From contig JAGAKZ010000027.1 of assembly GCA_017848115.1 (NCBI GenBank), positions 1-64,000 on the forward strand: a DNA stretch of 64,000 nucleotides, in the 5' to 3' direction. Both the position numbers and the translations under genes were made by a program. The notes under the pieces were generated by a model. It was given only the letters and a program-made list of their open reading frames with translations. It searched no databases and was not told the DNA's origin. This stretch comes from Oscillospiraceae bacterium. GTDB lineage: Bacteria; Bacillota; Clostridia; Oscillospirales; Ruminococcaceae. How positions within the stretch are numbered: position 1 is the stretch's first letter; every line of letters begins with the position of its first letter. Positions 1-64,000 of the stretch are shown in pieces.

Positions 1-146
1 ATAAAAACTGTGTTAGTCAAAAAAGAAATCATAAGTTTTTGGATGAGTCAGAGTATTTATTATACAAGACATAATAAAAACTGTGTTAGTCAAAAAAGAA
101 ATCATAAGTTTTTGGATGAGTCAGAGTATTTATTATACAAGGCATG
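1..146. repeat. 73-bp tandem direct repeat, two copies
   Basis: Two head-to-tail copies (1-73 and 74-146) differ by single-base changes near their right ends (for example ACAAGACAT versus ACAAGGCAT). A degenerate third copy (GTCAAAAAAATATAAGTTT) follows at about 155-175. The repeat holds no open frame and lies upstream of the recombinase genes. It may be part of the integrative element's non-coding control or recombination region; no function can be assigned. The first copy may be cut by the window edge. Confidence 0.85.
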
Positions 147-543
147 ATAAAGTCAGTAAGTCAAAAAAATATAAGTTTCTTACGATGTAGCCTTACCATG
201 TAGTAAGATATGTTTGGAGGTTATGATTAGTATGAATATGATTGCTAAGAGTAGTGAGTACATTTAAGGTCTAGGTATGGATATAGGTAATTGTATAACA
301 TATGAGTATATAAGGTGATGTAGCGACCTTGAGTAAGGTTTGTTTTTTTTATTGCTTTTTAGGTGGTACAAAATAAAAAAATGTTTATATTTTTGCTCCC
401 CCTTTTTTGCTCCGCGAGTTCAAAAAAGTATACTTTTATTGTTTTTTCAACTTTTATATAAATGTTGTCTATAAAGTTTGATATATGCAAATATAGATGT
501 CCATAAATATGTATGACTATTACAGATGATATGAGGTGGTAAG
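147..543. other. Non-coding stretch upstream of the recombinase operon
   Basis: About 400 bp without a convincing gene. It contains a short hairpin ACCTT-GAGT-AAGGT at 326-339 followed by a T-rich run to 350, which could be a weak rightward terminator. A possible 14-codon leader frame (MISMN...) follows a GGAGG near 217. The open frame on the minus strand at 359-583 has no ribosome-binding site and resembles nothing recognised. Confidence 0.4.
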
Positions 544-1155
544 ATGGAAGAAAGGTTGTATGGCTATGCACGTGTATCTTCAAAGGAACAGAATGCAGAT
601 AGACAGAAAGAAGCTCTAAGAAACTATGGGGTTTCAGAGAAGAATATTTTTGTTGACAAGAGTTCTGGTAAAGATACAGAAAGAGGGGGATACAAAGCCT
701 TGAGAGACTATATACTCAGAAGTGGCGATACACTTGTAGTCAAAGAACTGGATAGGTTAAGCAGGAGTAAAACTGATATCAAATGTGAGTTGGAAAACTT
801 TAAAGCTAGAAATATCAGAGTTAAGATACTAGATATTCCTACAACACTTGTAGATTTTCCGGCAGAACAAGGATGGATTCTAGATATGGTGAATACTATT
901 TTAATTGAGGTTCTTGGTAGTATCGCAGAGGCAGAACGAAAGAAGATAAGACAGAGACAGCTTGAGGGTATTGAACAGGCTCATAAAAGGAATGTGAAGT
1001 TTGGCAGACCAAGAGCAGTTAAACCAGACAATTGGTATGAAGTGATGCACAAGGTTAAAATAGGCGAGTTAAAGGCTGTAGAGGCTATGAAGATTATGGG
1101 CATCAAAAGAGGCACATATTATACGTTGATTAAGCGAGAAAGTGAGAAGAAATGA
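544..1155 (+). CDS. Serine site-specific recombinase (resolvase/invertase family)
   Basis: A 203-aa small serine recombinase that would catalyse resolution, inversion or integration of short DNA sites through a 5'-phosphoserine intermediate. The N-terminal catalytic domain carries the YARVS motif with presumed nucleophile Ser12 and the ELDRLSR arginine motif at 68-74. The long E helix is at about 115-150. A C-terminal helix-turn-helix follows a GRPR hinge near 153. A GAGGTGG Shine-Dalgarno precedes the ATG at normal spacing. Its stop overlaps the start of the next gene (ATGA), so the two are translationally coupled. Length fits the resolvase class rather than large serine integrases. Confidence 0.9.
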   Translation: MEERLYGYARVSSKEQNADRQKEALRNYGVSEKNIFVDKSSGKDTERGGYKALRDYILRSGDTLVVKELDRLSRSKTDIKCELENFKARNIRVKILDIPTTLVDFPAEQGWILDMVNTILIEVLGSIAEAERKKIRQRQLEGIEQAHKRNVKFGRPRAVKPDNWYEVMHKVKIGELKAVEAMKIMGIKRGTYYTLIKRESEKK

Positions 1156-1358
1156 TGACAGACTATAAGCATATTGATGAAATGACAATAATGGATGATG
1201 TTGTTGTATATACAATAACTGAAGTATCAAAATTACTCAAGACAAACAGGAACTTTGTTTACAACCTTATCCATTCAGGACAGCTTAAAGCTGTTCGGAT
1301 AGGTTCGCTCAAAGTACGAAAGAAAGATCTGTACAAATATATAGACGGGCTTAATTGA
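1152..1358 (+). CDS. Excisionase-like helix-turn-helix protein (Xis/MerR-type wHTH)
   Basis: A 68-aa protein whose C-terminal two thirds match the excisionase/HTH_17 pattern: TITEVSKLLKTNRNFVYNLI followed by a wing (LKAVRIGSLKVRKKDLYKYI). Such proteins bend DNA at attachment sites and bias tyrosine integrases toward excision. The start overlaps the recombinase stop (ATGA). A strong promoter for the integrase begins inside its last codons at 1355. A transcriptional-regulator role is the alternative; its place directly before int favours Xis. Confidence 0.75.
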   Translation: MMTDYKHIDEMTIMDDVVVYTITEVSKLLKTNRNFVYNLIHSGQLKAVRIGSLKVRKKDLYKYIDGLN

Positions 1359-1383
1359 CAAACAGATATGACTATGATATACT
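1355..1383 (+). promoter_or_regulatory. Promoter for the integrase gene
   Basis: TTGACA (1355-1360) and TATACT (1378-1383) are separated by 17 bp. The -35 overlaps the end of the xis-like gene. It would give the integrase transcription independent of the recombinase/xis operon. Confidence 0.7.
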
Positions 1384-1403
1384 AGATAAGTAGCATAGTC
1401 ATA
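1367..1403. repeat. 10-bp inverted repeat flanking the int promoter -10
   Basis: TATGACTATG (1367-1376) and CATAGTCATA (1394-1403) are a perfect inverted repeat enclosing the -10 box and likely transcription start. It could be an operator for the element's own regulator or a hairpin in the 5' UTR. Confidence 0.5.
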
Positions 1404-1428
1404 ATTTTACCGATTAAGGAGTGATATT

Positions 1429-2589
1429 ATGGCTAAAGTAAACGCAAGAAAAAGAGGTAATAAGTGGCAATATTACTTCGAGTGTGATAAGATTGACGGC
1501 AAAAGACAAAGAATTTGTAAGAGTGGTTTCAATACTAAGAAAGAAGCTTTAGACGCAGGGTTACAAGCGTTAAACCAATATAAAAACTATGGTACGTTTG
1601 TACCGAAAGGTGTAACCGTTGCAGAGTTCTCAGATGCATTTTTAGAATACTGTGAAGAAACTTACAAGTGGACAACTTTTAAAAGCTATGAGTCTGCTAT
1701 TAATGCCTATGTAAAACCCGAATTAGGCAGATATAAAATCGAGAATGTTGATGTTCTTATGGCTGAGAAGTTTTGTCAGAACTTAAAAACTAGAGGATTG
1801 GCTTACGGAACTATCGACAAAATAATTACAGTGTTTAAGAGTATGTTCACGTACGCTGTTAAAAAGGGCACTATAAAAATAAATCCTTTACGGCACTTTG
1901 AAATACCCAAAAACATAATCAAGCCACAATCTTCAAGTGAGTCGTACACAGATAAACAAATCCAAGAATTTTTAACGGCGTACAAAGACGAACCAGTGTT
2001 GTATGCTATTATTATGCTCGGATACCATTGTGGTTTAAGGCTCAGTGAGTCGTTGGCTTTGACTTGGGACGATGTGGACTTTCAGAATAAGACTATATGT
2101 GTCAGTAATCAAATAGCAAATAAGAAAGGCATACTCTATTTTTCGTTACCTAAGTATAACAGCGTGAGAACTATATCCATAGACGATAAGATGTATGAGT
2201 ATCTGCTTGAATTAAAACAAAGAAAAGACTCCTATCCGTTACAGTGCAGATACAGAGTTAATCTTGACAAATCTATCGAGGAAATCACTGACACCGACAC
2301 TGACACCCAGTATGTAAACTTTGTGGTGTCAAAAATAAACTCATCTGTTACCACAACAAAACAGGTGCATAATAAGATTGATGTCTATAAGCATAAAGGA
2401 TATCCTTACTTCCGTAGTCATTGGCTCAGACATACACATTGTACAAAGCTGATGACAAACGGCATCGACTTGAAGTATATCCAAGTAAGATTGGGACACA
2501 AGAACATGAGTACCACACTGGATATCTACACGCACCTAACGGATAACGTTTGTAAGTCGGAAACGGATAAGATTAATAAGTTGTTTTAG
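1429..2589 (+). CDS. Tyrosine recombinase/integrase (Tn916/phage integrase family)
   Basis: A 386-aa integrase catalysing site-specific integration and excision. An N-terminal arm-DNA-binding beta domain (residues 1-55, KRGNKWQYYFE) is followed by a SAM-like core-binding domain (60-160) and the catalytic domain (175-386). The catalytic residues are visible: Arg204 in CGLRLSE, His331 and Arg334 in HWLRHTH, His357 in LGHKNM and nucleophile Tyr367 in DIYTHL. The gene has its own promoter and a good ribosome-binding site (AAGGAG). It is the last gene of the element before chromosomal genes. It appears intact. Confidence 0.93.
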   Translation: MAKVNARKRGNKWQYYFECDKIDGKRQRICKSGFNTKKEALDAGLQALNQYKNYGTFVPKGVTVAEFSDAFLEYCEETYKWTTFKSYESAINAYVKPELGRYKIENVDVLMAEKFCQNLKTRGLAYGTIDKIITVFKSMFTYAVKKGTIKINPLRHFEIPKNIIKPQSSSESYTDKQIQEFLTAYKDEPVLYAIIMLGYHCGLRLSESLALTWDDVDFQNKTICVSNQIANKKGILYFSLPKYNSVRTISIDDKMYEYLLELKQRKDSYPLQCRYRVNLDKSIEEITDTDTDTQYVNFVVSKINSSVTTTKQVHNKIDVYKHKGYPYFRSHWLRHTHCTKLMTNGIDLKYIQVRLGHKNMSTTLDIYTHLTDNVCKSETDKINKLF

Positions 2590-2611
2590 TATAGCATTTA
2601 TGGTTTTAAGT

Positions 2612-2633
2612 TGACACCCACGCTGACACCCAT
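2612..2633. repeat. Direct repeats TGACACCCA, candidate integrase arm sites
   Basis: Two copies of TGACACCCA (2612-2620 and 2625-2633) lie 20-45 bp past the integrase stop, followed by related CCACCC and GAGACACC words. Integrases with this kind of N-terminal domain bind short direct repeats near element ends. A related TGACACCCA also occurs inside the integrase gene near 2301, so chance cannot be excluded. Confidence 0.3.
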
Positions 2634-2722
2634 TTGCCACCCGAGACACCTTGATATAATAAGATACAACAGAATATAATAAAATACTTAGAACACGCAA
2701 TGATGGGGTTTAAGTATAAAAC

Positions 2723-2815
2723 AGACTACGTAAATATGTAGTCTATATAAAGAGAAAACGGCATAGACAGTTTATTTGTACCATCCTGTCTTTAAAAAAA
2801 ACTAGGGCTGATTTT
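2723..2815 (+). promoter_or_regulatory. Structured leader of the que operon, possible preQ1-type riboswitch
   Basis: The leader contains hairpin AGACTAC/GTAGTCT (2723-2744), an alternative pairing GTCTAT/ATAGAC (2741-2746 with 2763-2768) and stem GACAG/CTGTC (2766-2790). An A-rich tail ending ACTAGG follows. The order short stem, A-rich tail with CTA, terminator, que genes is that of preQ1-I riboswitches, which commonly control queuosine precursor operons. However, the loop lacks the usual GTTC word and no convincing pseudoknot partner for CTAG is visible. The call therefore rests mainly on context. Confidence 0.3.
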
Positions 2816-2856
2816 GTACGATTTAAAATAAAAATACATAATTGACTTTAGTTATA

Positions 2857-2885
2857 AGCAGGCAGTTTTTTGTCTGCTTTTCTTT
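2857..2885 (+). terminator. Intrinsic terminator in the que leader
   Basis: Stem AGCAGGC/GTCTGCT (2857-2863 with 2872-2878) is followed by TTTCTTT. It sits only about 25 bp before queD, so it is more likely an attenuator belonging to the leader than the end of an upstream gene. Confidence 0.6.
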
Positions 2886-2910
2886 AATTTAAATAAGGAG
2901 TGACTTGTTT

Positions 2911-3339
2911 TTGTACACATTAAGAACGGAATCGGAATTTGACAGTGCCCATTTTTTATCTGGGTACGAAGGCAAATGCAGTAATATTCACGGACATAGA
3001 TGGAAGGTAGTTGCTGAAGTATCAGCTGATAAATTAGTTGAAGATGGTCAGGAAAGAGGTATGCTTGTTGATTTTAAAACTTTCAAGGATATTCTTAAAG
3101 AAGAAACAGAAAGTATGGATCATGCTCTGATAATAGAACGTGATACGCTTGGAGATACTCTTTACAGTATGCTTTGCGACAAAGGTTTCAAAATCATTTC
3201 TCTTGACTTCAGACCAACAGCAGAAAATCTTTCAAAGTTTTTCTATGACAGATTAGCAGAACGTGGTTTGCCGGTAAAGGAAATACACGTTTATGAGACT
3301 CCTAACAATTGTGCAATATATAATGGACAGGAAGAATAA
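2911..3339 (+). CDS. queD: 6-carboxytetrahydropterin synthase QueD
   Basis: Converts dihydroneopterin triphosphate to 6-carboxy-5,6,7,8-tetrahydropterin, the second step of preQ0/queuosine synthesis. The fold of 6-pyruvoyl-tetrahydropterin synthases is recognisable. Zinc ligands are in SAHFL and HGHRW, and a catalytic Cys sits in GKCSNIHGH. A conserved Glu lies near the C-terminus (VYETPN). The start is TTG: one at 2911 is 10 bp after AAGGAG, and an in-frame TTG at 2905 is possible but close to the Shine-Dalgarno. First gene of a five-gene operon, 1 bp before the queE start. Confidence 0.92.
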   Translation: MYTLRTESEFDSAHFLSGYEGKCSNIHGHRWKVVAEVSADKLVEDGQERGMLVDFKTFKDILKEETESMDHALIIERDTLGDTLYSMLCDKGFKIISLDFRPTAENLSKFFYDRLAERGLPVKEIHVYETPNNCAIYNGQEE

Positions 3340-3340
3340 T

Positions 3341-4006
3341 ATGAAGTTTAATGTAGCAGAAAAGTTTGTAAGTGTAAACGGGGAAGGGCGTCTTGCAGGA
3401 CAGCTGGCGGTTTTTATAAGATTTTGCAGATGCAATCTTGATTGCACTTATTGTGATACAGGCTGGGCAAGAGATCTGGGCGTTGCATATGAAGTAATGG
3501 ACACAGAACAGATATATGATTATATAAAAAGTACAGGCGTAAAAAATGTGACTATTACCGGTGGCGAGCCTTTGATACAGGACGGAATAAGAGAACTTTT
3601 TGAAAAACTTGCTACTGATAAGACATTGAGAGTAGAAGTTGAAACAAATGGCAGTGTGGATATTTCACAGTTTATGGATATAAAGGATAGACCGTCATTT
3701 ACTGTTGATTATAAACTCCCTGCAAGTGGTATGGAAGATCAGATGTTTTTGCTTAACTTCAGCAGAGTTGGTTCGATTGATACAGTAAAATTTGTAGTAT
3801 CAGATGAAAATGATCTGAATAAAGCAAAACAGGTCATAGAAAAATTTGAACTTACAAAAAAATGTTCAGTGTATCTGAGTCCTGTTTTCGGAAAGATTTC
3901 TCCGGAACAGATAGTTGAGTTTATGAAGGAAAATAATCTTAATAATATAAATTTGCAGCTACAGATTCACAAAATAATCTGGGATCCTAATAAAAAAGGA
4001 GTGTAA
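3341..4006 (+). CDS. queE: 7-carboxy-7-deazaguanine synthase QueE
   Basis: A radical SAM enzyme that contracts 6-carboxytetrahydropterin to 7-carboxy-7-deazaguanine. The CxxxCxxC cluster motif is Cys31, Cys35 and Cys38 (CNLDCTYC). The N-terminus has the typical FVSVNGEG substrate loop, and the SAM-binding TITGGEP motif follows. The start is ATG 3341, directly after the queD stop with GGAAG upstream; an in-frame upstream ATG inside queD is not needed. 221 aa is normal for the family. Same operon as queD and folE. Confidence 0.93.
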   Translation: MKFNVAEKFVSVNGEGRLAGQLAVFIRFCRCNLDCTYCDTGWARDLGVAYEVMDTEQIYDYIKSTGVKNVTITGGEPLIQDGIRELFEKLATDKTLRVEVETNGSVDISQFMDIKDRPSFTVDYKLPASGMEDQMFLLNFSRVGSIDTVKFVVSDENDLNKAKQVIEKFELTKKCSVYLSPVFGKISPEQIVEFMKENNLNNINLQLQIHKIIWDPNKKGV

Positions 4007-4012
4007 GGATAA

Positions 4013-4585
4013 GTGGCTATTGATACAGAAGCAATAAAAAAACATATAAGGGGTATAATAATTGCGCTTGGTGATGATCCCGAAAGAGAAGGACTTGTTG
4101 ATACGCCTAAACGTGTAGCAAAGATGTATGAAAAAGTTTTTGAAGGTATGAACTATACAAATGATGAAATAGCGGATATGTTCAATAAGACTTTTTCAAT
4201 AGATAATAATGATTCCGAACAGGACATGGTCATAGTAAAGGATATAGAAGTTTTCAGTTACTGTGAACATCATCTTGCACTTATGTATGATATGAAAGTT
4301 TCTATAGCATATCTTCCGAAGGACAAAGTTATCGGAATAAGCAAACTTGCAAGAATCGCCGATATGGTAGCCAAGAGATTGCAGCTGCAGGAACGTATAG
4401 GTTCGGATATTGCTGAAATAGTACAGAAAATTACCGGTTCAGATGATGTGGCTGTACTTATCGAAGGTTGTCATAGCTGTATGACAGCACGAGGAATAAA
4501 GAAAACTGCTTCCAAAACAGCGACAACCACTCTGAGAGGTCGCTTTAAAACTGATGCTATGCTTCAGAATCAATTATTCAGGTAG
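4013..4585 (+). CDS. folE: GTP cyclohydrolase I FolE
   Basis: Hydrolyses GTP to 7,8-dihydroneopterin triphosphate, the entry step feeding QueD (and folate). The 190-aa protein shows the family signatures VFSYCEHHL and [11 protein letters not shown], which supply the zinc-binding Cys and His residues. DTPKRVAKM is in the N-terminal part. The start is GTG after AAGGAT. Located between queE and queC, so its main role here is probably deazapurine synthesis. No type IB features were seen. Confidence 0.94.
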
Positions 4586-4595
4586 AGGTGATAAT

Positions 4596-5279
4596 ATGAA
4601 AGCACTGGTATTATTCAGTGGTGGTATAGACAGTACAACTTGTCTGGCAATGGCTGTTGACAAATACGGTAAAGAAAATGTTACAGCATTGTCTGTATTT
4701 TATGGTCAGAAACATAAAAAAGAAATTGATGCTGCTGTTCTTATAGCAGAATACTATGGTGTGGAATATATAAATATTGATCTGATGCGTATATTTTCAT
4801 ACAGCAATTGTTCGCTTCTTCAGAACTCTTCCGAAGAAATACCGGAAGAAAGTTACGCTGAGCAACTTAAAAAGACTGATGGTACACCGGTATCAACATA
4901 TGTGCCGTTCAGAAATGGTTTGCTGTTGTCTACAGCGGCAAGTATAGCTTTATCAAAAGAATGCAGTATCATATATTATGGAGTTCACAGTGATGATGCG
5001 GCAGGAGCGGCTTATCCTGACTGCACTGAGGTATTTAATAATGCCATGAATACTGCAATATATGAAGGTAGCGGAAAACAATTGCATATAGAAGCTCCGT
5101 TTGTAAGCTGTACAAAAGCAGAAATAGTAAAAAAAGGTCTGGAACTTGGTGTTCCCTATGAACTTACATGGAGCTGTTACGCAGGCAATGATGAGCCTTG
5201 CGGAAAGTGCGGAACTTGTATAGACAGGGAAAATGCTTTCACAGCCAACGGTATAGTTGACCCGTTAAAAAATAAATAG
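4596..5279 (+). CDS. queC: 7-cyano-7-deazaguanine synthase QueC
   Basis: An ATP-dependent enzyme that turns 7-carboxy-7-deazaguanine and ammonia into preQ0. The N-terminal PP-loop FSGGIDSTT binds ATP. The C-terminal CYAGNDEPCGKCGTC supplies the four zinc-binding cysteines. The start at ATG 4596 is preceded by GAGGTGA; the frame extends further upstream into folE without need. The 227-aa length is typical. Fourth gene of the operon. Confidence 0.94.
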   Translation: MKALVLFSGGIDSTTCLAMAVDKYGKENVTALSVFYGQKHKKEIDAAVLIAEYYGVEYINIDLMRIFSYSNCSLLQNSSEEIPEESYAEQLKKTDGTPVSTYVPFRNGLLLSTAASIALSKECSIIYYGVHSDDAAGAAYPDCTEVFNNAMNTAIYEGSGKQLHIEAPFVSCTKAEIVKKGLELGVPYELTWSCYAGNDEPCGKCGTCIDRENAFTANGIVDPLKNK

Positions 5280-5298
5280 TTAAAGGAATCAATAATTT

Positions 5299-5790
5299 AT
5301 GAGAACATCTAAAGAAACAGATGGATTGACTTTACTTGGAAACAAAAAAGTCAAGTATCCTGATAATTATGCTCCGCAGTTGTTAGAAACATTTGCAAAC
5401 AAGCATTGCGGAAATGATTATTTTGTAAAATTCAATTGTCCGGAATTTACAAGCCTTTGTCCGATAACAGGACAGCCGGATTTTGCGACAATATATATTT
5501 CATATATTCCGGGAAAGAAAATGGTTGAGAGCAAGTCGCTCAAACTTTATCTTTTCAGTTTTAGAAATCACGGAGATTTTCATGAAGACTGCGTAAATAT
5601 AATAATGAAAGATCTTATAAAGCTGATGGATCCGAAATATATAGAAGTATGGGGAAAATTTACTCCAAGAGGCGGAATATCAATAGATCCTTACTGCAAT
5701 TACGGTCAGAAGGGTACAAAGTGGGAGAAGTTTGCATTTCATCGACTTCTTAATCATGATATGTATCCTGAGAAAATAGACAACAGATAA
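5299..5790 (+). CDS. queF: NADPH-dependent preQ0 reductase QueF
   Basis: Reduces the nitrile of preQ0 to preQ1. The 163-aa protein is the short (type I, tunnelling-fold) form. The signature [13 protein letters not shown] is present, the presumed catalytic Cys lies in [13 protein letters not shown], and the nucleotide-binding His/Asp region is [11 protein letters not shown]. Last gene of the operon. Its presence indicates that the cell makes preQ1 itself from GTP, although the downstream genes tgt, queA and queG/H are not in this window. Confidence 0.94.
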
Positions 5791-5813
5791 TTGCATTTAT
5801 GGGGTGAGATTTT

Positions 5814-7073
5814 ATGAAAAAATTTTCCGCTGTAATTTTAAGCGGTTTACTTTGCAGTACAGCTCTTTTGTTTGCGTCATGCGGTGATAAGACTGTTGAC
5901 AAATCGCAAATGGAAGAATATATAGAAAACAAATACTATAGCGATAATCCAAACGAAAAAATAAAGAGTCTTGTTATTGATAAAAGAAACACTGATAAAA
6001 AAGAAGAAACTGATGATATATGGTGTACAGTTATATCAAATGACGGTAAATGTGAATACACCAGACAGTTTTATCTTAAAGCAAGATTATACGATGCGTC
6101 AGGCTGGAAACTCAAAGAGTTTGAAGAGTACAATAAAGAAAAATGGGAAACAGTACCGGTATCAGGCGTAAGCATAGAAGAAATAAAAAATGCTATAAAT
6201 TATTCATATATACAGGCAGGAGACTATGAGTGGTGCATAACTCCTGACAATCTTGATGATGTTACTATGAAAGATCAGTCCACGGACCTTAAAATGCTTA
6301 AAGATGATGTGACAATTGATATTTCAATGAGTACGGATATAATGAAAGTTAAAGTTCCGGTCAAGGTGAAGTTTGTATATGAAGATCAGTGGCGTCTTGA
6401 AACTTTTGAACAGGCAGAAGCTGTTGAACCTGAATACAAAGAAGGATTTAAACCGGATATAACCGATGACATTATCATAGAAGCGTTGTCACAGACTCCT
6501 CTTAAAGTCGGGGGTACACTTGATCAGCAGACAGTTACGATAACCGAAGAATATGTAAAAGATCTAAAAATAACAGAACAGAAACATTCGTTTGAAGGTC
6601 ATCACAATACGGTAAACTGCGAATTTGTACTTGAAAAAAATGAAGTAGTTATGAACATTATTTCCGAACTTAATTTTGAACTTAATTTTGAAGAAAAAGA
6701 GTGGGAATTCAAATATCTTAATTATACTCCAACAATTACTTCATTTGATCTGAGTGGTAAATGGGAAGGTACGTATATTGCTTCTCAGGGTGAAACTAAT
6801 CTTACACTTGATATCACTCAGAACAATGCCAATAAACTGGACGCTGTATTTGAGTTTTTTGTTGATCCGAAAAACAAGGAAAAGCCTGACGGAAGTTTTA
6901 AGATGTCTGGAAATCTCTATACTGACAGTTTTACTTTTTATCTTGGAGCAGGAGAATGGATCGTCAAGCCGGAAGGATATTCGACGATTGACCTTTATGG
7001 TGTTTATATGATAGATGAAGGTTGTCTGAAACAAAATTCAGGGTGGGGCTTTAATCTTAAAAAAATCGGGTAA
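5814..7073 (+). CDS. Predicted lipoprotein of unknown function
   Basis: A 419-aa secreted lipoprotein: N-terminal MKKF, hydrophobic core and lipobox LFASC with acylated Cys23. The mature part is acidic with repeated 'threonine/lysine - EITDD' beta-rich segments. Two similar blocks near residues 90-220 and 225-330 (each around a '(I/V)T.D..IEAL/IKNAI' and 'VPVKVKF' type pattern) suggest a duplicated domain. A C-terminal 'LSGKWEGTYIA' segment (about 315-419) resembles lipocalin-like ligand-binding barrels. I do not recognise the family. It follows queF by 23 bp, so it may be read through from the que operon. Confidence 0.7.
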   Translation: MKKFSAVILSGLLCSTALLFASCGDKTVDKSQMEEYIENKYYSDNPNEKIKSLVIDKRNTDKKEETDDIWCTVISNDGKCEYTRQFYLKARLYDASGWKLKEFEEYNKEKWETVPVSGVSIEEIKNAINYSYIQAGDYEWCITPDNLDDVTMKDQSTDLKMLKDDVTIDISMSTDIMKVKVPVKVKFVYEDQWRLETFEQAEAVEPEYKEGFKPDITDDIIIEALSQTPLKVGGTLDQQTVTITEEYVKDLKITEQKHSFEGHHNTVNCEFVLEKNEVVMNIISELNFELNFEEKEWEFKYLNYTPTITSFDLSGKWEGTYIASQGETNLTLDITQNNANKLDAVFEFFVDPKNKEKPDGSFKMSGNLYTDSFTFYLGAGEWIVKPEGYSTIDLYGVYMIDEGCLKQNSGWGFNLKKIG

Positions 7074-7081
7074 ATATATCA

Positions 7082-7110
7082 TTGACAATATGAAGTAATA
7101 ATAATATAAT
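7082..7110 (+). promoter_or_regulatory. Promoter of the pantothenate/CoA operon
   Basis: TTGACA (7082-7087), 17-bp spacer, TATAAT (7105-7110), perfect consensus, about 35 bp before panB. Confidence 0.8.
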
Positions 7111-7146
7111 AAAAACATACTGTATTAAAACAAGGAGATGTATCAT

Positions 7147-8001
7147 ATGAAAAATACAGCAGCAACAATAAAAGAGCAGAAAAGAAAAGGCGAAAAGATC
7201 ACAATGCTTACAGCATATGATTATTCGACTGCCAAACTTATGGACAGTGTCGGGATCAATTCTATCCTTGTTGGTGATTCTCTCGGTATGGTCATGCTTG
7301 GTTATGAAGATACATTGTCTGTTACTATGGAAGATATGATACATCATACAGCTGCTGTTGCAAGAGGTGCAAAAAATGCTTTTATCGTTGCTGATATGCC
7401 TTTTATGTCATATCAGGTTTCTGTAAGTCAGGCTGTTGAAAATGCCGGAAGACTCATAAAAGAAGGCAGAGCAAATGCTGTAAAGTTAGAAGGTGGTGCA
7501 ACAGTATGCGAGCAGATAACAGCGATCACAAACGCATCAATTCCTGTAGTTGCACATCTCGGACTTACTCCGCAGTCTGTAAATGCTTTCGGTGGTTTTA
7601 AAGTTCAGGGAAAAGATGAAGCGGCGGCACTCAGACTTATAAGTGATGCTGTTGCAATACAAAAAGCAGGGGCGGTTGCTGTCGTGCTTGAATGTATTCC
7701 TTATAAGCTTGCAACATATGTTACATCAATACTTGATATACCTACTATCGGAATAGGTGCAGGAAACGGTTGTGATGGTCAGGTTCTTGTTTATCATGAT
7801 ATGCTTGCTATGTACGATGATATCACGCCTAAGTTTGCAAAGAAATTTGCAAATGCAGGAGAAGTTATGAAAGAGGGATTTATGGCTTATATACGTGAAA
7901 CACAGTCGGGAGAATATCCGTCAGCTGAACATGTATTCAAAGCCAATACAGATGATAATATCGATTATGAGAAACTTGCGGCACAGTTATTTGAAAATTG
8001 A
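7147..8001 (+). CDS. panB: 3-methyl-2-oxobutanoate hydroxymethyltransferase PanB
   Basis: Transfers a hydroxymethyl group from methylene-THF to alpha-ketoisovalerate, first committed step to pantothenate. TIM-barrel family signatures: [28 protein letters not shown] (metal-binding Asp) and a VKLEGG strand with [27 protein letters not shown] loop follows. The ATG at 7147 sits 10 bp from AAGGAG, whereas the in-frame ATG at 7138 is only 1 bp away, so 7147 is preferred (284 aa). First gene of panB-panC-panD-coaBC. Confidence 0.95.
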
Positions 8002-8051
8002 GTTTTAGCACGTTTAAACATATATAATTTTATTGGAAAGAGGTTTTTACT

Positions 8052-8894
8052 GTGATTGTTGTAAAGACAATAAAAGAGGTAAGAGAAATCGTAAAGGGCT
8101 GGAGAAAAGAGGGTGCTACTATTGGATTTGTTCCGACTATGGGTTATCTTCATGAAGGGCACCAGAGTCTGATAAAGGCTGCCTGCGAAAATGATAAGGT
8201 AGTTGTAAGTATTTTTGTGAATCCTATGCAATTCGGACCTACAGAAGATCTTGCAACATATCCGAGAGATCTTGAACATGATAAGGAAAAGTGCAGTCAG
8301 GCAGGAGCGGATCTTATTTTTGCACCTGAACCGTCTGAAATGTATCATGATAACTTTCAGTCATATGTGGATATGAATCTTCTTACGCAGGAACTTTGCG
8401 GATTGTCCAGACCATGTCATTTCCGTGGTGTATGCACAGTAGTTGCAAAACTTTTCAATATTGTGATGCCTGATAAAGCTTATTTTGGTCAGAAAGATGC
8501 ACAGCAACTGGCTATTATAAAAAGAATGGTCGATGATCTCAATATGGATATTGAAATAGTCGGCTGTCCGATCATAAGAGAAGAAGACGGACTTGCCAAG
8601 AGTTCAAGAAACACATATCTTGATCCTCAGGAAAGAAAAGCCGCTCTTGTTCTCAGTAAAGCAGTAAAACTTGCCGAGAAGCTTATACTCGGTGGCGAGA
8701 AAAATTGTGAAACAATAGTTTCTGCTATGAAAGAACTTGTGAATTCAGAACCTCTTGCAAAGATCGACTATATAAAGATAGTTTCTCTTGATACAATACA
8801 ACAGATTCCGCAGATAACAGACAATTGTCTTGTTGCGTTGGCTGTTTATATTGGAAAAACAAGACTTATTGACAATTACTTTTATCAATCTTAA
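8052..8894 (+). CDS. panC: Pantothenate synthetase PanC
   Basis: Joins pantoate and beta-alanine using ATP (via pantoyl adenylate). Signatures of the cytidylyltransferase-like fold: PTMGYLHEGHQSL, VSIFVNPMQF, YFGQKDAQQL and the KSSRNTYL KMSKS-like loop. The start is GTG at 8052 after GAAAGAGG. 280 aa is normal. The C-terminal dimerisation region is complete (VALAVYIGKTRLIDN). Confidence 0.95.
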   Translation: MIVVKTIKEVREIVKGWRKEGATIGFVPTMGYLHEGHQSLIKAACENDKVVVSIFVNPMQFGPTEDLATYPRDLEHDKEKCSQAGADLIFAPEPSEMYHDNFQSYVDMNLLTQELCGLSRPCHFRGVCTVVAKLFNIVMPDKAYFGQKDAQQLAIIKRMVDDLNMDIEIVGCPIIREEDGLAKSSRNTYLDPQERKAALVLSKAVKLAEKLILGGEKNCETIVSAMKELVNSEPLAKIDYIKIVSLDTIQQIPQITDNCLVALAVYIGKTRLIDNYFYQS

Positions 8895-8918
8895 TAAACA
8901 AAGGGGAATATCTTTAAA

Positions 8919-9323
8919 ATGGAAATAACATTGCTGAAAAGCAAAATACATCGTGCGGTTGTTACACAGGCTGACCTGAATTATGTAGGAAGTATAACTA
9001 TAGATTCAGATCTTATGAAAGCAGCAGGAATATTTGAATATGAAAAAGTTCAGATTGTAGATGTAAATAACGGAAACAGAATCGAAACATACGTTATAGC
9101 CGGTGAGGCAGGAAGCGGTGTGATATGTCTTAACGGGGCGGCTGCCAGATGTGTTCAGACAGGTGATATTGTGATCATAATGTCTTACATGACAATGACT
9201 CCTCAGGAAGCAACTTGTCATAAACCGACAGTTGTGTTTGTTGATGATAAAAATAAAGTAAGCAAAATTTTTGAGTATGAAAAACATGGTCTGATAACAG
9301 AGGAAATGCTCAGAGAAGAATAA
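8919..9323 (+). CDS. panD: Aspartate 1-decarboxylase PanD
   Basis: A pyruvoyl enzyme making beta-alanine from aspartate for PanC. The proenzyme's self-cleavage site is visible as YVGSITID, with Gly-Ser the processing pair around residues 27-28; the Ser becomes the pyruvoyl group. The hallmark [17 protein letters not shown]-terminus and GAAAR motif ([12 protein letters not shown]) are intact. 134 aa is slightly longer than the usual 117-127. The ribosome-binding site is AGGGGAATAT. Lies directly before coaBC. Confidence 0.95.
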
Positions 9324-9337
9324 GGAGGAAAAATCAT

Positions 9338-10987
9338 ATGCTCAGCGGAAAGTGTGTAGTGCTTGGAGTTACAGGAAGTATAGCTGCATATAAGGCTGCA
9401 AATCTTGCAAGTATGTTAGTAAAGCTTAATTGTGATGTTCATGTTATAATGACACAAAATGCAGTGAATATAATAAATCCTATAACCTTTGAAACGATAA
9501 CCCGTAATAAATGTCTGATCGATACATTTGACAGAAATTTTCAGTTTAATGTAGCACATATTTCGCTCGCACAGAAAGCTGATGTATTTATGATAGCTCC
9601 TGCATCTGCAAATATCATTGGAAAAATAGCAGGCGGAATAGCTGATGATATGCTTTCTACAACAGTAATGGCGACTAAAGCTCCGTGTTTTATAGCTCCT
9701 GCTATGAATACTGCCATGTATGAAAATCCTATAGTGCAGGATAATCTGAAAAAGTTAAAAAAATTCGGTTATAACATAATAGAGCCGGACAGCGGTTTTC
9801 TTGCGTGTCGTGACAGCGGTAAGGGGAAACTCCCGAATGAGACAGTTCTTTTGTCTTACATTACAAAAGAAATAGCTTATCCTCATGATCTTAAAGGAAG
9901 AAAAATTTTGATAACAGCCGGCCCTACCCGTGAATCCATAGATCCGGTCAGATTTATCTCAAATCATTCTACAGGAAAAATGGGTTTTTCACTCGCAAGA
10001 CAGGCTATGCTCAGAGGCGCTGATGTTTTACTGGTAAAAGGACCGGTTTCAATAGAACCGCCTCCTTTTGTAAAGGTTATAGATGTAGTGACAGCTCAGG
10101 AAATGTTTGATGCTGTGACCGAAAATTTTAAAAACTATGATATAATTATAAAATCAGCGGCTGTAGCAGATTACCGGCCTTCAAAAGTAAGCGATCAGAA
10201 GATAAAGAAAAAGTCTGATGATATGAGTATCGAACTCGAAAGAACTCAGGACATACTCGGATATATCGGTGCGAACAGACGTGACGGACAGTTTATATGC
10301 GGTTTTTCGATGGAAACTGAAAACATGATCGAAAATTCCAGAGAAAAGTTGCTTAGAAAAAATATAGATATGATAGCGGCAAATAACCTTAAACAAAGCG
10401 GTGCAGGGTTTGCCGGAGATACAAATATAGTTACTATCATAACCCGTGATGCTCAGGAACAGTTGCCGTTGCTTTCAAAAGATGAAACAGCAGACAGAAT
10501 ATTGTCATCAATAATGGAGAGCTATAAAAAGTCGGGAGATCCCATGACTGTAACGTACAAGTTCAAGTATGTGGGAGTCGATGGATTTGTACCTTTGTTT
10601 TCGTTTGATGATCTTGTTTTGGCTACGGTTGATGACAGAGAAGAACTCATTGCTACAGATTTCTTTGATGATGAGCAGGAAGTTGACAGATTTATCGATG
10701 ATCCGTCTATATACATCTACAGAATAAAAGGTGAACTTGTTGCTGTTGGTACGCTTTTGCCGGCTTACTGGCGAGATGACCTTACAGATGACAGGATACG
10801 TGAAGTGGGTATGTATGTTTCTGAAAAATATCGTGGCAAACACTTAGGCAGAAGCATGGTTCATATAATGACCCAGCTGTGTCTTGAGAAAAAACTTATA
10901 CCTATAGCAGAGTGTCTGATCTCAAACAGAGCATCAAAGGCAACTCTTGAAAGTGTAGGATACGTTCTTGATCCGCAGTATCTTTAA
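9338..10987 (+). CDS. coaBC: Bifunctional phosphopantothenoylcysteine decarboxylase/synthetase CoaBC with C-terminal GNAT-like domain
   Basis: Residues 1-185 are the flavoprotein CoaC (SIAAYKAANLAS; APAMNTAMYENP; SGFLACRDSGKG with the active Cys). Residues 186-395 are CoaB (LITAGPTRESIDPVRFISNH; KKKSDDMSIELERTQDILG). Together they make 4'-phosphopantetheine for CoA. The protein should end near residue 400 but runs on to 549. The extra 145 aa resemble a GNAT acetyltransferase: YVSEKYRGKHLGRSMVHI as acetyl-CoA motif A, then AECLISNRASKATLESVGYV. An internal ATG (10544, residue 403) is preceded by GGGAG, so the GNAT part might also be made separately. Known CoaBC proteins lack this domain. Confidence 0.88.
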   Translation: MLSGKCVVLGVTGSIAAYKAANLASMLVKLNCDVHVIMTQNAVNIINPITFETITRNKCLIDTFDRNFQFNVAHISLAQKADVFMIAPASANIIGKIAGGIADDMLSTTVMATKAPCFIAPAMNTAMYENPIVQDNLKKLKKFGYNIIEPDSGFLACRDSGKGKLPNETVLLSYITKEIAYPHDLKGRKILITAGPTRESIDPVRFISNHSTGKMGFSLARQAMLRGADVLLVKGPVSIEPPPFVKVIDVVTAQEMFDAVTENFKNYDIIIKSAAVADYRPSKVSDQKIKKKSDDMSIELERTQDILGYIGANRRDGQFICGFSMETENMIENSREKLLRKNIDMIAANNLKQSGAGFAGDTNIVTIITRDAQEQLPLLSKDETADRILSSIMESYKKSGDPMTVTYKFKYVGVDGFVPLFSFDDLVLATVDDREELIATDFFDDEQEVDRFIDDPSIYIYRIKGELVAVGTLLPAYWRDDLTDDRIREVGMYVSEKYRGKHLGRSMVHIMTQLCLEKKLIPIAECLISNRASKATLESVGYVLDPQYL

Positions 10988-11031
10988 GATTACTATTTTT
11001 AATTAAATAATAAATTAACAGGGGAGTGTTT

Positions 11032-11727
11032 ATGAGAAAAACAAATATTTTCGCATTTTTGCTTGGTTTATCTATGATTCCGGTATTGAATACCGACAAG
11101 GTTTTTGCCCAGACGGTAAAAGGAGATATTGATTCAGACGGTAAGTTTACTGCAACTGATATTGTTCTTATGAAAAAATATATATTCGGAATAGAAAAAT
11201 TAACCGAAGAACAATTGAAAGCCGCAGATTTTAATGGTAGTGGCAGTGTGAATATTTTTGATCTTTCACTTATAAAAGAAGAATTTATGGATCCAAAACC
11301 GGTATATCAGTATCCGCTGGCTGCCGCTAAGCTTAATGAAGTAGGCTGGGATCTTAAAGCGGCATTTAATGCATCTGCGTCTATCCCATATTACGGTCAT
11401 ACAGCAGATATGCCACAAGATGACAAGACAACAATGGAATGGTATGCAGAATATGGATTCGTAAATGGCAAAGGAAATTGTTATGTTATGGCTGCTATGT
11501 TCTGCGAGATGGCAAAAACACTTGGATATGATGCGCATCTTATTTCGGGAAAAGTTCCGTTATGGAATGGTGGTTGGGGGCCACATTCATGGGTAGAAGT
11601 TATCATAGACGGAGTTGTTTATGTCTGTGATCCTGATTTTACGAATGAAACAGGTAGTAATGGATATCTGATACAGTACGGTCAATCCGGTACATGGAGA
11701 TATTCTAAAGAAAGTACAATGAGCTAG
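11032..11727 (+). CDS. Secreted dockerin protein with transglutaminase-like domain
   Basis: A 231-aa exported protein: signal peptide (about residues 1-25), then a type I dockerin at about 28-85. The dockerin has two calcium-loop repeats (GDIDSDGKFTATDIVLMKKY and AADFNGSGSVNIFDLSLI). A transglutaminase-like fold follows (about 110-225), with likely catalytic triad Cys in GKGNCYVMAAMF, His in GPHSWVEV and Asp in YVCDPDF. Dockerins attach enzymes to cohesins of cellulosomes or the cell surface, so this is a candidate protease/peptidase or cross-linking component. The start at ATG 11032 is 6 bp from GGGGAG; a GTG at 11026 is too close. Confidence 0.82.
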   Translation: MRKTNIFAFLLGLSMIPVLNTDKVFAQTVKGDIDSDGKFTATDIVLMKKYIFGIEKLTEEQLKAADFNGSGSVNIFDLSLIKEEFMDPKPVYQYPLAAAKLNEVGWDLKAAFNASASIPYYGHTADMPQDDKTTMEWYAEYGFVNGKGNCYVMAAMFCEMAKTLGYDAHLISGKVPLWNGGWGPHSWVEVIIDGVVYVCDPDFTNETGSNGYLIQYGQSGTWRYSKESTMS

Positions 11728-11736
11728 AGGTGTAAC

Positions 11737-12231
11737 ATGAAAAAATATATTTTGGCGCTTATTTTCGGTATGGTTTTATTTACAGGTTGCGGTGACGAAA
11801 ATACAGAACCGCAGAAAAACGATAATTCTGTAAAAGAAACAACAGCTGTTACAACTACAAGTGTTACTACAGAACAGACCAAAGAAACTACTGCTGTAAC
11901 AACAGCTGTTACAACTACAGTTTCGTCTGAAACTACATCAGAAACAACAACAGTTTCAACTCAGGAAACTACACAGGAAGAAACTACAGAAACTACTACA
12001 GAAGCTACTGCAACAGAACCACCGGCTACTGAAGCATCAGCAGATAATGTAACAGAAGAAGTTACCGAAGAAACTACATTGCCTGAAACTACAGAAGTTA
12101 CAACTGAGGCTACAGAGGCCCAGACAACAACTGTTACAGAGGAAGTAACTACAGTATCTGAAACAACGACAGAAGCTCAGACAGTTGATCCAAATGCAGG
12201 TTGCATAGGTAGCGGAGGGCTGTTTTATTGA
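11737..12231 (+). CDS. Thr-rich lipoprotein
   Basis: A 164-aa protein with a lipoprotein signal (lipobox LFTGC, Cys18) followed almost wholly by a low-complexity Thr/Glu/Val/Ala segment (ETTAVTT-type repeats) to residue 150 and a short CIGSGGLFY tail. It looks like a surface-anchored linker or stalk without a folded domain; such Thr-rich linkers are common in ruminococcal surface proteins. The stop overlaps the next gene's start, so it is translationally coupled to the acyltransferase. Confidence 0.7.
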   Translation: MKKYILALIFGMVLFTGCGDENTEPQKNDNSVKETTAVTTTSVTTEQTKETTAVTTAVTTTVSSETTSETTTVSTQETTQEETTETTTEATATEPPATEASADNVTEEVTEETTLPETTEVTTEATEAQTTTVTEEVTTVSETTTEAQTVDPNAGCIGSGGLFY

Positions 12232-13256
12232 AAGATCAGATAAAATATATAAGTGTTATCAGAGTAATTGCCTGTATATCAGTAGTAGTTTTGCATACGT
12301 TTTATGCATCTGCAAGTTATGCAGTCAATGAGATACACAACATCATTTGTCTTTCGGTAAGAAATCTGATGATGTGGGCAGTTCCGGGATTTGTGATGGT
12401 ATCTGGTGTTTTGTTGCTTGATGGCAAACGTGAAGTTGGATTAAAGAAAATATTTTCAAAATATATCATGAAATTATTTTTGAGCCTTATTTGTTTCTCA
12501 CTGATTTTTGCACTCTTTGATATGGCATTTGTCAGTAAGGATATCAGTATTGACTTTATAAAAAACGGACTGACCAATGCTTTTAAAGGAACAGGCTGGA
12601 GTCATTTGTGGTATTTGTACATGATGATAGCGATATATCTGCTTTTGCCTGTATACAGAATTGTTTCACGAAACATTACATCAAAGGAACTGGATTATTT
12701 TTTAGTTGTTTTAGCTTTGTTTTTATCAGTCGTTCCTGTAGTAAACAAAGTAATAAATATGGATATACCGTTTTACATATGTATCTATACAATATATCCG
12801 TTTTATCTTTTCCTTGGATACCGTATAAGTCAGGTAAAAGTTCCTGTTATACTTTCGGCAGGCTTACTGATTGCAGGTGTGATTGCTGTCTGCGTAATAA
12901 CGGCGCTTAACTTTAAAAACAGAAATGATCTGTTATCACTTCTGTTAGAAAATTATTCTTCGCCACTTATAGTTGTTATTTCTTTTTCGGCTTTTTCTTT
13001 GCTGAAAAATATTTCTTCCATAAAGAACAATATCTTAAATAAATCGATAATGCTTATAGATAAATGTTCTTTGGGAATATATCTTATTCATATGGCTGTA
13101 CTTAAATATATTGCTGTATCGTTAAAAATTGATCCTTTCAAATACGGCGGAACAGCGTTTATATGTCTAGAAGCACTGGCAGTATTTTTAGTTTCACTGC
13201 TTTTGACATATATATGGATATGGTGTACAGGTAAAATCATTAAAAAACAAAAATAG
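12228..13256 (+). CDS. Membrane acyltransferase, acyltransferase 3 family
   Basis: A 342-aa polytopic membrane protein (about ten hydrophobic helices) of the acyltransferase_3/WecH-OafA type, which O-acetylates or succinylates surface glycans. The N-terminal RVIACISVVVLHTFY carries the family's Arg and His. The GWSHLWYLYMMIAIYLLLPV segment is the second signature, and IDKCSLGIYLIHMAVL the third. Start is TTG at 12228, 8 bp after GGAGGG, overlapping the lipoprotein stop by 4 bp. Substrate unknown. Confidence 0.85.
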   Translation: MKDQIKYISVIRVIACISVVVLHTFYASASYAVNEIHNIICLSVRNLMMWAVPGFVMVSGVLLLDGKREVGLKKIFSKYIMKLFLSLICFSLIFALFDMAFVSKDISIDFIKNGLTNAFKGTGWSHLWYLYMMIAIYLLLPVYRIVSRNITSKELDYFLVVLALFLSVVPVVNKVINMDIPFYICIYTIYPFYLFLGYRISQVKVPVILSAGLLIAGVIAVCVITALNFKNRNDLLSLLLENYSSPLIVVISFSAFSLLKNISSIKNNILNKSIMLIDKCSLGIYLIHMAVLKYIAVSLKIDPFKYGGTAFICLEALAVFLVSLLLTYIWIWCTGKIIKKQK

Positions 13257-13266
13257 ATATTAAAAA

Positions 13267-13296
13267 AACAGATTCGCAACGGATCTGTTTTTTTTG
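13267..13296 (+). terminator. Intrinsic terminator after the acyltransferase
   Basis: Ten-bp stem AACAGATTCG/CGGATCTGTT with loop CAA followed by eight T. Confidence 0.9.
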
Positions 13297-13337
13297 TTCA
13301 TATCTGTAAACTCAGATGCTATTATATTAGAAAAAAC

Positions 13338-13366
13338 TTGATTTGATACATTTTTTATGTTATAAT
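13338..13366 (+). promoter_or_regulatory. Promoter of the GGDEF-EAL gene
   Basis: TTGATT (13338-13343), 17 bp, TATAAT (13361-13366). Confidence 0.6.
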
Positions 13367-13407
13367 AAATTTAGGTTAGTTATTTTGTTGGAAAAGGGTG
13401 ATTGCGT

Positions 13408-15144
13408 ATGTTGACTGAAAAGTTAGCAAAGAAAACGGACACCGAAAAAGATGTAACTTATACCAATCGCATCGGAAACAAGACAGTTATTGTATGTATG
13501 TTGCTGTTTGCACTCATTTTTATTATTACTATTTTTACAACAAAAAGATCTTATATTGATATGGGAAATGTAAAAATACCAACGCAGTCTATAAATGGTG
13601 TTTTATCAGTTTTCCAGGTTGCTATAATGGTGTATATAACCAGTGTGGAAAAGAAAAATGGATTTATGATTTCGCTTTCCGTACTTGTTGCATATATAGT
13701 TTATCTTATGGCTAAGATGATACGAACACAGTCTATAGATATCCTTCCGGGAATGGCGACGTTAATTTTTGGCGTTTTTATGGTGTATGTAGTTTATAAA
13801 AATATGAGTCAGATCGCCAGTAGTGAAGAAGCACTTTACAAACTTGCATATAATGATTCCTTGACAGGTTTGCCAAATCGACGTGCGTTCGATGACTGTA
13901 TTACAGATCTTGTAAACTCTCCCAGAACCAAAAAGTTTGCATTGGCTGTAATAGATCTCGATAACTTTAAGGGAATCAACGACTCTATCGGTCATGAATG
14001 TGGTGATGGGGTGTTATGCGAAGTAGCAAAAAGATGGAAAGGGATTCTTAAAGAAGATGAGTTTATTGCCAGACAAGGCGGCGATGAATTTATAATAATA
14101 CTGGTAAACTGTGATGACGAAGAATACATAAAAAATAGAATGGCAGAATTTCTTGATGTCCTTTCTACGGAAATGGTTATAATGAATAACTGTTTTTTTG
14201 CTTCGGCGAGTTTTGGTATAGCTTGTTATCCGTTTCATGCATCTGATACGGAAAATTTATTCAGATATGCTGATATGGCTATGTATCAGGCGAAGATATC
14301 AAAGACGGACAAAATCAGATTGTTCGATATTTCAATGGTTGCACCTGTAGAAAATGAATATATGTATGACAGATTGATAAGAAGCAGTCTGCAGAATGAT
14401 TCATTTGAAGTAATGTTCCAACCGCAGTTCAAAGCATCTACACACGAATTAAGAGGCTTTGAGGCTTTACTGAGGATGAAGGATGATTATGGAAGGTATG
14501 TCAGTGCTGACAAGTTCATACCTTATGCAGAAAAAAGTAAGTTGATTTTTGATATTGATCGTTGGGTACTTAACAATGCAATGAAACTTATGAAACAGTA
14601 TTATTTTCTGTTTAATGCAGAGTTTACATTGTCAATTAATATTTCAGCATTGCACTTGCAAAACGAGAGTCTTTTTGAGGATATTGCGCATGCTTTAAAA
14701 ACGCACAATTTTCCTTCGAAAAATCTTGAAATTGAAATCACAGAAACATCACTTGTATCGTCAGTTGCAAATGCAACGATGTTGCTTAATAAAATAAAGA
14801 AACTTGGTATTAAAGTTGCTCTTGACGATTTTGGAACAGGATATGCATCTCTTAGTAATCTTTCTGATTTACCTATAGATTTACTGAAGATCGATAAGGT
14901 ATTCATGGATAAGATGCTTATGGATGCTAAAAACAAAAACTTTGTTTCAGCTATTATTTCAATGGGACATATTTTTAACTTTGAAGTAATTGCAGAGGGC
15001 GTTGAATACGAAATACAGCTCGATGTTCTCAAGAATCTGGGTTGTGATTACATACAGGGATTTTTATGGGGCAGACCACTTCCGGTGGATGTTGTTGATA
15101 AGTTTTTAAGGGAGCTTTATAAAGAAAGAGAAATAGCTTTGTAA
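13408..15144 (+). CDS. Membrane-bound GGDEF-EAL cyclic-di-GMP enzyme
   Basis: A 578-aa protein with four hydrophobic segments (about residues 25-45, 65-80, 85-105, 115-132), a GGDEF domain (140-310) and an EAL domain (320-570). The GGDEF motif is intact at about 224-228 (QGGDEFIIIL); no RxxD inhibitory site is seen just before it. The EAL motif (GFEALLR, about 352) and the downstream ligands (SINIS, EITETS, DDFGTGY, LKIDK, AEGVE) are all present. Both cyclase and phosphodiesterase activity are therefore possible. No periplasmic sensor domain is large enough to name. ATG 13408 follows AAAGGG; an upstream in-frame TTG is not preferred. Monocistronic. Confidence 0.92.
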   Translation: MLTEKLAKKTDTEKDVTYTNRIGNKTVIVCMLLFALIFIITIFTTKRSYIDMGNVKIPTQSINGVLSVFQVAIMVYITSVEKKNGFMISLSVLVAYIVYLMAKMIRTQSIDILPGMATLIFGVFMVYVVYKNMSQIASSEEALYKLAYNDSLTGLPNRRAFDDCITDLVNSPRTKKFALAVIDLDNFKGINDSIGHECGDGVLCEVAKRWKGILKEDEFIARQGGDEFIIILVNCDDEEYIKNRMAEFLDVLSTEMVIMNNCFFASASFGIACYPFHASDTENLFRYADMAMYQAKISKTDKIRLFDISMVAPVENEYMYDRLIRSSLQNDSFEVMFQPQFKASTHELRGFEALLRMKDDYGRYVSADKFIPYAEKSKLIFDIDRWVLNNAMKLMKQYYFLFNAEFTLSINISALHLQNESLFEDIAHALKTHNFPSKNLEIEITETSLVSSVANATMLLNKIKKLGIKVALDDFGTGYASLSNLSDLPIDLLKIDKVFMDKMLMDAKNKNFVSAIISMGHIFNFEVIAEGVEYEIQLDVLKNLGCDYIQGFLWGRPLPVDVVDKFLRELYKEREIAL

Positions 15145-15176
15145 TTTCTGAATTGATTTTTGGATAATCAGATAAA

Positions 15177-15216
15177 AATTATCACTAGAGCCTGTTCTTT
15201 AGTGATAATTTTTTCT
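15177..15216 (+). terminator. Intrinsic terminator after the GGDEF-EAL gene
   Basis: Stem AATTATCACTA/TAGTGATAATT (15177-15187 with 15200-15210) followed by TTTTTTC. Confidence 0.9.
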
Positions 15217-15233
15217 TTTTAGCCAAAAAACTC

Positions 15234-15262
15234 TTGCTTACAGATTTGAAATATGATATAAT
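15234..15262 (+). promoter_or_regulatory. Promoter upstream of the FAD oxidoreductase
   Basis: TTGCTT (15234-15239), 17 bp, TATAAT (15257-15262). It probably also drives the following Ter-like module, since no terminator separates them. Confidence 0.55.
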
Positions 15263-15304
15263 TATATAATTAAATGATAGTTAAAAATGTATTCGGAGTT
15301 AGTT

Positions 15305-16900
15305 ATGGCATTAATAATTACTGATATAAAATCTGATATATCTGAAACCACAGATCAGATTTTGAAAAAAGCTTTAAAGAAAGTTTCATTGTCAGAGCGG
15401 GATATATCAAAAGCAGAAATATATAAAACTTCACTTGATGCAAGGAAAAGAAATGATATACATTTTGTGCATTCTGTTTATCTAGATCTGCATGACAGTA
15501 AGGCTGAAAAAAATATTTGTCAGAAAAATTCGTTTTGTCAGTATATTGAGAATGAATTTCAGGAGCCTTTGATATCGACAGATGATTATAAAGGGCGTGT
15601 TGGTATTGTAGGGTTCGGACCTGCAGGTTTGTTTTGTGCTTTGATGCTGTCAAGATACGGATACAAACCGATCGTTTTTGAAAGAGGTGGTTCTGTTGAT
15701 GAAAGAACCAAGTCAGTAAGTGATTTCTGGAGCGGAGGCCCTCTTAATATTAATTCAAATGTTCAGTTTGGCGAAGGTGGTGCCGGAACTTTTTCGGACG
15801 GAAAATTGACTACACGAATAAAGGATCCTTTTTGCCGGTATGTGCTAAAAACTTTTGTGGAGTTCGGAGCACCCGAAGAGATCCTTACCAAAGCCAAACC
15901 GCATATTGGTACGGACAATCTTCGTTTTGTCATAAAAAATATGAGAAATCATATAATTGAAAACGGAGGAGAAATATATTTCAATACCACCGTAACTGAT
16001 TTTTCGACAATTGACGGAAAAGTAAAAACAATACATGCATCACAGGGGAGTTTTGATGTTTCAGCGGTAGTTTTTGCGGTAGGAAACTCTGCAAGAGATA
16101 CTTTTGAGATGCTTTATCAGAAACAGCTGATGATGGTGCCTAAGCCTTTTTCAGTCGGGGTTCGTATAGAACATCTTCAGGAAGATGTAAACGAAAGCCT
16201 GTATGGGAAGTATAAAGACAGTCCTTATCTTCCTGCAGGAGAATATCAGCTTTCACATCGTCGCAGGGACGGAAGGTGTGTTTATACTTTCTGTATGTGT
16301 CCGGGTGGAACTGTTGTTCCGTCATCGAGTGAAGAAAATACAGTGGTTACTAACGGCATGAGTGAATTTGCCCGTGACGGTAAAAATGCTAATTCGGCAA
16401 TGGTAGTATCTGTTTCTGAAAAAGATTTTGGAAACTCTGTACTTGACGGAATGAATTTTGCGAGAGCAATTGAAAAGAAAGCTTTTGAACTTACAGGAAG
16501 AGATTACAGTGCTCCGGCATCTACGGTGAGAGGATTTCTCACAGGAAAACCGGATCTGAAAACCAATATATCTCCGACTTTTTCAAGGGGTCTTAAAGAA
16601 TGTGATTTTAATGAACTTTTTCCTGAAGAAATATGCGGTATGCTTAAAGCCGGATTTAATGATTTTTCAAGAAAAATGAAATGTTTTGGTGATGAAAATG
16701 CTGTTATGACAGCGCCTGAAACCAGAACATCATCTCCGATAAGGATAGTCAGAAATGATAATATGTCTTCTCCGACTATTCCGAATTTTTATCCGTGCGG
16801 AGAAGGGGCAGGATATGCAGGTGGTATAATGTCGGCAGCAGTTGACGGTATAAGAACTGCATATCAGATAATGAAAGAATATTCTCCGCAGACAAAATAA
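15305..16900 (+). CDS. FAD-dependent dehydrogenase (COG2509-type NAD(P)/FAD oxidoreductase)
   Basis: A 532-aa flavoprotein. An N-terminal about 90-aa cap (ITDIKSDISETTDQILKKAL) precedes a Rossmann FAD motif GIVGFGPAGLFCAL (103-110) and the acidic FERGG strand end. The family-typical GPLNINSNVQFGEGGAGTFSDGKL and C-terminal GEGAGYAGGIMSAAVDG are present. The exact electron donor and acceptor of this family are not established. The start at ATG 15305 follows CGGAG; ATG 15287 has no ribosome-binding site. It lies 26 bp before the C-C lyase gene and may be co-transcribed with that module. Confidence 0.85.
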   Translation: MALIITDIKSDISETTDQILKKALKKVSLSERDISKAEIYKTSLDARKRNDIHFVHSVYLDLHDSKAEKNICQKNSFCQYIENEFQEPLISTDDYKGRVGIVGFGPAGLFCALMLSRYGYKPIVFERGGSVDERTKSVSDFWSGGPLNINSNVQFGEGGAGTFSDGKLTTRIKDPFCRYVLKTFVEFGAPEEILTKAKPHIGTDNLRFVIKNMRNHIIENGGEIYFNTTVTDFSTIDGKVKTIHASQGSFDVSAVVFAVGNSARDTFEMLYQKQLMMVPKPFSVGVRIEHLQEDVNESLYGKYKDSPYLPAGEYQLSHRRRDGRCVYTFCMCPGGTVVPSSSEENTVVTNGMSEFARDGKNANSAMVVSVSEKDFGNSVLDGMNFARAIEKKAFELTGRDYSAPASTVRGFLTGKPDLKTNISPTFSRGLKECDFNELFPEEICGMLKAGFNDFSRKMKCFGDENAVMTAPETRTSSPIRIVRNDNMSSPTIPNFYPCGEGAGYAGGIMSAAVDGIRTAYQIMKEYSPQTK

Positions 16901-16926
16901 TATGACTATAGAAGGATGTAGAACTA

Positions 16927-18009
16927 ATGAATAGTGTGACAAAGTATGATGTAATAATGAAAAGATTGAATTATTCAGAGAGAGATTTATTGCAGTACGC
17001 ATTGGGTGGTTTGATGTATACACCGGCACATAATCAGACAATTGCCGGTAAATTGATTTCAAAGAAAAATAAATATCTTCATGCGATGGTTTTCTGTCTT
17101 GAAGACGCTATAGCAGACGGAACTGAAGAGGCAGCGCTCAGACAGCTTTCATGCAGTTTCGATCAGCTTGGAAAAGCAGTTTCGGACAAAACAGTACAGC
17201 CAAATGATCTTCCTTATCTGTTTGTACGTGTCAAGTATCCTAAGCAAATGAGAAAAGTCTATGAACTTATAGGACATCACGGACTTTTAAAAGGTTTTGT
17301 TTTCCCTAAGTTTGATTGTGAAAATTCAAATGATTACCTGAGTGAACTGCAGTATGCAAACAGCATATCAGACAGAAAACTTTACGGTATGCCAATACTC
17401 GAATCAGGAAATATAATATCAATAGAAAACAGAATATCACAGCTTGTATCTATAAAGGAAGCTCTGGATGATTCTAAAAATACAATACTTAATGTCAGAA
17501 TAGGCGGAAATGATTTTTGTAATGCTTTTGGCATAAGAAGAGGTATAAACAACACTATATATGATGTAAGAGTTATCTCTGATATCATAAGTGATATTGT
17601 AAATGTATTTGCTCGTGAATATGTTGTATCAGCACCTGTATGGGAATACTTTGCAAGCAAGGACGATACATCTGATTTGTGGGCACAGGGGCTGAAAAGA
17701 GAAGCAGAATACGACATACTTAACGGTCTTATCGGTAAAACTGCAATACACCCGACTCAGTTACCTATAATAGATGAAGCACTTGCTGTATCGGCAGATG
17801 ATTATAACGATTCGATAAATATCCTTAACTGGAATAACGATCTTCTTGCTGTATCAAAGAGTCATTCGGGAAACAGAATGAACGAGCAAAAAGTTCATAA
17901 TAACTGGGCAAAGAAAATAATAATGCGTTCTGCTATTTACGGAATCAAGGAAGAATGCAGAGAAAAGAAATTTGAACGTGCTACTATGAAAATAAAAGAT
18001 CATAGCTGA
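16927..18009 (+). CDS. HpcH/HpaI-type C-C bond lyase of the Ter-associated biosynthetic module
   Basis: A 360-aa TIM-barrel protein related to citrate lyase beta subunit/HpcH aldolases: AMVFCLEDAIADG supplies the metal-binding acidic residues. LFVRVKYPKQM, KGFVFPKFD and LNVRIGGNDF are later barrel strands. This divergent subfamily (Pfam 'C-C_Bond_Lyase') was described in tellurium-resistance operons, where it is predicted to help build a nucleoside-like metabolite. The four following genes are the classical partners, all on the same strand with short gaps. The substrate is unknown. Confidence 0.85.
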   Translation: MNSVTKYDVIMKRLNYSERDLLQYALGGLMYTPAHNQTIAGKLISKKNKYLHAMVFCLEDAIADGTEEAALRQLSCSFDQLGKAVSDKTVQPNDLPYLFVRVKYPKQMRKVYELIGHHGLLKGFVFPKFDCENSNDYLSELQYANSISDRKLYGMPILESGNIISIENRISQLVSIKEALDDSKNTILNVRIGGNDFCNAFGIRRGINNTIYDVRVISDIISDIVNVFAREYVVSAPVWEYFASKDDTSDLWAQGLKREAEYDILNGLIGKTAIHPTQLPIIDEALAVSADDYNDSINILNWNNDLLAVSKSHSGNRMNEQKVHNNWAKKIIMRSAIYGIKEECREKKFERATMKIKDHS

Positions 18010-18049
18010 CATAAAAAATGACGGACAAAAAAGAAAGGAATAAAGTATA

Positions 18050-19180
18050 TTGTTAAATATCATAGAAAATAAATCATCATTTTCAAACGATGAACTTGTA
18101 AAAATGGTAAGGAGAGAAAATAACTCCAAAAGAAATTATCTTCTTGTAGACAGTAAGCAGGGAAAACACATTCCTGCCGATCCGTCAGATGTTATCAGAT
18201 TGTTTACCGAACTTGGCAGTCAGATAAAAGAAGTTGTAAAAAACGAAAAAGTTTTATTTATCGGGTTTGCCGAAACAGCTACAGCAGTTGGTGTTGGTGT
18301 AGCATCATGTTTTCCGGATTCTTACTATCTCCATACAACAAGAGAAGTAAATACTGCTAAAGAACCTGTTGTTGAATTTAAAGAAGAGCATAGTCATGCT
18401 GTTGAACAGCTGTTGTACTGTGACGAATGGGAAAGCATTTCTTCAGATGTTGACAGAATAGTCTTTGTAGAAGACGAGATCACAACAGGAAAGACTATAA
18501 TGAATTTTATAGATGTACTTGTATCCGGTAAAAAAGTGAAGGATAGTATCAGGTTTTCTGCCTGCTCTATTTTAAACGGTATGACTCCCGAAAGAAAAGC
18601 TGAACTTAAAAAGCAAGGAGTGGATTTTTATTTCCTCGTAAATATGTCAGCTTCACCTGAGTCACAGGAAGTATACAGTTATGATATACCTGATCCTGAG
18701 GTTGTTTTATCGGCTGTATATGATACGGTTGAGTTAAAAGGCTATACCGATCCACGTTATGGTGTCAGGACTGACCGATACATATCCGAATGTGATAAGC
18801 TTGCAGATGAGGTAATGCGTTCTTTTGATTTTACAGGTAAAAAAATAGCGGTTGTCGGAACCGAAGAATGTATGTATCCTGCAATACTTACAGCCAGAAA
18901 GATAAAGGAAAATACATCTGCCAAAGACGTTCTTACACATTCAACCACCCGAAGCCCTATTGTAGCAGATGATTGTGACGAATATCCTCTGAAGACAAGA
19001 TTTCGTGTGGAAAGCTTATATGAAGACGGAAGAAAAACATTTATATATAACAGCAGAGTAAACAGCTATGATATGGTTTTATTTGTGACAGATTCAGAAA
19101 AAGAAAAAATCTGTATAGACAGATTGATAAATGCATTTTCCGAAAGTAAAAAGTTTGTTCTTGTGAGGTGGGGAAAATGA
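18050..19180 (+). CDS. Phosphoribosyltransferase with TRSP domain
   Basis: A 376-aa protein. The N-terminal half is an orotate-PRTase-like domain with the PRPP-binding loop VFVEDEITTGKT (about residues 143-154). The C-terminal half carries the eponymous motif of the TRSP domain in THSTTRSPIV (about 297-306). In Ter-associated operons this fusion is predicted to attach ribose-5-phosphate to a base-like intermediate. The start is TTG 18050, 10 bp after AAGAAAGGA. Its stop overlaps the next start (ATGA at 19177-19180). Confidence 0.85.
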   Translation: MLNIIENKSSFSNDELVKMVRRENNSKRNYLLVDSKQGKHIPADPSDVIRLFTELGSQIKEVVKNEKVLFIGFAETATAVGVGVASCFPDSYYLHTTREVNTAKEPVVEFKEEHSHAVEQLLYCDEWESISSDVDRIVFVEDEITTGKTIMNFIDVLVSGKKVKDSIRFSACSILNGMTPERKAELKKQGVDFYFLVNMSASPESQEVYSYDIPDPEVVLSAVYDTVELKGYTDPRYGVRTDRYISECDKLADEVMRSFDFTGKKIAVVGTEECMYPAILTARKIKENTSAKDVLTHSTTRSPIVADDCDEYPLKTRFRVESLYEDGRKTFIYNSRVNSYDMVLFVTDSEKEKICIDRLINAFSESKKFVLVRWGK

Positions 19181-20250
19181 TGAGATCGTCATACAGTAAA
19201 GAAGATGTTACTATTCTGCTTAAAGATATTACAGGACAAGTTGAACCACAGCCTGCAGAAGTAAGAGAAAAACTTATTCAGTCAGGTACTCACTATTGTG
19301 AGATGCTTCCGCTTGAGTATAAGCCGGGAGAAAAATATTTTTCTCTTTATAAAGAAGCACTTGATAATTATGCTTCTCTTACAGGGGAGTCGGCTGCTGT
19401 TGTTGCTGAAAAAATCAGAATGAAAATCTGTAAAAAATCAGAGGAAATAGTTCTTGTTTCTCTTGCAAGAGCAGGCACTCCTATAGGAATAATAATAAAA
19501 CGTTATCTGAATAAAAAATATCCGGAACTAAAAGTACATCACTATACTATTTCCATAATAAGAGGAAGAGGAATAGATAAAAATGCGATGGCATATATTT
19601 TAGACAGACATTCTTCTGAGTCTTTATGTTTCGTAGATGGCTGGACCGGAAAAGGGGCTATACTTAATACTCTCAGAAAAGAACTTGCAGAATATGAAGG
19701 TGTGTGTGACAGTCTTGCAGTTCTGGCAGACCCTGCAAATATAACTGATCTGTATGGAACACAGGAAGATTTTCTGATACCAAGTTCTTGTCTGAATTCT
19801 ACTGTTTCGGGACTTATGAGCCGTACATTTTTAAGAAGTGATATAATCAGGGAAAACGATTTTCACGGAGCGGTTTATTACAGTGAACTTGAAAAAGAAG
19901 ATATGTCGATAGAGTTTATTGACAGAGTAATGGAAGCTATTGATTTCGGTAAAGATTATTCACTTACGGATGAAAAACAGGAGAGTACTGTAAAAGGTAT
20001 AGATGAAGTAAAAAAAATACAAGAAGAATTTGGCGTATCGGATATTAATTTTATTAAACCGGGCATAGGTGAAACCACCAGAGTTTTATTAAGACGTATT
20101 CCATGGAAGATACTTGTAAATGATATAAATGACAACAAATACATTGCTCATATTCTTCGTCTTGCAGAAGAAAAAAATGTAGAAGTTATTGAGTATCCTA
20201 TGACACGCTATCGTGCCTGCGGAATAATAAAAGATCTGGCAGATACGTAA
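19177..20250 (+). CDS. StiP-type protein: PRTase/cysteine-protease-like plus PELOTA RNA-binding domain
   Basis: About 357 aa. The N-terminal 260 residues match the family named 'cysteine protease StiP' in databases (QSGTHYCEMLPLEYKP; LVSLARAGTPIGIIIKRYL; CFVDGWTGKGAI). The last motif resembles a PRPP-binding loop, so a phosphoribosyltransferase role is as likely as a protease role. The C-terminal about 100 residues (ETTRVLLRRIPWKILV; EYPMTRYRACGIIKDL) fit the PELOTA/L7Ae-like RNA-binding fold. ATG 19177 overlaps the previous stop and follows GAGGTGGGG. Part of the five-gene module. Confidence 0.8.
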   Translation: MMRSSYSKEDVTILLKDITGQVEPQPAEVREKLIQSGTHYCEMLPLEYKPGEKYFSLYKEALDNYASLTGESAAVVAEKIRMKICKKSEEIVLVSLARAGTPIGIIIKRYLNKKYPELKVHHYTISIIRGRGIDKNAMAYILDRHSSESLCFVDGWTGKGAILNTLRKELAEYEGVCDSLAVLADPANITDLYGTQEDFLIPSSCLNSTVSGLMSRTFLRSDIIRENDFHGAVYYSELEKEDMSIEFIDRVMEAIDFGKDYSLTDEKQESTVKGIDEVKKIQEEFGVSDINFIKPGIGETTRVLLRRIPWKILVNDINDNKYIAHILRLAEEKNVEVIEYPMTRYRACGIIKDLADT

Positions 20251-20265
20251 AAAGGGGTGATCAGA

Positions 20266-21018
20266 GTGATATTATTTGCGTCCGACCTTGACAATACGCT
20301 CATTCACTCATATAAAAGAGCTGATGAAGGTGATATATGTGTTGAAGTGAAAGACGGTAAAAAGCTTTCATATATGACACCTTATGCATACGATAAGTTG
20401 AGGTCAATAAATAAAAATCAAAAATATGTATTTATGCCTGTAACTACACGTTCTCTTGAACAGTACAACCGTATTGATTTTTTTGACGGTAAGCCCGCTC
20501 AGCTTGCACTTGCCGCAAACGGTGGTATCTTACTGGAAAACGGTGTGATCAATAAAGAATGGTTAAGAGAATCTGTAGCACTTATAAAAGACAGTGTTGA
20601 TGATTTTTACAAGGGAATAGAATATCTGAAAAAAGATGAAGATGTATATTTTGAAATAAGGATAGTTGATGAGCTTTTCCTGTTTACAAAGTCGCATAAG
20701 CCACTGGAAACAAAGGAAAAACTTCGTCAGTATATTTCATCTGAAAAATCAACTGTTTATAATATAGGTGACAAAGTATATATATTTCCTGATATTCTTT
20801 CAAAGGGTACAGCTATACAGCGAATCAGGGAAAAATTTGATTTTGAAAAAATAATATGTGCAGGGGACAGCGAATTTGATGTTCCTATGCTTAATATTGC
20901 GGACTTTGCATACTGTCCTGAGGGGATTTGTGACTGTATTGCAAATAAAAATTTAAAGGGATTTGATATTTCGGAAAAAAGATTTGCCGATCAATTACTT
21001 GAAGAAATAGAGGGGTGA
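20266..21018 (+). CDS. HAD-superfamily hydrolase of the Ter-associated module
   Basis: A Cof/sucrose-phosphatase-like HAD phosphatase of 250 aa: motif I FASDLDNTLIHS with nucleophile Asp, motif II VTTRS, and motif IV CAGDSEFDVPML with metal-binding acids. A C2-type cap lies between. Expected to dephosphorylate the metabolite produced by the lyase and PRTase proteins. The GTG at 20266 is 6 bp after AAGGGG, whereas GTG 20257 overlaps the Shine-Dalgarno itself, so 20266 is preferred. Confidence 0.82.
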   Translation: MILFASDLDNTLIHSYKRADEGDICVEVKDGKKLSYMTPYAYDKLRSINKNQKYVFMPVTTRSLEQYNRIDFFDGKPAQLALAANGGILLENGVINKEWLRESVALIKDSVDDFYKGIEYLKKDEDVYFEIRIVDELFLFTKSHKPLETKEKLRQYISSEKSTVYNIGDKVYIFPDILSKGTAIQRIREKFDFEKIICAGDSEFDVPMLNIADFAYCPEGICDCIANKNLKGFDISEKRFADQLLEEIEG

Positions 21019-21022
21019 TTTT

Positions 21023-21946
21023 ATGAGATGTATAAATATTTCTCAGTTAAACAAGTCAATAAAGAACGACGCAATGGCATTTATCAAAAATGCAAATGAA
21101 GATTATATGGCTAAGGTTGAAAACGTTGCAAAGTGCATCAGTGAAACTGTTTCCCAAAAGCCGATCATACTGCTTTCAGGTCCGTCAGGTTCAGGAAAGA
21201 CTACTACGGCATATCGTCTCAGCGATTCACTTGCAAAGTTGGGTGTCAACTCTCATATCATCTCTATGGATAATTATTTTATCCCGAACAGAAATATTGA
21301 CGAAAAAAATGTTCCACGAGATGAAGAGGGCAATATTGATCTTGAATCGCCGTACAGAGTTGATATAAAGCTTTTCCAGGAACAGATGAAGTTACTGTCC
21401 GAGGGAAAAACAGCTGACGTTCCGGTTTTTGATTTTGTTACACAGGACTATTCTTCTTATACTCCGGTTACAAGAGCGGAAAATGAAGTTATAATAGTTG
21501 AAGGTATACACGCACTAAATCCGGAAGTTACAGGAGATTTGCATGAAGTGGCAAATTGTGTTTATGTCAGTGTGAGAACACGTCTGAAAACAAGCACAGG
21601 TGATCTTCTGCATCCGTCGCAGGTAAGACTGATGCGAAGACTTATACGTGACAGACTTTTCAGAGGACGCAGTTATGATGAGATATTTGCTATGTACACA
21701 AGTGTACAGCGTGGTGAAAATCTCTACATAATGCCTCATAAGCACAGAGCAGATTTTGATATTGATACTTTTATTGATTATGAAGCATCTGTATATAAGA
21801 GTGTGATCTATGATGAGCTTCTTGAAGCTGAAAAGACAAAGTATACGGATCTCAGATCAATGACTCTGAAATATTTAAAAGAATTAGAACCGATACCTAC
21901 AGTATTTGTTCCTAAAAATTCACTCATAAAAGAGTTTATAGGCTAA
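21023..21946 (+). CDS. Uridine-kinase-like P-loop kinase of the Ter-associated module
   Basis: A 307-aa phosphoribulokinase/uridine kinase family protein. Walker A is GPSGSGKTTTA (about 53-63), with a DNYF substrate loop (SMDNYFIPNR), EGIHALNPEV after strand 3, and the RLMRRLIRDRLFRG lid helix. An N-terminal about 45-residue extension precedes the kinase core. It probably phosphorylates a nucleoside or nucleoside-like product of the preceding genes. The ATG follows AGGGGTGA. Last gene of the module, ended by a strong terminator. Confidence 0.87.
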   Translation: MRCINISQLNKSIKNDAMAFIKNANEDYMAKVENVAKCISETVSQKPIILLSGPSGSGKTTTAYRLSDSLAKLGVNSHIISMDNYFIPNRNIDEKNVPRDEEGNIDLESPYRVDIKLFQEQMKLLSEGKTADVPVFDFVTQDYSSYTPVTRAENEVIIVEGIHALNPEVTGDLHEVANCVYVSVRTRLKTSTGDLLHPSQVRLMRRLIRDRLFRGRSYDEIFAMYTSVQRGENLYIMPHKHRADFDIDTFIDYEASVYKSVIYDELLEAEKTKYTDLRSMTLKYLKELEPIPTVFVPKNSLIKEFIG

Positions 21947-21952
21947 AACAAA

Positions 21953-21992
21953 ACGTCACCCGATTTTATATGTCGGGTGACGTAAAATTTTT
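21953..21992. terminator. Bidirectional terminator between the kinase and the MIF-like gene
   Basis: Perfect 11-bp stem ACGTCACCCGA/TCGGGTGACGT (21953-21963 with 21973-21983), T-rich on the plus strand after it and A-rich before it, serving the convergent genes on both sides. Confidence 0.9.
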
Positions 21993-21994
21993 TA

Positions 21995-22336
21995 TCAGAA
22001 ATTTGAACCGTTCCAGCCCCAGTCGCGTGTGGCTTCATATTTTACATATATTCTTGAACGATCTATAGAAAGTTGTTCGTTTAATATGTTGCAGATCTGG
22101 TTTGTGAGCTTGCTGAAAGCAGATGAATCGGCTGAACCGAATACGCTTACTTCTACCATAGCAGCAGGAGCATTGTCGCCTTTGAAGTAAAGGACTTTCT
22201 CAGGTTCTATACCTACCATAAGCCAGCTTTCAGATTTTCCCGGTATAGCTGTTATAGCCTGACCAAGTGCGGATTTGATAGCAGTTTCCTTGTCAGAAGG
22301 TACTGCTGTATTTGTTTTTACATTAATAAATGGCAT
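21995..22336 (-). CDS. Macrophage migration inhibitory factor (MIF)-like tautomerase
   Basis: A 113-aa protein of the MIF/phenylpyruvate tautomerase family. It begins MPFINVKTN, with Pro2 as the catalytic base after Met removal. The family-typical SWLMVGIEPEKVLYF and a C-terminal RDWGWNGSNF are present. Bacterial members tautomerise aromatic keto acids in vitro; the cellular role is not known. AGGAGGAAAT lies before the start. Single gene, convergent with the Ter-like module. Confidence 0.88.
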   Translation of the reverse strand: MPFINVKTNTAVPSDKETAIKSALGQAITAIPGKSESWLMVGIEPEKVLYFKGDNAPAAMVEVSVFGSADSSAFSKLTNQICNILNEQLSIDRSRIYVKYEATRDWGWNGSNF

Positions 22337-22502
22337 TTATATTTCCTCCTAAAAATAATGATACATAAAGTATAACACAAAATCATGGTTTATACAAGAA
22401 AAAATAAAAAAATTTTCTGATTTTTGTGTAGCTTTTTTCAAAGTTTAAAAGTATTATTAATGTAAGTTTGATTTAATGTGATTTTGAACGGAGGGTTTAA
22501 TC

Positions 22503-24992
22503 ATGAATTTTAAGAAAAAGCTGGCACTTATTTGTGCGGTAGTTATGACAGCGACAGTCGGATTTTCCGGAAATACTGAGTTATTTTCGTCTTATGTTTC
22601 GGATAATTCGGTAATGGCTGCCATTTCAAGTGATGATGCTTTGTTGCAAGAAAACGGTTACTTTGTTGTGGTAGGTACATATGGAGGTGATGCAGGTACA
22701 TATACTCAACTGCGTTACATATATCAGAGTAGCGGAGATTATTATTCCAACAAGGTTGTATGGAAAGAAGCTCCTGATGACTTAGTATATGGTGATGTGC
22801 TTATCGCAGATGGTGAAGTTACAAAAACCAGAGTACAGGATTTCCCTGATAGTCCGGTGTATGCGATGTCTTCATATCAGTTGCTTGGCTCAGATACATC
22901 ACTTACAAAAGTTGGAACATGTTCAGAACTTGACAAGAAAAACCTTACTATCACAGGACAACTCTATGGCGGTAGCGGATACTGGACTATAGAGCTTGAA
23001 GATGAAAACGGTGGAGAATATTCTTACGGATTTAATCCGCTTTTATCATCACTCGGAATAAATCTTGCGTATGACGCAAAGATAGGAGATGTATATACAT
23101 TTGCATTTTATGACGGAGAAGCTGTAGTACCTCTCGAAAAATATGAAAACAATTCATCGGAAAACAATGAAAACAAAGGTGACGAATCAGGTTCAGGCTA
23201 CACATATGATGTGTCTGTAAGTGAAAAATACGGTCACTATATTGTTGGTGATGACGGCTATGAAACGATATATCAGCTTGACGGTTTTTCTTTGACAGGA
23301 GATTATATATCCGAATATCTGGATACACAGGTTGGACATAATATTGTTTTACCGGGTGTAGTTGATGATATTAAAGTCAATGAGCTTGCATTCTGTGATT
23401 GCATGGGTATAAAAAATCTTGCAGTACCTGATACATTTATGATTATTGACGGTTATATGTCAGAGGCAGAAGAGTTAGAAAGTCTTACTATCCCCGAATC
23501 GGTAAGACAAATAGAACTTGATGGTGAATTTAAAGAAGATTTCTTTATCCGTGGTTATTACGGAACATATGCAGAAAAATATGCTGAAAAATCAGGCTAC
23601 GATTTTTGTGCTGTAGGTGATATTAATAACGATACAGAAAATAATGTTGTTGACCTTGTAAAAATGCTTGGTCATATGTACGGAGTAACAGAATTAAACG
23701 AACGTGAACTTATGAGTGCAGACTGCAACCTTGATTTTTCTGTAAATATTGCCGATCTGGTAATGATGAAAAATAATCTTCTTGACCCTAAGATGACTAG
23801 CAAAGGTGCGTCTATGGAAGGCGCAGTTGTAAAGCCCGAATTCGAAAGCGAACCAACAACTGCTATAAGTTCTCAGGCATACAATGGATTTGTTTCAGAT
23901 ATCACTTCAGATATCATGCTTTATGACACCGAGAAAAATCCAAATCCTGTATATTCTCCTATGAGTGTATATATGGCACTCTCGATGGCTGCAGAATGTG
24001 CTGACGGTACAACACAGCAGGAGTTGCTTGACCTTCTCAATGTTAAAGATACAGATGATCTTTCGGATATAAATCAGAGATTTTTTAACTCGACAAACTT
24101 CGATACTTTTGATAAGTACTGCAAACTTTCAAATTCTGTATGGCTCAATAATATGTACATTTTTGAAATGCCTGTACTTAAAAAGTTAGCCGAAAAGTAT
24201 TATGCCGTTTCTTTTGCAAAAGATTTTAAAAAGGATAATGTTTCAGAGGAAATATCATCATGGATATTTAAGAATACATCAGGAAAATTAAAGCCGAATA
24301 TTCAGATAAACAGTGATGATATAGCTGTACTTCTCAATACTATTACATATAAAAATATATGGTTAGATGATTTTTCTGATCCGACACCTGACACGTTCTA
24401 CACAGCTGACGGAAAAGCTGTAGAACATGATTTCCTCCATTACAATTCTGATTTCCCTGTTGATATTGGATTTGGTGAAACTTACATGACATATGCAAGA
24501 GAAATGGAACATGGGTATAGCATGAATTTTGTACTTCCTGACGAAGGTGTAAGTGTTGAAGAAATTTTTGAACCTGAAACTCTCAGTGCTATCATAAATG
24601 ATGAAGCTGAACACGCCGAAAGAAAGGTAATATTCTCATCACCTGTATTTGATGTAAAATCAGAGTATAAGCTTAAGGAAATAGTTCAAAGTCTTGGCGT
24701 AAGCGAAGCTTTTGGTAATACAGGAAACTTTGAAAATCTTATAAACAATGAGAAAAACAACCTTCCGGGAGTGAGAATATCAGATATTATTCATGAAGCT
24801 ACAATTGCAATGGACGAGGAAGGGTGTGAAGCTGCAGCATTTACAGCTATAATTATATCGCCTAATTGCCCTATTATGCCATCGGAATGCGAAACAGTAG
24901 AGTTTAATCTTAACAGACCGTTTATGTACTATATTTCAGACAGTGCAGGAACACCGATATTTATGGGTGTTATAAATAATCCGGCTAAATAA
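22503..24992 (+). CDS. Secreted LRR-dockerin-serpin protein
   Basis: An 829-aa exported protein. A signal peptide (about 1-35) is followed by an unassigned region (40-210), a BspA-like leucine-rich segment (about 240-365, ending GTYAEKYAEKSGYDF) and a dockerin (about 372-430: GDINNDTENNVVDLVKMLGH and SADCNLDFSVNIADLVMMKN). Next is a full serpin domain (about 457-829): NPVYSPMSVYMALSMAAECA, then the hinge EEGCEAAAFTAII near residue 772 and the C-terminal NRPFMYYI. Serpins trap proteases irreversibly; a dockerin would place the inhibitor in a cellulosome or on the surface. Ribosome-binding site GGAGGG. Confidence 0.88.
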   Translation: MNFKKKLALICAVVMTATVGFSGNTELFSSYVSDNSVMAAISSDDALLQENGYFVVVGTYGGDAGTYTQLRYIYQSSGDYYSNKVVWKEAPDDLVYGDVLIADGEVTKTRVQDFPDSPVYAMSSYQLLGSDTSLTKVGTCSELDKKNLTITGQLYGGSGYWTIELEDENGGEYSYGFNPLLSSLGINLAYDAKIGDVYTFAFYDGEAVVPLEKYENNSSENNENKGDESGSGYTYDVSVSEKYGHYIVGDDGYETIYQLDGFSLTGDYISEYLDTQVGHNIVLPGVVDDIKVNELAFCDCMGIKNLAVPDTFMIIDGYMSEAEELESLTIPESVRQIELDGEFKEDFFIRGYYGTYAEKYAEKSGYDFCAVGDINNDTENNVVDLVKMLGHMYGVTELNERELMSADCNLDFSVNIADLVMMKNNLLDPKMTSKGASMEGAVVKPEFESEPTTAISSQAYNGFVSDITSDIMLYDTEKNPNPVYSPMSVYMALSMAAECADGTTQQELLDLLNVKDTDDLSDINQRFFNSTNFDTFDKYCKLSNSVWLNNMYIFEMPVLKKLAEKYYAVSFAKDFKKDNVSEEISSWIFKNTSGKLKPNIQINSDDIAVLLNTITYKNIWLDDFSDPTPDTFYTADGKAVEHDFLHYNSDFPVDIGFGETYMTYAREMEHGYSMNFVLPDEGVSVEEIFEPETLSAIINDEAEHAERKVIFSSPVFDVKSEYKLKEIVQSLGVSEAFGNTGNFENLINNEKNNLPGVRISDIIHEATIAMDEEGCEAAAFTAIIISPNCPIMPSECETVEFNLNRPFMYYISDSAGTPIFMGVINNPAK

Positions 24993-25002
24993 AATAAATT
25001 TT

Positions 25003-25037
25003 ATCGCTCTTTCTGAATAATTCAGGGAGGGCGATAG
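25003..25037 (+). terminator. Hairpin after the serpin gene
   Basis: Sixteen-bp stem with G-T pairs, TATCGCTC.../...GGGCGATA, loop TAA. The T-run after it is weak (GCTTTATAA), so termination efficiency is uncertain. Confidence 0.55.
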
Positions 25038-25053
25038 CTTTATAAGTACATAA

Positions 25054-25081
25054 AGACACAAAAGACTAGTTTTGCGAAATG
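25054..25081. other. Additional dif-like half site
   Basis: The 11-mer TTTTGCGAAAT (25071-25081), identical to the right arm of both prophage boundary sites, occurs here in the serpin-moxR gap. It is preceded at 6-bp spacing by AAGACACAAAA, which shares the CAAAA end of the left arm. It may be an unused recombination site or a shared regulatory word. Confidence 0.3.
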
Positions 25082-25131
25082 CGTTACGCTCTTGGTAAAA
25101 ATATACATCTTCGATGTTTTCCCTGATAATA

Positions 25132-25160
25132 TTGACAAAAACAAAGTTATACTGTATAAT
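25132..25160 (+). promoter_or_regulatory. Promoter of the moxR-VWA operon
   Basis: TTGACA (25132-25137), 17 bp, TATAAT (25155-25160), perfect consensus. Confidence 0.8.
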
Positions 25161-25192
25161 ATAACAAAATTACTTTTTGTAAAGGAGAAGCT

Positions 25193-26257
25193 ATGAATTT
25201 ACCTTTTAATATTTCACAAAACGAATTATCCGATCTGCTTTTAAATATCTCCGTTGAACGTCCTGTATTTATATGGGGCGCACCCGGAATCGGAAAATCT
25301 GCACTTGTACAAAAGTTTGCAGATGACGTAGGACTTGAATGTGTTTCTTTGCTCGGAAGCCAACTGGCACCCGAAGATATTATCGGTATACCTAAAATAG
25401 ACGGGGAAACCTCTTGTTTTATGCCACCAAAAATGATAGCCAAAAAAGAACCATATGTATTATTTCTTGATGAACTAAATGCCTGTTCGCAGGAAGTGCA
25501 GAAAGCTTTTTACAGTCTTATTCATGAACGAAGAATTGGAGAATATCATCTTCCCGAAGGAAGCGTTGTTATCGGTGCCGGAAATCGTTCGCAGGACGGA
25601 GCTATTGTAAAAACAATGTCAACTGCACTGATAAATCGTATGTTTCACGTTCAGCTTGTCGCCAATACAAATCAATGGCTTGACTGGGCTTATAACGAAG
25701 GTATTCACCCGTGGATAACAGACTATATCACACAGCGTCCCGATCATCTCTTTTCAGAACCGCCTAAAACTGAAGAACCTTATTCTACACCACGTTCATG
25801 GCATATGCTGAGTGATGCGATAAAGTCATACAGTGCAGGTGATAAGCCAATATCGGACAATATTCTCAGAGTACTTGCTTATGGTTCTGTTTCTCCAAAT
25901 CACGCAGGGCAGTTTCTTGCTTTTGTCAAAAATATTGGCAATAAAAATCTGCTCAGCGATATTATTAAAGGAGAAGCAAGATTTCCGTCAGAGCCAAAGG
26001 ACAGAGATGTTCTTTATTTTGTTGCACAGAGTTTCCGTTCACGTTTACTTATGGAACTTCCGAATGACAAAAAAATGCTCAATCAGAATACTCAGCTACT
26101 TGCTCATCGTGCCAAAGCTATGATTCGCGATCTGGCTCATATCAATATTGAAATCGCACAGATGGTTGTATCTGATGACGATAATAAATCATTACCTGAA
26201 TGGTTTATGATTGAAATAGTACGTGATTTGCCACGACTTATTGCAAAGAACAGGTGA
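25193..26257 (+). CDS. MoxR-like AAA+ ATPase
   Basis: A 354-aa AAA+ ATPase of the MoxR/AAA_5 class: Walker A GAPGIGKSALV (about 28-38), Walker B VLFLDELNAC (about 90) and sensor 1 GAGNRSQDGA. ALINRMFHV follows. MoxR ATPases act as chaperones that remodel partners through VWA proteins; the next gene encodes such a VWA protein and starts 5 bp after this stop. AAAGGAGAAG precedes the ATG. The partner target is unknown. Confidence 0.88.
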   Translation: MNLPFNISQNELSDLLLNISVERPVFIWGAPGIGKSALVQKFADDVGLECVSLLGSQLAPEDIIGIPKIDGETSCFMPPKMIAKKEPYVLFLDELNACSQEVQKAFYSLIHERRIGEYHLPEGSVVIGAGNRSQDGAIVKTMSTALINRMFHVQLVANTNQWLDWAYNEGIHPWITDYITQRPDHLFSEPPKTEEPYSTPRSWHMLSDAIKSYSAGDKPISDNILRVLAYGSVSPNHAGQFLAFVKNIGNKNLLSDIIKGEARFPSEPKDRDVLYFVAQSFRSRLLMELPNDKKMLNQNTQLLAHRAKAMIRDLAHINIEIAQMVVSDDDNKSLPEWFMIEIVRDLPRLIAKNR

Positions 26258-26261
26258 TATA

Positions 26262-28103
26262 ATGGCTAAAAGAGCAGAGCAAAAAATATCTCCGAATGAA
26301 CAAAAACTGATCGATGGAATAGAAATTATAAAAAATCATGATTTGTTTGGTTCGCTCAGGATAGGTATCAATTATTTATCAAAACCGGAACGTTCAAAAG
26401 AAATTTCTGCATGGGTTTGCGAGAGAGGTACAGTTGAAGTAAATCCTGATGTAAGTCACTCACCTGAAGAGTGGGCATATATTATTGCACACTGTATGTT
26501 GCATCTTTGTTTTGACCATTTTAAAAAAAATAAAATGCCCGGTTATAACAAAACTCTTGATAACGGAAAGCAGGAATGGGTAGTAAACTGCAATCATTCG
26601 ATATGGAACTATGCTTGCGATGTTTATATTACAAAATTTCTTTCAGATATAAAATTTGGAATGTGTATAAACGAATTAGATAAAAATATACCTTCCGGTT
26701 CTACCGAATTGAAATTATATGAAACATTTGTACAAAAAAATATGAGTATCCACGAAAATCTTTATGGCACAACAGCTCCCGGAATATGTGATATGATCTG
26801 GGATGACTCCAAACGATACTGGCGATTAAACTATTCTTATTCAGAAATGTTTGCAAATGCAATAACCCATTCTGTACGGAAAGCTATAAATAAAGTGGGT
26901 GACAAGGAAGCTGAACCATACAGTAAACAAAAAGAAGCTGCGGAATGGTTTATTAATCATTATCCGTTACTCGGAGGCCTCGCGGCAGGCTTTAAAGTTA
27001 TTGAGATTGGAAACAGTGTTGACTCAGCGTTAAAAAATGATATATCGGTTGCAGCTGTAAATGTAACTGAAAGAAAAATATATGTAAATTCTTCTGCCTG
27101 CTTAAATATCGAAGAATGGCGTTTTGTACTCGCACACGAATATCTTCATGCAGGTTTGCAACATCATGAACGATGTCAGGGGCGTGATCCGTATTTATGG
27201 AATGTAGCCTGCGATTTTGTTATAAACGGCTGGCTCAAAGAAATGCAGATAGGCAGTATGCCAAGTATCGGGTGTCTTTATGATGAAACTCTGGAAAATT
27301 ATTCAGCTGAAGAAGTTTATGATGTGATTCTTTCAAGACTGAAAAAAAATAACGGTTATCAGACTTTCAGGGGAGCAGGTATGGGGGATATAATTGATCA
27401 GGGATACGACCAATCACGTATTCCTCCGACATCTCTTGATGATTTCTGCAAAAGTGCGTTAAGATCAGGTCTGGAGTTCCATGATATTAGCAGAGGATAT
27501 ATTCCAAGTGGTCTTGTTGAAGAAATACGCGCACTTTCTGTACCGCCGATTCCCTGGGACGTTAAACTTGCAAAGTGGTTTGATACATATTTTGCACCTG
27601 TTGAAAAACAACGAACATATGCCAGACCGAGCCGACGACAGAGCAGTACTCCTGATATTCCACGTCCCGGCTGGATAACTTCTGAAATATCAGCCGACAG
27701 TAGAACATACGGTGTTATAATCGATACATCAGGTTCGATGTCATCAAAAATGATAGGTTATGCACTCGGCGCAGTTGCAAGTTATTCGATACAAAAAGAC
27801 GTAGAACGTGTGCGTGTAGTATTTTGTGATGCGGCTCCATATGATATCGGATATGTATCTCCGGATGATATCGCAGGACGAGTAGAAGTGAAGGGGAGAG
27901 GCGGAACAGTGCTCCAGCCGGCTGTAGATTTACTTGAAAACGCAGAAGATTTTCCTAAAAACGGCCCTGTACTTATCATTACTGACGGCGGAATAGAACC
28001 TGATCTTGTTGTAAAACATGAACATGCTTTTCTCGTTCCAAAAGGTACTTTACTTCCGTTCAGAGCAAAAGGTAAGGTATTTTATTTCAGCGATTCAGTT
28101 TGA
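26262..28103 (+). CDS. VWA protein with duplicated metallopeptidase-like domain (DUF2201 type)
   Basis: A 613-aa partner of the MoxR ATPase. Two similar domains come first. Copy 1 (about 60-150) has AHCMLHLCFDHF and WNYACDVYI. Copy 2 (about 265-345) has AHEYLHAGLQHH and WNVACDFVINGWL. Copy 2 keeps an HExxH zinc motif, while copy 1 has Cys in place of Glu and so is probably inactive. The C-terminal VWA domain (about 480-613) has an intact MIDAS motif DTSGSMS and a RGGTVLQPA loop. ATG 26262 follows CAGGTGA. COG3864 relatives commonly pair with MoxR; the substrate is unknown. Confidence 0.86.
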   Translation: MAKRAEQKISPNEQKLIDGIEIIKNHDLFGSLRIGINYLSKPERSKEISAWVCERGTVEVNPDVSHSPEEWAYIIAHCMLHLCFDHFKKNKMPGYNKTLDNGKQEWVVNCNHSIWNYACDVYITKFLSDIKFGMCINELDKNIPSGSTELKLYETFVQKNMSIHENLYGTTAPGICDMIWDDSKRYWRLNYSYSEMFANAITHSVRKAINKVGDKEAEPYSKQKEAAEWFINHYPLLGGLAAGFKVIEIGNSVDSALKNDISVAAVNVTERKIYVNSSACLNIEEWRFVLAHEYLHAGLQHHERCQGRDPYLWNVACDFVINGWLKEMQIGSMPSIGCLYDETLENYSAEEVYDVILSRLKKNNGYQTFRGAGMGDIIDQGYDQSRIPPTSLDDFCKSALRSGLEFHDISRGYIPSGLVEEIRALSVPPIPWDVKLAKWFDTYFAPVEKQRTYARPSRRQSSTPDIPRPGWITSEISADSRTYGVIIDTSGSMSSKMIGYALGAVASYSIQKDVERVRVVFCDAAPYDIGYVSPDDIAGRVEVKGRGGTVLQPAVDLLENAEDFPKNGPVLIITDGGIEPDLVVKHEHAFLVPKGTLLPFRAKGKVFYFSDSV

Positions 28104-28195
28104 TTTTTTGCAAATAAAAATATAATTGATGCTATACAGCTATTTTATATGCACGTTTTCTTGAAAAATATATACAAGTTCAACACAAAATTGCA

Positions 28196-28224
28196 TTGAC
28201 GTTTTTATTTTTTAATGATATAAT
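28196..28224 (+). promoter_or_regulatory. Promoter of the membrane-anchored duplicated-domain gene
   Basis: TTGACG (28196-28201), 17 bp, TATAAT (28219-28224). Confidence 0.7.
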
Positions 28225-28276
28225 TATAGGTGTTAGGTAATTTGAAAAAATGATTGCACAAAAAAGGGGTGTAACA

Positions 28277-29347
28277 GTGAGATATAAAAATAATAATAAT
28301 ACTGACGGCTCAGAAAATAAAAATGTTGGCTTTGTTGTAGGTTTTTTTATTGTAGCCATTGCATCAGTAGCGGTATGTATATTTTGTGGAAAATTAATTG
28401 ATGATCATGGTTCATCAGAAAAAAAAGAAGTAAAAACTACACAAAAGAGTGTAGTTACAACTGTATCTGAAACACTGAGTGAAACAACGGTTGTAACAAC
28501 GGAACCTGAACCTGAAAACCTGAAGTATGTTTATGACAATTCGGGTAAAGAACTTCCAGCACTTAATGTTATACTTGATAAAACTTCTAATAAAACATAT
28601 AAAGTCAATTTAAGGGAACTTGCTAACCCTGATGATGTTATAACAGCTTTCAGATTTATTTTTTATGCCGAAGATGGCGTTTCAAATCTTGGCGAAGTAA
28701 AAGGCGCATATGGTTTGAATATTGAACCATCTTCACCGTTAGCTACAGATGATTCATGGTATCAATCAGAAGATTTTTCTGTTTATTCCGAGGGAGCATA
28801 TTGTGAAGTCAGATGTGAAGTACCAACTGAACTTGCGAAGGATATAGATATTGAAAAAGGAAAATTAATGGTTGGTTACTGGTGGAGTGATCAGCAGACA
28901 GTAAGACTTGAAAGAATAATTTGTGAAAAATATTCTTACATGGAACGCCCAAATGATGGAACAAAAAGTTTAAAAGTTAATATTCCACTTAATTTCAATA
29001 ATGAAGAAACAAAAAAATACACATTACCTCTCAGGGAAATAATTCCTGACGGCTATATTCCTGAGTTTGTGGCTGTAACACTTGAAAATGAAAATGGTGA
29101 TCCTCTTGGAAAATTTAGTGGTTCGATAGGTTTAGCAACCAAAGATTCAATTTATGATGGTTTTTACAGAGAGGACAATATGGTTGTATATGGCGAAAAT
29201 AGCACCTGCGATTTAACATGGACTGTTCCCGATGTTGTTAAGAAACTGCTCAATTATGACGGAAATATGGAAGTCTCATTTTGGTGGGGAGATTGTGAGG
29301 ATATCAAAATAACCAAAGTATATGTTCAATACAGCAAACAAAAATAA
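28277..29347 (+). CDS. Membrane-anchored surface protein with two tandem beta-rich domains
   Basis: A 356-aa protein: short basic N-terminus, one transmembrane helix (FVVGFFIVAIASVAVCIF, about 18-36) and a Thr-rich linker (to about 75). Two homologous about 130-residue domains follow. Both contain a LRE(L/I) segment and a 'W/FYxEDxxVY' segment, and end in a GYWWSD or SFWWGD motif. The arrangement and aromatic motifs resemble carbohydrate-binding modules of ruminococcal enzymes, but no catalytic domain is present and the family is not certain. GTG 28277 follows AGGGGTG; the upstream ATG 28250 lacks a ribosome-binding site. Confidence 0.7.
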   Translation: MRYKNNNNTDGSENKNVGFVVGFFIVAIASVAVCIFCGKLIDDHGSSEKKEVKTTQKSVVTTVSETLSETTVVTTEPEPENLKYVYDNSGKELPALNVILDKTSNKTYKVNLRELANPDDVITAFRFIFYAEDGVSNLGEVKGAYGLNIEPSSPLATDDSWYQSEDFSVYSEGAYCEVRCEVPTELAKDIDIEKGKLMVGYWWSDQQTVRLERIICEKYSYMERPNDGTKSLKVNIPLNFNNEETKKYTLPLREIIPDGYIPEFVAVTLENENGDPLGKFSGSIGLATKDSIYDGFYREDNMVVYGENSTCDLTWTVPDVVKKLLNYDGNMEVSFWWGDCEDIKITKVYVQYSKQK

Positions 29348-29354
29348 TAGTTAA

Positions 29355-29399
29355 AAAAGAGATATTTGTTCGATTATACGAATAAATACCTCTTTTTTT
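29355..29399 (+). terminator. Intrinsic terminator
   Basis: Interrupted stem AAAAGAG/TATTT/TTCG with CGAA/AAATA/CTCTTTT followed by a T run. Confidence 0.8.
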
Positions 29400-29447
29400 A
29401 TTCTATATTATCCTATATATTTTATTAAAAATTTTTTGTTTATTGGG

Positions 29448-29476
29448 TTTACAATTGCTTAAATTTGCGGTATAAT
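29448..29476 (+). promoter_or_regulatory. Promoter upstream of the Thr-rich protein and radical SAM gene
   Basis: TTTACA (29448-29453), 17 bp, TATAAT (29471-29476). Confidence 0.6.
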
Positions 29477-29552
29477 ATAAATGTATGAAATAATTTCATT
29501 TTAATAAAATTATTTTTTCGTTAAATATTATAAAAATAAGTGGGAATATATT

Positions 29553-30221
29553 ATGAATATAATAAAAAAAATCGCAGTGATCCTACCTTTAGTTGCAGTA
29601 GGATTATTTATATACACATTAAATTTTATAGATAAGAAACAGAACTCTCCGGCAGGTGTTGTTATTGAAAGTTTTGTTTCAAGTACAACAAGTACACCAG
29701 ATACACAAGCAATTATTATGGATACCAAAGAAAAAATCACCAAAAAAACAGTAACTACTATAACTGAAACTGAAGTGTTTGAGACTACAACCTCATCCTG
29801 TCAGGTTACAACTGTTTACGATGGTATAGTCACTAAAGTTGTAACACCTTTTTCAAAGACACCACAGGTTGAACCTTTGCAGGAAATACAGCAAAGCACT
29901 GTAATAACCCCTTCTGAGATAGTTATTGAGTCGATACCTTTGATTTGTCCCGAAACAACATCTGATACAGATGAAATATTAGCTGAATCTCCTGAATATA
30001 AAGGAGATGTTCCTTTTGTAACAACGGCTCCCGATTTAACAACAACTACAGATAGTATTTCCGATACAACTGCTGAAACTACAACAACTGTTTACACAGA
30101 AAGCGATCAGAACGCTTCATCTGATAATACAGAAGTATCGGAATCTACAGATATGACTACAACAACTACGATGGTTTCACAAACTACAGCCACCGAAGAT
30201 ACATTATTAAATCAGGAATGA
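29553..30221 (+). CDS. Membrane-anchored Thr-rich protein
   Basis: A 222-aa protein with an N-terminal signal-anchor (KKIAVILPLVAVGLFIYTL) and a long Thr/Ser/Glu-rich extracellular region with TTTT and ETTT runs, without a recognisable folded domain. Similar in style to the 11.7-kb lipoprotein. GGGAATA precedes the ATG. It lies 6 bp before the radical SAM gene, a pairing whose meaning is not clear. Confidence 0.6.
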   Translation: MNIIKKIAVILPLVAVGLFIYTLNFIDKKQNSPAGVVIESFVSSTTSTPDTQAIIMDTKEKITKKTVTTITETEVFETTTSSCQVTTVYDGIVTKVVTPFSKTPQVEPLQEIQQSTVITPSEIVIESIPLICPETTSDTDEILAESPEYKGDVPFVTTAPDLTTTTDSISDTTAETTTTVYTESDQNASSDNTEVSESTDMTTTTTMVSQTTATEDTLLNQE

Positions 30222-30227
30222 TAAAAA

Positions 30228-31949
30228 TTGAAAATTCTTTTATGTGCTATTAATGCTAAATATATACATACAAATATTGCAGTAAGACTTATAAAAGGTT
30301 ACTGTCTTTCAGCCTTGTCTTCAGATATTGATGTTGTGGAATATACGATAAACAACTATATAGACGATATTGTTCAGGATCTGTATAAAAAATCACCTGA
30401 TGTTATTGCTTTTTCATGCTACATATGGAATATTGAAATGATTAAAAAAATCATGAAAATCATGAAAGTAATAATGCCGGATATACGACTGATCATGGGT
30501 GGTCCTGAAGTTTCATATAATGCGACAGAAGTGCTGGGGGAATGCCCCGATTGTGATATAATAATCAGGGGAGAGGGCGAGAGAAGTTCTCTTGAACTTT
30601 TTTCAGCTTTTGAGAATAAAGCAGATCTGTCATATATAAATGGCATTACCTATAGAAATAATGATGGCGTTATAGTAAGCAATAACGCTTCTGTTCCTGT
30701 AGATATGTCTGATTTGCCGTTTCCATATGATGATATCACTCAGACAGATAATAAGATCTGTTATTATGAAGCCTCCAGAGGCTGTCCTTTCAACTGCCAG
30801 TACTGTCTTTCTTCAATAGAGAAAAAAGTAAGGTTTGCACCAATTGAAAAAGTAAAAAAAGAATTAAAAATATTTATAGATCACAAAGTAAAACAAGTAA
30901 AGTTTGTAGACCGCACATTTAATGCAAACAGTAAATTTGCAGGAGAAATTATAGAATTCATCATGGATAATGATAACGGAATAACTAATTTCCATTTTGA
31001 AGTCGCAGCTGAGCTTATGACTGAAGAGCTGATTACGTTACTGCAAAAAGCCAGAAAAGGATTATTTCAACTGGAAATCGGAGTCCAGTCTACAAATGAA
31101 CAAACTTTATCGGAAATATCGAGAAAAGGGGAGTTTGAAAAAATTTGTGATGTTACAGGCAAAATCAAGTCATCGTACAATATTCACATTCACCTCGATC
31201 TTATAGCCGGTCTTCCTTATGAAAATCTGAAAAGTTTTATTTCATCGTACAACGATGTATATAGTTTAAGACCTCATCAGCTACAGTTGGGATTTTTAAA
31301 AATTTTACACGGCAGTGGTATGGAAAATATGTGTGATAAACACGGAATAAAATATTCACCATATGCACCATATGAAATTTTAAAGACTGATGAGTTGTCA
31401 TTTGATGATGTTTTATTTTTGAAAGAAATCGAAAATATGACAGAAAAATATTATAACAGCAACAGGTTTGTACATTCTATGGAATATCTTGTGAAATTTT
31501 GCGACACGCCTTTTGAAATGTACAGTAAATTTGCAAATTTTGAAAAACTGCATTTTAAAGAAAGCGCTGTCCACAATAAAAATGATTCATACAGATTTAT
31601 TTTATCAGTTGTCAGAGAATTTGACGGTGCTGATATTGAAGAATTAAAGTGGTGCTTAAAACTTGATTATATATTGCATGAAAAGCCCAAAGGAACGCCT
31701 GACTGGACCGAATGCTGTCTGAATATTTTTGACAAAAACGATGTTTATGAACGCCTGGTAAGACAAAATATTGTTCCTGGTTATTTTCCTGAATATAGTG
31801 GATTTTCTCCAAAAGAAACAGCGAATTATACCCATATCGAAAAAATGCCTGTAAATCCGGTAAATCTGGAAAAGAAAGAAACGATCATACTTGTTAATTA
31901 TAAAAACAGAGATTTATATGGCAATGCAAAATTTATGATAATTGCATAA
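30228..31949 (+). CDS. B12-binding radical SAM protein (DUF4080 type)
   Basis: A 573-aa enzyme. The N-terminal cobalamin-binding-like Rossmann domain (1-140: LLCAINAKYIHTNIAVRLIK; MGGPEVSYNA) is followed by a radical SAM core (about 175-370) with CPFNCQYC (Cys186, Cys190, Cys193), then FVDRTFNA and LEIGVQSTN. A C-terminal DUF4080-like region (375-573) completes it. Relatives are often annotated as methyltransferases, but the reaction is not established. The start is TTG 30228 with a weak AGGA upstream. Followed by a strong hairpin before the prophage. Confidence 0.87.
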   Translation: MKILLCAINAKYIHTNIAVRLIKGYCLSALSSDIDVVEYTINNYIDDIVQDLYKKSPDVIAFSCYIWNIEMIKKIMKIMKVIMPDIRLIMGGPEVSYNATEVLGECPDCDIIIRGEGERSSLELFSAFENKADLSYINGITYRNNDGVIVSNNASVPVDMSDLPFPYDDITQTDNKICYYEASRGCPFNCQYCLSSIEKKVRFAPIEKVKKELKIFIDHKVKQVKFVDRTFNANSKFAGEIIEFIMDNDNGITNFHFEVAAELMTEELITLLQKARKGLFQLEIGVQSTNEQTLSEISRKGEFEKICDVTGKIKSSYNIHIHLDLIAGLPYENLKSFISSYNDVYSLRPHQLQLGFLKILHGSGMENMCDKHGIKYSPYAPYEILKTDELSFDDVLFLKEIENMTEKYYNSNRFVHSMEYLVKFCDTPFEMYSKFANFEKLHFKESAVHNKNDSYRFILSVVREFDGADIEELKWCLKLDYILHEKPKGTPDWTECCLNIFDKNDVYERLVRQNIVPGYFPEYSGFSPKETANYTHIEKMPVNPVNLEKKETIILVNYKNRDLYGNAKFMIIA

Positions 31950-31986
31950 TGGATTATTGATTTTGCTTAAAACAAAAAATATTTTT

Positions 31987-32036
31987 ATCGTACATTGATT
32001 TATTATAAATAATAATTGATGTACGATATTTTTATT
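31987..32036 (+). terminator. Terminator between the radical SAM gene and the prophage
   Basis: Outer stem ATCGTACAT/ATGTACGAT (31987-31995 with 32019-32027) with inner ATTTATTA/TAATAAT pairing, then ATTTTTATTT. AT-rich non-coding sequence follows to 32138. Confidence 0.8.
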
Positions 32037-32138
32037 TCAAAAAATATTTTTTAATTTAAAACAAAAATAAAAAAATTCTAAAATTAAGAAATACAGAAAA
32101 AAACACAGATTTGACACCAGGAAATAGCCACTCTTGTT

Positions 32139-32166
32139 ATTTCGCAAAATCACACTTTTGCGAAAT
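32139..32166. repeat. Left dif-like site (perfect 11-6-11 palindrome), candidate attL
   Basis: Arms ATTTCGCAAAA (32139-32149) and TTTTGCGAAAT (32156-32166) are exact reverse complements around the 6-bp centre TCACAC, the geometry of XerC/XerD dif sites. Sequence from 32146 to about 32197 is repeated at 43571-43622. On its own it could also be a hairpin, but no T-run follows on either strand. Confidence 0.6.
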
Positions 32167-32192
32167 CGGGGAATTAATTTTTAACTCTCCTG

Positions 32193-32447
32193 CTATTCAG
32201 CAAAATATCTTTCACGCAGATAATCAAAGATTTTTTTTCGTTCTTCATCATATGTGTAACAGTAATCATACAATGATATACATTTGCATTCCATAAGAGT
32301 TCTTAAACATGCATCAAATGCACTAAATGCAAAACAAAATTTTTCACTTTCACGACTTCGGGCTAAAATCACAACACAAGATAAATATTCTGATAATGCC
32401 GGTTTGTCTTCTGACTTCAACTTAATTGCTAATTTTATTAGTTTCAT
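32193..32447 (-). CDS. Small prophage protein of unknown function
   Basis: An 84-aa protein, MKLIKLAIKLKSED..., mixed charged helices with five Cys in the second half, no transmembrane segment. The ATG at 32447 follows GAGGTG; an upstream ATG in the same frame lies within the Shine-Dalgarno. Last gene of a run of four small minus-strand genes at the left end of the prophage, stopping 27 bp from the left dif-like site. No family recognised. Confidence 0.55.
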   Translation of the reverse strand: MKLIKLAIKLKSEDKPALSEYLSCVVILARSRESEKFCFAFSAFDACLRTLMECKCISLYDYCYTYDEERKKIFDYLRERYFAE

Positions 32448-32488
32448 TGTATCACACCTCATTAATTATCTTTTTCTCAAAAATTATA

Positions 32489-32767
32489 TTATACTCTCAT
32501 CACATACGCCTTAGAATGATACGATTTATAGCGACTGAGAACGTCAACAAAATATTCATAGTGACAACCATCAATATATTCAAGACATAGAGCAGTATAG
32601 AGAACACCTTCTGCAAACTGAACTGCTTCATCATTCCATCCAGCATAACACCTGCTATACTCATTACGCATAAAATCACTATGTGCTTTATGCAAATATT
32701 TAAAAGCAAGTCTAAAAGCCCCAAAATCCTTATACAAATCCGTCAAAGTTTCAAATTTTTTATCCAT
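32489..32767 (-). CDS. Small prophage protein of unknown function
   Basis: 92 aa, beginning MDKKFETLTDLYKDFGAF, rich in Tyr, Cys and His and predicted mostly helical, soluble. A good AAGGAG lies 7 bp upstream. Resembles the neighbouring 62- and 84-aa products in style (AEGVLYTALCLEYIDG / short helical units), suggesting a local family. Function unknown. Confidence 0.55.
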   Translation of the reverse strand: MDKKFETLTDLYKDFGAFRLAFKYLHKAHSDFMRNEYSRCYAGWNDEAVQFAEGVLYTALCLEYIDGCHYEYFVDVLSRYKSYHSKAYVMRV

Positions 32768-32792
32768 ATAAATAACTCCTTATCACACCTCA

Positions 32793-32981
32793 TTAATTAT
32801 CTTTTTCAATTATCTTTTTCTCGAAGCCTATATACAACTCTATTGCATATGCTCTAAGTTCCGGAGTCAGATGATGTCTGTATAAGCTCTCGGCTTCCAT
32901 GATCATCTTAGAACATGAAACATGCCGAACATAAAATGCTTTGTGTACAAAATTATATACTGAATTTTCTATATCTATCAT
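32793..32981 (-). CDS. Small prophage protein of unknown function
   Basis: 62 aa, MIDIENSVYNFVHKAF..., helical, with HHLTPELRAYAIELYIGFEKK at the end. It starts immediately after the stop of the 62-aa Cys-rich gene (adjacent codons), so the two are translationally linked. Unknown family. Confidence 0.5.
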   Translation of the reverse strand: MIDIENSVYNFVHKAFYVRHVSCSKMIMEAESLYRHHLTPELRAYAIELYIGFEKKIIEKDN

Positions 32982-33170
32982 TTAATCACGTCCTAAATTT
33001 CTGAGATAATCTCGCATTTCTCTGCGGAAGTCTCGAATTTTTGTACAGGTATCATATAAATCGCATATTGTGCATTGAAAACAATCTGTAGTGTGTTCGC
33101 AGTCGGTGCAGTCCTGGTGGCACTCTGATTTATATTGACACTGTAAGTTATCACATACTAAGTTATACAT
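32982..33170 (-). CDS. Cys-rich small protein
   Basis: A 62-aa protein with nine cysteines in its first 42 residues (spacing such as CxxxxCxxxxxCxxxCxxC and CxxCxxC), followed by a basic helix (FRREMRDYLRNLGRD). It looks like a zinc or iron-sulfur binding miniprotein or a disulfide-knotted peptide. No signal peptide, so metal binding is likelier. GAGGTGAAA lies upstream. Prophage gene between the coiled-coil gene and the 62-aa gene. Confidence 0.6.
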   Translation of the reverse strand: MYNLVCDNLQCQYKSECHQDCTDCEHTTDCFQCTICDLYDTCTKIRDFRREMRDYLRNLGRD

Positions 33171-33189
33171 TGCGTTTCACCTCAAAAAA

Positions 33190-33216
33190 ATATGCGGTAC
33201 TGTTTCCAGCACCGCA
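33190..33216 (-). terminator. Terminator after the coiled-coil gene (minus strand)
   Basis: Stem TGCGGT/ACCGCA (33193-33198 with 33211-33216) with a T-run on the minus strand (A7 at 33184-33190 on plus). Confidence 0.65.
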
Positions 33217-33233
33217 AGTTAATGTTATGTAGT

Positions 33234-33485
33234 TTATGATGATTTCTTTACAGGGAATTTTACTACTGCTTCGACTTCTGAAACAGCGTCAGCCCATTCT
33301 ATCAAAGTGTTTACAGCTGTTCTTGTTATTTCTGTATCTTCTTTGATTTCTGATACTTCTTCTTTGATGTTTGAAACATCTGTTTTTAACACTGAAACAT
33401 CAGTTTTTAATGCTGAAACATCAGTTTCAAGACTTTTTAAACGTTCGTTCATCTCAGTAAGAAGAGTTAAAATCTTTTCGTCCAT
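33234..33485 (-). CDS. Coiled-coil protein, copy 1 of a duplicated cassette
   Basis: 83 aa starting MDEKILTLLTEMNERLKSLE with heptad-like repeats (SALKTDVSVLKTDVSNIKEE), a probable trimeric or tetrameric coiled coil, then a short helix-sheet tail. Its start, ribosome-binding site and promoter match those of the gene at 43710-44018, while the C-terminal halves differ. Function unknown; such coiled coils can act as tail-like spikes, adaptors or inhibitors. Confidence 0.6.
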   Translation of the reverse strand: MDEKILTLLTEMNERLKSLETDVSALKTDVSVLKTDVSNIKEEVSEIKEDTEITRTAVNTLIEWADAVSEVEAVVKFPVKKSS

Positions 33486-33504
33486 CTGAATCACCTCACT
33501 TATA

Positions 33505-33533
33505 ATTATATGCGGTTTATATTCTGTTGTCAA
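33505..33533 (-). promoter_or_regulatory. Promoter of coiled-coil copy 1
   Basis: Minus strand TTGACA (33533-33528), 17 bp, TATAAT (33510-33505), perfect consensus; about 50 bp are shared with the second cassette. Confidence 0.8.
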
Positions 33534-33694
33534 GTTTCTTTATTTTTTCGGTAAGCCCGGCAATAATGGCACTTGTTACCGCCGTTTACCTGTTTCCGAA
33601 ATTCTCAACTCTCAGCTCGTCCATCCTGGAAACTTGCTACGGTGTGCCTTGCCGTTCTCAGTCCTGATTGTTTGCTATCTCTTCCACTGTTTAT
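33534..33694. other. Non-coding structured stretch in the prophage
   Basis: No gene. Less AT-rich than its surroundings, with paired words such as CGGTAA/TTACCG (33548-33553 with 33576-33581). A weak minus-strand promoter (TTGTAA, 17 bp, TATAAT at 33723-33695) would transcribe it. It may be a small RNA, a leader, or a phage origin; I cannot tell which. Confidence 0.3.
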
Positions 33695-33702
33695 ATTATA
33701 GC

Positions 33703-33780
33703 ATACTTACTCAATGATTACAATTGACGAATCAAACAAACTTGAGTAAGTATATTTGTGTAATCGGCATACTTGAGTAA
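33703..33780. promoter_or_regulatory. Candidate operators of the ribbon-helix-helix regulator
   Basis: Inverted 12-bp words ATACTTACTCAA (33703-33714) and TTGAGTAAGTAT (33742-33753), plus a further TTGAGTAA (33773-33780) that overlaps the -35 of the regulator's promoter. The first lies in the spacer of a weak divergent promoter. This is the layout of an autoregulatory RHH repressor controlling both directions. Confidence 0.5.
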
Positions 33781-33801
33781 AATACAAATTGATGATATAA
33801 T
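33773..33801 (+). promoter_or_regulatory. Promoter of the RHH regulator gene
   Basis: TTGAGT (33773-33778), 17 bp, TATAAT (33796-33801). Confidence 0.65.
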
Positions 33802-33825
33802 ATAATACTGAAAGGAAGTGATAAC

Positions 33826-34029
33826 ATGGGTAAAACATCTTCTGAGTCCAAGAACAAATATAATGCTAAAGCTTATGATAGAGTAAGTGTTATGTTGAAA
33901 AAAGGACAAAGAGAAATAATCGCAGATTATGCAAGCAGTCAAGGGTTAAGCCTGAACGGCTATATCAATAAGCTGATATCTGAAGACATGGGCGAAGCTC
34001 TGACCAACGTCAAACCTGATGCAGAATAA
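33826..34029 (+). CDS. Ribbon-helix-helix (Arc/CopG-like) DNA-binding protein
   Basis: 67 aa. The segment YDRVSVMLKKGQREIIADYA..GLSLNGYINKLI is a typical RHH fold (beta strand VSVML, two helices). It probably represses its own promoter and a leftward one through the TTGAGTAA repeats just upstream. AAAGGAAGTG precedes the ATG. It is one of only a few plus-strand genes in the prophage, pointing at the end of the long minus-strand operon, and is closed by its own terminator. Confidence 0.78.
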   Translation: MGKTSSESKNKYNAKAYDRVSVMLKKGQREIIADYASSQGLSLNGYINKLISEDMGEALTNVKPDAE

Positions 34030-34036
34030 GAAATCC

Positions 34037-34069
34037 GGAAGACCTTATTTTTTAGGGTCTTCCCTTTTT
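34037..34069 (+). terminator. Terminator of the RHH gene
   Basis: Stem GGAAGACC/GGTCTTCC (34037-34044 with 34056-34063) followed by CTTTTTA. It overlaps the stop of the convergent minus-strand gene. Confidence 0.85.
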
Positions 34070-34278
34070 ATTCTCTGCTGTTTCTTTTCTTCCAGGACTT
34101 TTATAACTTCGAGTATTTCTTCTTTCGTAAGTTCACTATTTGCTATGCCTTTTTTGACTTTTCTTCTATAATCGAAGTAATCAACAGCCTTATACATAGC
34201 AGTAAATAAAAAAATACATGGGAATACAGTTGGTATCGCCTCGGCTATGTCTCTAAAGCAATCAATAAATTCATTCAT
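34045..34278 (-). CDS. Small membrane protein sharing the coat-like IPTVFP motif
   Basis: 77 aa: short acidic N-terminus, one hydrophobic segment AIPTVFPCIFLFTAMYKAV, then a long basic/acidic helical tail (KVKKG...EEKKQQRIKR). The hydrophobic segment aligns with that of the coat candidate at 39849-40031 (IPTVFPxIFxxTAxxKA), which suggests a second coat-like or minor virion protein derived from it. GAGGAGA lies 8 bp before the ATG. Overlaps the upstream gene's stop by a few bases. Last gene of the long operon. Confidence 0.6.
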   Translation of the reverse strand: MNEFIDCFRDIAEAIPTVFPCIFLFTAMYKAVDYFDYRRKVKKGIANSELTKEEILEVIKVLEEKKQQRIKREDPKK

Positions 34279-34486
34279 TGTTTAATTTCTCCTCTTCATC
34301 GATAATCTTTTCTAAATTAGCAGTATTTGCATTCTTAATCATTCTAACAAGGTAATTCTGAAATGCAGCAAAAGAAGGAGAACTTTTGCGGAGTTCTTCA
34401 GCAAATTTTGCTGCACCTTCAGAAGAATTAAAAGCCTCATAAGCTTTAGGAATAACATATTTAACATCTTTACATCTGTTTGTCAT
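34271..34486 (-). CDS. Small prophage protein of unknown function
   Basis: 71 aa, soluble, helical: MTNRCKDVKYVIPKAYEAF... ending EEEKLNNE. The ribosome-binding site and context AGGAGAGATTAAGCA-ATG are identical to those of the gene upstream, suggesting duplication of the intergenic unit. Overlaps the next start by 8 bp. No family recognised. Confidence 0.55.
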   Translation of the reverse strand: MTNRCKDVKYVIPKAYEAFNSSEGAAKFAEELRKSSPSFAAFQNYLVRMIKNANTANLEKIIDEEEKLNNE

Positions 34487-34502
34487 TGCTTAATCTCTCC
34501 TT

Positions 34503-34778
34503 TTAATCATCATAATGTTTATAATACTTTGTGAACAAATTTTGACTATCTGCAGAAATAGGATTTGAAAGCTTAACATCTTCATGATCTGAGCTTTTAT
34601 CTTCAAGATCTGTATCAGAAGTAATAGAATAACAGCTACTATGTCCATGAGTAACTAAGATAGTAAAAAGTTTAATAGCGAAGATAAGAAGCATAACTGG
34701 AAGGATAATAAAAAGCAAATCAGAAAGTATTGATTCGAGTAACTCTATAGATTCAATAATCAATTCGTTAGTTGTCAT
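34503..34778 (-). CDS. Small single-pass membrane protein
   Basis: 91 aa: N-terminal amphipathic segment, strong transmembrane helix (DLLFIILPVMLLIFAIKLFTIL, about 20-41), then a polar, Asp/Ser-rich tail. Overlaps the upstream gene by 11 bp. A minor virion or assembly protein is possible given the phage context, but there is no sequence proof. Confidence 0.55.
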   Translation of the reverse strand: MTTNELIIESIELLESILSDLLFIILPVMLLIFAIKLFTILVTHGHSSCYSITSDTDLEDKSSDHEDVKLSNPISADSQNLFTKYYKHYDD

Positions 34779-35064
34779 TGCTTAATCTCTCCTTTTCTTC
34801 AATAATCTTTTCAAGATGTTCTCGATAGATGTAATATAACTCTCCTGGATCGTCCGGAGCTATCTTGACTATCTGCATGATATGTGATGAGAATTCTTTG
34901 AAGGCTATGAACTGACTTGTTGTGATCCGGAGCTCTTCGAGCAGAATATCATCAAAATTTCTGATTCTGACTTGTCGTTGCAGTGCGTTTATTTGTGCTT
35001 CGTAAAATTCATACTTGTGTATGATGTATTCTGAGATCAACTCTCTATATGTTTTTCTTGCCAT
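34768..35064 (-). CDS. Small prophage protein of unknown function
   Basis: 98 aa, MARKTYRELISEYIIHKYEF..., helical and charged, soluble. The ATG at 35064 follows AGGTGCAAAG; an in-frame ATG 9 bp upstream is less well placed. Shares its style of ending (LEKIIEEKERLSNDN) with the 71-aa product (LEKIIDEEEKLNNE), suggesting the two are distantly related. Confidence 0.55.
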   Translation of the reverse strand: MARKTYRELISEYIIHKYEFYEAQINALQRQVRIRNFDDILLEELRITTSQFIAFKEFSSHIMQIVKIAPDDPGELYYIYREHLEKIIEEKERLSNDN

Positions 35065-35191
35065 GCTTTGCACCTACTTTTTTTATCGTGCCGGCGAGAA
35101 ATAAAAATGCTTTAAGCAATAGTGTTATAGAAACTATGAAAACAGTAAGAAACAAAACGAACATTATTCCGTAAACAAAAAATTTAAACAT
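35045..35191 (-). CDS. 48-aa single-pass membrane peptide
   Basis: A short gene beginning one base after the replication protein's stop (TAG-A-ATG), with GAGGTG upstream. It encodes MFKFFVYGIMFVLFLTVFIV, a second hydrophobic stretch LLLKAFLFLAG, and a basic tail TIKKVGAKHGKK. Hydrophobic core with basic C-terminus is the profile of inovirus minor coat proteins (pVII/pIX) or a coat protein. It overlaps the start of the next gene by 20 bp. Confidence 0.55.
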   Translation of the reverse strand: MFKFFVYGIMFVLFLTVFIVSITLLLKAFLFLAGTIKKVGAKHGKKNI

Positions 35192-35192
35192 T

Positions 35193-36470
35193 CTAACACC
35201 TCATTTTTAATTGTCGTTGCTCCAGTTCCTGAAGGATCAGGAAGGAGTTTTCGTTTGCTGTATTAATTATTTGTGATGCTTCTTTCCAGGACAAACACGG
35301 ATGCGGACTTGATGCGTAATCTGATGCACACTCTGCTATCTTAATTTCTGATGTTACAGTATTCTTTGATTTGCGCTTTATACGTTTTTTCTTATTGTAA
35401 AACTCATATGTAAGAGTATTACTGTAATTATCGCCATCGGAAATAGATACAGCTTTTGAAAATGTTCTGACTGCTTCGGATCCGATTTCAAGAAGTGCAT
35501 CACCGTAAAGACAATATCTTGATTCAGGGCGTTTAATTCCCCTGGAACATCTGTATATATGAAATCCCGGAGGATATAATGAAAGTCGACCGCCTTTCAC
35601 AAATTTCTTTTTCTTCTTACCTGAACAGGATCCATAGCGATCATAATCAGGAACGCTCATTTCTTTGATCTGGAGTTTATTTGATTCAACATTGAGATAT
35701 TGAGTCTGACTCATATCATCAGTTACTTCAATATCTGCTAAGTATGCAGTAAGATAAGCGCCGACGTTATCAACGTTGTCTATTTTTCTTGTTGTTGTAA
35801 ATCCCCTCTTTGTTTCAGAGCGTCCGGAGTTCCAAAGAGAATAGACAACGTTGTTATCTATAAATTTAATCTGTTTGTTGAAGATGTAAATGATATGTGC
35901 ATGCCATGCACCTCTTGACTGAGGTTCAACTACAGAAATGTATTCATATGTTAAGTTGAGATTTCGACCATGACTATCAGTAAGTGTTGAAATATAACGC
36001 TTGAATCGTTTGTTGAATGAGGACAAGTCTTTCATGAGCTGTTTGGAATCTGTCATGTTTTCCGCATAAGTCAGTGTAATAAACTTGCATTTACGAGTAT
36101 CAGTGACATTTGTATTGATCAATGCACGAAGTCTCTTAAATGTTTTTCTTATTTCATTAGGACCTTGCGCCCTGTTCTGAGTGCTGTTATACTTTTTCAT
36201 GTGATATGTATAACCATTTTCGGCAGTATGTAATTCAAATCGGGATGACTTTCCAGAGAGTGATTGATACTGAGGATAATCTATACATTCACCATCAGCG
36301 TTAAAAAGTGGCTCTTTCGAGTTATAGTAATGATCACGATCAATTTTAATTATGCCATTGCCGGAAGACTTATGATCATAAGCCATTATCTCGAAAATAT
36401 TACCTTGTGGAGTGAATTTTACGAAACGATTAAACTTTATTTTCTTAGCCTCAACATTCTGAACTATCAT
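35193..36470 (-). CDS. HUH-type replication initiator protein
   Basis: A 425-aa rolling-circle Rep. Motif I-like FITLTYAE is at 130-137. The metal-binding HUH motif HAH is at 190-192 (GAWHAHIIYIF). A two-tyrosine motif GAYLTAYLAD follows, with Tyr239 and Tyr243 as candidate nucleophiles. This fits the Rep families found in filamentous phages and small plasmids, which nick the plus-strand origin. GAGGTGAGA precedes the ATG. It follows the Zot gene, separated by a 150-bp segment with a very strong hairpin. The C-terminal part (250-425) is basic and unassigned. Confidence 0.85.
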   Translation of the reverse strand: MIVQNVEAKKIKFNRFVKFTPQGNIFEIMAYDHKSSGNGIIKIDRDHYYNSKEPLFNADGECIDYPQYQSLSGKSSRFELHTAENGYTYHMKKYNSTQNRAQGPNEIRKTFKRLRALINTNVTDTRKCKFITLTYAENMTDSKQLMKDLSSFNKRFKRYISTLTDSHGRNLNLTYEYISVVEPQSRGAWHAHIIYIFNKQIKFIDNNVVYSLWNSGRSETKRGFTTTRKIDNVDNVGAYLTAYLADIEVTDDMSQTQYLNVESNKLQIKEMSVPDYDRYGSCSGKKKKKFVKGGRLSLYPPGFHIYRCSRGIKRPESRYCLYGDALLEIGSEAVRTFSKAVSISDGDNYSNTLTYEFYNKKKRIKRKSKNTVTSEIKIAECASDYASSPHPCLSWKEASQIINTANENSFLILQELEQRQLKMRC

Positions 36471-36569
36471 GTTTTTCTCACCTCTTGTATTGTTTTTTTT
36501 GTTTTTTTAGGGGAAATCAGTAACGGCAACTTATAACCTTGTAATCAAGTTAAAAGGGCTTCGCCCTGC

Positions 36570-36626
36570 GCCCTGCGGACGCCCCCCTCTGACAGCAAGC
36601 TGCAGAGGGGGGCGTCCGCTTAGGGC
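36570..36626. repeat. Very stable GC-rich hairpin between zot-like and rep genes
   Basis: A 17-bp uninterrupted stem (36575-36591 with 36603-36619; GCGGACGCCCCCCTCTG) extends by five more pairs past a 2-nt bulge (GCCCT/AGGGC, 36570-36574 with 36622-36626). It includes the stop codon of the zot-like gene. A smaller AGGGC/GCCCT hairpin with TTTT on the minus strand lies next to it (36554-36566). In AT-rich surroundings this is a candidate ssDNA origin, packaging signal or terminator. Confidence 0.75.
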
Positions 36627-37525
36627 TTGCTGGGCGTTTTCCGTTTTAACTTTGATGATACCTCAAAGGTTACAGGATCCGCCGTCAACTGTTCATTTCT
36701 TGCTTTCCATCCTTTCAGGGTCAGGCGTGCGACCTTGGCTCTCGTGTCATAGCTTCCCCTGATTTCGTCTGTATGTACAAAGAAATATGTTTTGTACTTG
36801 CGAAGCTTCTGAATCTCAGCGTCAAACTGTTTGATGTATGGGCGATAGATACGGACTACAGTAAGACAGCCGGCGATTGTAAACGGCTTGACGTAGTAGT
36901 CTATCTGTTCACGCAGCGCAGCAGATAAACGATTAAATCTTTGTGTAGTCATAACTATCATCTTGTGCTGTTTGCGCTCCTGACAGATTTCTTGAAGGAC
37001 TTCGGGAGGGAAATTTCTTGACTCGGCGCTGTTAAACCAATTCTGCGCTTCGTCAAGCACAACGACCATACCGTCATTTCCATTATCGTTAAATACGAAA
37101 TCGTTAGGATCCGTTATCAACTGATCCGAGAAAGCTAAATCAATGTTTGATAGTATCTTGCAACGTGGAAACTTAGCTTTAATTGAATGTAGCATATCAA
37201 CTAAAGCTATAGTCTTGCCTGAGCCTTGCTGTCCAACAAAACACCACAAGCCATACATGTTAAACTCGTCCGGATCAATAAGAAGACGATCAAGGACAAA
37301 ACGCCTGGGGAAATCCCAGAATATTTGTATAAATCCGTTGCGCTTGGTTGATGTATTTACATAAGAACTTTTCTTTTTTCGTATCTTTTTGAAAAAAACA
37401 AAATATATAAACCATATAAAGCACGCAAATACAAAGGGTATTAAGACAATCGCAACCAGGGCGAGGATAAATCCGAAGATCTGAAAAAACATCTTAAGTA
37501 TTGGAATCGTAGCTTGTAAAAACAT
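36620..37525 (-). CDS. Zot/pI-like filamentous phage assembly ATPase
   Basis: A 301-aa protein of the zonular-occludens-toxin (Zot) family, the inner-membrane motor that extrudes filamentous phage. An N-terminal transmembrane helix (about 17-46, followed by KKIRKKK) sits before the ATPase domain, with Walker A GQQGSGKT at 98-105 and Walker B VVVLDEAQNWF at 154-164. TTQRFNRLSAALREQID is a family hallmark. In Gram-negative pI/Zot proteins the transmembrane helix follows the ATPase; here it precedes it. GAGGTG lies upstream. This is the marker gene identifying the prophage as inovirus-like. Confidence 0.9.
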   Translation of the reverse strand: MFLQATIPILKMFFQIFGFILALVAIVLIPFVFACFIWFIYFVFFKKIRKKKSSYVNTSTKRNGFIQIFWDFPRRFVLDRLLIDPDEFNMYGLWCFVGQQGSGKTIALVDMLHSIKAKFPRCKILSNIDLAFSDQLITDPNDFVFNDNGNDGMVVVLDEAQNWFNSAESRNFPPEVLQEICQERKQHKMIVMTTQRFNRLSAALREQIDYYVKPFTIAGCLTVVRIYRPYIKQFDAEIQKLRKYKTYFFVHTDEIRGSYDTRAKVARLTLKGWKARNEQLTADPVTFEVSSKLKRKTPSKP

Positions 37526-37537
37526 ATATACACCTCA

Positions 37538-37801
37538 TTAAGTTCCGGATATGGTAGGAATGAACGACTTAACACGCATACATACAGCCCAGAACATTCT
37601 AAAAGATATGATAAGTAGTTTGATTTCAAAGAGAGCCAAAATAGGAGCAACAGGGATAAAAAAAGCAACACCGTTAAGAAAGTCGCTTGCATTGTCAAGG
37701 AATTCTGTTGAAAGTACAAAGTCAAGTTCCGGAAGAAGATTGATTATATTAAGTGCAACAGTCAATATTGCAGAAATCAAGAAGAGTAAAACGGATAACA
37801 T
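37538..37801 (-). CDS. pVI-like multi-pass membrane protein
   Basis: 87 aa with two to three hydrophobic helices (LSVLLFLISAILTVAL; FLNGVAFFIPVAPILALF; LLIISFRMFWAVCM) and a basic tail. Its size, topology and place between the adsorption-protein candidate and the Zot gene match pVI of filamentous phages, a minor virion cap protein. GGAGGAATA lies upstream; it starts 2 bp after the preceding stop. Confidence 0.65.
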   Translation of the reverse strand: MLSVLLFLISAILTVALNIINLLPELDFVLSTEFLDNASDFLNGVAFFIPVAPILALFEIKLLIISFRMFWAVCMRVKSFIPTISGT

Positions 37802-37803
37802 AA

Positions 37804-39756
37804 TTATTCCTCCTTCTGAGAATGAGCGTCAAAAGCATTTCTGACATCTGAAACGTTACCGATCAGAGTCGGGATTGACTTCAAGAGCGAAAGTAAATAT
37901 GTAGAGTATAGAATGAATGTGATAATAACGTGTATCTTTGTTCTATGTTTTGCATAGAAACGAAAATCAAAGATCTCTATGTCCTGACCGCCTACTGTTA
38001 CTGTCCATCCTTCGGGAATATCTCCGGAGTAAGAAGCATCATCAAGATAAGATGTATCGGCATGGTCGAACTGTTCGAGCAAAGAGCGAACAGCGACATG
38101 CTCACCTGAATCAGATAATGCGGAAGTATTAAGAGCCAGAGTCTGAACGTCACCGGACCCGACAGAACCGGGAGCAGTATAATAAGCGAATGTTTCTCCG
38201 TCACCGTTTACATCAAGACCGCACTTCTCAAAAAAATCGTCGTTAAACAGACTCGATAGCTGAGAATAAACAGGAACTTTATTGTTAATAGCGTCAGAGA
38301 AGTTAGTGTGCCATTCATCGAAAAAGAGATCGACTTCATCTTTTTTAGTTTCAGGAATTTCGATTTCAATATTAGTGCTGGAGCCGACATTGCCCAGAGC
38401 TTCGATGATTAAATTTATTGGTTCAATAAAAACGTTATAAGCAGAATCAGCAAAAGAGTCAGGTAGCAGAGTGATATAGTTAAGAAGTCTGTTAAAATCA
38501 ATAAGGATAGAATCAAAATAAGTTTGAATATAACTAAACTTTGATGCAATAAGATCAGGCAAAGAAGAAATTGACCTGAGAATCTCACGAAGCAAAGAAG
38601 TATAGACATCATCTTCTTCTGTATCGGTTACATAAGTGTAATCTTTATTTCCGTCATCATCTTCCTGGAGGTGTCCAGGCCAATAAGCATGATCATATTG
38701 CACCTTATGCCCTTCCATCATATCGACATAACGCTTATATTCAATATATAGATTATCTATGCAGTTACAAACAGATGATATCAAAGATATATCAATATCT
38801 AAAACATTAATGTTAGCAATAAGCTTTGGTAAACCTAGAAGCATTCTAACCGGACTAGTTCCATATTTGCTCCACCACTCCACAAGATATTTAATTTTGT
38901 CTTGAGCAACATTAAGCCCACATTCTGCAATGTCTTCATAACGTTTGTTTTCAATAATCCATTCAGTAAATGAATCAATATCTACATCAACAATGATACC
39001 GGAAGGAGGTACTAAATTTATATTTGGATTTAAATCAACATCTGGAACAGTTGAATTATCCTTATTCTCTAAGCGATAATAATCTAAATCATATGAATTA
39101 TAATTAGTTGCTGATACTGTTTTAAAATATTCTGTGTCGAAAATATCATACGGAGATTCTAGCCCTAAATAATTGTAAACAGCATAAGTAAAAATAAAAC
39201 GTTCTACAAAACCAGTAGTATTTGATTCTCGAAATACTATGATTATGTCACCATCAACAACATTTTTCATAACACTTGCATTCGATAAATCATACGAAGT
39301 ATTATAAACAGTACGAGATGAATAACTAGTAAAAGGATAATAAGAAGAAGAACCGGAAAAGTTAGTATAATATTTATAATCAGGACCGCCAATAGAATAA
39401 TACTTTGGCATAACAACAACACCATAAGCTATAGTACTTGATTTAATTTCTTCTGTTATAACACCACCACTTGAAGATGTATACAAATAATAATAAGTAG
39501 CCGGTTGACCAAGGCTAGCAATTATAGTATTATCAAAATCTTCGATACTAGAGTTTTGAGATAAATTATAAATGTTTTGCAAGTCATTACTTGAATAATC
39601 AACAGAAGATACAAAACCCATTTGAAGAAGTTCCTCAACAGTAAAAGCTGTCTTTGTTTCTGTAGTTTCTTCTGCCGACACCAGATCCGGAACTGGAACG
39701 AAGACGGTGAACATGATCATGACCGCCAGGAAAAAGGAAAGTATGCGTTTTTTCAT
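37804..39756 (-). CDS. Large secreted, C-terminally anchored protein, pIII-like adsorption protein candidate
   Basis: 650 aa: a signal peptide (MKKRILSFFLAVMIMFTVF, cleavage near VSA-EE), a long Tyr/Ser/Asp-rich extracellular region without recognised domains, and a hydrophobic segment near the C-terminus (VIITFILYSTYLLSLL, about 612-628). This is the architecture of filamentous-phage receptor-binding protein pIII, and the gene sits between the coat and pVI-like genes. Sequence similarity alone does not show it. GAGGTG upstream; expression may be set by the terminator just before it. Confidence 0.65.
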   Translation of the reverse strand: MKKRILSFFLAVMIMFTVFVPVPDLVSAEETTETKTAFTVEELLQMGFVSSVDYSSNDLQNIYNLSQNSSIEDFDNTIIASLGQPATYYYLYTSSSGGVITEEIKSSTIAYGVVVMPKYYSIGGPDYKYYTNFSGSSSYYPFTSYSSRTVYNTSYDLSNASVMKNVVDGDIIIVFRESNTTGFVERFIFTYAVYNYLGLESPYDIFDTEYFKTVSATNYNSYDLDYYRLENKDNSTVPDVDLNPNINLVPPSGIIVDVDIDSFTEWIIENKRYEDIAECGLNVAQDKIKYLVEWWSKYGTSPVRMLLGLPKLIANINVLDIDISLISSVCNCIDNLYIEYKRYVDMMEGHKVQYDHAYWPGHLQEDDDGNKDYTYVTDTEEDDVYTSLLREILRSISSLPDLIASKFSYIQTYFDSILIDFNRLLNYITLLPDSFADSAYNVFIEPINLIIEALGNVGSSTNIEIEIPETKKDEVDLFFDEWHTNFSDAINNKVPVYSQLSSLFNDDFFEKCGLDVNGDGETFAYYTAPGSVGSGDVQTLALNTSALSDSGEHVAVRSLLEQFDHADTSYLDDASYSGDIPEGWTVTVGGQDIEIFDFRFYAKHRTKIHVIITFILYSTYLLSLLKSIPTLIGNVSDVRNAFDAHSQKEE

Positions 39757-39772
39757 AAAATCACCTCATTTT

Positions 39773-39814
39773 TATAAAAAAAATAAGACGTAGTGCCTTA
39801 TAAACTACGTCTTA
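39773..39814 (-). terminator. Terminator directly after the coat-protein candidate
   Basis: Perfect 11-bp stem TAAGACGTAGT/ACTACGTCTTA (39784-39794 with 39804-39814), loop of 9, followed on the minus strand by ATTTTTTTTA. It lies between the coat candidate and the pIII-like gene. Confidence 0.9.
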
Positions 39815-39848
39815 GCGGTGCAGTCCATAAATGCTGCATCGGAAATTA

Positions 39849-40031
39849 TTAAGCTCCACGAACCATTGAAAGCACCCAACCGATAGCTTTTCTTATAGCT
39901 GTTACGCCGAAGATAGCCGGGAATACGGTAGGAATGAGAGCAACAATTGCGGAATAGATAACGGTATAGTCAACATCTTTAAGGTTTGTAACCAGAGTGT
40001 CAACAAGAGTTACTGTTACATCTCCATCCAT
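39849..40031 (-). CDS. Major coat protein candidate (pVIII-like)
   Basis: 60 aa: acidic N-terminus (MDGDVTVTLVDTLVTNLKDVDY), a hydrophobic core (TVIYSAIVALIPTVFPAIFG) and a basic C-terminal helix (IRKAIGWVLSMVRGA), the three-part profile of filamentous coat proteins. The ATG at 40031 is 7 bp from AAGGAGGTG, the strongest ribosome-binding site of the operon. No cleavable signal peptide is evident. A strong terminator follows, as after gene VIII of Ff phages. Confidence 0.75.
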   Translation of the reverse strand: MDGDVTVTLVDTLVTNLKDVDYTVIYSAIVALIPTVFPAIFGVTAIRKAIGWVLSMVRGA

Positions 40032-40044
40032 GCTTAACACCTCC

Positions 40045-40293
40045 TTATCCGAAAAATGTTTTTATAATATACCTGCAGAGTAAGCAGGTTATTATGACTA
40101 TTGTTATACCGAGATTGTAAAACATCATAGTTTCTATGTTTTTTACCGATTGCTCTAGAGCCGGAGAGTCCGTTACAGTTGTGGTTGTTTCCAAGGTGGT
40201 CGAATCTTCCGGAGCTGTAGTTGCTTCCGGCTCAGTTACAATTATTTCGCTTAATTCTGTCTCGGTTACAGAAATCGTTGTTTCATCAGGCAT
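40045..40293 (-). CDS. Thr-rich single-pass membrane protein
   Basis: 82 aa: a Glu/Thr-rich N-terminal part (residues 1-50, TTTTVTD-like) and a C-terminal transmembrane helix (MMFYNLGITIVIITCLLCRYII) with a short basic end. Possibly a minor coat or tip protein. Its start overlaps the previous stop by one base, so it is coupled to the ssDNA-binding candidate. Unknown family. Confidence 0.6.
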   Translation of the reverse strand: MPDETTISVTETELSEIIVTEPEATTAPEDSTTLETTTTVTDSPALEQSVKNIETMMFYNLGITIVIITCLLCRYIIKTFFG

Positions 40294-40646
40294 TATTTTT
40301 TATGATCTGATGAAGGAGGATTATTTGAAATAGGTTCAAGATCTTTTGGTCTTACACCTACCAAGACAACTTTGTTATCACTTGGAACGTAAAGCAAGTC
40401 TACTTCCTTATCAACTAACTGCATATAGTTCTTGTATTCTATGCCGGTGAAGTTCTCGAAGTCTTCCTTCTTAACCTTGACTACTTCTGCAGAAAGTCCG
40501 TATGTTTCGGGAACATTGTTTGATACGATTGAAAGTCTGACATAATCCCAGACTACTTCTCTACCGTCTTCGGCAGTCATTGCGCCTTCTTTTCTTCGTG
40601 CGCCAATTACTTTTGTAAATGGTTTTGGATGTTCTCTTGTTGGCAT
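40293..40646 (-). CDS. Candidate ssDNA-binding protein (pV-like)
   Basis: 117 aa, beginning MPTREHPKPFTKVIGARR, beta-rich core (VWDYVRLSIVSNNV; EVVKVKKEDF; EVDLLYVPSDNKVVLVGVR) and a polar disordered tail. Size, strand pattern and position just upstream of the coat genes fit the OB-fold ssDNA-binding/gene V protein of filamentous phages. There is no diagnostic motif. AAGAGG lies upstream. Confidence 0.45.
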   Translation of the reverse strand: MPTREHPKPFTKVIGARRKEGAMTAEDGREVVWDYVRLSIVSNNVPETYGLSAEVVKVKKEDFENFTGIEYKNYMQLVDKEVDLLYVPSDNKVVLVGVRPKDLEPISNNPPSSDHKK

Positions 40647-40663
40647 TTTAATAACCTCTTTTC

Positions 40664-40888
40664 TTAGTCTTCATTGTGAATTCGTTTGAGTTCTTCCTGT
40701 AGTAAATCACATTGTTTTGTTATTCTTTCATTTTCAATTGTTAATTGTACATTTTCACGTTGAAGTGATTCTACAGTCTTTTTCATTTTCTTGTTGCCTG
40801 AAATAAGTATGAGTGCATGTACTGCCCAGCAAGCGCTTATTACATACAGCCATACATGACTTAAAATTAAGTCGATTAACTCTTTCAT
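40664..40888 (-). CDS. Small membrane coiled-coil protein
   Basis: 74 aa: a transmembrane helix (HVWLYVISACWAVHALILIS) followed by a leucine-zipper-like coiled coil (LQRENVQLTIENERITKQCDL). ATG 40888 is preceded by GGAGGCTGA. First gene of the structural operon. The topology (short N-terminus, one helix, long cytoplasmic coiled coil) is reminiscent of phage spanin or assembly adaptor proteins, but the function is unknown. Confidence 0.55.
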   Translation of the reverse strand: MKELIDLILSHVWLYVISACWAVHALILISGNKKMKKTVESLQRENVQLTIENERITKQCDLLQEELKRIHNED

Positions 40889-41014
40889 TGTGTCAGCCTC
40901 CATTTTTTTTATTTTTTGTAGCCCTGTTGGGCGGTCGGCGTGTAGCTATTACAAGCCGACACAATACAAAAGTTTATGATAAGCGTCAGGCTAATAACGC
41001 TGTATCACCGTGTT

Positions 41015-41043
41015 TTGACTTCTCCCGACTTCTGATGTATAAT
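41015..41043 (+). promoter_or_regulatory. Promoter of the first small hydrophobic peptide gene
   Basis: TTGACT (41015-41020), 17 bp, TATAAT (41038-41043). Confidence 0.7.
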
Positions 41044-41083
41044 ATATTTGTCAAATCATTAAACACAAAAAGTAGGTGAAAAG

Positions 41084-41101
41084 ATGACTGTAACTTATTA
41101 A
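41084..41101 (+). other. Five-codon leader ORF
   Basis: AGGTGAAAAG precedes ATG ACT GTA ACT TAT TAA (MTVTY). It lies in the transcript of the first small peptide, 74 bp before it. A translated minigene here could regulate the downstream gene; it may also be chance. Confidence 0.3.
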
Positions 41102-41174
41102 GCTTTTTGTTAGTTGCTTGTATATCCTTCAGTATGTACAGTACAAATATTAAATATGAAAGGTGGTGATCCAA

Positions 41175-41333
41175 ATGAAAAAATGGTTTTCAATACTTTC
41201 AGTAGCTGTTATTATTACATTTGCTTTATGCGGTATTAATAGCGCTTTTGAAGTTGCTCTAAAAAGCCTTATACCTATTTGTATTTGTGGTTTTATTGAT
41301 GATCATAAGGCAAATAATAATAAAATTATTTAA
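41175..41333 (+). CDS. Small hydrophobic peptide, copy 1
   Basis: 52 aa, MKKWFSILSVAVIITFALCG then INSAFEVALKSLIPICICGF and a charged tail DDHKANNNK. A signal/anchor-like helix and a second hydrophobic stretch. AGGTGGTGAT lies 5 bp before the ATG. Homologous to the next gene (shared VAVIIT, CGI.SA, C.F.DKH/DDH pattern). Own promoter and own terminator. The profile is compatible with a type I toxin, holin-like peptide or minor virion peptide. Confidence 0.65.
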   Translation: MKKWFSILSVAVIITFALCGINSAFEVALKSLIPICICGFIDDHKANNNKII

Positions 41334-41340
41334 TTTTTTT

Positions 41341-41386
41341 CCCTCAGAGCTGTGGTTGTATCCGTCTCAGTTCCGGGGGATTTTTT
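41341..41386 (+). terminator. Terminator after hydrophobic peptide copy 1
   Basis: Stem CCCTCAGAGCTG/CAGTTCCGGGGG (41341-41352 with 41368-41379, one mismatch and G-T pairs) followed by ATTTTTTC; clearly related in sequence to the terminator of copy 2. Confidence 0.7.
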
Positions 41387-41403
41387 CACCTTGGGAGAAG
41401 TCG

Positions 41404-41432
41404 TTGAGTTCCAATGCTCTTTGTGCTATAAT
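41404..41432 (+). promoter_or_regulatory. Promoter of hydrophobic peptide copy 2
   Basis: TTGAGT (41404-41409), 17 bp, TATAAT (41427-41432). Confidence 0.7.
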
Positions 41433-41463
41433 GAAAATATGTATATCCAAAGGAGGTGAAAAA

Positions 41464-41616
41464 ATGAAAAAATACTTACAGGCACTTTTCTTAGTTGCTG
41501 TAATTACTCTGTACTTCTGCGGAATTCAGAGTGCTATTGTAACCGTCGCAAAGTGTACAATATTAGCTTTTATCTGTGCTTTCTTCGATAAGCACACTAG
41601 AAAAGGTGCTGTTTAA
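41464..41616 (+). CDS. Small hydrophobic peptide, copy 2
   Basis: 50 aa, MKKYLQALFLVAVITLYFCG followed by IQSAIVTVAKCTILAFICAF and a basic tail DKHTRKGAV. It follows a perfect AAAGGAGGTG. Paralogue of the gene at 41175, with the promoter-gene-terminator unit duplicated as a whole. Lies between the phage structural operon and the XRE repressor, on the opposite strand to the structural genes. The leftward phage promoter at 41785-41813 would transcribe antisense to it. Confidence 0.7.
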   Translation: MKKYLQALFLVAVITLYFCGIQSAIVTVAKCTILAFICAFFDKHTRKGAV

Positions 41617-41623
41617 TTCCTAT

Positions 41624-41658
41624 CCCCTGGAACTGTTTCAGTTCCGGGGGCTTTTTTT
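41624..41658 (+). terminator. Strong terminator after hydrophobic peptide copy 2
   Basis: Twelve-bp stem CCCCTGGAACTG/CAGTTCCGGGGG (41624-41635 with 41639-41650, one G-T), loop TTT, then CTTTTTTT. Confidence 0.92.
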
Positions 41659-41754
41659 CACCAAGATTTCATTATCAAAGAGCTTGGAACAGGAACGTGA
41701 ACGATCAGCTACTCTGTTTGAACCGTATTCAGTTCGGTGCTGATCTGTTTTTCA

Positions 41755-41835
41755 GTTGTTCACATGTGAACAACTTACAAGTACATTATAATTCATATAT
41801 GAATATATGTCAACAGCAAATCATTCACATATGAT
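41755..41835. promoter_or_regulatory. Three operator-like palindromes of the prophage switch
   Basis: GTTGTTCACATGTGAACAAC (41755-41774, perfect), ATTCATATATGAAT (41791-41804, perfect) and TTCACATATGAT (41824-41835) share a TTCAyATrTGAA core. The second sits in the spacer of the leftward promoter, the first just downstream of its start, the third overlaps the -10 of the XRE gene. This is the expected layout for a repressor controlling both lysogenic and lytic promoters. Confidence 0.75.
41785..41813 (-). promoter_or_regulatory. Leftward prophage promoter
   Basis: On the minus strand TTGACA (41813-41808), 17 bp, TATAAT (41790-41785), perfect consensus. It points toward the structural operon, whose first gene starts about 890 bp away, across the two small peptide genes. 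Confidence 0.75.
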
Positions 41836-41840
41836 ATAAT
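41832..41840 (+). promoter_or_regulatory. Extended -10 promoter of the XRE gene
   Basis: TGATATAAT (TGn plus TATAAT) without a clear -35; overlapped by the third operator palindrome. Confidence 0.6.
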
Positions 41841-41875
41841 TTGTTAAAAGCACACAAAAAAGAGGTATGAATTTT

Positions 41876-42229
41876 ATGTACTATAGATTAAAAGATTTAA
41901 GAGAAGATAAAGATCTAAGCCAAGAAGAAGTTGGGAAAGTTATAAACACATCAGCATGCTATTACGGAGCGTATGAGAATGGGAAAAGAGATATCCCTCT
42001 TCAAAGAGCCGTACAACTTGCAGAATTTTATAATGTTTCTCTTGATTACTTGGCAGATTTGAGTGATGATAAGGGCGGAAACCACTGCAATTTCCTTGAT
42101 TCACGAGAGAAAGAGCTGATCCAGAACTGGAGAAAGATTTCTGTTAAGCAACAAAACAGGATCCTTGATGAAATCGAGGATTACCTCGAAGAACCGCCCA
42201 GGACAACCGCAAAAAAATCCGTTATCTGA
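41876..42229 (+). CDS. XRE-family transcriptional repressor of the prophage
   Basis: 117 aa. N-terminal helix-turn-helix (residues 1-60: LKDLREDKDLSQEEVGKVIN, YYGAYENGKRDIPL, LAEFYNVSLDYLADL) typical of cI/Xre-like phage repressors. The C-terminal helical part probably dimerises. The ATG at 41876 is 10 bp after AGAGG; the in-frame ATG at 41867 is too close. Expressed divergently from the structural operon through the operator cluster just upstream, so it is the likely lysogeny regulator. Confidence 0.85.
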   Translation: MYYRLKDLREDKDLSQEEVGKVINTSACYYGAYENGKRDIPLQRAVQLAEFYNVSLDYLADLSDDKGGNHCNFLDSREKELIQNWRKISVKQQNRILDEIEDYLEEPPRTTAKKSVI

Positions 42230-42487
42230 GGTTCAGTTTTTCTTGAAAAAAATTTGTCTGCGACAAGTTTTTTTAAACAAGCAAGCTTGTTTTTATTTGC
42301 TTTTGTTATTTTTTGTTGTCTGATTATTTTAATTCTTGTTTTATTGTTTGTTTTGGTTATATTTGTCATACGTTTGGTTTTATTTGTTTTTTGTCGTTTC
42401 GTTTTACTTTTCATTTTTTCAGTTTTCGTTTTGGTTTTACGTTTATTTTGGAAAAAAGCTTGCCTGCAAGCAGTCAACTTTTTCTTT

Positions 42488-42571
42488 CGGTCTCCGACCG
42501 ACCAAAAACCATCCTAAGATGGTTTCTGGACTTCCTTTCGCTCTGCGGAGCGACCAAAGGCCTTAAGGCCT
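42488..42571. repeat. Cluster of four short hairpins
   Basis: Consecutive inverted repeats: TCGGT/ACCGA, AAACCATC/GATGGTTT, CGCTC/GAGCG and the perfect palindrome AGGCCTTAAGGCCT (42558-42571). Such stem-loop arrays are typical of single-strand origins. Confidence 0.6.
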
Positions 42572-42686
42572 CTGGACTCAGCACAGCAACTATTCTTTTT
42601 TCATCTTCTAAGGCAGTATCTACGCAATTTTTAAGTTTGTAGGTTTATGCTTGTCTCTCTCCCCACCCGCCCGCCGGTTTTTTTGG

Positions 42687-43054
42687 TATCAATTAACTAC
42701 GCTTGGGACGGGATGAGAAATAATAAACCACTGGCGTGGGTACTGGTGTAGAAAAAATTTTCCCCTCCGGGGCTTGACATCAGGAACCGAGAGCCGATAT
42801 TTTCGGCAGTCGTGGCAGGGGGTCCCCTTACTGACTTCTACCAATTCGGGCTTTTCTTTTGTTGTCCGGACTGTTTTGTTATTCTTTTCAGTCAGTGTTA
42901 TGGGGACGCCTGCCGGCAACGAGCCTATATCGGCTCAACCTAATGTAAAGCCCTGCCCTACGGCTCCGGGGAAATTTTTTTCAGGCGTGGTTATGGGAGT
43001 GGTTTATTATTTCTCGGTGATGTTCTGGAAGATGGGACGCTCCGTTAATTGATA
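42687..43054. repeat. 368-bp imperfect inverted repeat
   Basis: Four collinear matched blocks fold the segment on itself. TATCAATTAAC (42687) pairs with GTTAATTGATA (43044). GAGAAATAATAAACCACT (42715) pairs with the exact reverse complement at 42998-43015. The AAAAAATTTTCCCC (42752) region pairs with GGGGAAATTTTTTT (42968), and GAGCCGATAT (42791) with ATATCGGCTC (42927). The centre is near 42865. It encodes no protein. On single-stranded DNA it would form one giant hairpin. Confidence 0.75.
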
Positions 43055-43181
43055 CTTGTTTTTTGGTCAGAGCATAAAAATTGCTGATACTGGTTTGTTA
43101 TATTGCTGATGAGCGTTTGAGTTGTGCAAAGTGCTGTATCTGAAGTTGTGCATCGATTAATCAGGTTAAGCAGTTTGCATA

Positions 43182-43209
43182 AAAAAAGACCCACATGAAA
43201 CATGTGGGT
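43182..43209 (-). terminator. Terminator of the 64-aa gene (minus strand)
   Basis: Perfect 9-bp stem ACCCACATG/CATGTGGGT with loop AAA; seven T follow on the minus strand. Confidence 0.9.
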
Positions 43210-43217
43210 AAAAGCGA

Positions 43218-43412
43218 TTAAAGTGAATGTTTGGTTTTATAGTCTTCTCTGCGTTTAAGGCTTTCAAATTTATAGCAAAGTTCTGATGTTATATATCTTC
43301 TGCGTTCTTCTTGTTCCGGATCTGAATCTGGTGTTATGATGTTGCCGAAGTATCTGATAAGCTGGACGAATAATTCAGCTGGAATCTGAACTGTTTTTGA
43401 TTCAATTTTCAT
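43218..43412 (-). CDS. Small protein of unknown function near the right prophage end
   Basis: 64 aa, MKIESKTVQIPAELFVQLIRYF..., helical and charged. The opening TVQIPAELFVQLIRYF is reminiscent of a ribbon-helix-helix strand-helix unit, so a DNA-binding role is possible but unproven. AAGGTG lies upstream. The longer frame reaching 43550 would run through repeated hairpin sequence and is not supported. Confidence 0.5.
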   Translation of the reverse strand: MKIESKTVQIPAELFVQLIRYFGNIITPDSDPEQEERRRYITSELCYKFESLKRREDYKTKHSL

Positions 43413-43562
43413 GATTAATGCACCTTCTTTTTTTATTTCCCCTTTAGGGGACGGAAATTTTTCATAATTAATGCACCTTTTCTGTTTTAAGTTATTCCCC
43501 GTTAGCGCAAAAAGAATTCCTATTTTTTCATTTTTTGAATTATTCCCCATTAGGGGACGGAA
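43411..43562. repeat. Short repeats CATRATTAATGCACCTT and CCCC-TTAGGGGA hairpins
   Basis: CAT(G/A)ATTAATGCACCTT occurs at 43411-43427 and 43463-43479. TCCCCTTTAGGGGA and TTCCCCATTAGGGGAC hairpin words, with a related TTCCCCGTTAGCGC, punctuate the rest. Possibly a degenerate array of small terminator or regulatory units just inside the right boundary. Confidence 0.5.
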
Positions 43563-43563
43563 A

Positions 43564-43591
43564 AACTGGTAAAATCACACTTTTGCGAAAT
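43564..43591. repeat. Right dif-like site, candidate attR
   Basis: Left arm AACTGGTAAAA (43564-43574), centre TCACAC, right arm TTTTGCGAAAT (43581-43591). Centre and right arm equal the left site; the left arm keeps only its AAAA end. The following 30 bp (to 43622) also resemble the left site, including TCTCCTGCTATT. Confidence 0.6.
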
Positions 43592-43665
43592 TAGGAAATT
43601 AATTTTTTGCTCTCCTGCTATTTCTGCTGTAAGTTTTCAAACTTAATCACATCTCATTAATAAAA

Positions 43666-43701
43666 AATATGCGATATCAATAGACATCGCATATTTTTTT
43701 A
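43666..43701. terminator. Terminator after coiled-coil copy 2
   Basis: Ten-bp stem AATATGCGAT/ATCGCATATT (43666-43675 with 43686-43695), T-runs on both strands. Confidence 0.85.
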
Positions 43702-43709
43702 TTTTATTC

Positions 43710-44018
43710 TTATCGTTTAAATGCTGTTCCGAGTTCTATAAGAACATCTGCAATCTCTTGATTGTCCTTCAAAGCTGTTACATCTTTTTCAATTGTTATC
43801 AATCTGTCGTTAGCTGATGATACATTCTCTGCAAGAAGACCAATGTTCTTATCAGTTACATTTTCTAAATGAAGCTTTATGTTTCTGACATCTGTTTTTA
43901 ATTCTGTTATGGATTTGTCCATAGTATCAAAACGCTTGTTAATCTCAGATATTTCTGACTTCATATCAGACATTTCTGACTTAATCTCAGTAAGAAGAGT
44001 TAAAATTTTTTCGTCCAT
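43710..44018 (-). CDS. Coiled-coil protein, copy 2 of the duplicated cassette
   Basis: 102 aa, MDEKILTLLTEIKSEMSDMK then heptad repeats (MKSEISEINKRF; ITELKTDVRNIKLHLENV) to the end. The first 11 residues, the ribosome-binding site and the promoter are nearly identical to copy 1 at 33234-33485, but the rest has diverged or been exchanged. It lies just outside the right dif-like site, next to the DUF4132 gene, so it may be the left end of another, largely lost, phage. Confidence 0.6.
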   Translation of the reverse strand: MDEKILTLLTEIKSEMSDMKSEISEINKRFDTMDKSITELKTDVRNIKLHLENVTDKNIGLLAENVSSANDRLITIEKDVTALKDNQEIADVLIELGTAFKR

Positions 44019-44037
44019 CTGAACCACCTCACTTATA

Positions 44038-44066
44038 ATTATAAGCTGTTTATATTCTGTTGTCAA
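44038..44066 (-). promoter_or_regulatory. Promoter of coiled-coil copy 2
   Basis: Minus strand TTGACA (44066-44061), 17 bp, TATAAT (44043-44038); same sequence as the copy 1 promoter except in the spacer. Confidence 0.8.
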
Positions 44067-44080
44067 GAATTTTTATTCTG

Positions 44081-47000
44081 TCAAACTATCTGTTCGATAA
44101 TACTTGGATCTTTTATTTTACTGTCTTCTGCTAAGAACAATATCTTTGTGAGTATTTCGGCTGTTTTCGGATCTTCGTCTGCAAATGGTAAAAATAGTTT
44201 GCCACGGTGCTGAGAATGAACCGGTAAAATATTTATCATTGTACCACCCATTTTATGAATAACTCCGCTTCCGAGATGAACACTGTAATTTCCGTATTTG
44301 CCTTCAATGTGTGCATGGTTCTTTTCAAGTTTTACATTTGTAAGCTTAAACAACGGAAGTGTAAATTCAATGATTGCCGAACGCATTTCAATTGTTGAAT
44401 GGCTTGTTTCAGGGTCAACTCCCCCAACGTGTGCGACACTTACTGCCATATCAACATCACGCATTACTTCGGAGAAGATAATATCAGGAATATCGTTGAT
44501 TTTTATAGCTTTACCTGTTTTTCTGTCAGAAAATTCGACCCATTCAAGTGTCGGAGCTTCGATATCTGCCGGAGAAAACCAATCGGCCATTGCGTAAATT
44601 TTGGCAACGATATTTTCTTTATAGTAAATCTTCTGTAATCCGTCTTCGATGTCAGCGACCCATCTGCGTGATTTAAGGCAGGCAACTGTTTTTGCAGGCT
44701 GTATCTGATTACCGGCGTATCTTCTTGAATTGTCGCATTCTTTTTCTTCATTTGTCTTTATATAAAGCTCTCTGAAGATTTGCTTGAAATGTTGTACTAT
44801 TCCTTTGTCAAAAAGATATTTCTGATAATCGCACCAATGACCGCTCTTATACAGATCAAAAGGATGTGCAACTGTTACAGTGTCAGTGTCTGAAAGTTTT
44901 ACAGATTTGCCATTGTAATCGGTCAGCTTATTTCCATCAAGGAAACCAAGTTTGTTGTTATGCATAAATACAAGATCTCTTATCAGTGGTTCAACAACAG
45001 GATTGGATTTTAGTATAGAAATTTCTTCAACTGCAAACTTTGTGGATTCTTCCATAGACTGTTCAAACATTATTTTTGTACGTCTGTACTGTTCGTTAAG
45101 ATTTTTCTTTGTTTCATTTATGCGTAAAATATATTCGTTCTTTTTAAGTTTGGCAGGTATAGATTTTAATGTTTTTCCATTTTTTGAAACAGCGACATCA
45201 ACTTTACCCTTTTGGTCAACAACTAGACGAATAACTATGTCATCTATTTCTTTGTCTTCAAACAATTCTTTGTTATCATCTATAAGTTTTGTTTCCATTC
45301 TGAGAGTAAGACGTGTTACATCGGAATAACCGGCATTCATTGCAAGGTTCTGCATGGAGATCTCTACTGCTTTCTTTTCGCTTGCACTTCTCTGCGCTCC
45401 GAATTTCTTGCTTTCTTTTAAGAATTTTTGCAAATAAAGGTATCTTTGACATATATCATCTTCATCTTTTATAGGAATAAGCGAAAATGCCATAAGGAGA
45501 TCTTTGTTTCTCTTTTCCGATATGGTTTTAATAGTTTTGTCAGTTTCCATTTTTCCAAGAACAGCATCAGCATATTTTCTTGCTCTTGAATGTTTTGTGC
45601 CATCCGAAATATATTTTGCTGCATCGTAAATCATGTTAAAGCGTTTCGTGCCAAGAGTTTCATAAGCAGATCTGAACCAGTTGATATCAAATGCACCAAG
45701 ATTAAGTTCATCATCATTAAGAGGTGTGTATTTTGCTATCATAGCTTTTCGGTGATCATCAAAACGTTCATTCATATGAGCCATAAAATAATAGCATGAT
45801 GATATAAAGCCGTCCCATTTAAGATATTCTCCTGTTATACCTAACCATTCGGGAGCGTACATAGCTGATTCTATAAGACGTTTTTCGGATATATCCGTGC
45901 CTTTGATAAGTTGCTTTAGTTTTTTTGCATTATCATCGTCATCAGGGACACATACAGATAACAGATGACTTAGACAATATTTTTTACTTGTATCTGCCCA
46001 GTATGTATAAGAAGAACGTTCAAGCTTATCATTACCCATAGCAGATATAATGGCAACAAAGTTTTCAGCACCATATATTCTTTCGATTCCGGTTATATAC
46101 GAAGAATATTCTGTTGCTGTATCGCCTCTTTTTAATTCTGTAGCCAGTACAGTGTCTACCATCTTATAATACATATTGACTGCAAAGTCTACAAGTTTGT
46201 TATCATTATCTGTCAGTTCATCTTTGTTTCCTGTCAGATCCCATATTATTGAAAGCTTTCTGTTATTTTTCCATGAACTGTAGCTTCCTCGTGCAGAGAT
46301 TTGTTTATCTTTTTCTCGTACCGCTTTTATAACAGTCGAAACATAACTCAAAGCATCTTTCATATTGTTTTCGTTACATATAAAGTGATACATTTCATTT
46401 TCTGAAATGATTCCTCTGTTAGCTGAGATGATGTAGTCACGTATCGAAGGAGTGGATATCCTGTATGTAGATGAATATGAAGAACTATACACATTTGGTA
46501 AGTTAAAACTGCCATAACGATTTTTGCATTCCTCTGATACATCAGAAGTTTTCAGATATATCTTTTCTTTAAGAGGCATAATTGTTTCAAGTTTGTCATC
46601 ATTTCTGCAAGTTATTTTTGAAAGTAAAAAAGCTATCTGAATGTGAGAAATAAGCGGTACAAATTGTTTTTTTCCACTGTAGTCAGGTTCATCTTCTATC
46701 AGTACATCTGATTTGTCAATAGCTTTTATATACCATAAACCTACTGCGACAGCCATTTCTTCAAGAACAGACACATTTATAAAATTCTCTGTAAGATTTT
46801 TTATGATGTCAGCCGAATGTCCGAAATAATCGCATTTAAGAACATCTTCAAATCCTGCACCATAAAGTTTTGCTATATGTTTTTTCATAGCCTTTGTATA
46901 TTGATTTTCCTTATGATATACGATAGATAAGATATACATACGAAAAAGTCTTTCATGAGAATTTATATTTTTTTCATACCATTCTTTCCATAAGGGGTAC

Positions 47001-49315
47001 AGAGGAAGCTTGTACTTATAGCCTTCGATTCTTTCACGAAACCTTCGATACTCACAACCGACTACTGTAACTTCACCTTCCGGACCTGTAAACTCATCAT
47101 ACTTATGTTGGTCAATAAAATCAACAAGAGCAAAGAAATCTGCTTTTGCCTGCTTAAATGACGGACATTCCCCTGTTTTATCCGAATCTTTTTTATTTGC
47201 AGATTTGTACTTTTCAGGAAGCAGGACAGCTCCGATTTCTGAATCAGGGAAATAACTCATAAAACGTTCTACACATTTTTGTGTAAATTCATTCTCAGGT
47301 ATTTCAGGAGTGTAAATATCATTGTCGTTGAAAAGTCTTTCAGGTTGTTCGGTATCTTCCTTATCATTGCCGAGTATATTTTCAATAAGTATTTTTTCTT
47401 TAGTTGTAGGTTCTGAAATATTACTTACAAGTTCCCTGCACTTATCAAACAAATCAGTTCGTTTCTCATCTTTTCCGGTTTGCATTATAATATCAAGAGC
47501 AGCAGTTCTTTTTTCTTCTTTTTTATCATTGATAAGACGCTGAACCGAACCATAAAGATCGCTGTCGCTCTGAGTACAGAGAAGATTTATCAGATTTGCT
47601 CTTGCATCTGCTGCTTTATATCTGAGCATTTCCTCCATCTGAAGATAATTTTCAGGACAAAGTTCTGTATTACACACAATAGCATATGCCTGTTTTCTTG
47701 TCATTTCTGATTTGTCACACAATGCTGATGTCAATGCTTTTCTCTGTGTGTCTGTCTGAGGATGTATAAGTAGCAATCTTACAATGTAGCTTCTTTCATC
47801 AGGATCAGAATCAGAAAGAATATTACATATCTCATCAATTTTTTCATCACTTTTCAAAGCACTTGCTATATAAGCCATACGAATAACAAGGTCGCTTCTT
47901 TTTAACTTTGCAGCATACCACGGGAATATACACGGAGAATATACTATTTCCTTTCCTTTAAATGAATTATATAAACCTTTGAGGAGCATATAATATTTTT
48001 CTGCCGTTTCGTTGTCTTCAAAGTATTCATTTAAGTCACAATATTGTTTTTTCTTATATATTTCATCTGTAGTTTTAATGTTATAGCTATATGGAAACAT
48101 TGAAGAAATACATCTATGTACTCCGTACATAAAACAAGGAATATATACTGCCATCATTTCTGCATCATCGGTGTATTCAGAAATGATTTTTTGTGCAACA
48201 TTATGAAGAAGAGATGCGTTGTCAAGCTGGATAGTGATATACGAAGCAGTAAGTAACTGATGTCTTGTTCCTGTTTCCGATATTTTATGTACTATTTGAA
48301 TGAGATCGTCTACCTCATAAAATCCGTATGCCCACAACGCAACATGTATCTTCATACTGTCTTCTGAAGAAAGATATTCTTTTCTGATATCAGGATCATT
48401 AATAACGTTGTATATAAGTTCGATTGATTTTTCACTTATATGTTCAAGCTTTGATGATTCATCATTAATAAGTCCCAGCCATGTTCCTACGGCTCTTTTT
48501 ACCGATGAATATCGTATATATCCGTTTCGGTAGATAACTTCCAGAAGAGTGATAAATGCATCAGTGTTTCCGCAGTCCATAGTTTCACATATAGCCTGCC
48601 TGAAACCTTCCTGAAGTCTTGCCGCTTCAAGTAATTTTCCTATAAGTACATGGAGTTCATGATTATGGCTTTTGACTACCGCTCTTATAAGGGAGTGTGT
48701 TACGGGTACGTTTGATTCATTATTGACAGCATCTTTTATTATATTGATCAGACGTTCATTTCCGCAGTCGATCTCATATGCCATAGCATAACTTATAAAA
48801 TCGTTGTTTTCCATGTATCTGTAACAGTAGATCCTGTATCCGATGATCTCTTCGGAATATTTTTCTTCAAGAATATCGCATATGTCCATATCTATATCAT
48901 CATATTCTGAAAAAACATACATTATTCTGAGGATATTCTTTGCGGTAATATTGCTGTTTTTAGTTCTGAAAGAACGTTTGTAGTATGAATTTGAATATAT
49001 CCACTCATGTAAATGGTCAATAGTATGATAAAACATTTCCTTACGACTCGGATATATCCAACCGTTAAAAAGGTCTTCAGCGTTTTCCCTGAAAAATTCC
49101 GATGGTTTCTTATATATTCCGTCTGCAAGTCCTGACTTGAGCTTTTTATAAAGTTCTGATTTTCCATCACCGTATTGGCTGGCATCTTTGGTAAATGCCT
49201 TTGGTTCATCGCTCAGATTATCATAGGCTGCTTTTTTATAAGCTTTTAATTTTTCACTGTACTTTTCACCGAGTTTGGACAGTCTTCTTTTTTCTTCGTT
49301 CGAATAATTTTCCAC
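44081..49315 (-). CDS. Giant DUF4132 (YehI/MolR-like) protein
   Basis: 1744 aa, soluble and mostly alpha-helical, with HEAT-like repeats over much of the N-terminal and central part. The final about 190 residues form the DUF4132 domain (FKQIFRELYIKTNEE; SRRYAGNQIQPAKTVACLKS; SVAHVGGVDPETSHSTIEMR; GKLFLPFADEDPKTAEILTK). E. coli YehI, a relative, is encoded near a MoxR ATPase (YehL) and VWA protein (YehP). A MoxR-VWA pair lies 16-20 kb away here, on the other side of the prophage. GTG 49315 follows AAAGGAATG; upstream GTGs are less well placed. Function unknown. Confidence 0.85.
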   Translation of the reverse strand: MENYSNEEKRRLSKLGEKYSEKLKAYKKAAYDNLSDEPKAFTKDASQYGDGKSELYKKLKSGLADGIYKKPSEFFRENAEDLFNGWIYPSRKEMFYHTIDHLHEWIYSNSYYKRSFRTKNSNITAKNILRIMYVFSEYDDIDMDICDILEEKYSEEIIGYRIYCYRYMENNDFISYAMAYEIDCGNERLINIIKDAVNNESNVPVTHSLIRAVVKSHNHELHVLIGKLLEAARLQEGFRQAICETMDCGNTDAFITLLEVIYRNGYIRYSSVKRAVGTWLGLINDESSKLEHISEKSIELIYNVINDPDIRKEYLSSEDSMKIHVALWAYGFYEVDDLIQIVHKISETGTRHQLLTASYITIQLDNASLLHNVAQKIISEYTDDAEMMAVYIPCFMYGVHRCISSMFPYSYNIKTTDEIYKKKQYCDLNEYFEDNETAEKYYMLLKGLYNSFKGKEIVYSPCIFPWYAAKLKRSDLVIRMAYIASALKSDEKIDEICNILSDSDPDERSYIVRLLLIHPQTDTQRKALTSALCDKSEMTRKQAYAIVCNTELCPENYLQMEEMLRYKAADARANLINLLCTQSDSDLYGSVQRLINDKKEEKRTAALDIIMQTGKDEKRTDLFDKCRELVSNISEPTTKEKILIENILGNDKEDTEQPERLFNDNDIYTPEIPENEFTQKCVERFMSYFPDSEIGAVLLPEKYKSANKKDSDKTGECPSFKQAKADFFALVDFIDQHKYDEFTGPEGEVTVVGCEYRRFRERIEGYKYKLPLYPLWKEWYEKNINSHERLFRMYILSIVYHKENQYTKAMKKHIAKLYGAGFEDVLKCDYFGHSADIIKNLTENFINVSVLEEMAVAVGLWYIKAIDKSDVLIEDEPDYSGKKQFVPLISHIQIAFLLSKITCRNDDKLETIMPLKEKIYLKTSDVSEECKNRYGSFNLPNVYSSSYSSTYRISTPSIRDYIISANRGIISENEMYHFICNENNMKDALSYVSTVIKAVREKDKQISARGSYSSWKNNRKLSIIWDLTGNKDELTDNDNKLVDFAVNMYYKMVDTVLATELKRGDTATEYSSYITGIERIYGAENFVAIISAMGNDKLERSSYTYWADTSKKYCLSHLLSVCVPDDDDNAKKLKQLIKGTDISEKRLIESAMYAPEWLGITGEYLKWDGFISSCYYFMAHMNERFDDHRKAMIAKYTPLNDDELNLGAFDINWFRSAYETLGTKRFNMIYDAAKYISDGTKHSRARKYADAVLGKMETDKTIKTISEKRNKDLLMAFSLIPIKDEDDICQRYLYLQKFLKESKKFGAQRSASEKKAVEISMQNLAMNAGYSDVTRLTLRMETKLIDDNKELFEDKEIDDIVIRLVVDQKGKVDVAVSKNGKTLKSIPAKLKKNEYILRINETKKNLNEQYRRTKIMFEQSMEESTKFAVEEISILKSNPVVEPLIRDLVFMHNNKLGFLDGNKLTDYNGKSVKLSDTDTVTVAHPFDLYKSGHWCDYQKYLFDKGIVQHFKQIFRELYIKTNEEKECDNSRRYAGNQIQPAKTVACLKSRRWVADIEDGLQKIYYKENIVAKIYAMADWFSPADIEAPTLEWVEFSDRKTGKAIKINDIPDIIFSEVMRDVDMAVSVAHVGGVDPETSHSTIEMRSAIIEFTLPLFKLTNVKLEKNHAHIEGKYGNYSVHLGSGVIHKMGGTMINILPVHSQHRGKLFLPFADEDPKTAEILTKILFLAEDSKIKDPSIIEQIV

Positions 49316-49335
49316 AATATCATTCCTTTCATAAA

Positions 49336-49758
49336 TCACCACATACGGCCTGCAAGCATTACAAGGCGTATAAATGTAACCGTATCATTTTCAGACAGTG
49401 AAACAGCGTCATCTATTTCCCCAACGTCACTGTCATTTATAAATATCCTGAACAGTCCGTCTTCGTATGACCGACATGCATTGTCTACTGCTTTTTGTAT
49501 ATCAGCTTCTTTACCGCCATAGTTGATACCAAAAGCGATTTTTCCTATTTCGCTCATCTGTTCAAGTTGTTCTTCTGTAACAGGAGTTGCCGAATCTTCG
49601 CCAGCACGTACCCTTGAATTATATTCATTAACACATGTGTTTACCGAATAAGTTATCAGTTCACGAACCGTAAGCGGATTGTTTTCGAGATAGAAATCAA
49701 TTGTATTTATCTTTTTTCTCTTTGAACCTATCTGTTTCATATTTACTTTAACATTCAT
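49336..49758 (-). CDS. 140-aa partner of the DUF4132 protein, possible beta-grasp fold
   Basis: First gene of the DUF4132 operon, 20 bp before it. The N-terminus (MNVKVNMKQIG; INTIDFYLENNPLTVRELIT) and C-terminus (LFRIFINDSDVGEIDDAVSL; DTVTFIRLVMLAGRMW) read like the strands and helix of a ubiquitin-like/ThiS-MoaD beta-grasp protein with a helical insert (about 55-105). The last residues ...LAG-RMW replace the usual terminal Gly-Gly. This is inferred from pattern alone; no family was recognised. AGGTGGTGA upstream. Confidence 0.7.
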   Translation of the reverse strand: MNVKVNMKQIGSKRKKINTIDFYLENNPLTVRELITYSVNTCVNEYNSRVRAGEDSATPVTEEQLEQMSEIGKIAFGINYGGKEADIQKAVDNACRSYEDGLFRIFINDSDVGEIDDAVSLSENDTVTFIRLVMLAGRMW

Positions 49759-49805
49759 AAAATCACCACCTGTATTAACAATAGATTATTTGATATATGT
49801 CAATA

Positions 49806-49834
49806 ATTATATCATAATAAACAAAATATTTCAA
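49806..49834 (-). promoter_or_regulatory. Promoter of the DUF4132 operon
   Basis: Minus strand TTGAAA (49834-49829), 17 bp, TATAAT (49811-49806) with an extended TG element (TGATATAAT). Confidence 0.7.
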
Positions 49835-49873
49835 TGCAAAATATAATATTATCGTCTTATTGTAATATAAAAT

Positions 49874-49912
49874 AAAACAACAGATCTTGTTTTAAAAGAC
49901 CTGTTGTTTTAA
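49874..49912 (-). terminator. Terminator of the phosphofructokinase gene
   Basis: Stem AAAACAACAG/CTGTTGTTTT (49874-49883 with 49901-49910), T-rich on both strands. Confidence 0.8.
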
Positions 49913-49926
49913 AAGATATATATTAT

Positions 49927-51147
49927 TTATTTGAGTTCAAGATGAATAGGAAGACCATTTTTAGTTGGTGTGATTATTTCGCCCTGTATTAAAGGAAGTA
50001 TATAATCAAGAGCTTTATCCGATACATTGTTTTTATCTTCTGTTATCCATTCAAGCGGGAACAATTTTTCCTTGTTTGCTATCAATGATATATCACAGGA
50101 TTCAACCTTTATTTCGTATGGTGAAGTAGATACTCTCTTGAACACCATCATTTTTCCTGTTACACCGTTAAAAGATGCCTTTACTGCTTCACGTCCGACT
50201 GTTTCAGCTTCATCAAGATCAGTGCCTGATGAGAGATGAGAAGAACATCTCTGCATAACGTTAAGTTCTATTGAACGTACCTTACAGCCTATTCTGCCTG
50301 ATACCACTGTTTCAAGGAATTTTCCGAGCCCTGCAAGATACTTGTGACCAAATACGTCTACTGCTTCTGAAAGGTGACCGCTTGCGGCATACTGACCGCT
50401 TTCGTCTTTAAGGCCCTCGCTTACTGCAACAACAACTGAATTTTCAGTTTCATGAAGTTTATTTATGTCGTTTATAAACTTGTCAATGGAAAAAGGAACT
50501 TCCGGAAGGTAAATAAGCTGAGGAGCCGGTTGTCCGTTTACTCTTGGGAGTGCAGAAGAAGCAGTGAGCCAGCCTGCATCACGACCCATTATCTCTATAA
50601 TAGTTACTGATTTGAGATTGTAAACAGAGCTGTCTTTTATTATTTCAGAAACAGTTGTTGCAATATACTTTGCAGCAGAACCGTATCCCGGAGTATGATC
50701 TGTAATAGCAACGTCATTGTCTATTGTTTTAGGTATACCTACAACTTTTACATCTATACCTTTCTGAGCTGCGTAAAGTGAAAGCTTATGTACTGTATCC
50801 ATAGAATCGTTTCCGCCAATATAGAAGAAAGCTTTTATATTGTTCTTTTCAAAAGTTCTGAATATAGTTTCATAAATAGCTTCGTCTTCGCAATGGGGCT
50901 TGAGCTTTATTCGGCAAGAACCAAGCAGTGTTGCCGGCGTGCATTTTAATAAACCTAATGAATATTCATCATTAACTTGTTCGGAAAGATCAACGAGATT
51001 ATCATTGATTATTCCATCAATGCCGTTTTTTGAACCGAAAACCTTTTCAATACGATCATCACTGAGAGCTTCTCTTATAACACCTGCCAGAGATGCATTG
51101 ATAGCACAAGTAGGTCCGCCTGATTGAGCAACAGCAATATTTATCAT
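49927..51147 (-). CDS. 6-phosphofructokinase, probably PPi-dependent
   Basis: A 406-aa glycolytic PfkA-superfamily enzyme: AQSGGPTCAINASLAG (phosphate loop), YIGGNDSMDTVHKL and GIPKTIDNDVAITDHTPGYG. IMGRDAGWLTA and EGLKDESGQ follow. Asp in GGNDS and Lys in PKTIDND are the pair that marks pyrophosphate-using enzymes in this superfamily, as opposed to GGDGS in ATP enzymes. The ATG at 51147 is 7 bp after AGGAGG; the longer frame is unsupported. Own promoter at 51203-51232; divergent from hydE. Confidence 0.88.
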   Translation of the reverse strand: MINIAVAQSGGPTCAINASLAGVIREALSDDRIEKVFGSKNGIDGIINDNLVDLSEQVNDEYSLGLLKCTPATLLGSCRIKLKPHCEDEAIYETIFRTFEKNNIKAFFYIGGNDSMDTVHKLSLYAAQKGIDVKVVGIPKTIDNDVAITDHTPGYGSAAKYIATTVSEIIKDSSVYNLKSVTIIEIMGRDAGWLTASSALPRVNGQPAPQLIYLPEVPFSIDKFINDINKLHETENSVVVAVSEGLKDESGQYAASGHLSEAVDVFGHKYLAGLGKFLETVVSGRIGCKVRSIELNVMQRCSSHLSSGTDLDEAETVGREAVKASFNGVTGKMMVFKRVSTSPYEIKVESCDISLIANKEKLFPLEWITEDKNNVSDKALDYILPLIQGEIITPTKNGLPIHLELK

Positions 51148-51202
51148 TACAAATCCTCCTAAAAAATAAAACAAGTAATGTTACATAACCACATACAATT
51201 TT

Positions 51203-51232
51203 ATTATATCATGATGAGTTTGTGAAAGTCAA
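51203..51232 (-). promoter_or_regulatory. Promoter of the phosphofructokinase gene
   Basis: Minus strand TTGACT (51232-51227), 18 bp, TATAAT (51208-51203). Confidence 0.65.
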
Positions 51233-51314
51233 TAGTGTTTTTGCTGTTTTTTAATTTTTTAAGTAATTTTTTAAAGAAATGCGCCTGTAAATCAAAAAAA
51301 TATCAATCAATATA

Positions 51315-51344
51315 TTGACAGACTACACAAATATATTATATAAT
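51315..51344 (+). promoter_or_regulatory. Promoter of the hydE-murL-murD operon
   Basis: TTGACA (51315-51320), 18 bp, TATAAT (51339-51344). Confidence 0.7.
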
Positions 51345-51379
51345 ATACTAGTGCATAAGTGTATTATCTATGACATCAT

Positions 51380-51413
51380 GTCTTGAGTAAATCAATTTAC
51401 TTGAGACTTTTTT
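51380..51413 (+). terminator. Terminator/attenuator in the hydE leader
   Basis: Twelve-bp stem GTCTTGAGTAAA/TTTACTTGAGAC (two G-T pairs), loop TCAA, followed by TTTTTT. It lies between the promoter and the gene, so it may attenuate the operon. Confidence 0.75.
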
Positions 51414-51440
51414 AATAAAATTTTTATGAGAGTGGTTACT

Positions 51441-52484
51441 ATGAAAAATATTATAGACAAACTCAGAGATGAACAAAATATTTCGGACAAAGAATTAAAA
51501 GAACTTATAGAATATACAGGAAATTGTGACTATCTTCATTCCGAAGCCGACAAGGTACGCAGACAGAATTATGGTATAGATGTATATATAAGAGGTCTTA
51601 TAGAAATATCAAACTACTGTAAAAACAACTGCTACTATTGTGGTATACGTGCCGGAAATACAAACGTTGAAAGATACAGACTTTCCCGTGAGGATATACT
51701 TCACTGTTGCGAGATAGGTTATGAGCTCGGCTTCAGGACGTTTGTAATGCAAGGCGGAGAGGATCCGTTTTTTGATGATGATACTATGTGCAAGATCATA
51801 TCAGCAATACGTACAAAATATCCTGATTGTGCGATAACACTTTCACTTGGAGAAAAAAGCTATGAAAGTTACAAGGCATTTTTTGATGCCGGTGCAAACA
51901 GATATCTTTTAAGGCATGAAACGGCTGATGATATACACTATAATAAATTACACCCTGAAACAATGAAACTCAGTGACCGAAAAAAATGTCTTTATGACCT
52001 TAAAAAGATAGGTTTTCAAACAGGTGCAGGATTTCTTGTCGGTTCACCGTATCAGACAACTGAAAATATAATATCGGACTTTCGTTTTTTACAGGAACTT
52101 CAGCCTGAGATGATTGGAATAGGTCCTTTTCTTTCTCACAAAGATACTCCGTTTGCTCATTTTGAAAACGGAAGTGCACAGCAGTGTATAAAGTTTCTCT
52201 CTATACTCAGACTTATGTTTCCAAAAGCGCTTCTTCCGTCTACTACCGCTCTCGGAACTGCTCTTCCGGACGGCAGAGAACAAGGTATAAAAGCAGGGGC
52301 AAACGTAGTGATGCCTAATCTTTCACCAACTCAGTACAGAAAACTTTATGGTCTGTACGATAATAAGATATGTACAGGAAACGAAGCGGCAGAGTGCCTT
52401 TTATCACTCAGGGAAAGCATTGGTTCAATAGGATACAGAGTTGTTATTGACAGAGGCGATTTCGCAGGTATGAAACAATCATGA
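51441..52484 (+). CDS. hydE: [FeFe]-hydrogenase H-cluster maturase HydE
   Basis: A 347-aa radical SAM enzyme of the biotin-synthase/HydE group. The family signature RGLIEISNYCKNNCYYCGIR has cluster Cys61, Cys65 and Cys68. QGGEDPFFDDD, SLGEKSYESYKAFFDAG and YLLRHETAD follow. HydE acts with HydF and HydG in making the H-cluster; those genes are not in the window. The start at ATG 51441 follows GAGAGTGG; ATG 51426 lacks a Shine-Dalgarno. First gene of an operon with murL and murD, an unexpected combination. Confidence 0.88.
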   Translation: MKNIIDKLRDEQNISDKELKELIEYTGNCDYLHSEADKVRRQNYGIDVYIRGLIEISNYCKNNCYYCGIRAGNTNVERYRLSREDILHCCEIGYELGFRTFVMQGGEDPFFDDDTMCKIISAIRTKYPDCAITLSLGEKSYESYKAFFDAGANRYLLRHETADDIHYNKLHPETMKLSDRKKCLYDLKKIGFQTGAGFLVGSPYQTTENIISDFRFLQELQPEMIGIGPFLSHKDTPFAHFENGSAQQCIKFLSILRLMFPKALLPSTTALGTALPDGREQGIKAGANVVMPNLSPTQYRKLYGLYDNKICTGNEAAECLLSLRESIGSIGYRVVIDRGDFAGMKQS

Positions 52485-52496
52485 GGTGATTTACAA

Positions 52497-53870
52497 ATGA
52501 CAAAATTCAAGACATTCCGTGAAGACTACCCGGAATTTATATATAAAAGCTTTGAATTAAGCGAAACAGATGAAACAGTAAGTATAAAATATAATTTTGA
52601 AATAACAGATCTTGCAGAGTTTTCTCCGCAGTGGAAAATAAAAAAGAGTAATCCAAAACCTGTTACTCTCGATCCTGTTCTAAGAAAACTTGCATTTTCT
52701 CTTGGCATGGTAGAACTTGTGAGCTACTGGAAGATAACATGTTCACCTACTGTAAAAGTACTTTGCGGAAATCTTTGCAAAGAACAGAAAGATTGGTGGA
52801 AAACACAGTATTTTAACGGACTCGGCGAATTTTTCTACCGCAATAATATTACCACTGATTTTGATTCGTTTATGAAAATAGAATCAGGTTGTGAGAAAAC
52901 ACCTGTTTCTGAAGATAATAAGAAAAATCTCGAAGGTTGTCTTATTCCTGTTGGTGGCGGAAAAGATTCTATCGTTACGCTGAATATCTTAAAAAATATG
53001 AATTCTAAAAACTGCTGTTATCTGATAAATGAAAGAAATTCTATATATCAGTCAGCTTACACAGCAGGATATACCGAGCATGAAGTTATTCTCTCAACAA
53101 GAACTCTTGATCCAAATATGCTAAGACTTAACTCGGAAGGCTTCCTTAACGGACATACACCATTTTCAGCCATAGTTGCTTTTTCAGCTGTTCTTGCCGC
53201 ATATATAAATAATAAGAAATATGTAGTACTCTCAAATGAAGCAAGCGCAAACGAAAGCACAGTCAAAGGCTCTGACGTAAATCATCAGTACTCAAAGAGT
53301 TTTGAGTTTGAAAATGATTTTGTTTTGTATGAAAAGAAATATATAAACAGCGGAGTATTTTATTTTAGCTTACTTCGTCCCTGGAGCGAATTTCAGATCG
53401 CAGCATATTTTTCAAAACTTAAAGATTTTCATAAAATATTCAGAAGCTGTAACGTTGGCAGTAAAAAAGATGAGTGGTGCGGAAATTGTTCCAAATGCTT
53501 ATTTGTCTGCCTGATACTTTCACCGTTTATAGAGTATGAGCAGATATGTGATATGCTCGGAAATGACATGGCGAACAAAAAAGAACTGTTAGATGATTTT
53601 AAAAAGCTTATCGGCGAAAATGACGAAAAACCTTTTGAATGTGTAGGAAGTCGTGAAGAAATTAATTTTTCAGTTTCTGCAGCGATAAAAAATATCGAAG
53701 CAAGCGGACAAAAGCTCCCCTTTATGTTTGAATATTATAAAACAACACCACAGTATCAGGAATTTTCGACAAAAGAAAATCCGCTCTACAGTTATTATAA
53801 TGAAAATAATAATCTGCCTTCAGAATTTGAAGAATTGATGAGAGTGGCAAGTAAGGAGATCGCTTTATGA
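52497..53870 (+). CDS. murL: UDP-MurNAc-L-Ala-L-Glu epimerase MurL
   Basis: A 457-aa protein of the MurL family, which epimerises the L-Glu of UDP-MurNAc-L-Ala-L-Glu to D-Glu (defined in Xanthomonas oryzae). Family motifs: GLGEFFYRNNI; PP-loop-like PVGGGKDS (about 152-159); LNGHTPFSAIVAF; LSNEASANEST; INHQYSKS-type VNHQYSKSFEFE; SLLRPWSEFQIA; and the Cys motif DEWCGNCSKCLF. It is directly followed by a murD-type ligase overlapping by 4 bp, the pairing seen for MurD2-MurL. GAGGTGA upstream. Confidence 0.88.
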   Translation: MTKFKTFREDYPEFIYKSFELSETDETVSIKYNFEITDLAEFSPQWKIKKSNPKPVTLDPVLRKLAFSLGMVELVSYWKITCSPTVKVLCGNLCKEQKDWWKTQYFNGLGEFFYRNNITTDFDSFMKIESGCEKTPVSEDNKKNLEGCLIPVGGGKDSIVTLNILKNMNSKNCCYLINERNSIYQSAYTAGYTEHEVILSTRTLDPNMLRLNSEGFLNGHTPFSAIVAFSAVLAAYINNKKYVVLSNEASANESTVKGSDVNHQYSKSFEFENDFVLYEKKYINSGVFYFSLLRPWSEFQIAAYFSKLKDFHKIFRSCNVGSKKDEWCGNCSKCLFVCLILSPFIEYEQICDMLGNDMANKKELLDDFKKLIGENDEKPFECVGSREEINFSVSAAIKNIEASGQKLPFMFEYYKTTPQYQEFSTKENPLYSYYNENNNLPSEFEELMRVASKEIAL

Positions 53871-55204
53871 TAGAGTTATTAAAAAAATATATTTTTGAAA
53901 AAAATATCCTTATCTTAGGATATGGTCGTGAAGGCAGGTCTACTTACAGACGTATAAATGAAGCAGGCGGTTTTAAGTCTGTAACTATCGCAGATAAAAA
54001 CAATATTACAGACAATTTCACTGAAAATGTTTCTCTGATTTGCGGTGACGAATATCAGAAAACTCTGAACAATTATGATATTGTTTTCAAAAGTCCCGGA
54101 GTAGTTCTTGAAAAACCTTACGAAACATATTCCTGCTATATAACTTCTCAGACGGAAATTTTTATGGAGAAGTATTCGTCACAGATAATAGGTATAACAG
54201 GGACTAAAGGAAAAAGTACAACAACAACTCTTATTTACCATATACTTTCTGAAAATAAGAAAGATTGTGTGCTTACAGGAAATATAGGTATCCCCTCTTT
54301 TGATGTTATTGATGATATAACACCTGAAACTAAAATAGTTTTTGAAATGTCATGTCATCAGCTTGAAAATATACGTTTTTCTCCTAAAACAGCGTTATTT
54401 TTAAACCTTTTTGAAGAACATCTCGATCATTACGGAACTTTTGAAAAATACACTCTTGCAAAAGAGAATATTTACAGACATCAGGGTAAAGATGATACAC
54501 TCTACTGCAATATGGACATAGCACCCAGCAAAGAAAAGTGCAGTTCTCAGATAGTTACATTATCTCTTACAGATAACAGAGCGGACGTATTTGCGGATGA
54601 TAACAGTATAGTGTTAAACGGTAACAGATTTGATATTGCATATGAAAATTCACTTCTTGCCGGAAAGCATAATCACTATAACATTGCTGTTGCATTTGCA
54701 GTTTGCCACAAACTTGGTCTTTCTCCTGAAAATATCATAAATGCCGTATACACATACAAACCGCTCCCCCATCGACTTGAATTTGTCGGAGAATATGACG
54801 GAGTAAAATATTATGATGACTCTATTTCAACAATGTGCGAATCAGCTATTCAGGCAGTAAACAGCATAAATGATGCCGATACACTGATTGCAGGCGGTAT
54901 GGACAGAGGCATTGATTATACAGATCTGATAAAATTCTTTTCAGACTGCAAACTTTCAAATATAATTCTTATGTCTGATTCAGGCAGGAGAATATATGAT
55001 GAAATACAGCAAACATATGGCGAAAGCGAGTTTATTTCAAAGATAATACTTGTAAATAAGCTTGAAGATGCCGTAGAAACTGCAAAGAAAGTTACTGCAA
55101 AAGGTAAATCATGCATAATGTCCCCTGCGGCTGCGAGTTATAATGAGTTTAAGAATTTTGAAGAGCGTGGAGATGTATTTAAGGGGCTTGTTAAGGGCTT
55201 ATAG
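53867..55204 (+). CDS. MurD-type ligase, probably UDP-MurNAc-L-Ala--L-Glu ligase (MurD2)
   Basis: A 445-aa Mur ligase. N-terminal Rossmann-like domain (ILGYGREGRSTYRRI), ATP loop GITGTKGKSTTTTLIYHIL (about 104-122), FEMSCHQLENI, LNLFEEHLDHYG and GKHNHYNIAVAFAV. C-terminal YYDDSISTMCESAIQAV and AGGMDRGIDYTDL complete it. Overlap with murL implies that this ligase adds L-Glu, with MurL then inverting it, instead of MurD using D-Glu from MurI. A conventional MurD activity cannot be excluded from sequence alone. Terminator follows. Confidence 0.87.
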   Translation: MIELLKKYIFEKNILILGYGREGRSTYRRINEAGGFKSVTIADKNNITDNFTENVSLICGDEYQKTLNNYDIVFKSPGVVLEKPYETYSCYITSQTEIFMEKYSSQIIGITGTKGKSTTTTLIYHILSENKKDCVLTGNIGIPSFDVIDDITPETKIVFEMSCHQLENIRFSPKTALFLNLFEEHLDHYGTFEKYTLAKENIYRHQGKDDTLYCNMDIAPSKEKCSSQIVTLSLTDNRADVFADDNSIVLNGNRFDIAYENSLLAGKHNHYNIAVAFAVCHKLGLSPENIINAVYTYKPLPHRLEFVGEYDGVKYYDDSISTMCESAIQAVNSINDADTLIAGGMDRGIDYTDLIKFFSDCKLSNIILMSDSGRRIYDEIQQTYGESEFISKIILVNKLEDAVETAKKVTAKGKSCIMSPAAASYNEFKNFEERGDVFKGLVKGL

Positions 55205-55227
55205 TGGTTTTTAAATAAATATAAAAA

Positions 55228-55266
55228 AACAGGAAACTTACCTTGATGAGAGGAGTTTCCTGTTTT
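55228..55266. terminator. Bidirectional terminator
   Basis: Eleven-bp stem AACAGGAAACT/AGTTTCCTGTT (55228-55238 with 55254-55264) between convergent murD and AAA genes. Confidence 0.9.
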
Positions 55267-55279
55267 TGTATAATAGTAT

Positions 55280-56575
55280 TTACACAAGTTTATTCATCTT
55301 ATTTGCAAGATACAATGGCATATTCACAAAGCTGTCATTGGTATCATATCCAAGTTTAGAAAAACGAACTGCCTTTTCAGGTTTATATTCCTTGAGATAG
55401 TTTTTAAAACTTGCAGAAGTAATGCTTTCTCCGGCTTTAACCTCGATTGGAATAATATCCATTCCATTCTGAACGATAAAATCAATTTCGCTTGTAGCAG
55501 TTGGTGCATAGTATTTAGGCTCTGTATCGTACAGTGATTTTATCTGCTGTAATACATAGTTTTCTGTCAGTGCACCTTTGAACTGATAATCAGATTTTAA
55601 GATAATCGCCTCGTTGCTGACAGCCGCCATCTGCTTCATGAGTCCCACATCAAACATGAACAGCTTGAAATGATTTAACTGCTCGTATGCTTTTAAAGGG
55701 TGCTCCGGCTTGCTTACATTATATATACGCAGAACCATACCTGCTGACACAAGCCATTCTATTGCTTCCTCAAATTCTCTTGCTCTTGCGCCTTCACGAA
55801 CACAACCGTAAACAAATTTCTCATTATCCTTTGAAAGTTGAGTTACAAGGCTTCGGAACACCATCAGAATACGCCCGCTGTTTACTTTTCCATTGTGTTT
55901 GGAGAAGTCATTTTCATATAATTCAATCAATTCCTGCTGAATACGGGAAACTTCAGCAGGGTCTTTGTGCGTAATCCACGACTGCACGCATTCGGGCATA
56001 CCACCAATAATCAAATAAGAGTTGTAAGCATCAAGCAACTTATGGTGGAAGATATCTTCGATCTGCTGTCCTTTCTCAATGTCGTTGTAGTAAGAATACA
56101 GCCCCTCATCTGTAGCAGAAAGAAACTCATCAAATGTCATAGGACTTATATTAAGAAGATTTACCTTGCCTACAGGGTATGATTTAGGTTTGGCAAGCAA
56201 AGTTCCAAGCAGACTGCCTGCTGATATGATGTGATATTCATTTGCTTTTTCACAGAAGTATTTCAAGGAATTAAGAGCCTCAGAACATTCCTGTATCTCG
56301 TCAAATATGATCAGATGCTTTTGGGCAAGAATCTTTTTGCCTTTTATCAAACCTAAAAGCTCAATAATTCTGTGGGGATTTTTATTAGATTCAAATATAG
56401 ACTTTAATTCGTCTTCTTCGTCAAAGTTAAAATAAAATGTATCTTCATAATAAAGTCTGCCGAATTCCTCCATGAGCCAGGTTTTGCCTACCTGTCTTGC
56501 ACCCTTGAGTACAAGAGGCTTGCGGTCAGTGCTTTTTTTCCAAGCTAAAAGATCGTTTATTGCGTTACGTTTCAC
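55280..56575 (-). CDS. AAA_14/DUF4143-type ATPase
   Basis: 431 aa. N-terminal AAA domain with Walker A LKGARQVGKTWLM (about 23-35) and Walker B HLIIFDEIQEC, then SAGSLLGTLL and YPVGKVNLLNISPMTFDEF. The C-terminal DUF4143 region resembles a nuclease-like domain (YYAPTATSEIDFIVQNG; PIEVKAGES). Numerous paralogues occur in anaerobes; the function is uncertain and toxin-antitoxin-like or defence roles have been discussed. The start codon is GTG after AAGGAGTGTG. TTTTACACATT words repeat in its upstream region. Confidence 0.85.
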   Translation of the reverse strand: MKRNAINDLLAWKKSTDRKPLVLKGARQVGKTWLMEEFGRLYYEDTFYFNFDEEDELKSIFESNKNPHRIIELLGLIKGKKILAQKHLIIFDEIQECSEALNSLKYFCEKANEYHIISAGSLLGTLLAKPKSYPVGKVNLLNISPMTFDEFLSATDEGLYSYYNDIEKGQQIEDIFHHKLLDAYNSYLIIGGMPECVQSWITHKDPAEVSRIQQELIELYENDFSKHNGKVNSGRILMVFRSLVTQLSKDNEKFVYGCVREGARAREFEEAIEWLVSAGMVLRIYNVSKPEHPLKAYEQLNHFKLFMFDVGLMKQMAAVSNEAIILKSDYQFKGALTENYVLQQIKSLYDTEPKYYAPTATSEIDFIVQNGMDIIPIEVKAGESITSASFKNYLKEYKPEKAVRFSKLGYDTNDSFVNMPLYLANKMNKLV

Positions 56576-56746
56576 ATTATCACACTCCTTATAAATGGTA
56601 TTATACCACTTTTCAAGGAGTATTTCAATAGCATTTTACACATTTTAAGGAGTGTATTTAAATGTGTTTTACACATTATCTTAAAATTTTCAATTTCCAC
56701 AATATATTTACGACCTCTACCATCCCAAAGTAGCGATCGTTTTATA
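56576..56746. other. Non-coding spacer with repeated ACACATT words
   Basis: 171 bp between two minus-strand genes. Contains CATTTTACACATTTT, GTGTATTTAAATGTG and TTTTACACATTATC, that is AATGTGTAAAA-type half sites in both orientations, which could be operator sequences for the downstream ATPase gene. Confidence 0.4.
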
Positions 56747-58030
56747 TTACTTTATTGTATAAACAACAGCTCTGGCTTCGCCAATTTTCTTTATCAGTCC
56801 ATCTTTTATAAGGGTGTTTAATAATTTTACAGCGACAGATTTTGAACATTTCAGATGTGTTTCTATATCTTTTCGTGTAACCTTATCCTTAGCGTTGAAA
56901 ACCGTCAATACTTTATCTCTATCGGACATATTATCATCTATTTTATTTATCATCTTCGGAAGTGTTACGGCAAATGAAGCTGTTGCAGGATTGAAGACAG
57001 GTTGCAATAGCTGATCCTGATATGTTTCGACAATACGCTTAATTCCTGTACCGTAACTTTCAATTAGTTTTAAGCGATAAAAAATATTTGCAATTATAAT
57101 ATTTCTTGATTGAGAAATGCCGTTCTTTATATCATCTATGGTAATTCCTTTGACAAGACCTCCAAGAGAAACAAATTCTATTCTATCATCAAATATATTG
57201 ACAATAATACTTCCTGAATAGTCATAATCTCTGTGAACAATAGAATTTATAAGTGCTTCTCTTAATGCAAATTCAGGATAATCAGGGTGCTCAACCCGTT
57301 TAAGACCGTCAAATGTTGAATTGAGATTGTTGCTCAGACTGATAAACTCATAAGTTTCGGTCATCTGCTTTAAAATAGAACCATTATACTCTTTGCGTGT
57401 TTTGAATTTTGTTTTACCTGTTCCTTCATATACAGCGCATTTTATGCTATGTTCACACTGGTCTGACAAAAGCAGTCCTGCATTTGTATAATATCCGTCT
57501 GCATCAATAAGTCCGAGTGAGCGTTTTTGTGGTTCTCCAAATGCAACGTCACTATCTGAAAAAAACTTTTCAGCATAATTAAATGTCAGTTCCTGGTTGA
57601 TACAGCGTGACTTATCAAATGCTATACCACCGCTTTCACGTAACATTTCTCTTATCATTTCATCTGTTGCGGGTACAGATGAAATACCATGACGTACAAA
57701 TACACCTGTGGGTTTCAGTCCTTTATCTGTGAAATGATAAGGGCGTTTTGTTCCTCGGAGAACAGTAACATGAACTATAGATAAATCGTTTTCTTTAATT
57801 TCTTCAATATTTGTATAGGCAGTAAGATCAGGTTTTATTCCATCACGAATCATATTTCCTATAGCTTCCATTGTTTTTTCGACATTATCTATACCGATGA
57901 CCTCTCCGTTATCGTCAACACCTACATATATTTCGCCACCATCGCAATTTGCAAAAGCAATAATTTCTTTTTTAAAATCAGTATTCAGCACACGTTTTAG
58001 TTCAACGGTGTATGATTCTTTATATTTCAT
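56747..58030 (-). CDS. AlbA_2 / ATP-binding (Schlafen-like, HATPase_c_4) protein with winged helix
   Basis: 427 aa. N-terminal AlbA_2 domain (ESYTVELKRV; EIIAFANCDGGEIYVGVDDNGEVIGID). A central GHKL-like segment (ALREALINSIVHRDYDYSG; EFVSLGGLVKGITIDDI) follows, and a C-terminal winged helix (KVTRKDIETHLKCSKSVAVK). This family is annotated as putative transcriptional regulators or helicase-related proteins. GAGG lies before the ATG. Own promoter at 58070-58098. Confidence 0.83.
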   Translation of the reverse strand: MKYKESYTVELKRVLNTDFKKEIIAFANCDGGEIYVGVDDNGEVIGIDNVEKTMEAIGNMIRDGIKPDLTAYTNIEEIKENDLSIVHVTVLRGTKRPYHFTDKGLKPTGVFVRHGISSVPATDEMIREMLRESGGIAFDKSRCINQELTFNYAEKFFSDSDVAFGEPQKRSLGLIDADGYYTNAGLLLSDQCEHSIKCAVYEGTGKTKFKTRKEYNGSILKQMTETYEFISLSNNLNSTFDGLKRVEHPDYPEFALREALINSIVHRDYDYSGSIIVNIFDDRIEFVSLGGLVKGITIDDIKNGISQSRNIIIANIFYRLKLIESYGTGIKRIVETYQDQLLQPVFNPATASFAVTLPKMINKIDDNMSDRDKVLTVFNAKDKVTRKDIETHLKCSKSVAVKLLNTLIKDGLIKKIGEARAVVYTIK

Positions 58031-58069
58031 GGAAATGCCTCTTTTCTAAAATTATCGTTTCTATTGATT

Positions 58070-58098
58070 ATTATATCATTTATTTTAATAAACATCAA
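58070..58098 (-). promoter_or_regulatory. Promoter of the AlbA_2 gene
   Basis: Minus strand TTGATG (58098-58093), 17 bp, TATAAT (58075-58070) with TGA extension. Confidence 0.65.
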
Positions 58099-58205
58099 TG
58101 GGTGGAATCGTTTTTATCGTTTTTAGAAATCGATTAATTGATTTGCGTGGTACTAGATTGGTTAGTGTATAATTTATGTGGGCAAAAAATAAGTAAAAAT
58201 AAAAA

Positions 58206-58231
58206 AAGATGGCAAAAAGGCTTGCCATCTT
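58206..58231 (-). terminator. Hairpin terminator at the edge of a transposase remnant
   Basis: Stem AAGATGGCAA/TTGCCATCTT with T-run on the minus strand. A 10-bp inverted repeat TTAGTCACAA / TTGTGACTAA (58230-58239 and 58280-58289) follows. Confidence 0.65.
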
Positions 58232-58289
58232 AGTCACAATATGTTTAAATATAAGTTGTCGAAAATATATAGAAAGTAGTTGTGACTAA

Positions 58290-58744
58290 TAACGAGTATA
58301 ACATATTCAATCGAAATTGACAATAGTAAATTTGAAAATCTTCAGGAAGCAATCAATAAAATAACAGAGACAGTATATGAAACAGGAAAAAAACTGATTC
58401 AGCAGATGATAGAAAAAATGGATCAGACAATACTAAAAGAAAGAGATAAAAGTCGATATAGATGTAAGGGAAAAAGAAGAATAGAAAAGAATCATGAAAT
58501 GACAAAGCTGAATAAGAACGAGATGATTAAAGGAAAAGTAGAAACAGAAATTTTGTATGAAGAAGCGGATGGGAATTGGTTGAGATTACAGGGACTCGAC
58601 AGAAAGAAGTATGGTTCATCACGAGAAATGAAGATAATGATAGCATACGATGGAGTAAAATATCATGCGCAAAAAAATAATACGTATAGAAGAGAGTTAG
58701 ATAATAAGGTGGCATATGCGAGCTTTGAATCAGTGAAGAATTAG
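58290..58744 (+). pseudogene. Remnant of a UPF0236/ISLre2-family transposase
   Basis: In one frame the segment reads IEIDNSKFENLQEAINKI, then GKKLIQQMIEKMDQTIL, RDKSRYRCKGKRRIEK and later EILYEEADGNWLRLQG, DRKKYGSSREMKIMIAYDG and NKVAYASFESVKN. These are consecutive blocks of the UPF0236 transposase N-terminal half. About 70 residues are missing between the second and third blocks and the C-terminal half is absent, so the gene is dead. A normal transposase is about 450 aa. Confidence 0.75.
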
Positions 58745-58825
58745 CGCTCCACAAGATCCATCACCGTCATGTTTTTCTTCTGTGGATCGATCATCGCATC
58801 AAGGTCATAGCCAATGAAAGAGTAA
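58745..58825 (-). pseudogene. Fragment of a tyrosine integrase N-terminus
   Basis: The minus strand reads YSFIGYDLDAMIDPQKKNMT and VMDLVER, like the arm-binding to core-binding junction of Tn916-type integrases. It is abutted directly to the transposase remnant. Only 27 codons survive. Confidence 0.45.
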
Positions 58826-58978
58826 TATGGAAAATTTTTATCTTGTATTACCTTCTGAAATATGTTAAGATTATAGCGGTTAATTTATAAGAAATCAAGG
58901 CGAAAGATATGACAGGGTTAAGCATGGGATGTAAATGCGTTTGAATCGGGATTTAAGGTAAAAATGGAGGAGATTATA

Positions 58979-59659
58979 ATGCGAAAAGCTTTGACTTTAC
59001 TATTTTGTTTCATTGTTACTGTATCATTCACAGGGTGCAGTTTTAATAATAGTAAAAGTGAAGAGAATTTAATTAATACAGAAGCACCAGAAAGTATAAA
59101 TAGTGAATTAGAGGATAATATGGAAGAAATAGAGATTCAAATAACAGATAGTAAAATTAGTGAAACAGAGAATATTATTGAAACAACGGAAAAAAATAAT
59201 CTGAGTTCATTATTGCCAATCGAAGCAAATAAAGTATTGTCAGCTTATATAAACTGCAAGTCACCTGATTCACTGTTAGACTGCATTTTACCAACGGCAG
59301 TTGCAAATCAAGCAAGAACAGAAAATCCATTACTAGGAGATTTTAGTTTCGGATTTCTTGGGGCAACTTGTGAAGATGAAAAAGTACTTGAATGCACGAC
59401 TATACCACGGGAACAAGCAGAAAATATTGGTGAATTCTGGGCACTAGCTCTTTCTATGCAAGGCTTTTTGACTGATTTTACCGTGTGTGAAGGTTTTGAT
59501 GTTGTTGCATCTGCAGTATTTACGATTGAAGATGATTTTCAAAAAATAAAAGTTAAAGTCACAAGGCGTCTTTTTGTTCTGAATGTTGAAAACGACAGGT
59601 GGATTATTTATTCTGCTGTAGATGATCCGGTATCAGACCAATGGGAATTTATCTCTTAA
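58979..59659 (+). CDS. Predicted lipoprotein of unknown function
   Basis: 226 aa: lipoprotein signal peptide with lipobox FTGC (Cys20), an acidic Glu/Ser/Thr-rich linker (to about 70) and a folded C-terminal domain (about 75-226). It ends with a beta-rich stretch KVKVTRRLFVLNVENDRWII that resembles NTF2-like or DUF-type beta-sheet ends. ATG 58979 follows GGAGGAG; an in-frame start 15 bp upstream is worse. No family recognised. Confidence 0.7.
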   Translation: MRKALTLLFCFIVTVSFTGCSFNNSKSEENLINTEAPESINSELEDNMEEIEIQITDSKISETENIIETTEKNNLSSLLPIEANKVLSAYINCKSPDSLLDCILPTAVANQARTENPLLGDFSFGFLGATCEDEKVLECTTIPREQAENIGEFWALALSMQGFLTDFTVCEGFDVVASAVFTIEDDFQKIKVKVTRRLFVLNVENDRWIIYSAVDDPVSDQWEFIS

Positions 59660-59919
59660 AACGCATCGTTAAAGGCAACTTTCAGTTAGTTGAAAAGAAT
59701 CAGGATGGAGTGATATTCAGTTTTAATTTCGATAAGATAACGACAACAACAACGCCAGACATTGTGAGTTTGGCGGGCGCATCAGGTATGGTAAGTTTTT
59801 ATGGAATAAGAAATGTGGTTTTCAAAAGAAGGAACGAAGATATAACAGATAGAGACATGATTAAGAAAGCGGTAAGAATTACTGCGGTGAAGCGTATGTC
59901 TAGTATAGCAACTGCATAA
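59641..59919 (+). CDS. Small hypothetical protein, doubtful
   Basis: 92-aa open frame overlapping the lipoprotein's end by 19 bp, with no clear Shine-Dalgarno. The middle (FQLVEKNQDGVIFSFNFDKI, TTTTTPDIVSLAGASGM) looks protein-like, and codon use is plausible. It could be a truncated gene fragment left by nearby rearrangement. Confidence 0.35.
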   Translation: MGIYLLKRIVKGNFQLVEKNQDGVIFSFNFDKITTTTTPDIVSLAGASGMVSFYGIRNVVFKRRNEDITDRDMIKKAVRITAVKRMSSIATA

Positions 59920-59969
59920 TAATAAGATTGTACTGTGATTTTAAAATACGGTGACAATCTCACATAAAT

Positions 59970-60010
59970 AAGACAAGGATAGAACTAAATCGTTCCACCC
60001 TTGTCTTATT
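59970..60010. terminator. Terminator between the hypothetical gene and the alcohol dehydrogenase
   Basis: Outer stem AAGACAAGG/CCTTGTCTT (59970-59978 with 59999-60007) and inner GAAC/GTTC, then ATTTTGTTTTTTT on the plus strand. Confidence 0.8.
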
Positions 60011-60040
60011 TTGTTTTTTTATGATATTATAAGTTCGTTC

Positions 60041-61219
60041 TCACACCGATGCATGAGCGGCAATTTTGAGTATAGCCTCTATATCCCCTGCTTTGAGCTT
60101 TACAAATCCGCCTGTTTCACCGTCACCTATGCCGAATTTTTCGATAAGTACAGGTATATCTTCTTCCTTTGCGCCAAGCTGTTCAAAGTTTATCGGCATA
60201 CCAATGTCGCTTAAAAATCTTCTGAAAGCATAGATACCATTGAGTGCTGTTTCTTCCAGATTTTCAAAATTCATCTGACAGCCCCAGATGCGTACTGCCA
60301 TCTGTGCAAAACGCATTACATCATGCTTGTACACGTATTCCATCCATGACGGCATAACAACTGCAAGTCCTGCACCGTGAGCGCAGTCATAAAGACCTGA
60401 AAGTTCGTGTTCTATCATGTGGCTGTTCCAGTCCTGACTTCTTCCGACACCAACTATATCGTTGTGTGCAACAGTTCCTGCCCACATAATATTTGCTCTT
60501 GCCTGATAGTCATCAGGATTTTTTATCACCTTGTATGATTCCTTTATCATGGTGAGCAGTACAGCTTCGCATAATCTGTCGGTGATCTCAACATCTCTTG
60601 TGTTTGTAAAGTATCTTTCGAAAACATGAGCCATTATGTCTGTTATACCGCAGGCTGTCTGATATGCGGGTAATGTCTGTGTGAGAGCAGGGTTGAGTAT
60701 AGAGAACTTAGGACGAAGAATATCAGAACCTGTGTCACGTTTGAGCATTCCGTCCTCTTTGGTAACAACAGAAGCACCTGAGCCTTCACTTCCGGCAGCG
60801 GCAATAGTAAGAACTGTACCTATAGGGAGAGCACTTGTAACTTCTTTACCACAATAAAAATCCCAGAAATCACCTTCGTAATTAACTCCTGCAGCGATTC
60901 CTTTAGCACTGTCGATACATGAACCACCGCCAACTGAAAGTATAAAATCAACTTTTTCTTTTCGGCAGAGTTCTATTCCTTCATAGATAAGAGTATCTCG
61001 CGGATTTGGTTTTACACCACCGAGTTTTACGTATTTTATTCCGTTATCTTCAAGTGATTTGCATACACGGTCAAGAAGTCCTGATTTTTGTGCCGAATTT
61101 GAACCGTAGTGAACGAGAACTTTTGTTCCACCATATTTCTTAATGTATTTTCCACAGTCATTTTCTGTGTCTTTTCCAAAAATAAATTCTGTAGGGCTGT
61201 AAAAATTGAAATTATCCAT
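60041..61219 (-). CDS. Iron-containing alcohol dehydrogenase (butanol dehydrogenase-like)
   Basis: A 392-aa group III alcohol dehydrogenase that would reduce aldehydes with NAD(P)H. The Rossmann part has LSVGGGSCIDSAKGIA. Metal ligands are visible as Asp and His in GITDIMAHVFERYF and two His in HMIEHELSGLYDCAHGAGLAVVMP. BdhA/YqhD relatives carry the same SEGSG segment (AAAGSEGSGASVVT). ATG 61219 is 8 bp from AGGAGG. Divergently arranged with an AraC regulator, which may control it. Confidence 0.9.
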   Translation of the reverse strand: MDNFNFYSPTEFIFGKDTENDCGKYIKKYGGTKVLVHYGSNSAQKSGLLDRVCKSLEDNGIKYVKLGGVKPNPRDTLIYEGIELCRKEKVDFILSVGGGSCIDSAKGIAAGVNYEGDFWDFYCGKEVTSALPIGTVLTIAAAGSEGSGASVVTKEDGMLKRDTGSDILRPKFSILNPALTQTLPAYQTACGITDIMAHVFERYFTNTRDVEITDRLCEAVLLTMIKESYKVIKNPDDYQARANIMWAGTVAHNDIVGVGRSQDWNSHMIEHELSGLYDCAHGAGLAVVMPSWMEYVYKHDVMRFAQMAVRIWGCQMNFENLEETALNGIYAFRRFLSDIGMPINFEQLGAKEEDIPVLIEKFGIGDGETGGFVKLKAGDIEAILKIAAHASV

Positions 61220-61282
61220 AAAACAAATCCTCCTGAAAACGCAAAAATTATTTATCAAAGTATATCATTTTTTTAAAATCTA

Positions 61283-61291
61283 TGATATAAT
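61283..61291 (+). promoter_or_regulatory. Extended -10 promoter of the AraC-family gene
   Basis: TGATATAAT (61283-61291), no clear -35. The 113-bp intergenic region must also hold the alcohol dehydrogenase promoter. Confidence 0.45.
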
Positions 61292-61332
61292 AGAACTGTC
61301 TAAAAATCGTAAAAATCTATTTTGGAGGAATT

Positions 61333-62208
61333 ATGCACAATTTATTTGAGCAGAGCGATGCTCTTAACAGCCCTTTGGAATGCTTTTTTTTCGATACATC
61401 AGAAAAAACATTTCCGATAAAGCCTCACTGGCATTATTTTATGGAAATAATTTATGTTATGGAAGGCACGGCAAAAATGTATTCTGATGAAAATGAGTAT
61501 ATCGTTTCAAAAGAAGAAATGATAATATTTCATCCCCAGACAGTGCATTCTATCTATAAAGCAGATGACAGCAAGTTGAGGTACGCTGTTTTTAAGTTTG
61601 ATATAAATAAAATTTATACAGCTATTTCATATGCTCCGAAGCTCAGAAGTATATTCAAAAGCGCTCAGAAAAAAAACATGATCATTCATTTTTCAGCCAT
61701 GCAGACAAAAATGATGGACTGTAAAGCGGTATTTACGGACTGTATCCTGGAACATACCGAACAAAAATACGGTTACGAACTTGTTTTGCGTTCAAGGCTG
61801 AACATTCTGCTTACAAATATCATACGTTTGTGGCAGTGTAATGGATTTTCGATCGATACTGATATCTTTGCAAATGATTCCGGATATGATATTGACTCAA
61901 TAACAGAATATATTGATATGCATATCTGCGAAAATATTCAGGTAAATGATATTGCTGAAAAATGCGGTCTGAGTTATTCATGTTTTGCAAAGAAATTCAG
62001 ATTGCTTTATAATATGAGCTGTAAAGAATATATCGAAATTATGCGAATCTTCAAAGTAGAAGAGTTTTTACTTTTTACTGATTTTGATCTTAATTATATA
62101 AGTCAGGAAACAGGATTTTCAGATTGCAGTCATATGATCAAAAGTTTTAAGAAACACAGACAATGTACACCAAAACAGTTCCGCTTAAATCATAAGAGGA
62201 CATTTTAA
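61333..62208 (+). CDS. AraC-family transcriptional regulator
   Basis: 291 aa. N-terminal cupin sensor domain (KPHWHYFMEIIYVMEGTAKM; VHSIYKADDSKLRYAV) and C-terminal double helix-turn-helix (about 195-290: IQVNDIAEKCGLSYSCFAKK; DLNYISQETGFSDCSHMIK; HRQCTPKQFR). GGAGGAATT upstream. Divergent from the alcohol dehydrogenase, a common arrangement for a local activator. Ligand unknown. Confidence 0.88.
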   Translation: MHNLFEQSDALNSPLECFFFDTSEKTFPIKPHWHYFMEIIYVMEGTAKMYSDENEYIVSKEEMIIFHPQTVHSIYKADDSKLRYAVFKFDINKIYTAISYAPKLRSIFKSAQKKNMIIHFSAMQTKMMDCKAVFTDCILEHTEQKYGYELVLRSRLNILLTNIIRLWQCNGFSIDTDIFANDSGYDIDSITEYIDMHICENIQVNDIAEKCGLSYSCFAKKFRLLYNMSCKEYIEIMRIFKVEEFLLFTDFDLNYISQETGFSDCSHMIKSFKKHRQCTPKQFRLNHKRTF

Positions 62209-62253
62209 GAAAAGTTTGCCAAATCAATCTAAACATATAGTGAGGTTTTATTA

Positions 62254-63165
62254 ATGATCAGAAATATTCAGGACGAAATTTTAAAGCTGAAAAAAGAAAA
62301 GGATATCTGCATACTTGCACACAGTTATCAGGGTGCTGAGATACTTGAAGTTGCAGATTTTACAGGTGACTCTTATCAGTTAAGTCTTATGGCGGAAAAA
62401 ACAGATGCGTCTGTAGTGATAATGTGTGGCGTAAGATTTATGGCTGAAACAGTAAAAATCCTGTCACCGCAAAAGAAAGTTATCCTTGCGAATCCATATG
62501 CCGGTTGTCCTATGGCTGAACAAATGGATAAGAAAATAATCGAAAACTTTAAAAAGGAAAACCCTGATTATGCAGTGGTAGCATACATAAATACTACAGC
62601 ATCTCTTAAAACTGTATGCGATGTCTGTGTTACTTCTGCATCAGCTGTAAATGTTGTAAAGAACATGAACGAAAAAAATATTCTCTTTATCCCTGACTGC
62701 AACCTTGGTTCTTTTGTTGCAAAACAGGTTCCGGATAAAAATATAAAACTTATGCAGGGTGGCTGTCCTTATCATTCAAAAGTAACAGAACAGGAAGCTT
62801 TAAAAGCAAAGGAACTTCATCCGGATGCTCTGTTCCTTGTTCACCCCGAATGTGTACCGGCTGTTACAGAAAAAGCTGATTTTGTTGGTTCTACTTCTGC
62901 AATAATGAAGTTTGCTAAGGAGTCTGATAAAAAGGAATTTATCATCGGTACTGAAATAAGCATAGTTGAACATATGCAGTATATGTGCCCTGACAAGAAA
63001 TTCTATCCGCTCTCAAACAATCTTATCTGTTCTGATATGAAGTGTACAACACTTATGGATGTTTATAACTGTGTCCTCGGAAATGGCGGAGAAGAAATAA
63101 TACTTAGTGAAGAAACTATTGTTAAAGCAAAAAACTGCATAGATAAAATGATAAAACTCGGATAA
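62254..63165 (+). CDS. nadA: Quinolinate synthase NadA
   Basis: A 303-aa [4Fe-4S] enzyme condensing iminoaspartate with DHAP to quinolinate in NAD synthesis. Conserved LAHSYQGAEILEVADFTGDS, the first cluster Cys in VIMCGVRFMAETVKIL, VTSASAVNVV, HPECVPAV with the second Cys, and a third Cys in SDMKCTTLMDVYN. nadB and nadC are not next to it here. GAGG lies 8 bp before the ATG. Confidence 0.94.
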   Translation: MIRNIQDEILKLKKEKDICILAHSYQGAEILEVADFTGDSYQLSLMAEKTDASVVIMCGVRFMAETVKILSPQKKVILANPYAGCPMAEQMDKKIIENFKKENPDYAVVAYINTTASLKTVCDVCVTSASAVNVVKNMNEKNILFIPDCNLGSFVAKQVPDKNIKLMQGGCPYHSKVTEQEALKAKELHPDALFLVHPECVPAVTEKADFVGSTSAIMKFAKESDKKEFIIGTEISIVEHMQYMCPDKKFYPLSNNLICSDMKCTTLMDVYNCVLGNGGEEIILSEETIVKAKNCIDKMIKLG

Positions 63166-63169
63166 AGTT

Positions 63170-63212
63170 AAGGCGTTAATTTCCACATCGGTAATTAACG
63201 CCTTGTTTTTTT
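63170..63212. terminator. Bidirectional terminator between nadA and the ZIP gene
   Basis: Perfect 12-bp stem AAGGCGTTAATT/AATTAACGCCTT (63170-63181 with 63193-63204), then GTTTTTTT. Confidence 0.92.
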
Positions 63213-63993
63213 AGCCTAAAGCAGTATCAAGTATCATCATCAATGAAAATCCTATAAGGGTAAACATAGCCATTCTGTCTTTTTTCTCATTTGTCTGACT
63301 TTCCGGTATGATTTCTTCGACAACTACATAAATCATAGCACCTGCCGCGAATGCAAGAAGAAAAGGAAGTAACATACGTATTTTCATTACAAGCAAAGCA
63401 CCGATAAATCCGGACAGTGGTTCAACCACACCGCTGAGCTGACCGTAAAGAAATGCCTTTTTAGGAGAAAACCCTTCCCTTCTGAGCGGAAGGCTTATCG
63501 CTGTACCTTCGGGAAAATTCTGAAATCCTATTCCCAAAGCTAACAAACACGCACCTACATGCGCACTGTTACTGTTGTCATAAGCTAATGCACCGAATGC
63601 TACACCTATAGCCATACCTTCAGGAATATTATGCATAGTGATAGAGAAAATAAGCATAAGACATCTTTTCAGACTGCATTTATCGAGATTATTTTTTTTA
63701 GAGATTTTTTCCTTAGTCATTATCTTATCAAATAACTTATCACCTAAAAATAATAATGTACCACCACTGATAAATCCTGTAAAAGCAATGAGCCACGAAA
63801 TCATTCCAAGATCCTCTGCCATTTCAATAGCCGGAGCAAGAAGTGACCAGAAAGAAGCCGCAATCATTACACCACCTGCAAAGCCAAGCATTGCATCCAT
63901 AAGATTTTTTCCGGGTCTTTTAAATATAAATACAAGCCCTGCACCGGCTGCTGTTATGCTCCATGTAAAAAGAGTTGCAACCAACGCTTCCAA
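63211..63993 (-). CDS. ZIP-family divalent metal transporter
   Basis: 260 aa with eight predicted transmembrane helices. The two signature helices are TMHNIPEGMAIGVAFG (helix 4, metal-binding His/Asn/Glu) and GFQNFPEGTAISLPL (helix 5). A short variable loop with Lys and Cys lies between helices 3 and 4. Imports zinc, iron or related ions. The frame opens with TTG near the window edge; an upstream start outside the window cannot be excluded. Confidence 0.88.
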   Translation of the reverse strand: MEALVATLFTWSITAAGAGLVFIFKRPGKNLMDAMLGFAGGVMIAASFWSLLAPAIEMAEDLGMISWLIAFTGFISGGTLLFLGDKLFDKIMTKEKISKKNNLDKCSLKRCLMLIFSITMHNIPEGMAIGVAFGALAYDNSNSAHVGACLLALGIGFQNFPEGTAISLPLRREGFSPKKAFLYGQLSGVVEPLSGFIGALLVMKIRMLLPFLLAFAAGAMIYVVVEEIIPESQTNEKKDRMAMFTLIGFSLMMILDTALG

Positions 63994-64000
63994 TGCATAA

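Follow-up and report, generated by a model that had tools for sequence, protein, structure and literature searches.

The element at 32139-43591 (11.4 kb), lying in a window of 64,000 nucleotides, is with high confidence a filamentous prophage of Ruminococcus (Tubulavirales, Inoviridae-like), probably inserted by recombination between its attP and the chromosomal dif site through the host Xer recombinase. The host is a Ruminococcus MAG (G000; assembly 81% complete). The preliminary description had placed a filamentous-phage prophage between exactly these two positions, and they coincide with two related 28-bp sites. Their sequences identify the ends as dif on one side and a dif/attP hybrid on the other; that description had not spelled this out, and it points to the likely mechanism of integration.

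An inovirus-type gene set

The element carries the following genes and non-coding features between its ends.

32193-33533, minus strand: accessory small ORFs (99, 62, 62, 92 and 89 aa) separating the Rep module from attL
33826-34029, plus strand: 67-aa conserved protein; related proteins are encoded by bajarodino virus 76 and by other inovirus loci
34045-34278, minus strand: 77-aa candidate minor coat protein; contains a coat-like motif, IPTVFP
34271-35191, minus strand: small ORFs downstream of Rep (48, 101, 91 and 71 aa)
35193-36470, minus strand: HUH rolling-circle replication initiator (Rep, pII-like); PF23343 REP_ORF2-G2P, E=7.2e-16; phrog_3419 rolling-circle initiation, 4.6e-21
36575-36619, no strand: GC-rich hairpin, perfect over 17 bp, immediately following the stop codon of Zot; could act as a terminator or packaging signal
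36620-37525, minus strand: Zot/pI-type morphogenesis ATPase; PF05707, E=3.1e-10, 40.3 bits against a cut-off of 20.3; strong N-terminal transmembrane segment (TM), Walker A at residue 98
37538-37801, minus strand: small protein whose position and hydrophobicity make it pVI-like, with relatives in G003, G004 and, weakly, L057
37804-39756, minus strand: 650-aa protein, pIII-like by position and architecture; signal-peptide-like N-terminus, C-terminal TM
39849-40040, minus strand: 63-aa major coat protein, pVIII-like; one hydrophobic helix, basic C-terminus; aligns with coat-like ORFs of other inovirus loci
40045-40293, minus strand: 82-aa single-TM protein, candidate minor coat
40293-40646, minus strand: 117-aa possible OB-fold ssDNA-binding protein (gene V-like); AlphaFold model, pLDDT 74
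40664-40903, minus strand: 79-aa protein with hydrophobic and coiled-coil-like parts
41867-42229, plus strand, opposite to the structural operon: HTH_3 repressor-like protein; PF01381, 5e-14
42446-43055, no strand: GC-rich intergenic region, of which 42686-43055 is a nested inverted repeat of ~370 nt (z -7.3 as DNA)

The genes named in the preliminary description (ATPase, Rep, coat-like, 650-aa and pVI-like) are all open and all on the minus strand. Its Zot/pI-type ATPase matches PF05707 well above the gathering score, and its HUH Rep is recovered by both the Pfam and the PHROG model; a PDB search with the Zot profile gave one weak, uninformative match. The coat-like protein stands at 39849-40040 with a length of 63 aa, not the 60 aa first given, and matches the virion structural family phrog_2186 only at E=0.061. 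For the 650-aa protein, the secreted and C-terminally anchored architecture is again predicted; none of the Pfam and PHROG models matched it, and its predicted structure had a pLDDT of 32 and hence was not used. The 117-aa protein shows weak matches to SSBs, PriB and the Ff gene V protein, and its model suggests a possible gene V-like OB-fold ssDNA-binding protein. The functional set shared with M13 (Ff) comprises a pII-like Rep, a possible pV-like SSB, pVIII, pIII, pVI and pI.

Pfam was scanned with 20 ORFs of the element; a few small ORFs (for example 35045-35191 and 41287-41616) lay outside the scan. Curated cut-offs were passed only by Rep, the HTH repressor and Zot (the latter with PF05707 and a generic AAA model), which bears out the earlier statement that most genes lack a recognised family. 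The 67-aa protein had no Pfam match above cut-off. None of the 20 ORFs matched a tailed-phage structural family above cut-off, as had been claimed, and none carried an integrase or recombinase domain. Among the non-coding features, the first 132 bp of the intergenic region are 88% identical in G004, no match to phages was found for this region, and its nested inverted repeat is a candidate origin or packaging hairpin. Rfam gave only sub-threshold microRNA-like and NsiR1-like matches on hairpins of the element.

An integrative plasmid or satellite with few phage genes and no virion of its own could look similar in part, as HUH Rep families are common to plasmids (Rep also has sub-threshold Rep_1 and RepSA matches) and the 650-aa protein has no family. 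However, the coat-like, tip-like and pVI-like genes and Zot occur together in phage order, as they do in the circular genome of bajarodino virus 9, and we consider such an element very improbable. What places the element among the Inoviridae/Tubulavirales is a Zot/pI ATPase together with a rolling-circle Rep and a small single-TM coat protein in conserved order. The preliminary description had named two outcomes that would speak against its reading: an ATPase without a hit to Zot/pI models, or homologues found only as a plasmid or transposon without coat-like genes. Given the Zot match, the coat-like genes and the relatives in circular inoviruses and family genomes, neither applies.

The element ends at the chromosomal dif site

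The sites at the two ends, and the flank beyond the right one, are as follows.

32139-32166, no strand: attL, intact chromosomal dif, ATTTCGCAAAA-TCACAC-TTTTGCGAAAT; perfect 28-bp palindrome with 11-bp arms and a 6-bp spacer
43564-43591, no strand: attR, dif/attP hybrid, AACTGGTAAAA-TCACAC-TTTTGCGAAAT; spacer and one arm identical to attL, other arm degenerate
43571-44082, no strand: attR and right flank, similar to the left interior of the phage itself: 52 bp match at 90%, followed by a relative of the gene at 33234-33533

Several observations indicate that the palindrome behaves as dif: it is usually single copy, coincides with the GC-skew switch in a relative assembled as one contig, and is often found beside xer. 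Perfect arms occur once each in 6 of 11 genomes of the genus (the element's own assembly and five others), the spacer being TCACAC here and GGACAC in four genus relatives. A W-variant of the palindrome (at most one mismatch) was present in 78 of 197 family genomes, as a single copy in 74 of the 78, and absent from the other 119, and the backwards-pattern control gave 0 among the matches listed. In the single-contig genome G193, GC skew sampled in 20-kb stretches changes from plus to minus at about 475 kb, with the dif-like palindrome at 476,525, and returns between 1.7 and 2.1 Mb; skew was noisy in G001 and on the element's own contig. Integration into a tRNA gene was rejected, the window containing 0 tRNA genes. 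A clean empty site was not found, as the nearest relative, G003, also bears the phage and the comparison with g101 was imperfect.

The best candidate for the host recombinase, and the putative catalyst of integration, is the Xer protein at G000:C23:5429-6325. It scores below the curated XerC, XerD, XerA and XerS cut-offs (for XerS, NF003462, 160 bits vs 267). One clearly best Xer was present in five of seven genomes (G000, G003, G004, G123 and G174), with further strong copies in G001 and G193. Among ten hand-chosen dif loci without Zot, six had dif within about 0.2 kb of xer. This adjacency, seen here in several relatives, is shared with the single-recombinase systems difSL/XerS, difH/XerH and XerA; in contrast to them, the dif described here is a 28-bp site with perfect arms, and in Ruminococcus xer does not adjoin it.

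Inoviruses recur at dif in the family

Relatives of the ATPase were found in 39 of 396 family genomes. In a blind scan of 44 loci from 37 genomes (L247 has no Zot match in its stretch; the window and L041 are one insertion), 11 loci had a 28-bp palindrome and a 17-bp direct half-copy on opposite sides of Zot, compared with 0 of 220 shuffled. Ten of these are of the dif type; in all ten the intact dif lies 3' of Zot, and arm and spacer are common to both ends with at most one mismatch. The remaining 33 loci gave no pair, a number of them being cut by contig ends and some having other dif variants or sites. Zot was located within 10 kb of dif in 14 of 21 site-bearing inovirus genomes and elsewhere in 7, in a set that leaves out two of the 39 Zot-positive genomes (G157 and G187; weak partial matches). 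An xer gene lies 0.9-5.8 kb from Zot in 13 of the 44 loci.

These pairs bear on whether the palindrome might instead serve as a terminator or operator, the paired copies being ordinary direct repeats, with an unrecognised recombinase acting at another point. Hairpins can terminate transcription, and in L050 and in the eleventh positive locus, L246, which is not of the dif type, other palindromes are duplicated in full around the element. Yet the dif-type palindrome is usually single copy, sits at the GC-skew switch and adjoins xer in relatives, only 17 bp (arm and spacer) are common to the far copy across genera with differing arms, and no integrase domain appeared in the 20 ORFs scanned. We therefore regard this explanation as having little chance of being correct.

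A circular relative carries a matching attP

ATPase relatives are also present in inovirus records that are circular and come from rodent faeces or from pigs; these include bajarodino viruses 9 and 76 (PQ006132 and PQ006119; circular Inoviridae, rodent faeces). Both are smaller than the element (5.8 and 8.8 kb vs 11.4 kb) and are recorded without an annotated bacterial host or integration site. Bajarodino 9 encodes a Rep related to that of the element and matches it in circular gene order (Zot, Rep, then seven small ORFs, a 707-aa and an 84-aa protein), in agreement with the conserved filamentous-phage order first claimed for the element; it contains no half-site even with one mismatch allowed. 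In bajarodino 76, the Zot is 42% identical, a large and a small ORF directly precede Zot, and a relative of the 67-aa protein is present, whereas Rep is located elsewhere than in the Ruminococcus element. Gene order differs in the other bajarodino genomes compared.

Bajarodino 76 and the IMG/VR contig L150 carry ATTTCGCAAAA-CTTTTA, identical at 17/17 positions to the dif of G246, G296 and G102; the 17-bp attP of bajarodino 76 matches the dif of genus g93. In both, the linear attP consists of a good arm, the spacer and a degenerate arm. Eleven further circular inovirus records had no exact arm; one-mismatch arms in four of them were not read as attP. In IMG/VR, neither Zot nor Rep nor the 650-aa protein, each used as a single query, retrieved relatives; only profile A1 did so (at least 71 loci). 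Exact dif arms occurred in 2 of 71 IMG/VR inovirus contigs among the matches listed, against 5 for the backwards-pattern control; as this is no enrichment, we make no claim of dif use for inoviruses generally. A search with the 17-bp attP returned six contigs, of which just one has a Zot relative.

Inoviruses that integrate at dif through host Xer are known from Vibrio cholerae (the IMEX phages TLCphi, VGJphi and CTXphi), and the attP of TLCphi retains the central part of dif1 together with one of its arms, the other arm being divergent, according to the accessible parts of that account (PMC5357621). The attP described here has the same layout. The Vibrio phages differ in having Gram-negative hosts and using XerC with XerD, whereas here the host is Gram-positive and dif perfectly palindromic. 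As the palindrome behaves as dif, paired sites surround Zot in ten family loci and a circular inovirus carries a matching attP, the prophage is probably a Gram-positive member of the IMEX inoviruses. Vibrio inoviruses reach dif by different routes (PMC5357621, as far as accessible), and the element contains large hairpins, so one could envisage CTXphi-type integration of folded ssDNA rather than of a double-stranded form. We consider this unlikely in view of the arm and spacer common to both ends in the ten dif-type loci and of the linear, TLCphi-like attP in bajarodino 76 and L150.

Conservation of the prophage

The element could also be a genuine inovirus that is now inactive, a domesticated or decaying remnant at dif. 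It is known from a MAG only, some family loci have in-match stop codons or a partial Zot (for example G174 and G187), and dN/dS is near 0.5 in three small genes, in which there are very few changes. The phage-like stretch right of attR, also present in G003, resembles a relic and is possibly left from an earlier inovirus at the same dif. On the other side, no broken core gene was seen, and comparison of G000 with G003 indicates purifying selection, with dN/dS of 0.012 for Zot and 0.10 for Rep (the out-of-frame 101-aa pair was excluded from the set). Moreover, the repressor is 71% identical to its G003 counterpart, compared with 96.6-100% for neighbouring structural proteins, as expected of a superinfecting temperate phage. 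A remnant has a modest chance; otherwise the phage may still excise and release virions.

Possible export without a secretin

The host assembly (81% complete) yielded no secretin, and export may be secretin-independent. The Ruminococcus pI homologue has a strong TM before Walker A and about 200 residues after it. In M13 pI, by contrast, Walker A lies at residue 8 and is followed by 340 residues, the hydrophobic peak is at 254, and a strong N-terminal TM is lacking. In the anchor comparison, which did not include L150, the L048 homologue, a short ORF, had no N-terminal TM. A general lack of a hydrophobic segment after Walker A in the homologues proved too strong a statement, as L044 equals the M13 segment (1.71 in a 17-residue window) and others reach 0.6-1.5. 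The differences from M13 pI that we retain are therefore the N-terminal anchor together with a shorter C-terminal part.

A model for Xer-dependent lysogeny in Gram-positive hosts

In the model we propose, the HUH Rep would drive rolling-circle replication, the ssDNA would probably be coated by the OB-fold protein, and the Zot/pI-family membrane ATPase would extrude it. A small helical coat protein, a large protein for tip and adsorption functions and a repressor would complete the phage. No integrase being recognised, an attP of one good Xer arm, the 6-bp spacer and a degenerate arm would recombine with dif via host Xer, so that attL, 3' of the Zot operon, is an intact dif and attR, at the opposite end, a hybrid. 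Such a TLCphi-type outcome would keep dimer resolution working. More broadly, and with only slightly better than even confidence, we favour a Gram-positive filamentous-phage lineage that hijacks an undescribed single-Xer, palindromic-dif system of the Ruminococcus family, with attPs tracking lineage-specific dif arms, tandem arrays at the terminus and exit via an N-terminally anchored pI ATPase without a secretin.

In the accessible text of Roux et al. 2019 (PMC6813254), inovirus proviruses are predicted in 22 additional phyla and filamentous particles are cited for Clostridium and Bacillus; a word search of its main text found neither Xer nor secretin. The literature searched, from which subscription journals were largely missing, yielded no report of dif-integrated filamentous phages in Gram-positives. 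Hijacking of dif, famous from the cholera-toxin phage, is reported only for Gram-negatives in the literature examined. An inovirus-type genome at the dimer-resolution site of a gut Ruminococcus suggests that Gram-positive filamentous phages also integrate via host Xer, and repeated use of dif in anaerobic Gram-positive gut bacteria would extend this strategy across the membrane divide. The 17-bp attP would then offer a cheap handle for assigning hosts to some orphan circular faecal inoviruses. Together, these data would define dif and a candidate Xer for the Ruminococcus family, and would supply concrete systems for studying how filamentous phages exit cells without an outer membrane.

An inovirus-type prophage in Ruminococcus

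The preliminary description had read window positions 32139-43591 as a filamentous-phage prophage; the element, with its pI-type ATPase (Zot) and HUH replication initiator (Rep), is real and correctly named. The ATPase exceeded the cut-off for Pfam Zot (3.1e-10) and Rep matched Pfam REP_ORF2-G2P (7.2e-16), with PHROGs in agreement (Zot-like, 1.3e-12; rolling-circle initiation, 4.6e-21). In the window's own assembly, a Ruminococcus MAG (G000), the Zot cut-off was exceeded at one locus only, the element. Among 20 element ORFs scanned (a few small ORFs lay outside the scan), no integrase, tailed-phage structural or peptidoglycan hydrolase family rose above cut-off. The genes are as follows:

43218-43550, minus strand: 110-aa ORF, followed in transcription order by ORFs of 79, 117, 82, 63, 650, 87, 301 (Zot) and 425 aa (Rep)
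After Rep, minus strand: small ORFs of 48, 101, 91, 71 and 77 aa, then five accessory ORFs of 62-99 aa
41867-42229, plus strand: HTH repressor-like gene
33826-34029, plus strand: 67-aa conserved protein

A perfect 17-bp hairpin (36575-36619) lies directly 3' of the Zot stop codon. Among named records, Ruminococcus sp. MAGs SIG549 and SIG544 are the closest. ATPase relatives were found in 3 of 11 genus genomes, the window's own counted, and in 39 of 396 family genomes (E ≤ 0.001). The relative G003 carries the same insertion, with 95% identity across 17238-33704 (flank and phage left end) and 99% right of 43981. In G004, the ATPase is 69% identical and its contig differs from that with the homologue of the left-flank gene.

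Inoviruses in Gram-positive bacteria are already known as a kind. Roux et al. 2019 (PMC6813254) predict inovirus proviruses in 22 further phyla and cite filamentous particles from Clostridium and Bacillus; neither Xer nor secretin turned up in word searches of that paper's main text.

The phage ends coincide with dif

The left end (attL, 32139-32166) forms a 28-bp palindrome whose arms match perfectly around a 6-bp spacer, and the right end (attR, 43564-43591) has the spacer and right arm in common with it. One match each to this site (≤3 mismatches) was present in 9 of 11 genus genomes; arms were perfect in G000, G001, G003, G004, G005 and G008, the last of which additionally gave one match to the backwards-pattern control. 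G001, G005 and G008 have the site with perfect arms and no Zot relative. Across the family, a variant pattern with W at one arm position (≤1 mismatch) was found in 78 of 197 genomes, in 74 of these as a single copy, and was absent from 119; among the matches listed for family genomes, its backwards-pattern control gave none.

The palindrome occupies the place in the GC-skew pattern expected of dif. For G193, whose 2.95 Mb form one contig, 21 stretches of 20 kb each were sampled. Skew was positive to ~475 kb (save one 5-kb bin at 460 kb) and negative beyond, and it switched back to positive somewhere from 1.7 to 2.1 Mb, with the 2.9-Mb stretch as an exception; the site, at 476,525, lies about half a chromosome from this second switch. 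In G001, the site is at 171.6 kb and skew is negative from 180 kb, the earlier part being noisy (two of seven earlier stretches slightly negative). The window's own contig shows positive skew as far as 32 kb, a mixture up to ~68 kb and negative skew thereafter.

The phage's own site, attP, would carry one good arm, the common spacer and one degenerate arm, so that intact dif is restored at one end. The same arrangement, with intact dif re-formed at one end, is what the review PMC5357621 gives for TLCphi. Dif-integrated filamentous phages are listed for Vibrio, E. coli, Yersinia and Xanthomonas in PMC2731167, and our search of part of the literature found no Gram-positive case.

Two pairs of 90% direct repeats (33448-33549/43981-44082 and 32146-32197/43571-43622) have one copy inside the phage left end and the other at or just outside attR, likewise in G003; they may be remnants of an inovirus that earlier occupied the same dif. 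A 1753-aa protein (44081-49342), with relatives in just 3 of 11 genus genomes, own included, adjoins attR.

Integration at dif recurs in the family

We scanned 44 family inovirus loci from 37 genomes without using the site sequence, for any 28-bp palindrome with 11-bp arms (≤1 mismatch), one arm of which, with the spacer, recurs in direct orientation (≤1 mismatch) 3-16 kb off, on the opposite side of Zot. Eleven loci were positive, compared with 0 of 220 shuffled loci. Ten were dif-type (the window, L044, L045, L047, L050, L051, L052, L053, L057 and L235; spacing 6.2-14.4 kb), and in all ten intact dif lay 3' of the Zot operon. Dif arms vary by genus (ATTACGC..., ATTGCAC..., ATTTCGC...), and the far half-copy tracks them. 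L050 has a second, terminator-like duplicate beside its dif-type pair; L048 and L049 are looser cases, the interval in L048 excluding Zot. The eleventh positive, L246, has a different palindrome, duplicated in full. In this locus (genome G343), the inovirus lies between two complete AAAGACTAGGT-ATTTTT-ACCTAGTCTTT palindromes (5586-5613 and 14882-14909), terminator-like or another integration site.

A site was present in 21 inovirus-positive genomes. In 14 of them (G000, G003, G004, G012, G021, G074, G165, G166, G174, G193, G246, G271, G296 and G340) Zot lay within 10 kb of it on the same contig, and in the other seven (G123, G138, G164, G168, G233, G365 and G396) it did not. At one mismatch, 16 of 37 inovirus-positive genomes had no site, some of them having variant arms. 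A xer gene was 0.9-5.8 kb from Zot in 13 of 44 loci, and dif was ~0.2 kb or less from xer in 6 of 10 hand-picked Zot-free dif loci (one of these, L134, comes from G123, whose Zot sits on another contig). In G340 (genus g101, locus L135), dif is near xer and an imperfect half-site (15/17 bases) lies 4.6 kb off, across Zot. The stretch that comes after this half-site matches the sequence next to dif in Zot-free G191 (L272) at 78% identity over 69 columns; the regions diverge further out, and as an empty-site comparison this is only suggestive. In each of L053, L045 and L238, a second Zot match lies a few kb from the first; these may be tandem arrays, which are known for CTXphi.

Bajarodino virus 76, a free virus, carries a single dif-like half-site downstream of Zot, ATTTCGCAAAA-CTTTTA, and then an arm that does not match. 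This half-site is identical over 17 bp to dif of G246, G296 and G102 (all genus g93) and recurs in the IMG/VR inovirus contig L150. Among the IMG/VR inovirus contigs listed (71), however, only two carried exact dif arms, against five control matches, so the dif strategy is not shown beyond this bacterial family.

Export

In M13 pI, Walker A is at residue 8, a hydrophobic peak at 254, and 340 residues lie beyond Walker A. In contrast, a strong hydrophobic segment preceded Walker A in 14 of 15 homologues (14 family loci and bajarodino 76), with 183-203 residues after it in those read (n=15); the exception, L048, is a short ORF without such a segment. The segment after Walker A in M13 pI itself scores just 1.71 and that of L044 is equal, so a weak segment may or may not span the membrane. 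Secretin gave no match in the window's own assembly (81% complete) and matches in 6 of 14 control genomes.

Divergence between related phages and a nested palindrome

When G000 is compared with G003, Zot shows 20 synonymous changes and one non-synonymous (dN/dS 0.012), and Rep shows 19.5 and 7.5, respectively (0.10). No change was seen in two coat-region genes, and the ratios of three small genes, near 0.5, come from too few changes to be informative. Identity of the repressor is 71%, versus 96.6-100% for adjacent structural proteins, as happens when temperate phages switch immunity. A ~370-nt GC-rich nested inverted repeat (42686-43055) is a candidate for an origin or a packaging signal. It folds much more stably than shuffled sequences do (z -7.3 as single-stranded DNA, -6.6 as RNA), and an adjacent 132-bp stretch has an 88% identical counterpart in G004.

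A putative single-recombinase system

The best Xer of G000 (contig C23, 5429-6325; E 1e-57) stands clear of the rest (runner-up 2e-23). Its conserved motifs, which we take to be the tyrosine-recombinase catalytic motifs, are common to two relatives. It fell under four curated cut-offs (score/cut-off in bits: XerC 208/335, XerD 199/330, XerA 202/220, XerS 160/267), and XerA was its best-scoring solved relative. Of seven genomes, five (G000, G003, G004, G123 and G174) had one Xer that was clearly best, and the other two, G001 and G193, had additional strong copies. Relatives of this Xer lie beside a perfectly palindromic dif in L134, L267 and L269-L272. A separate tyrosine recombinase gene (1654-2556; XerD-model E 5e-23) is 30 kb from the element.

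Because dif is perfectly palindromic and one Xer lies beside dif in relatives, these sequences point to dimer resolution by a single-recombinase system. What is new here is the integration of an inovirus at dif, probably via host Xer acting alone, together with its N-terminally anchored pI; the divergent Xer and palindromic dif may represent an undescribed single-recombinase dimer-resolution system.
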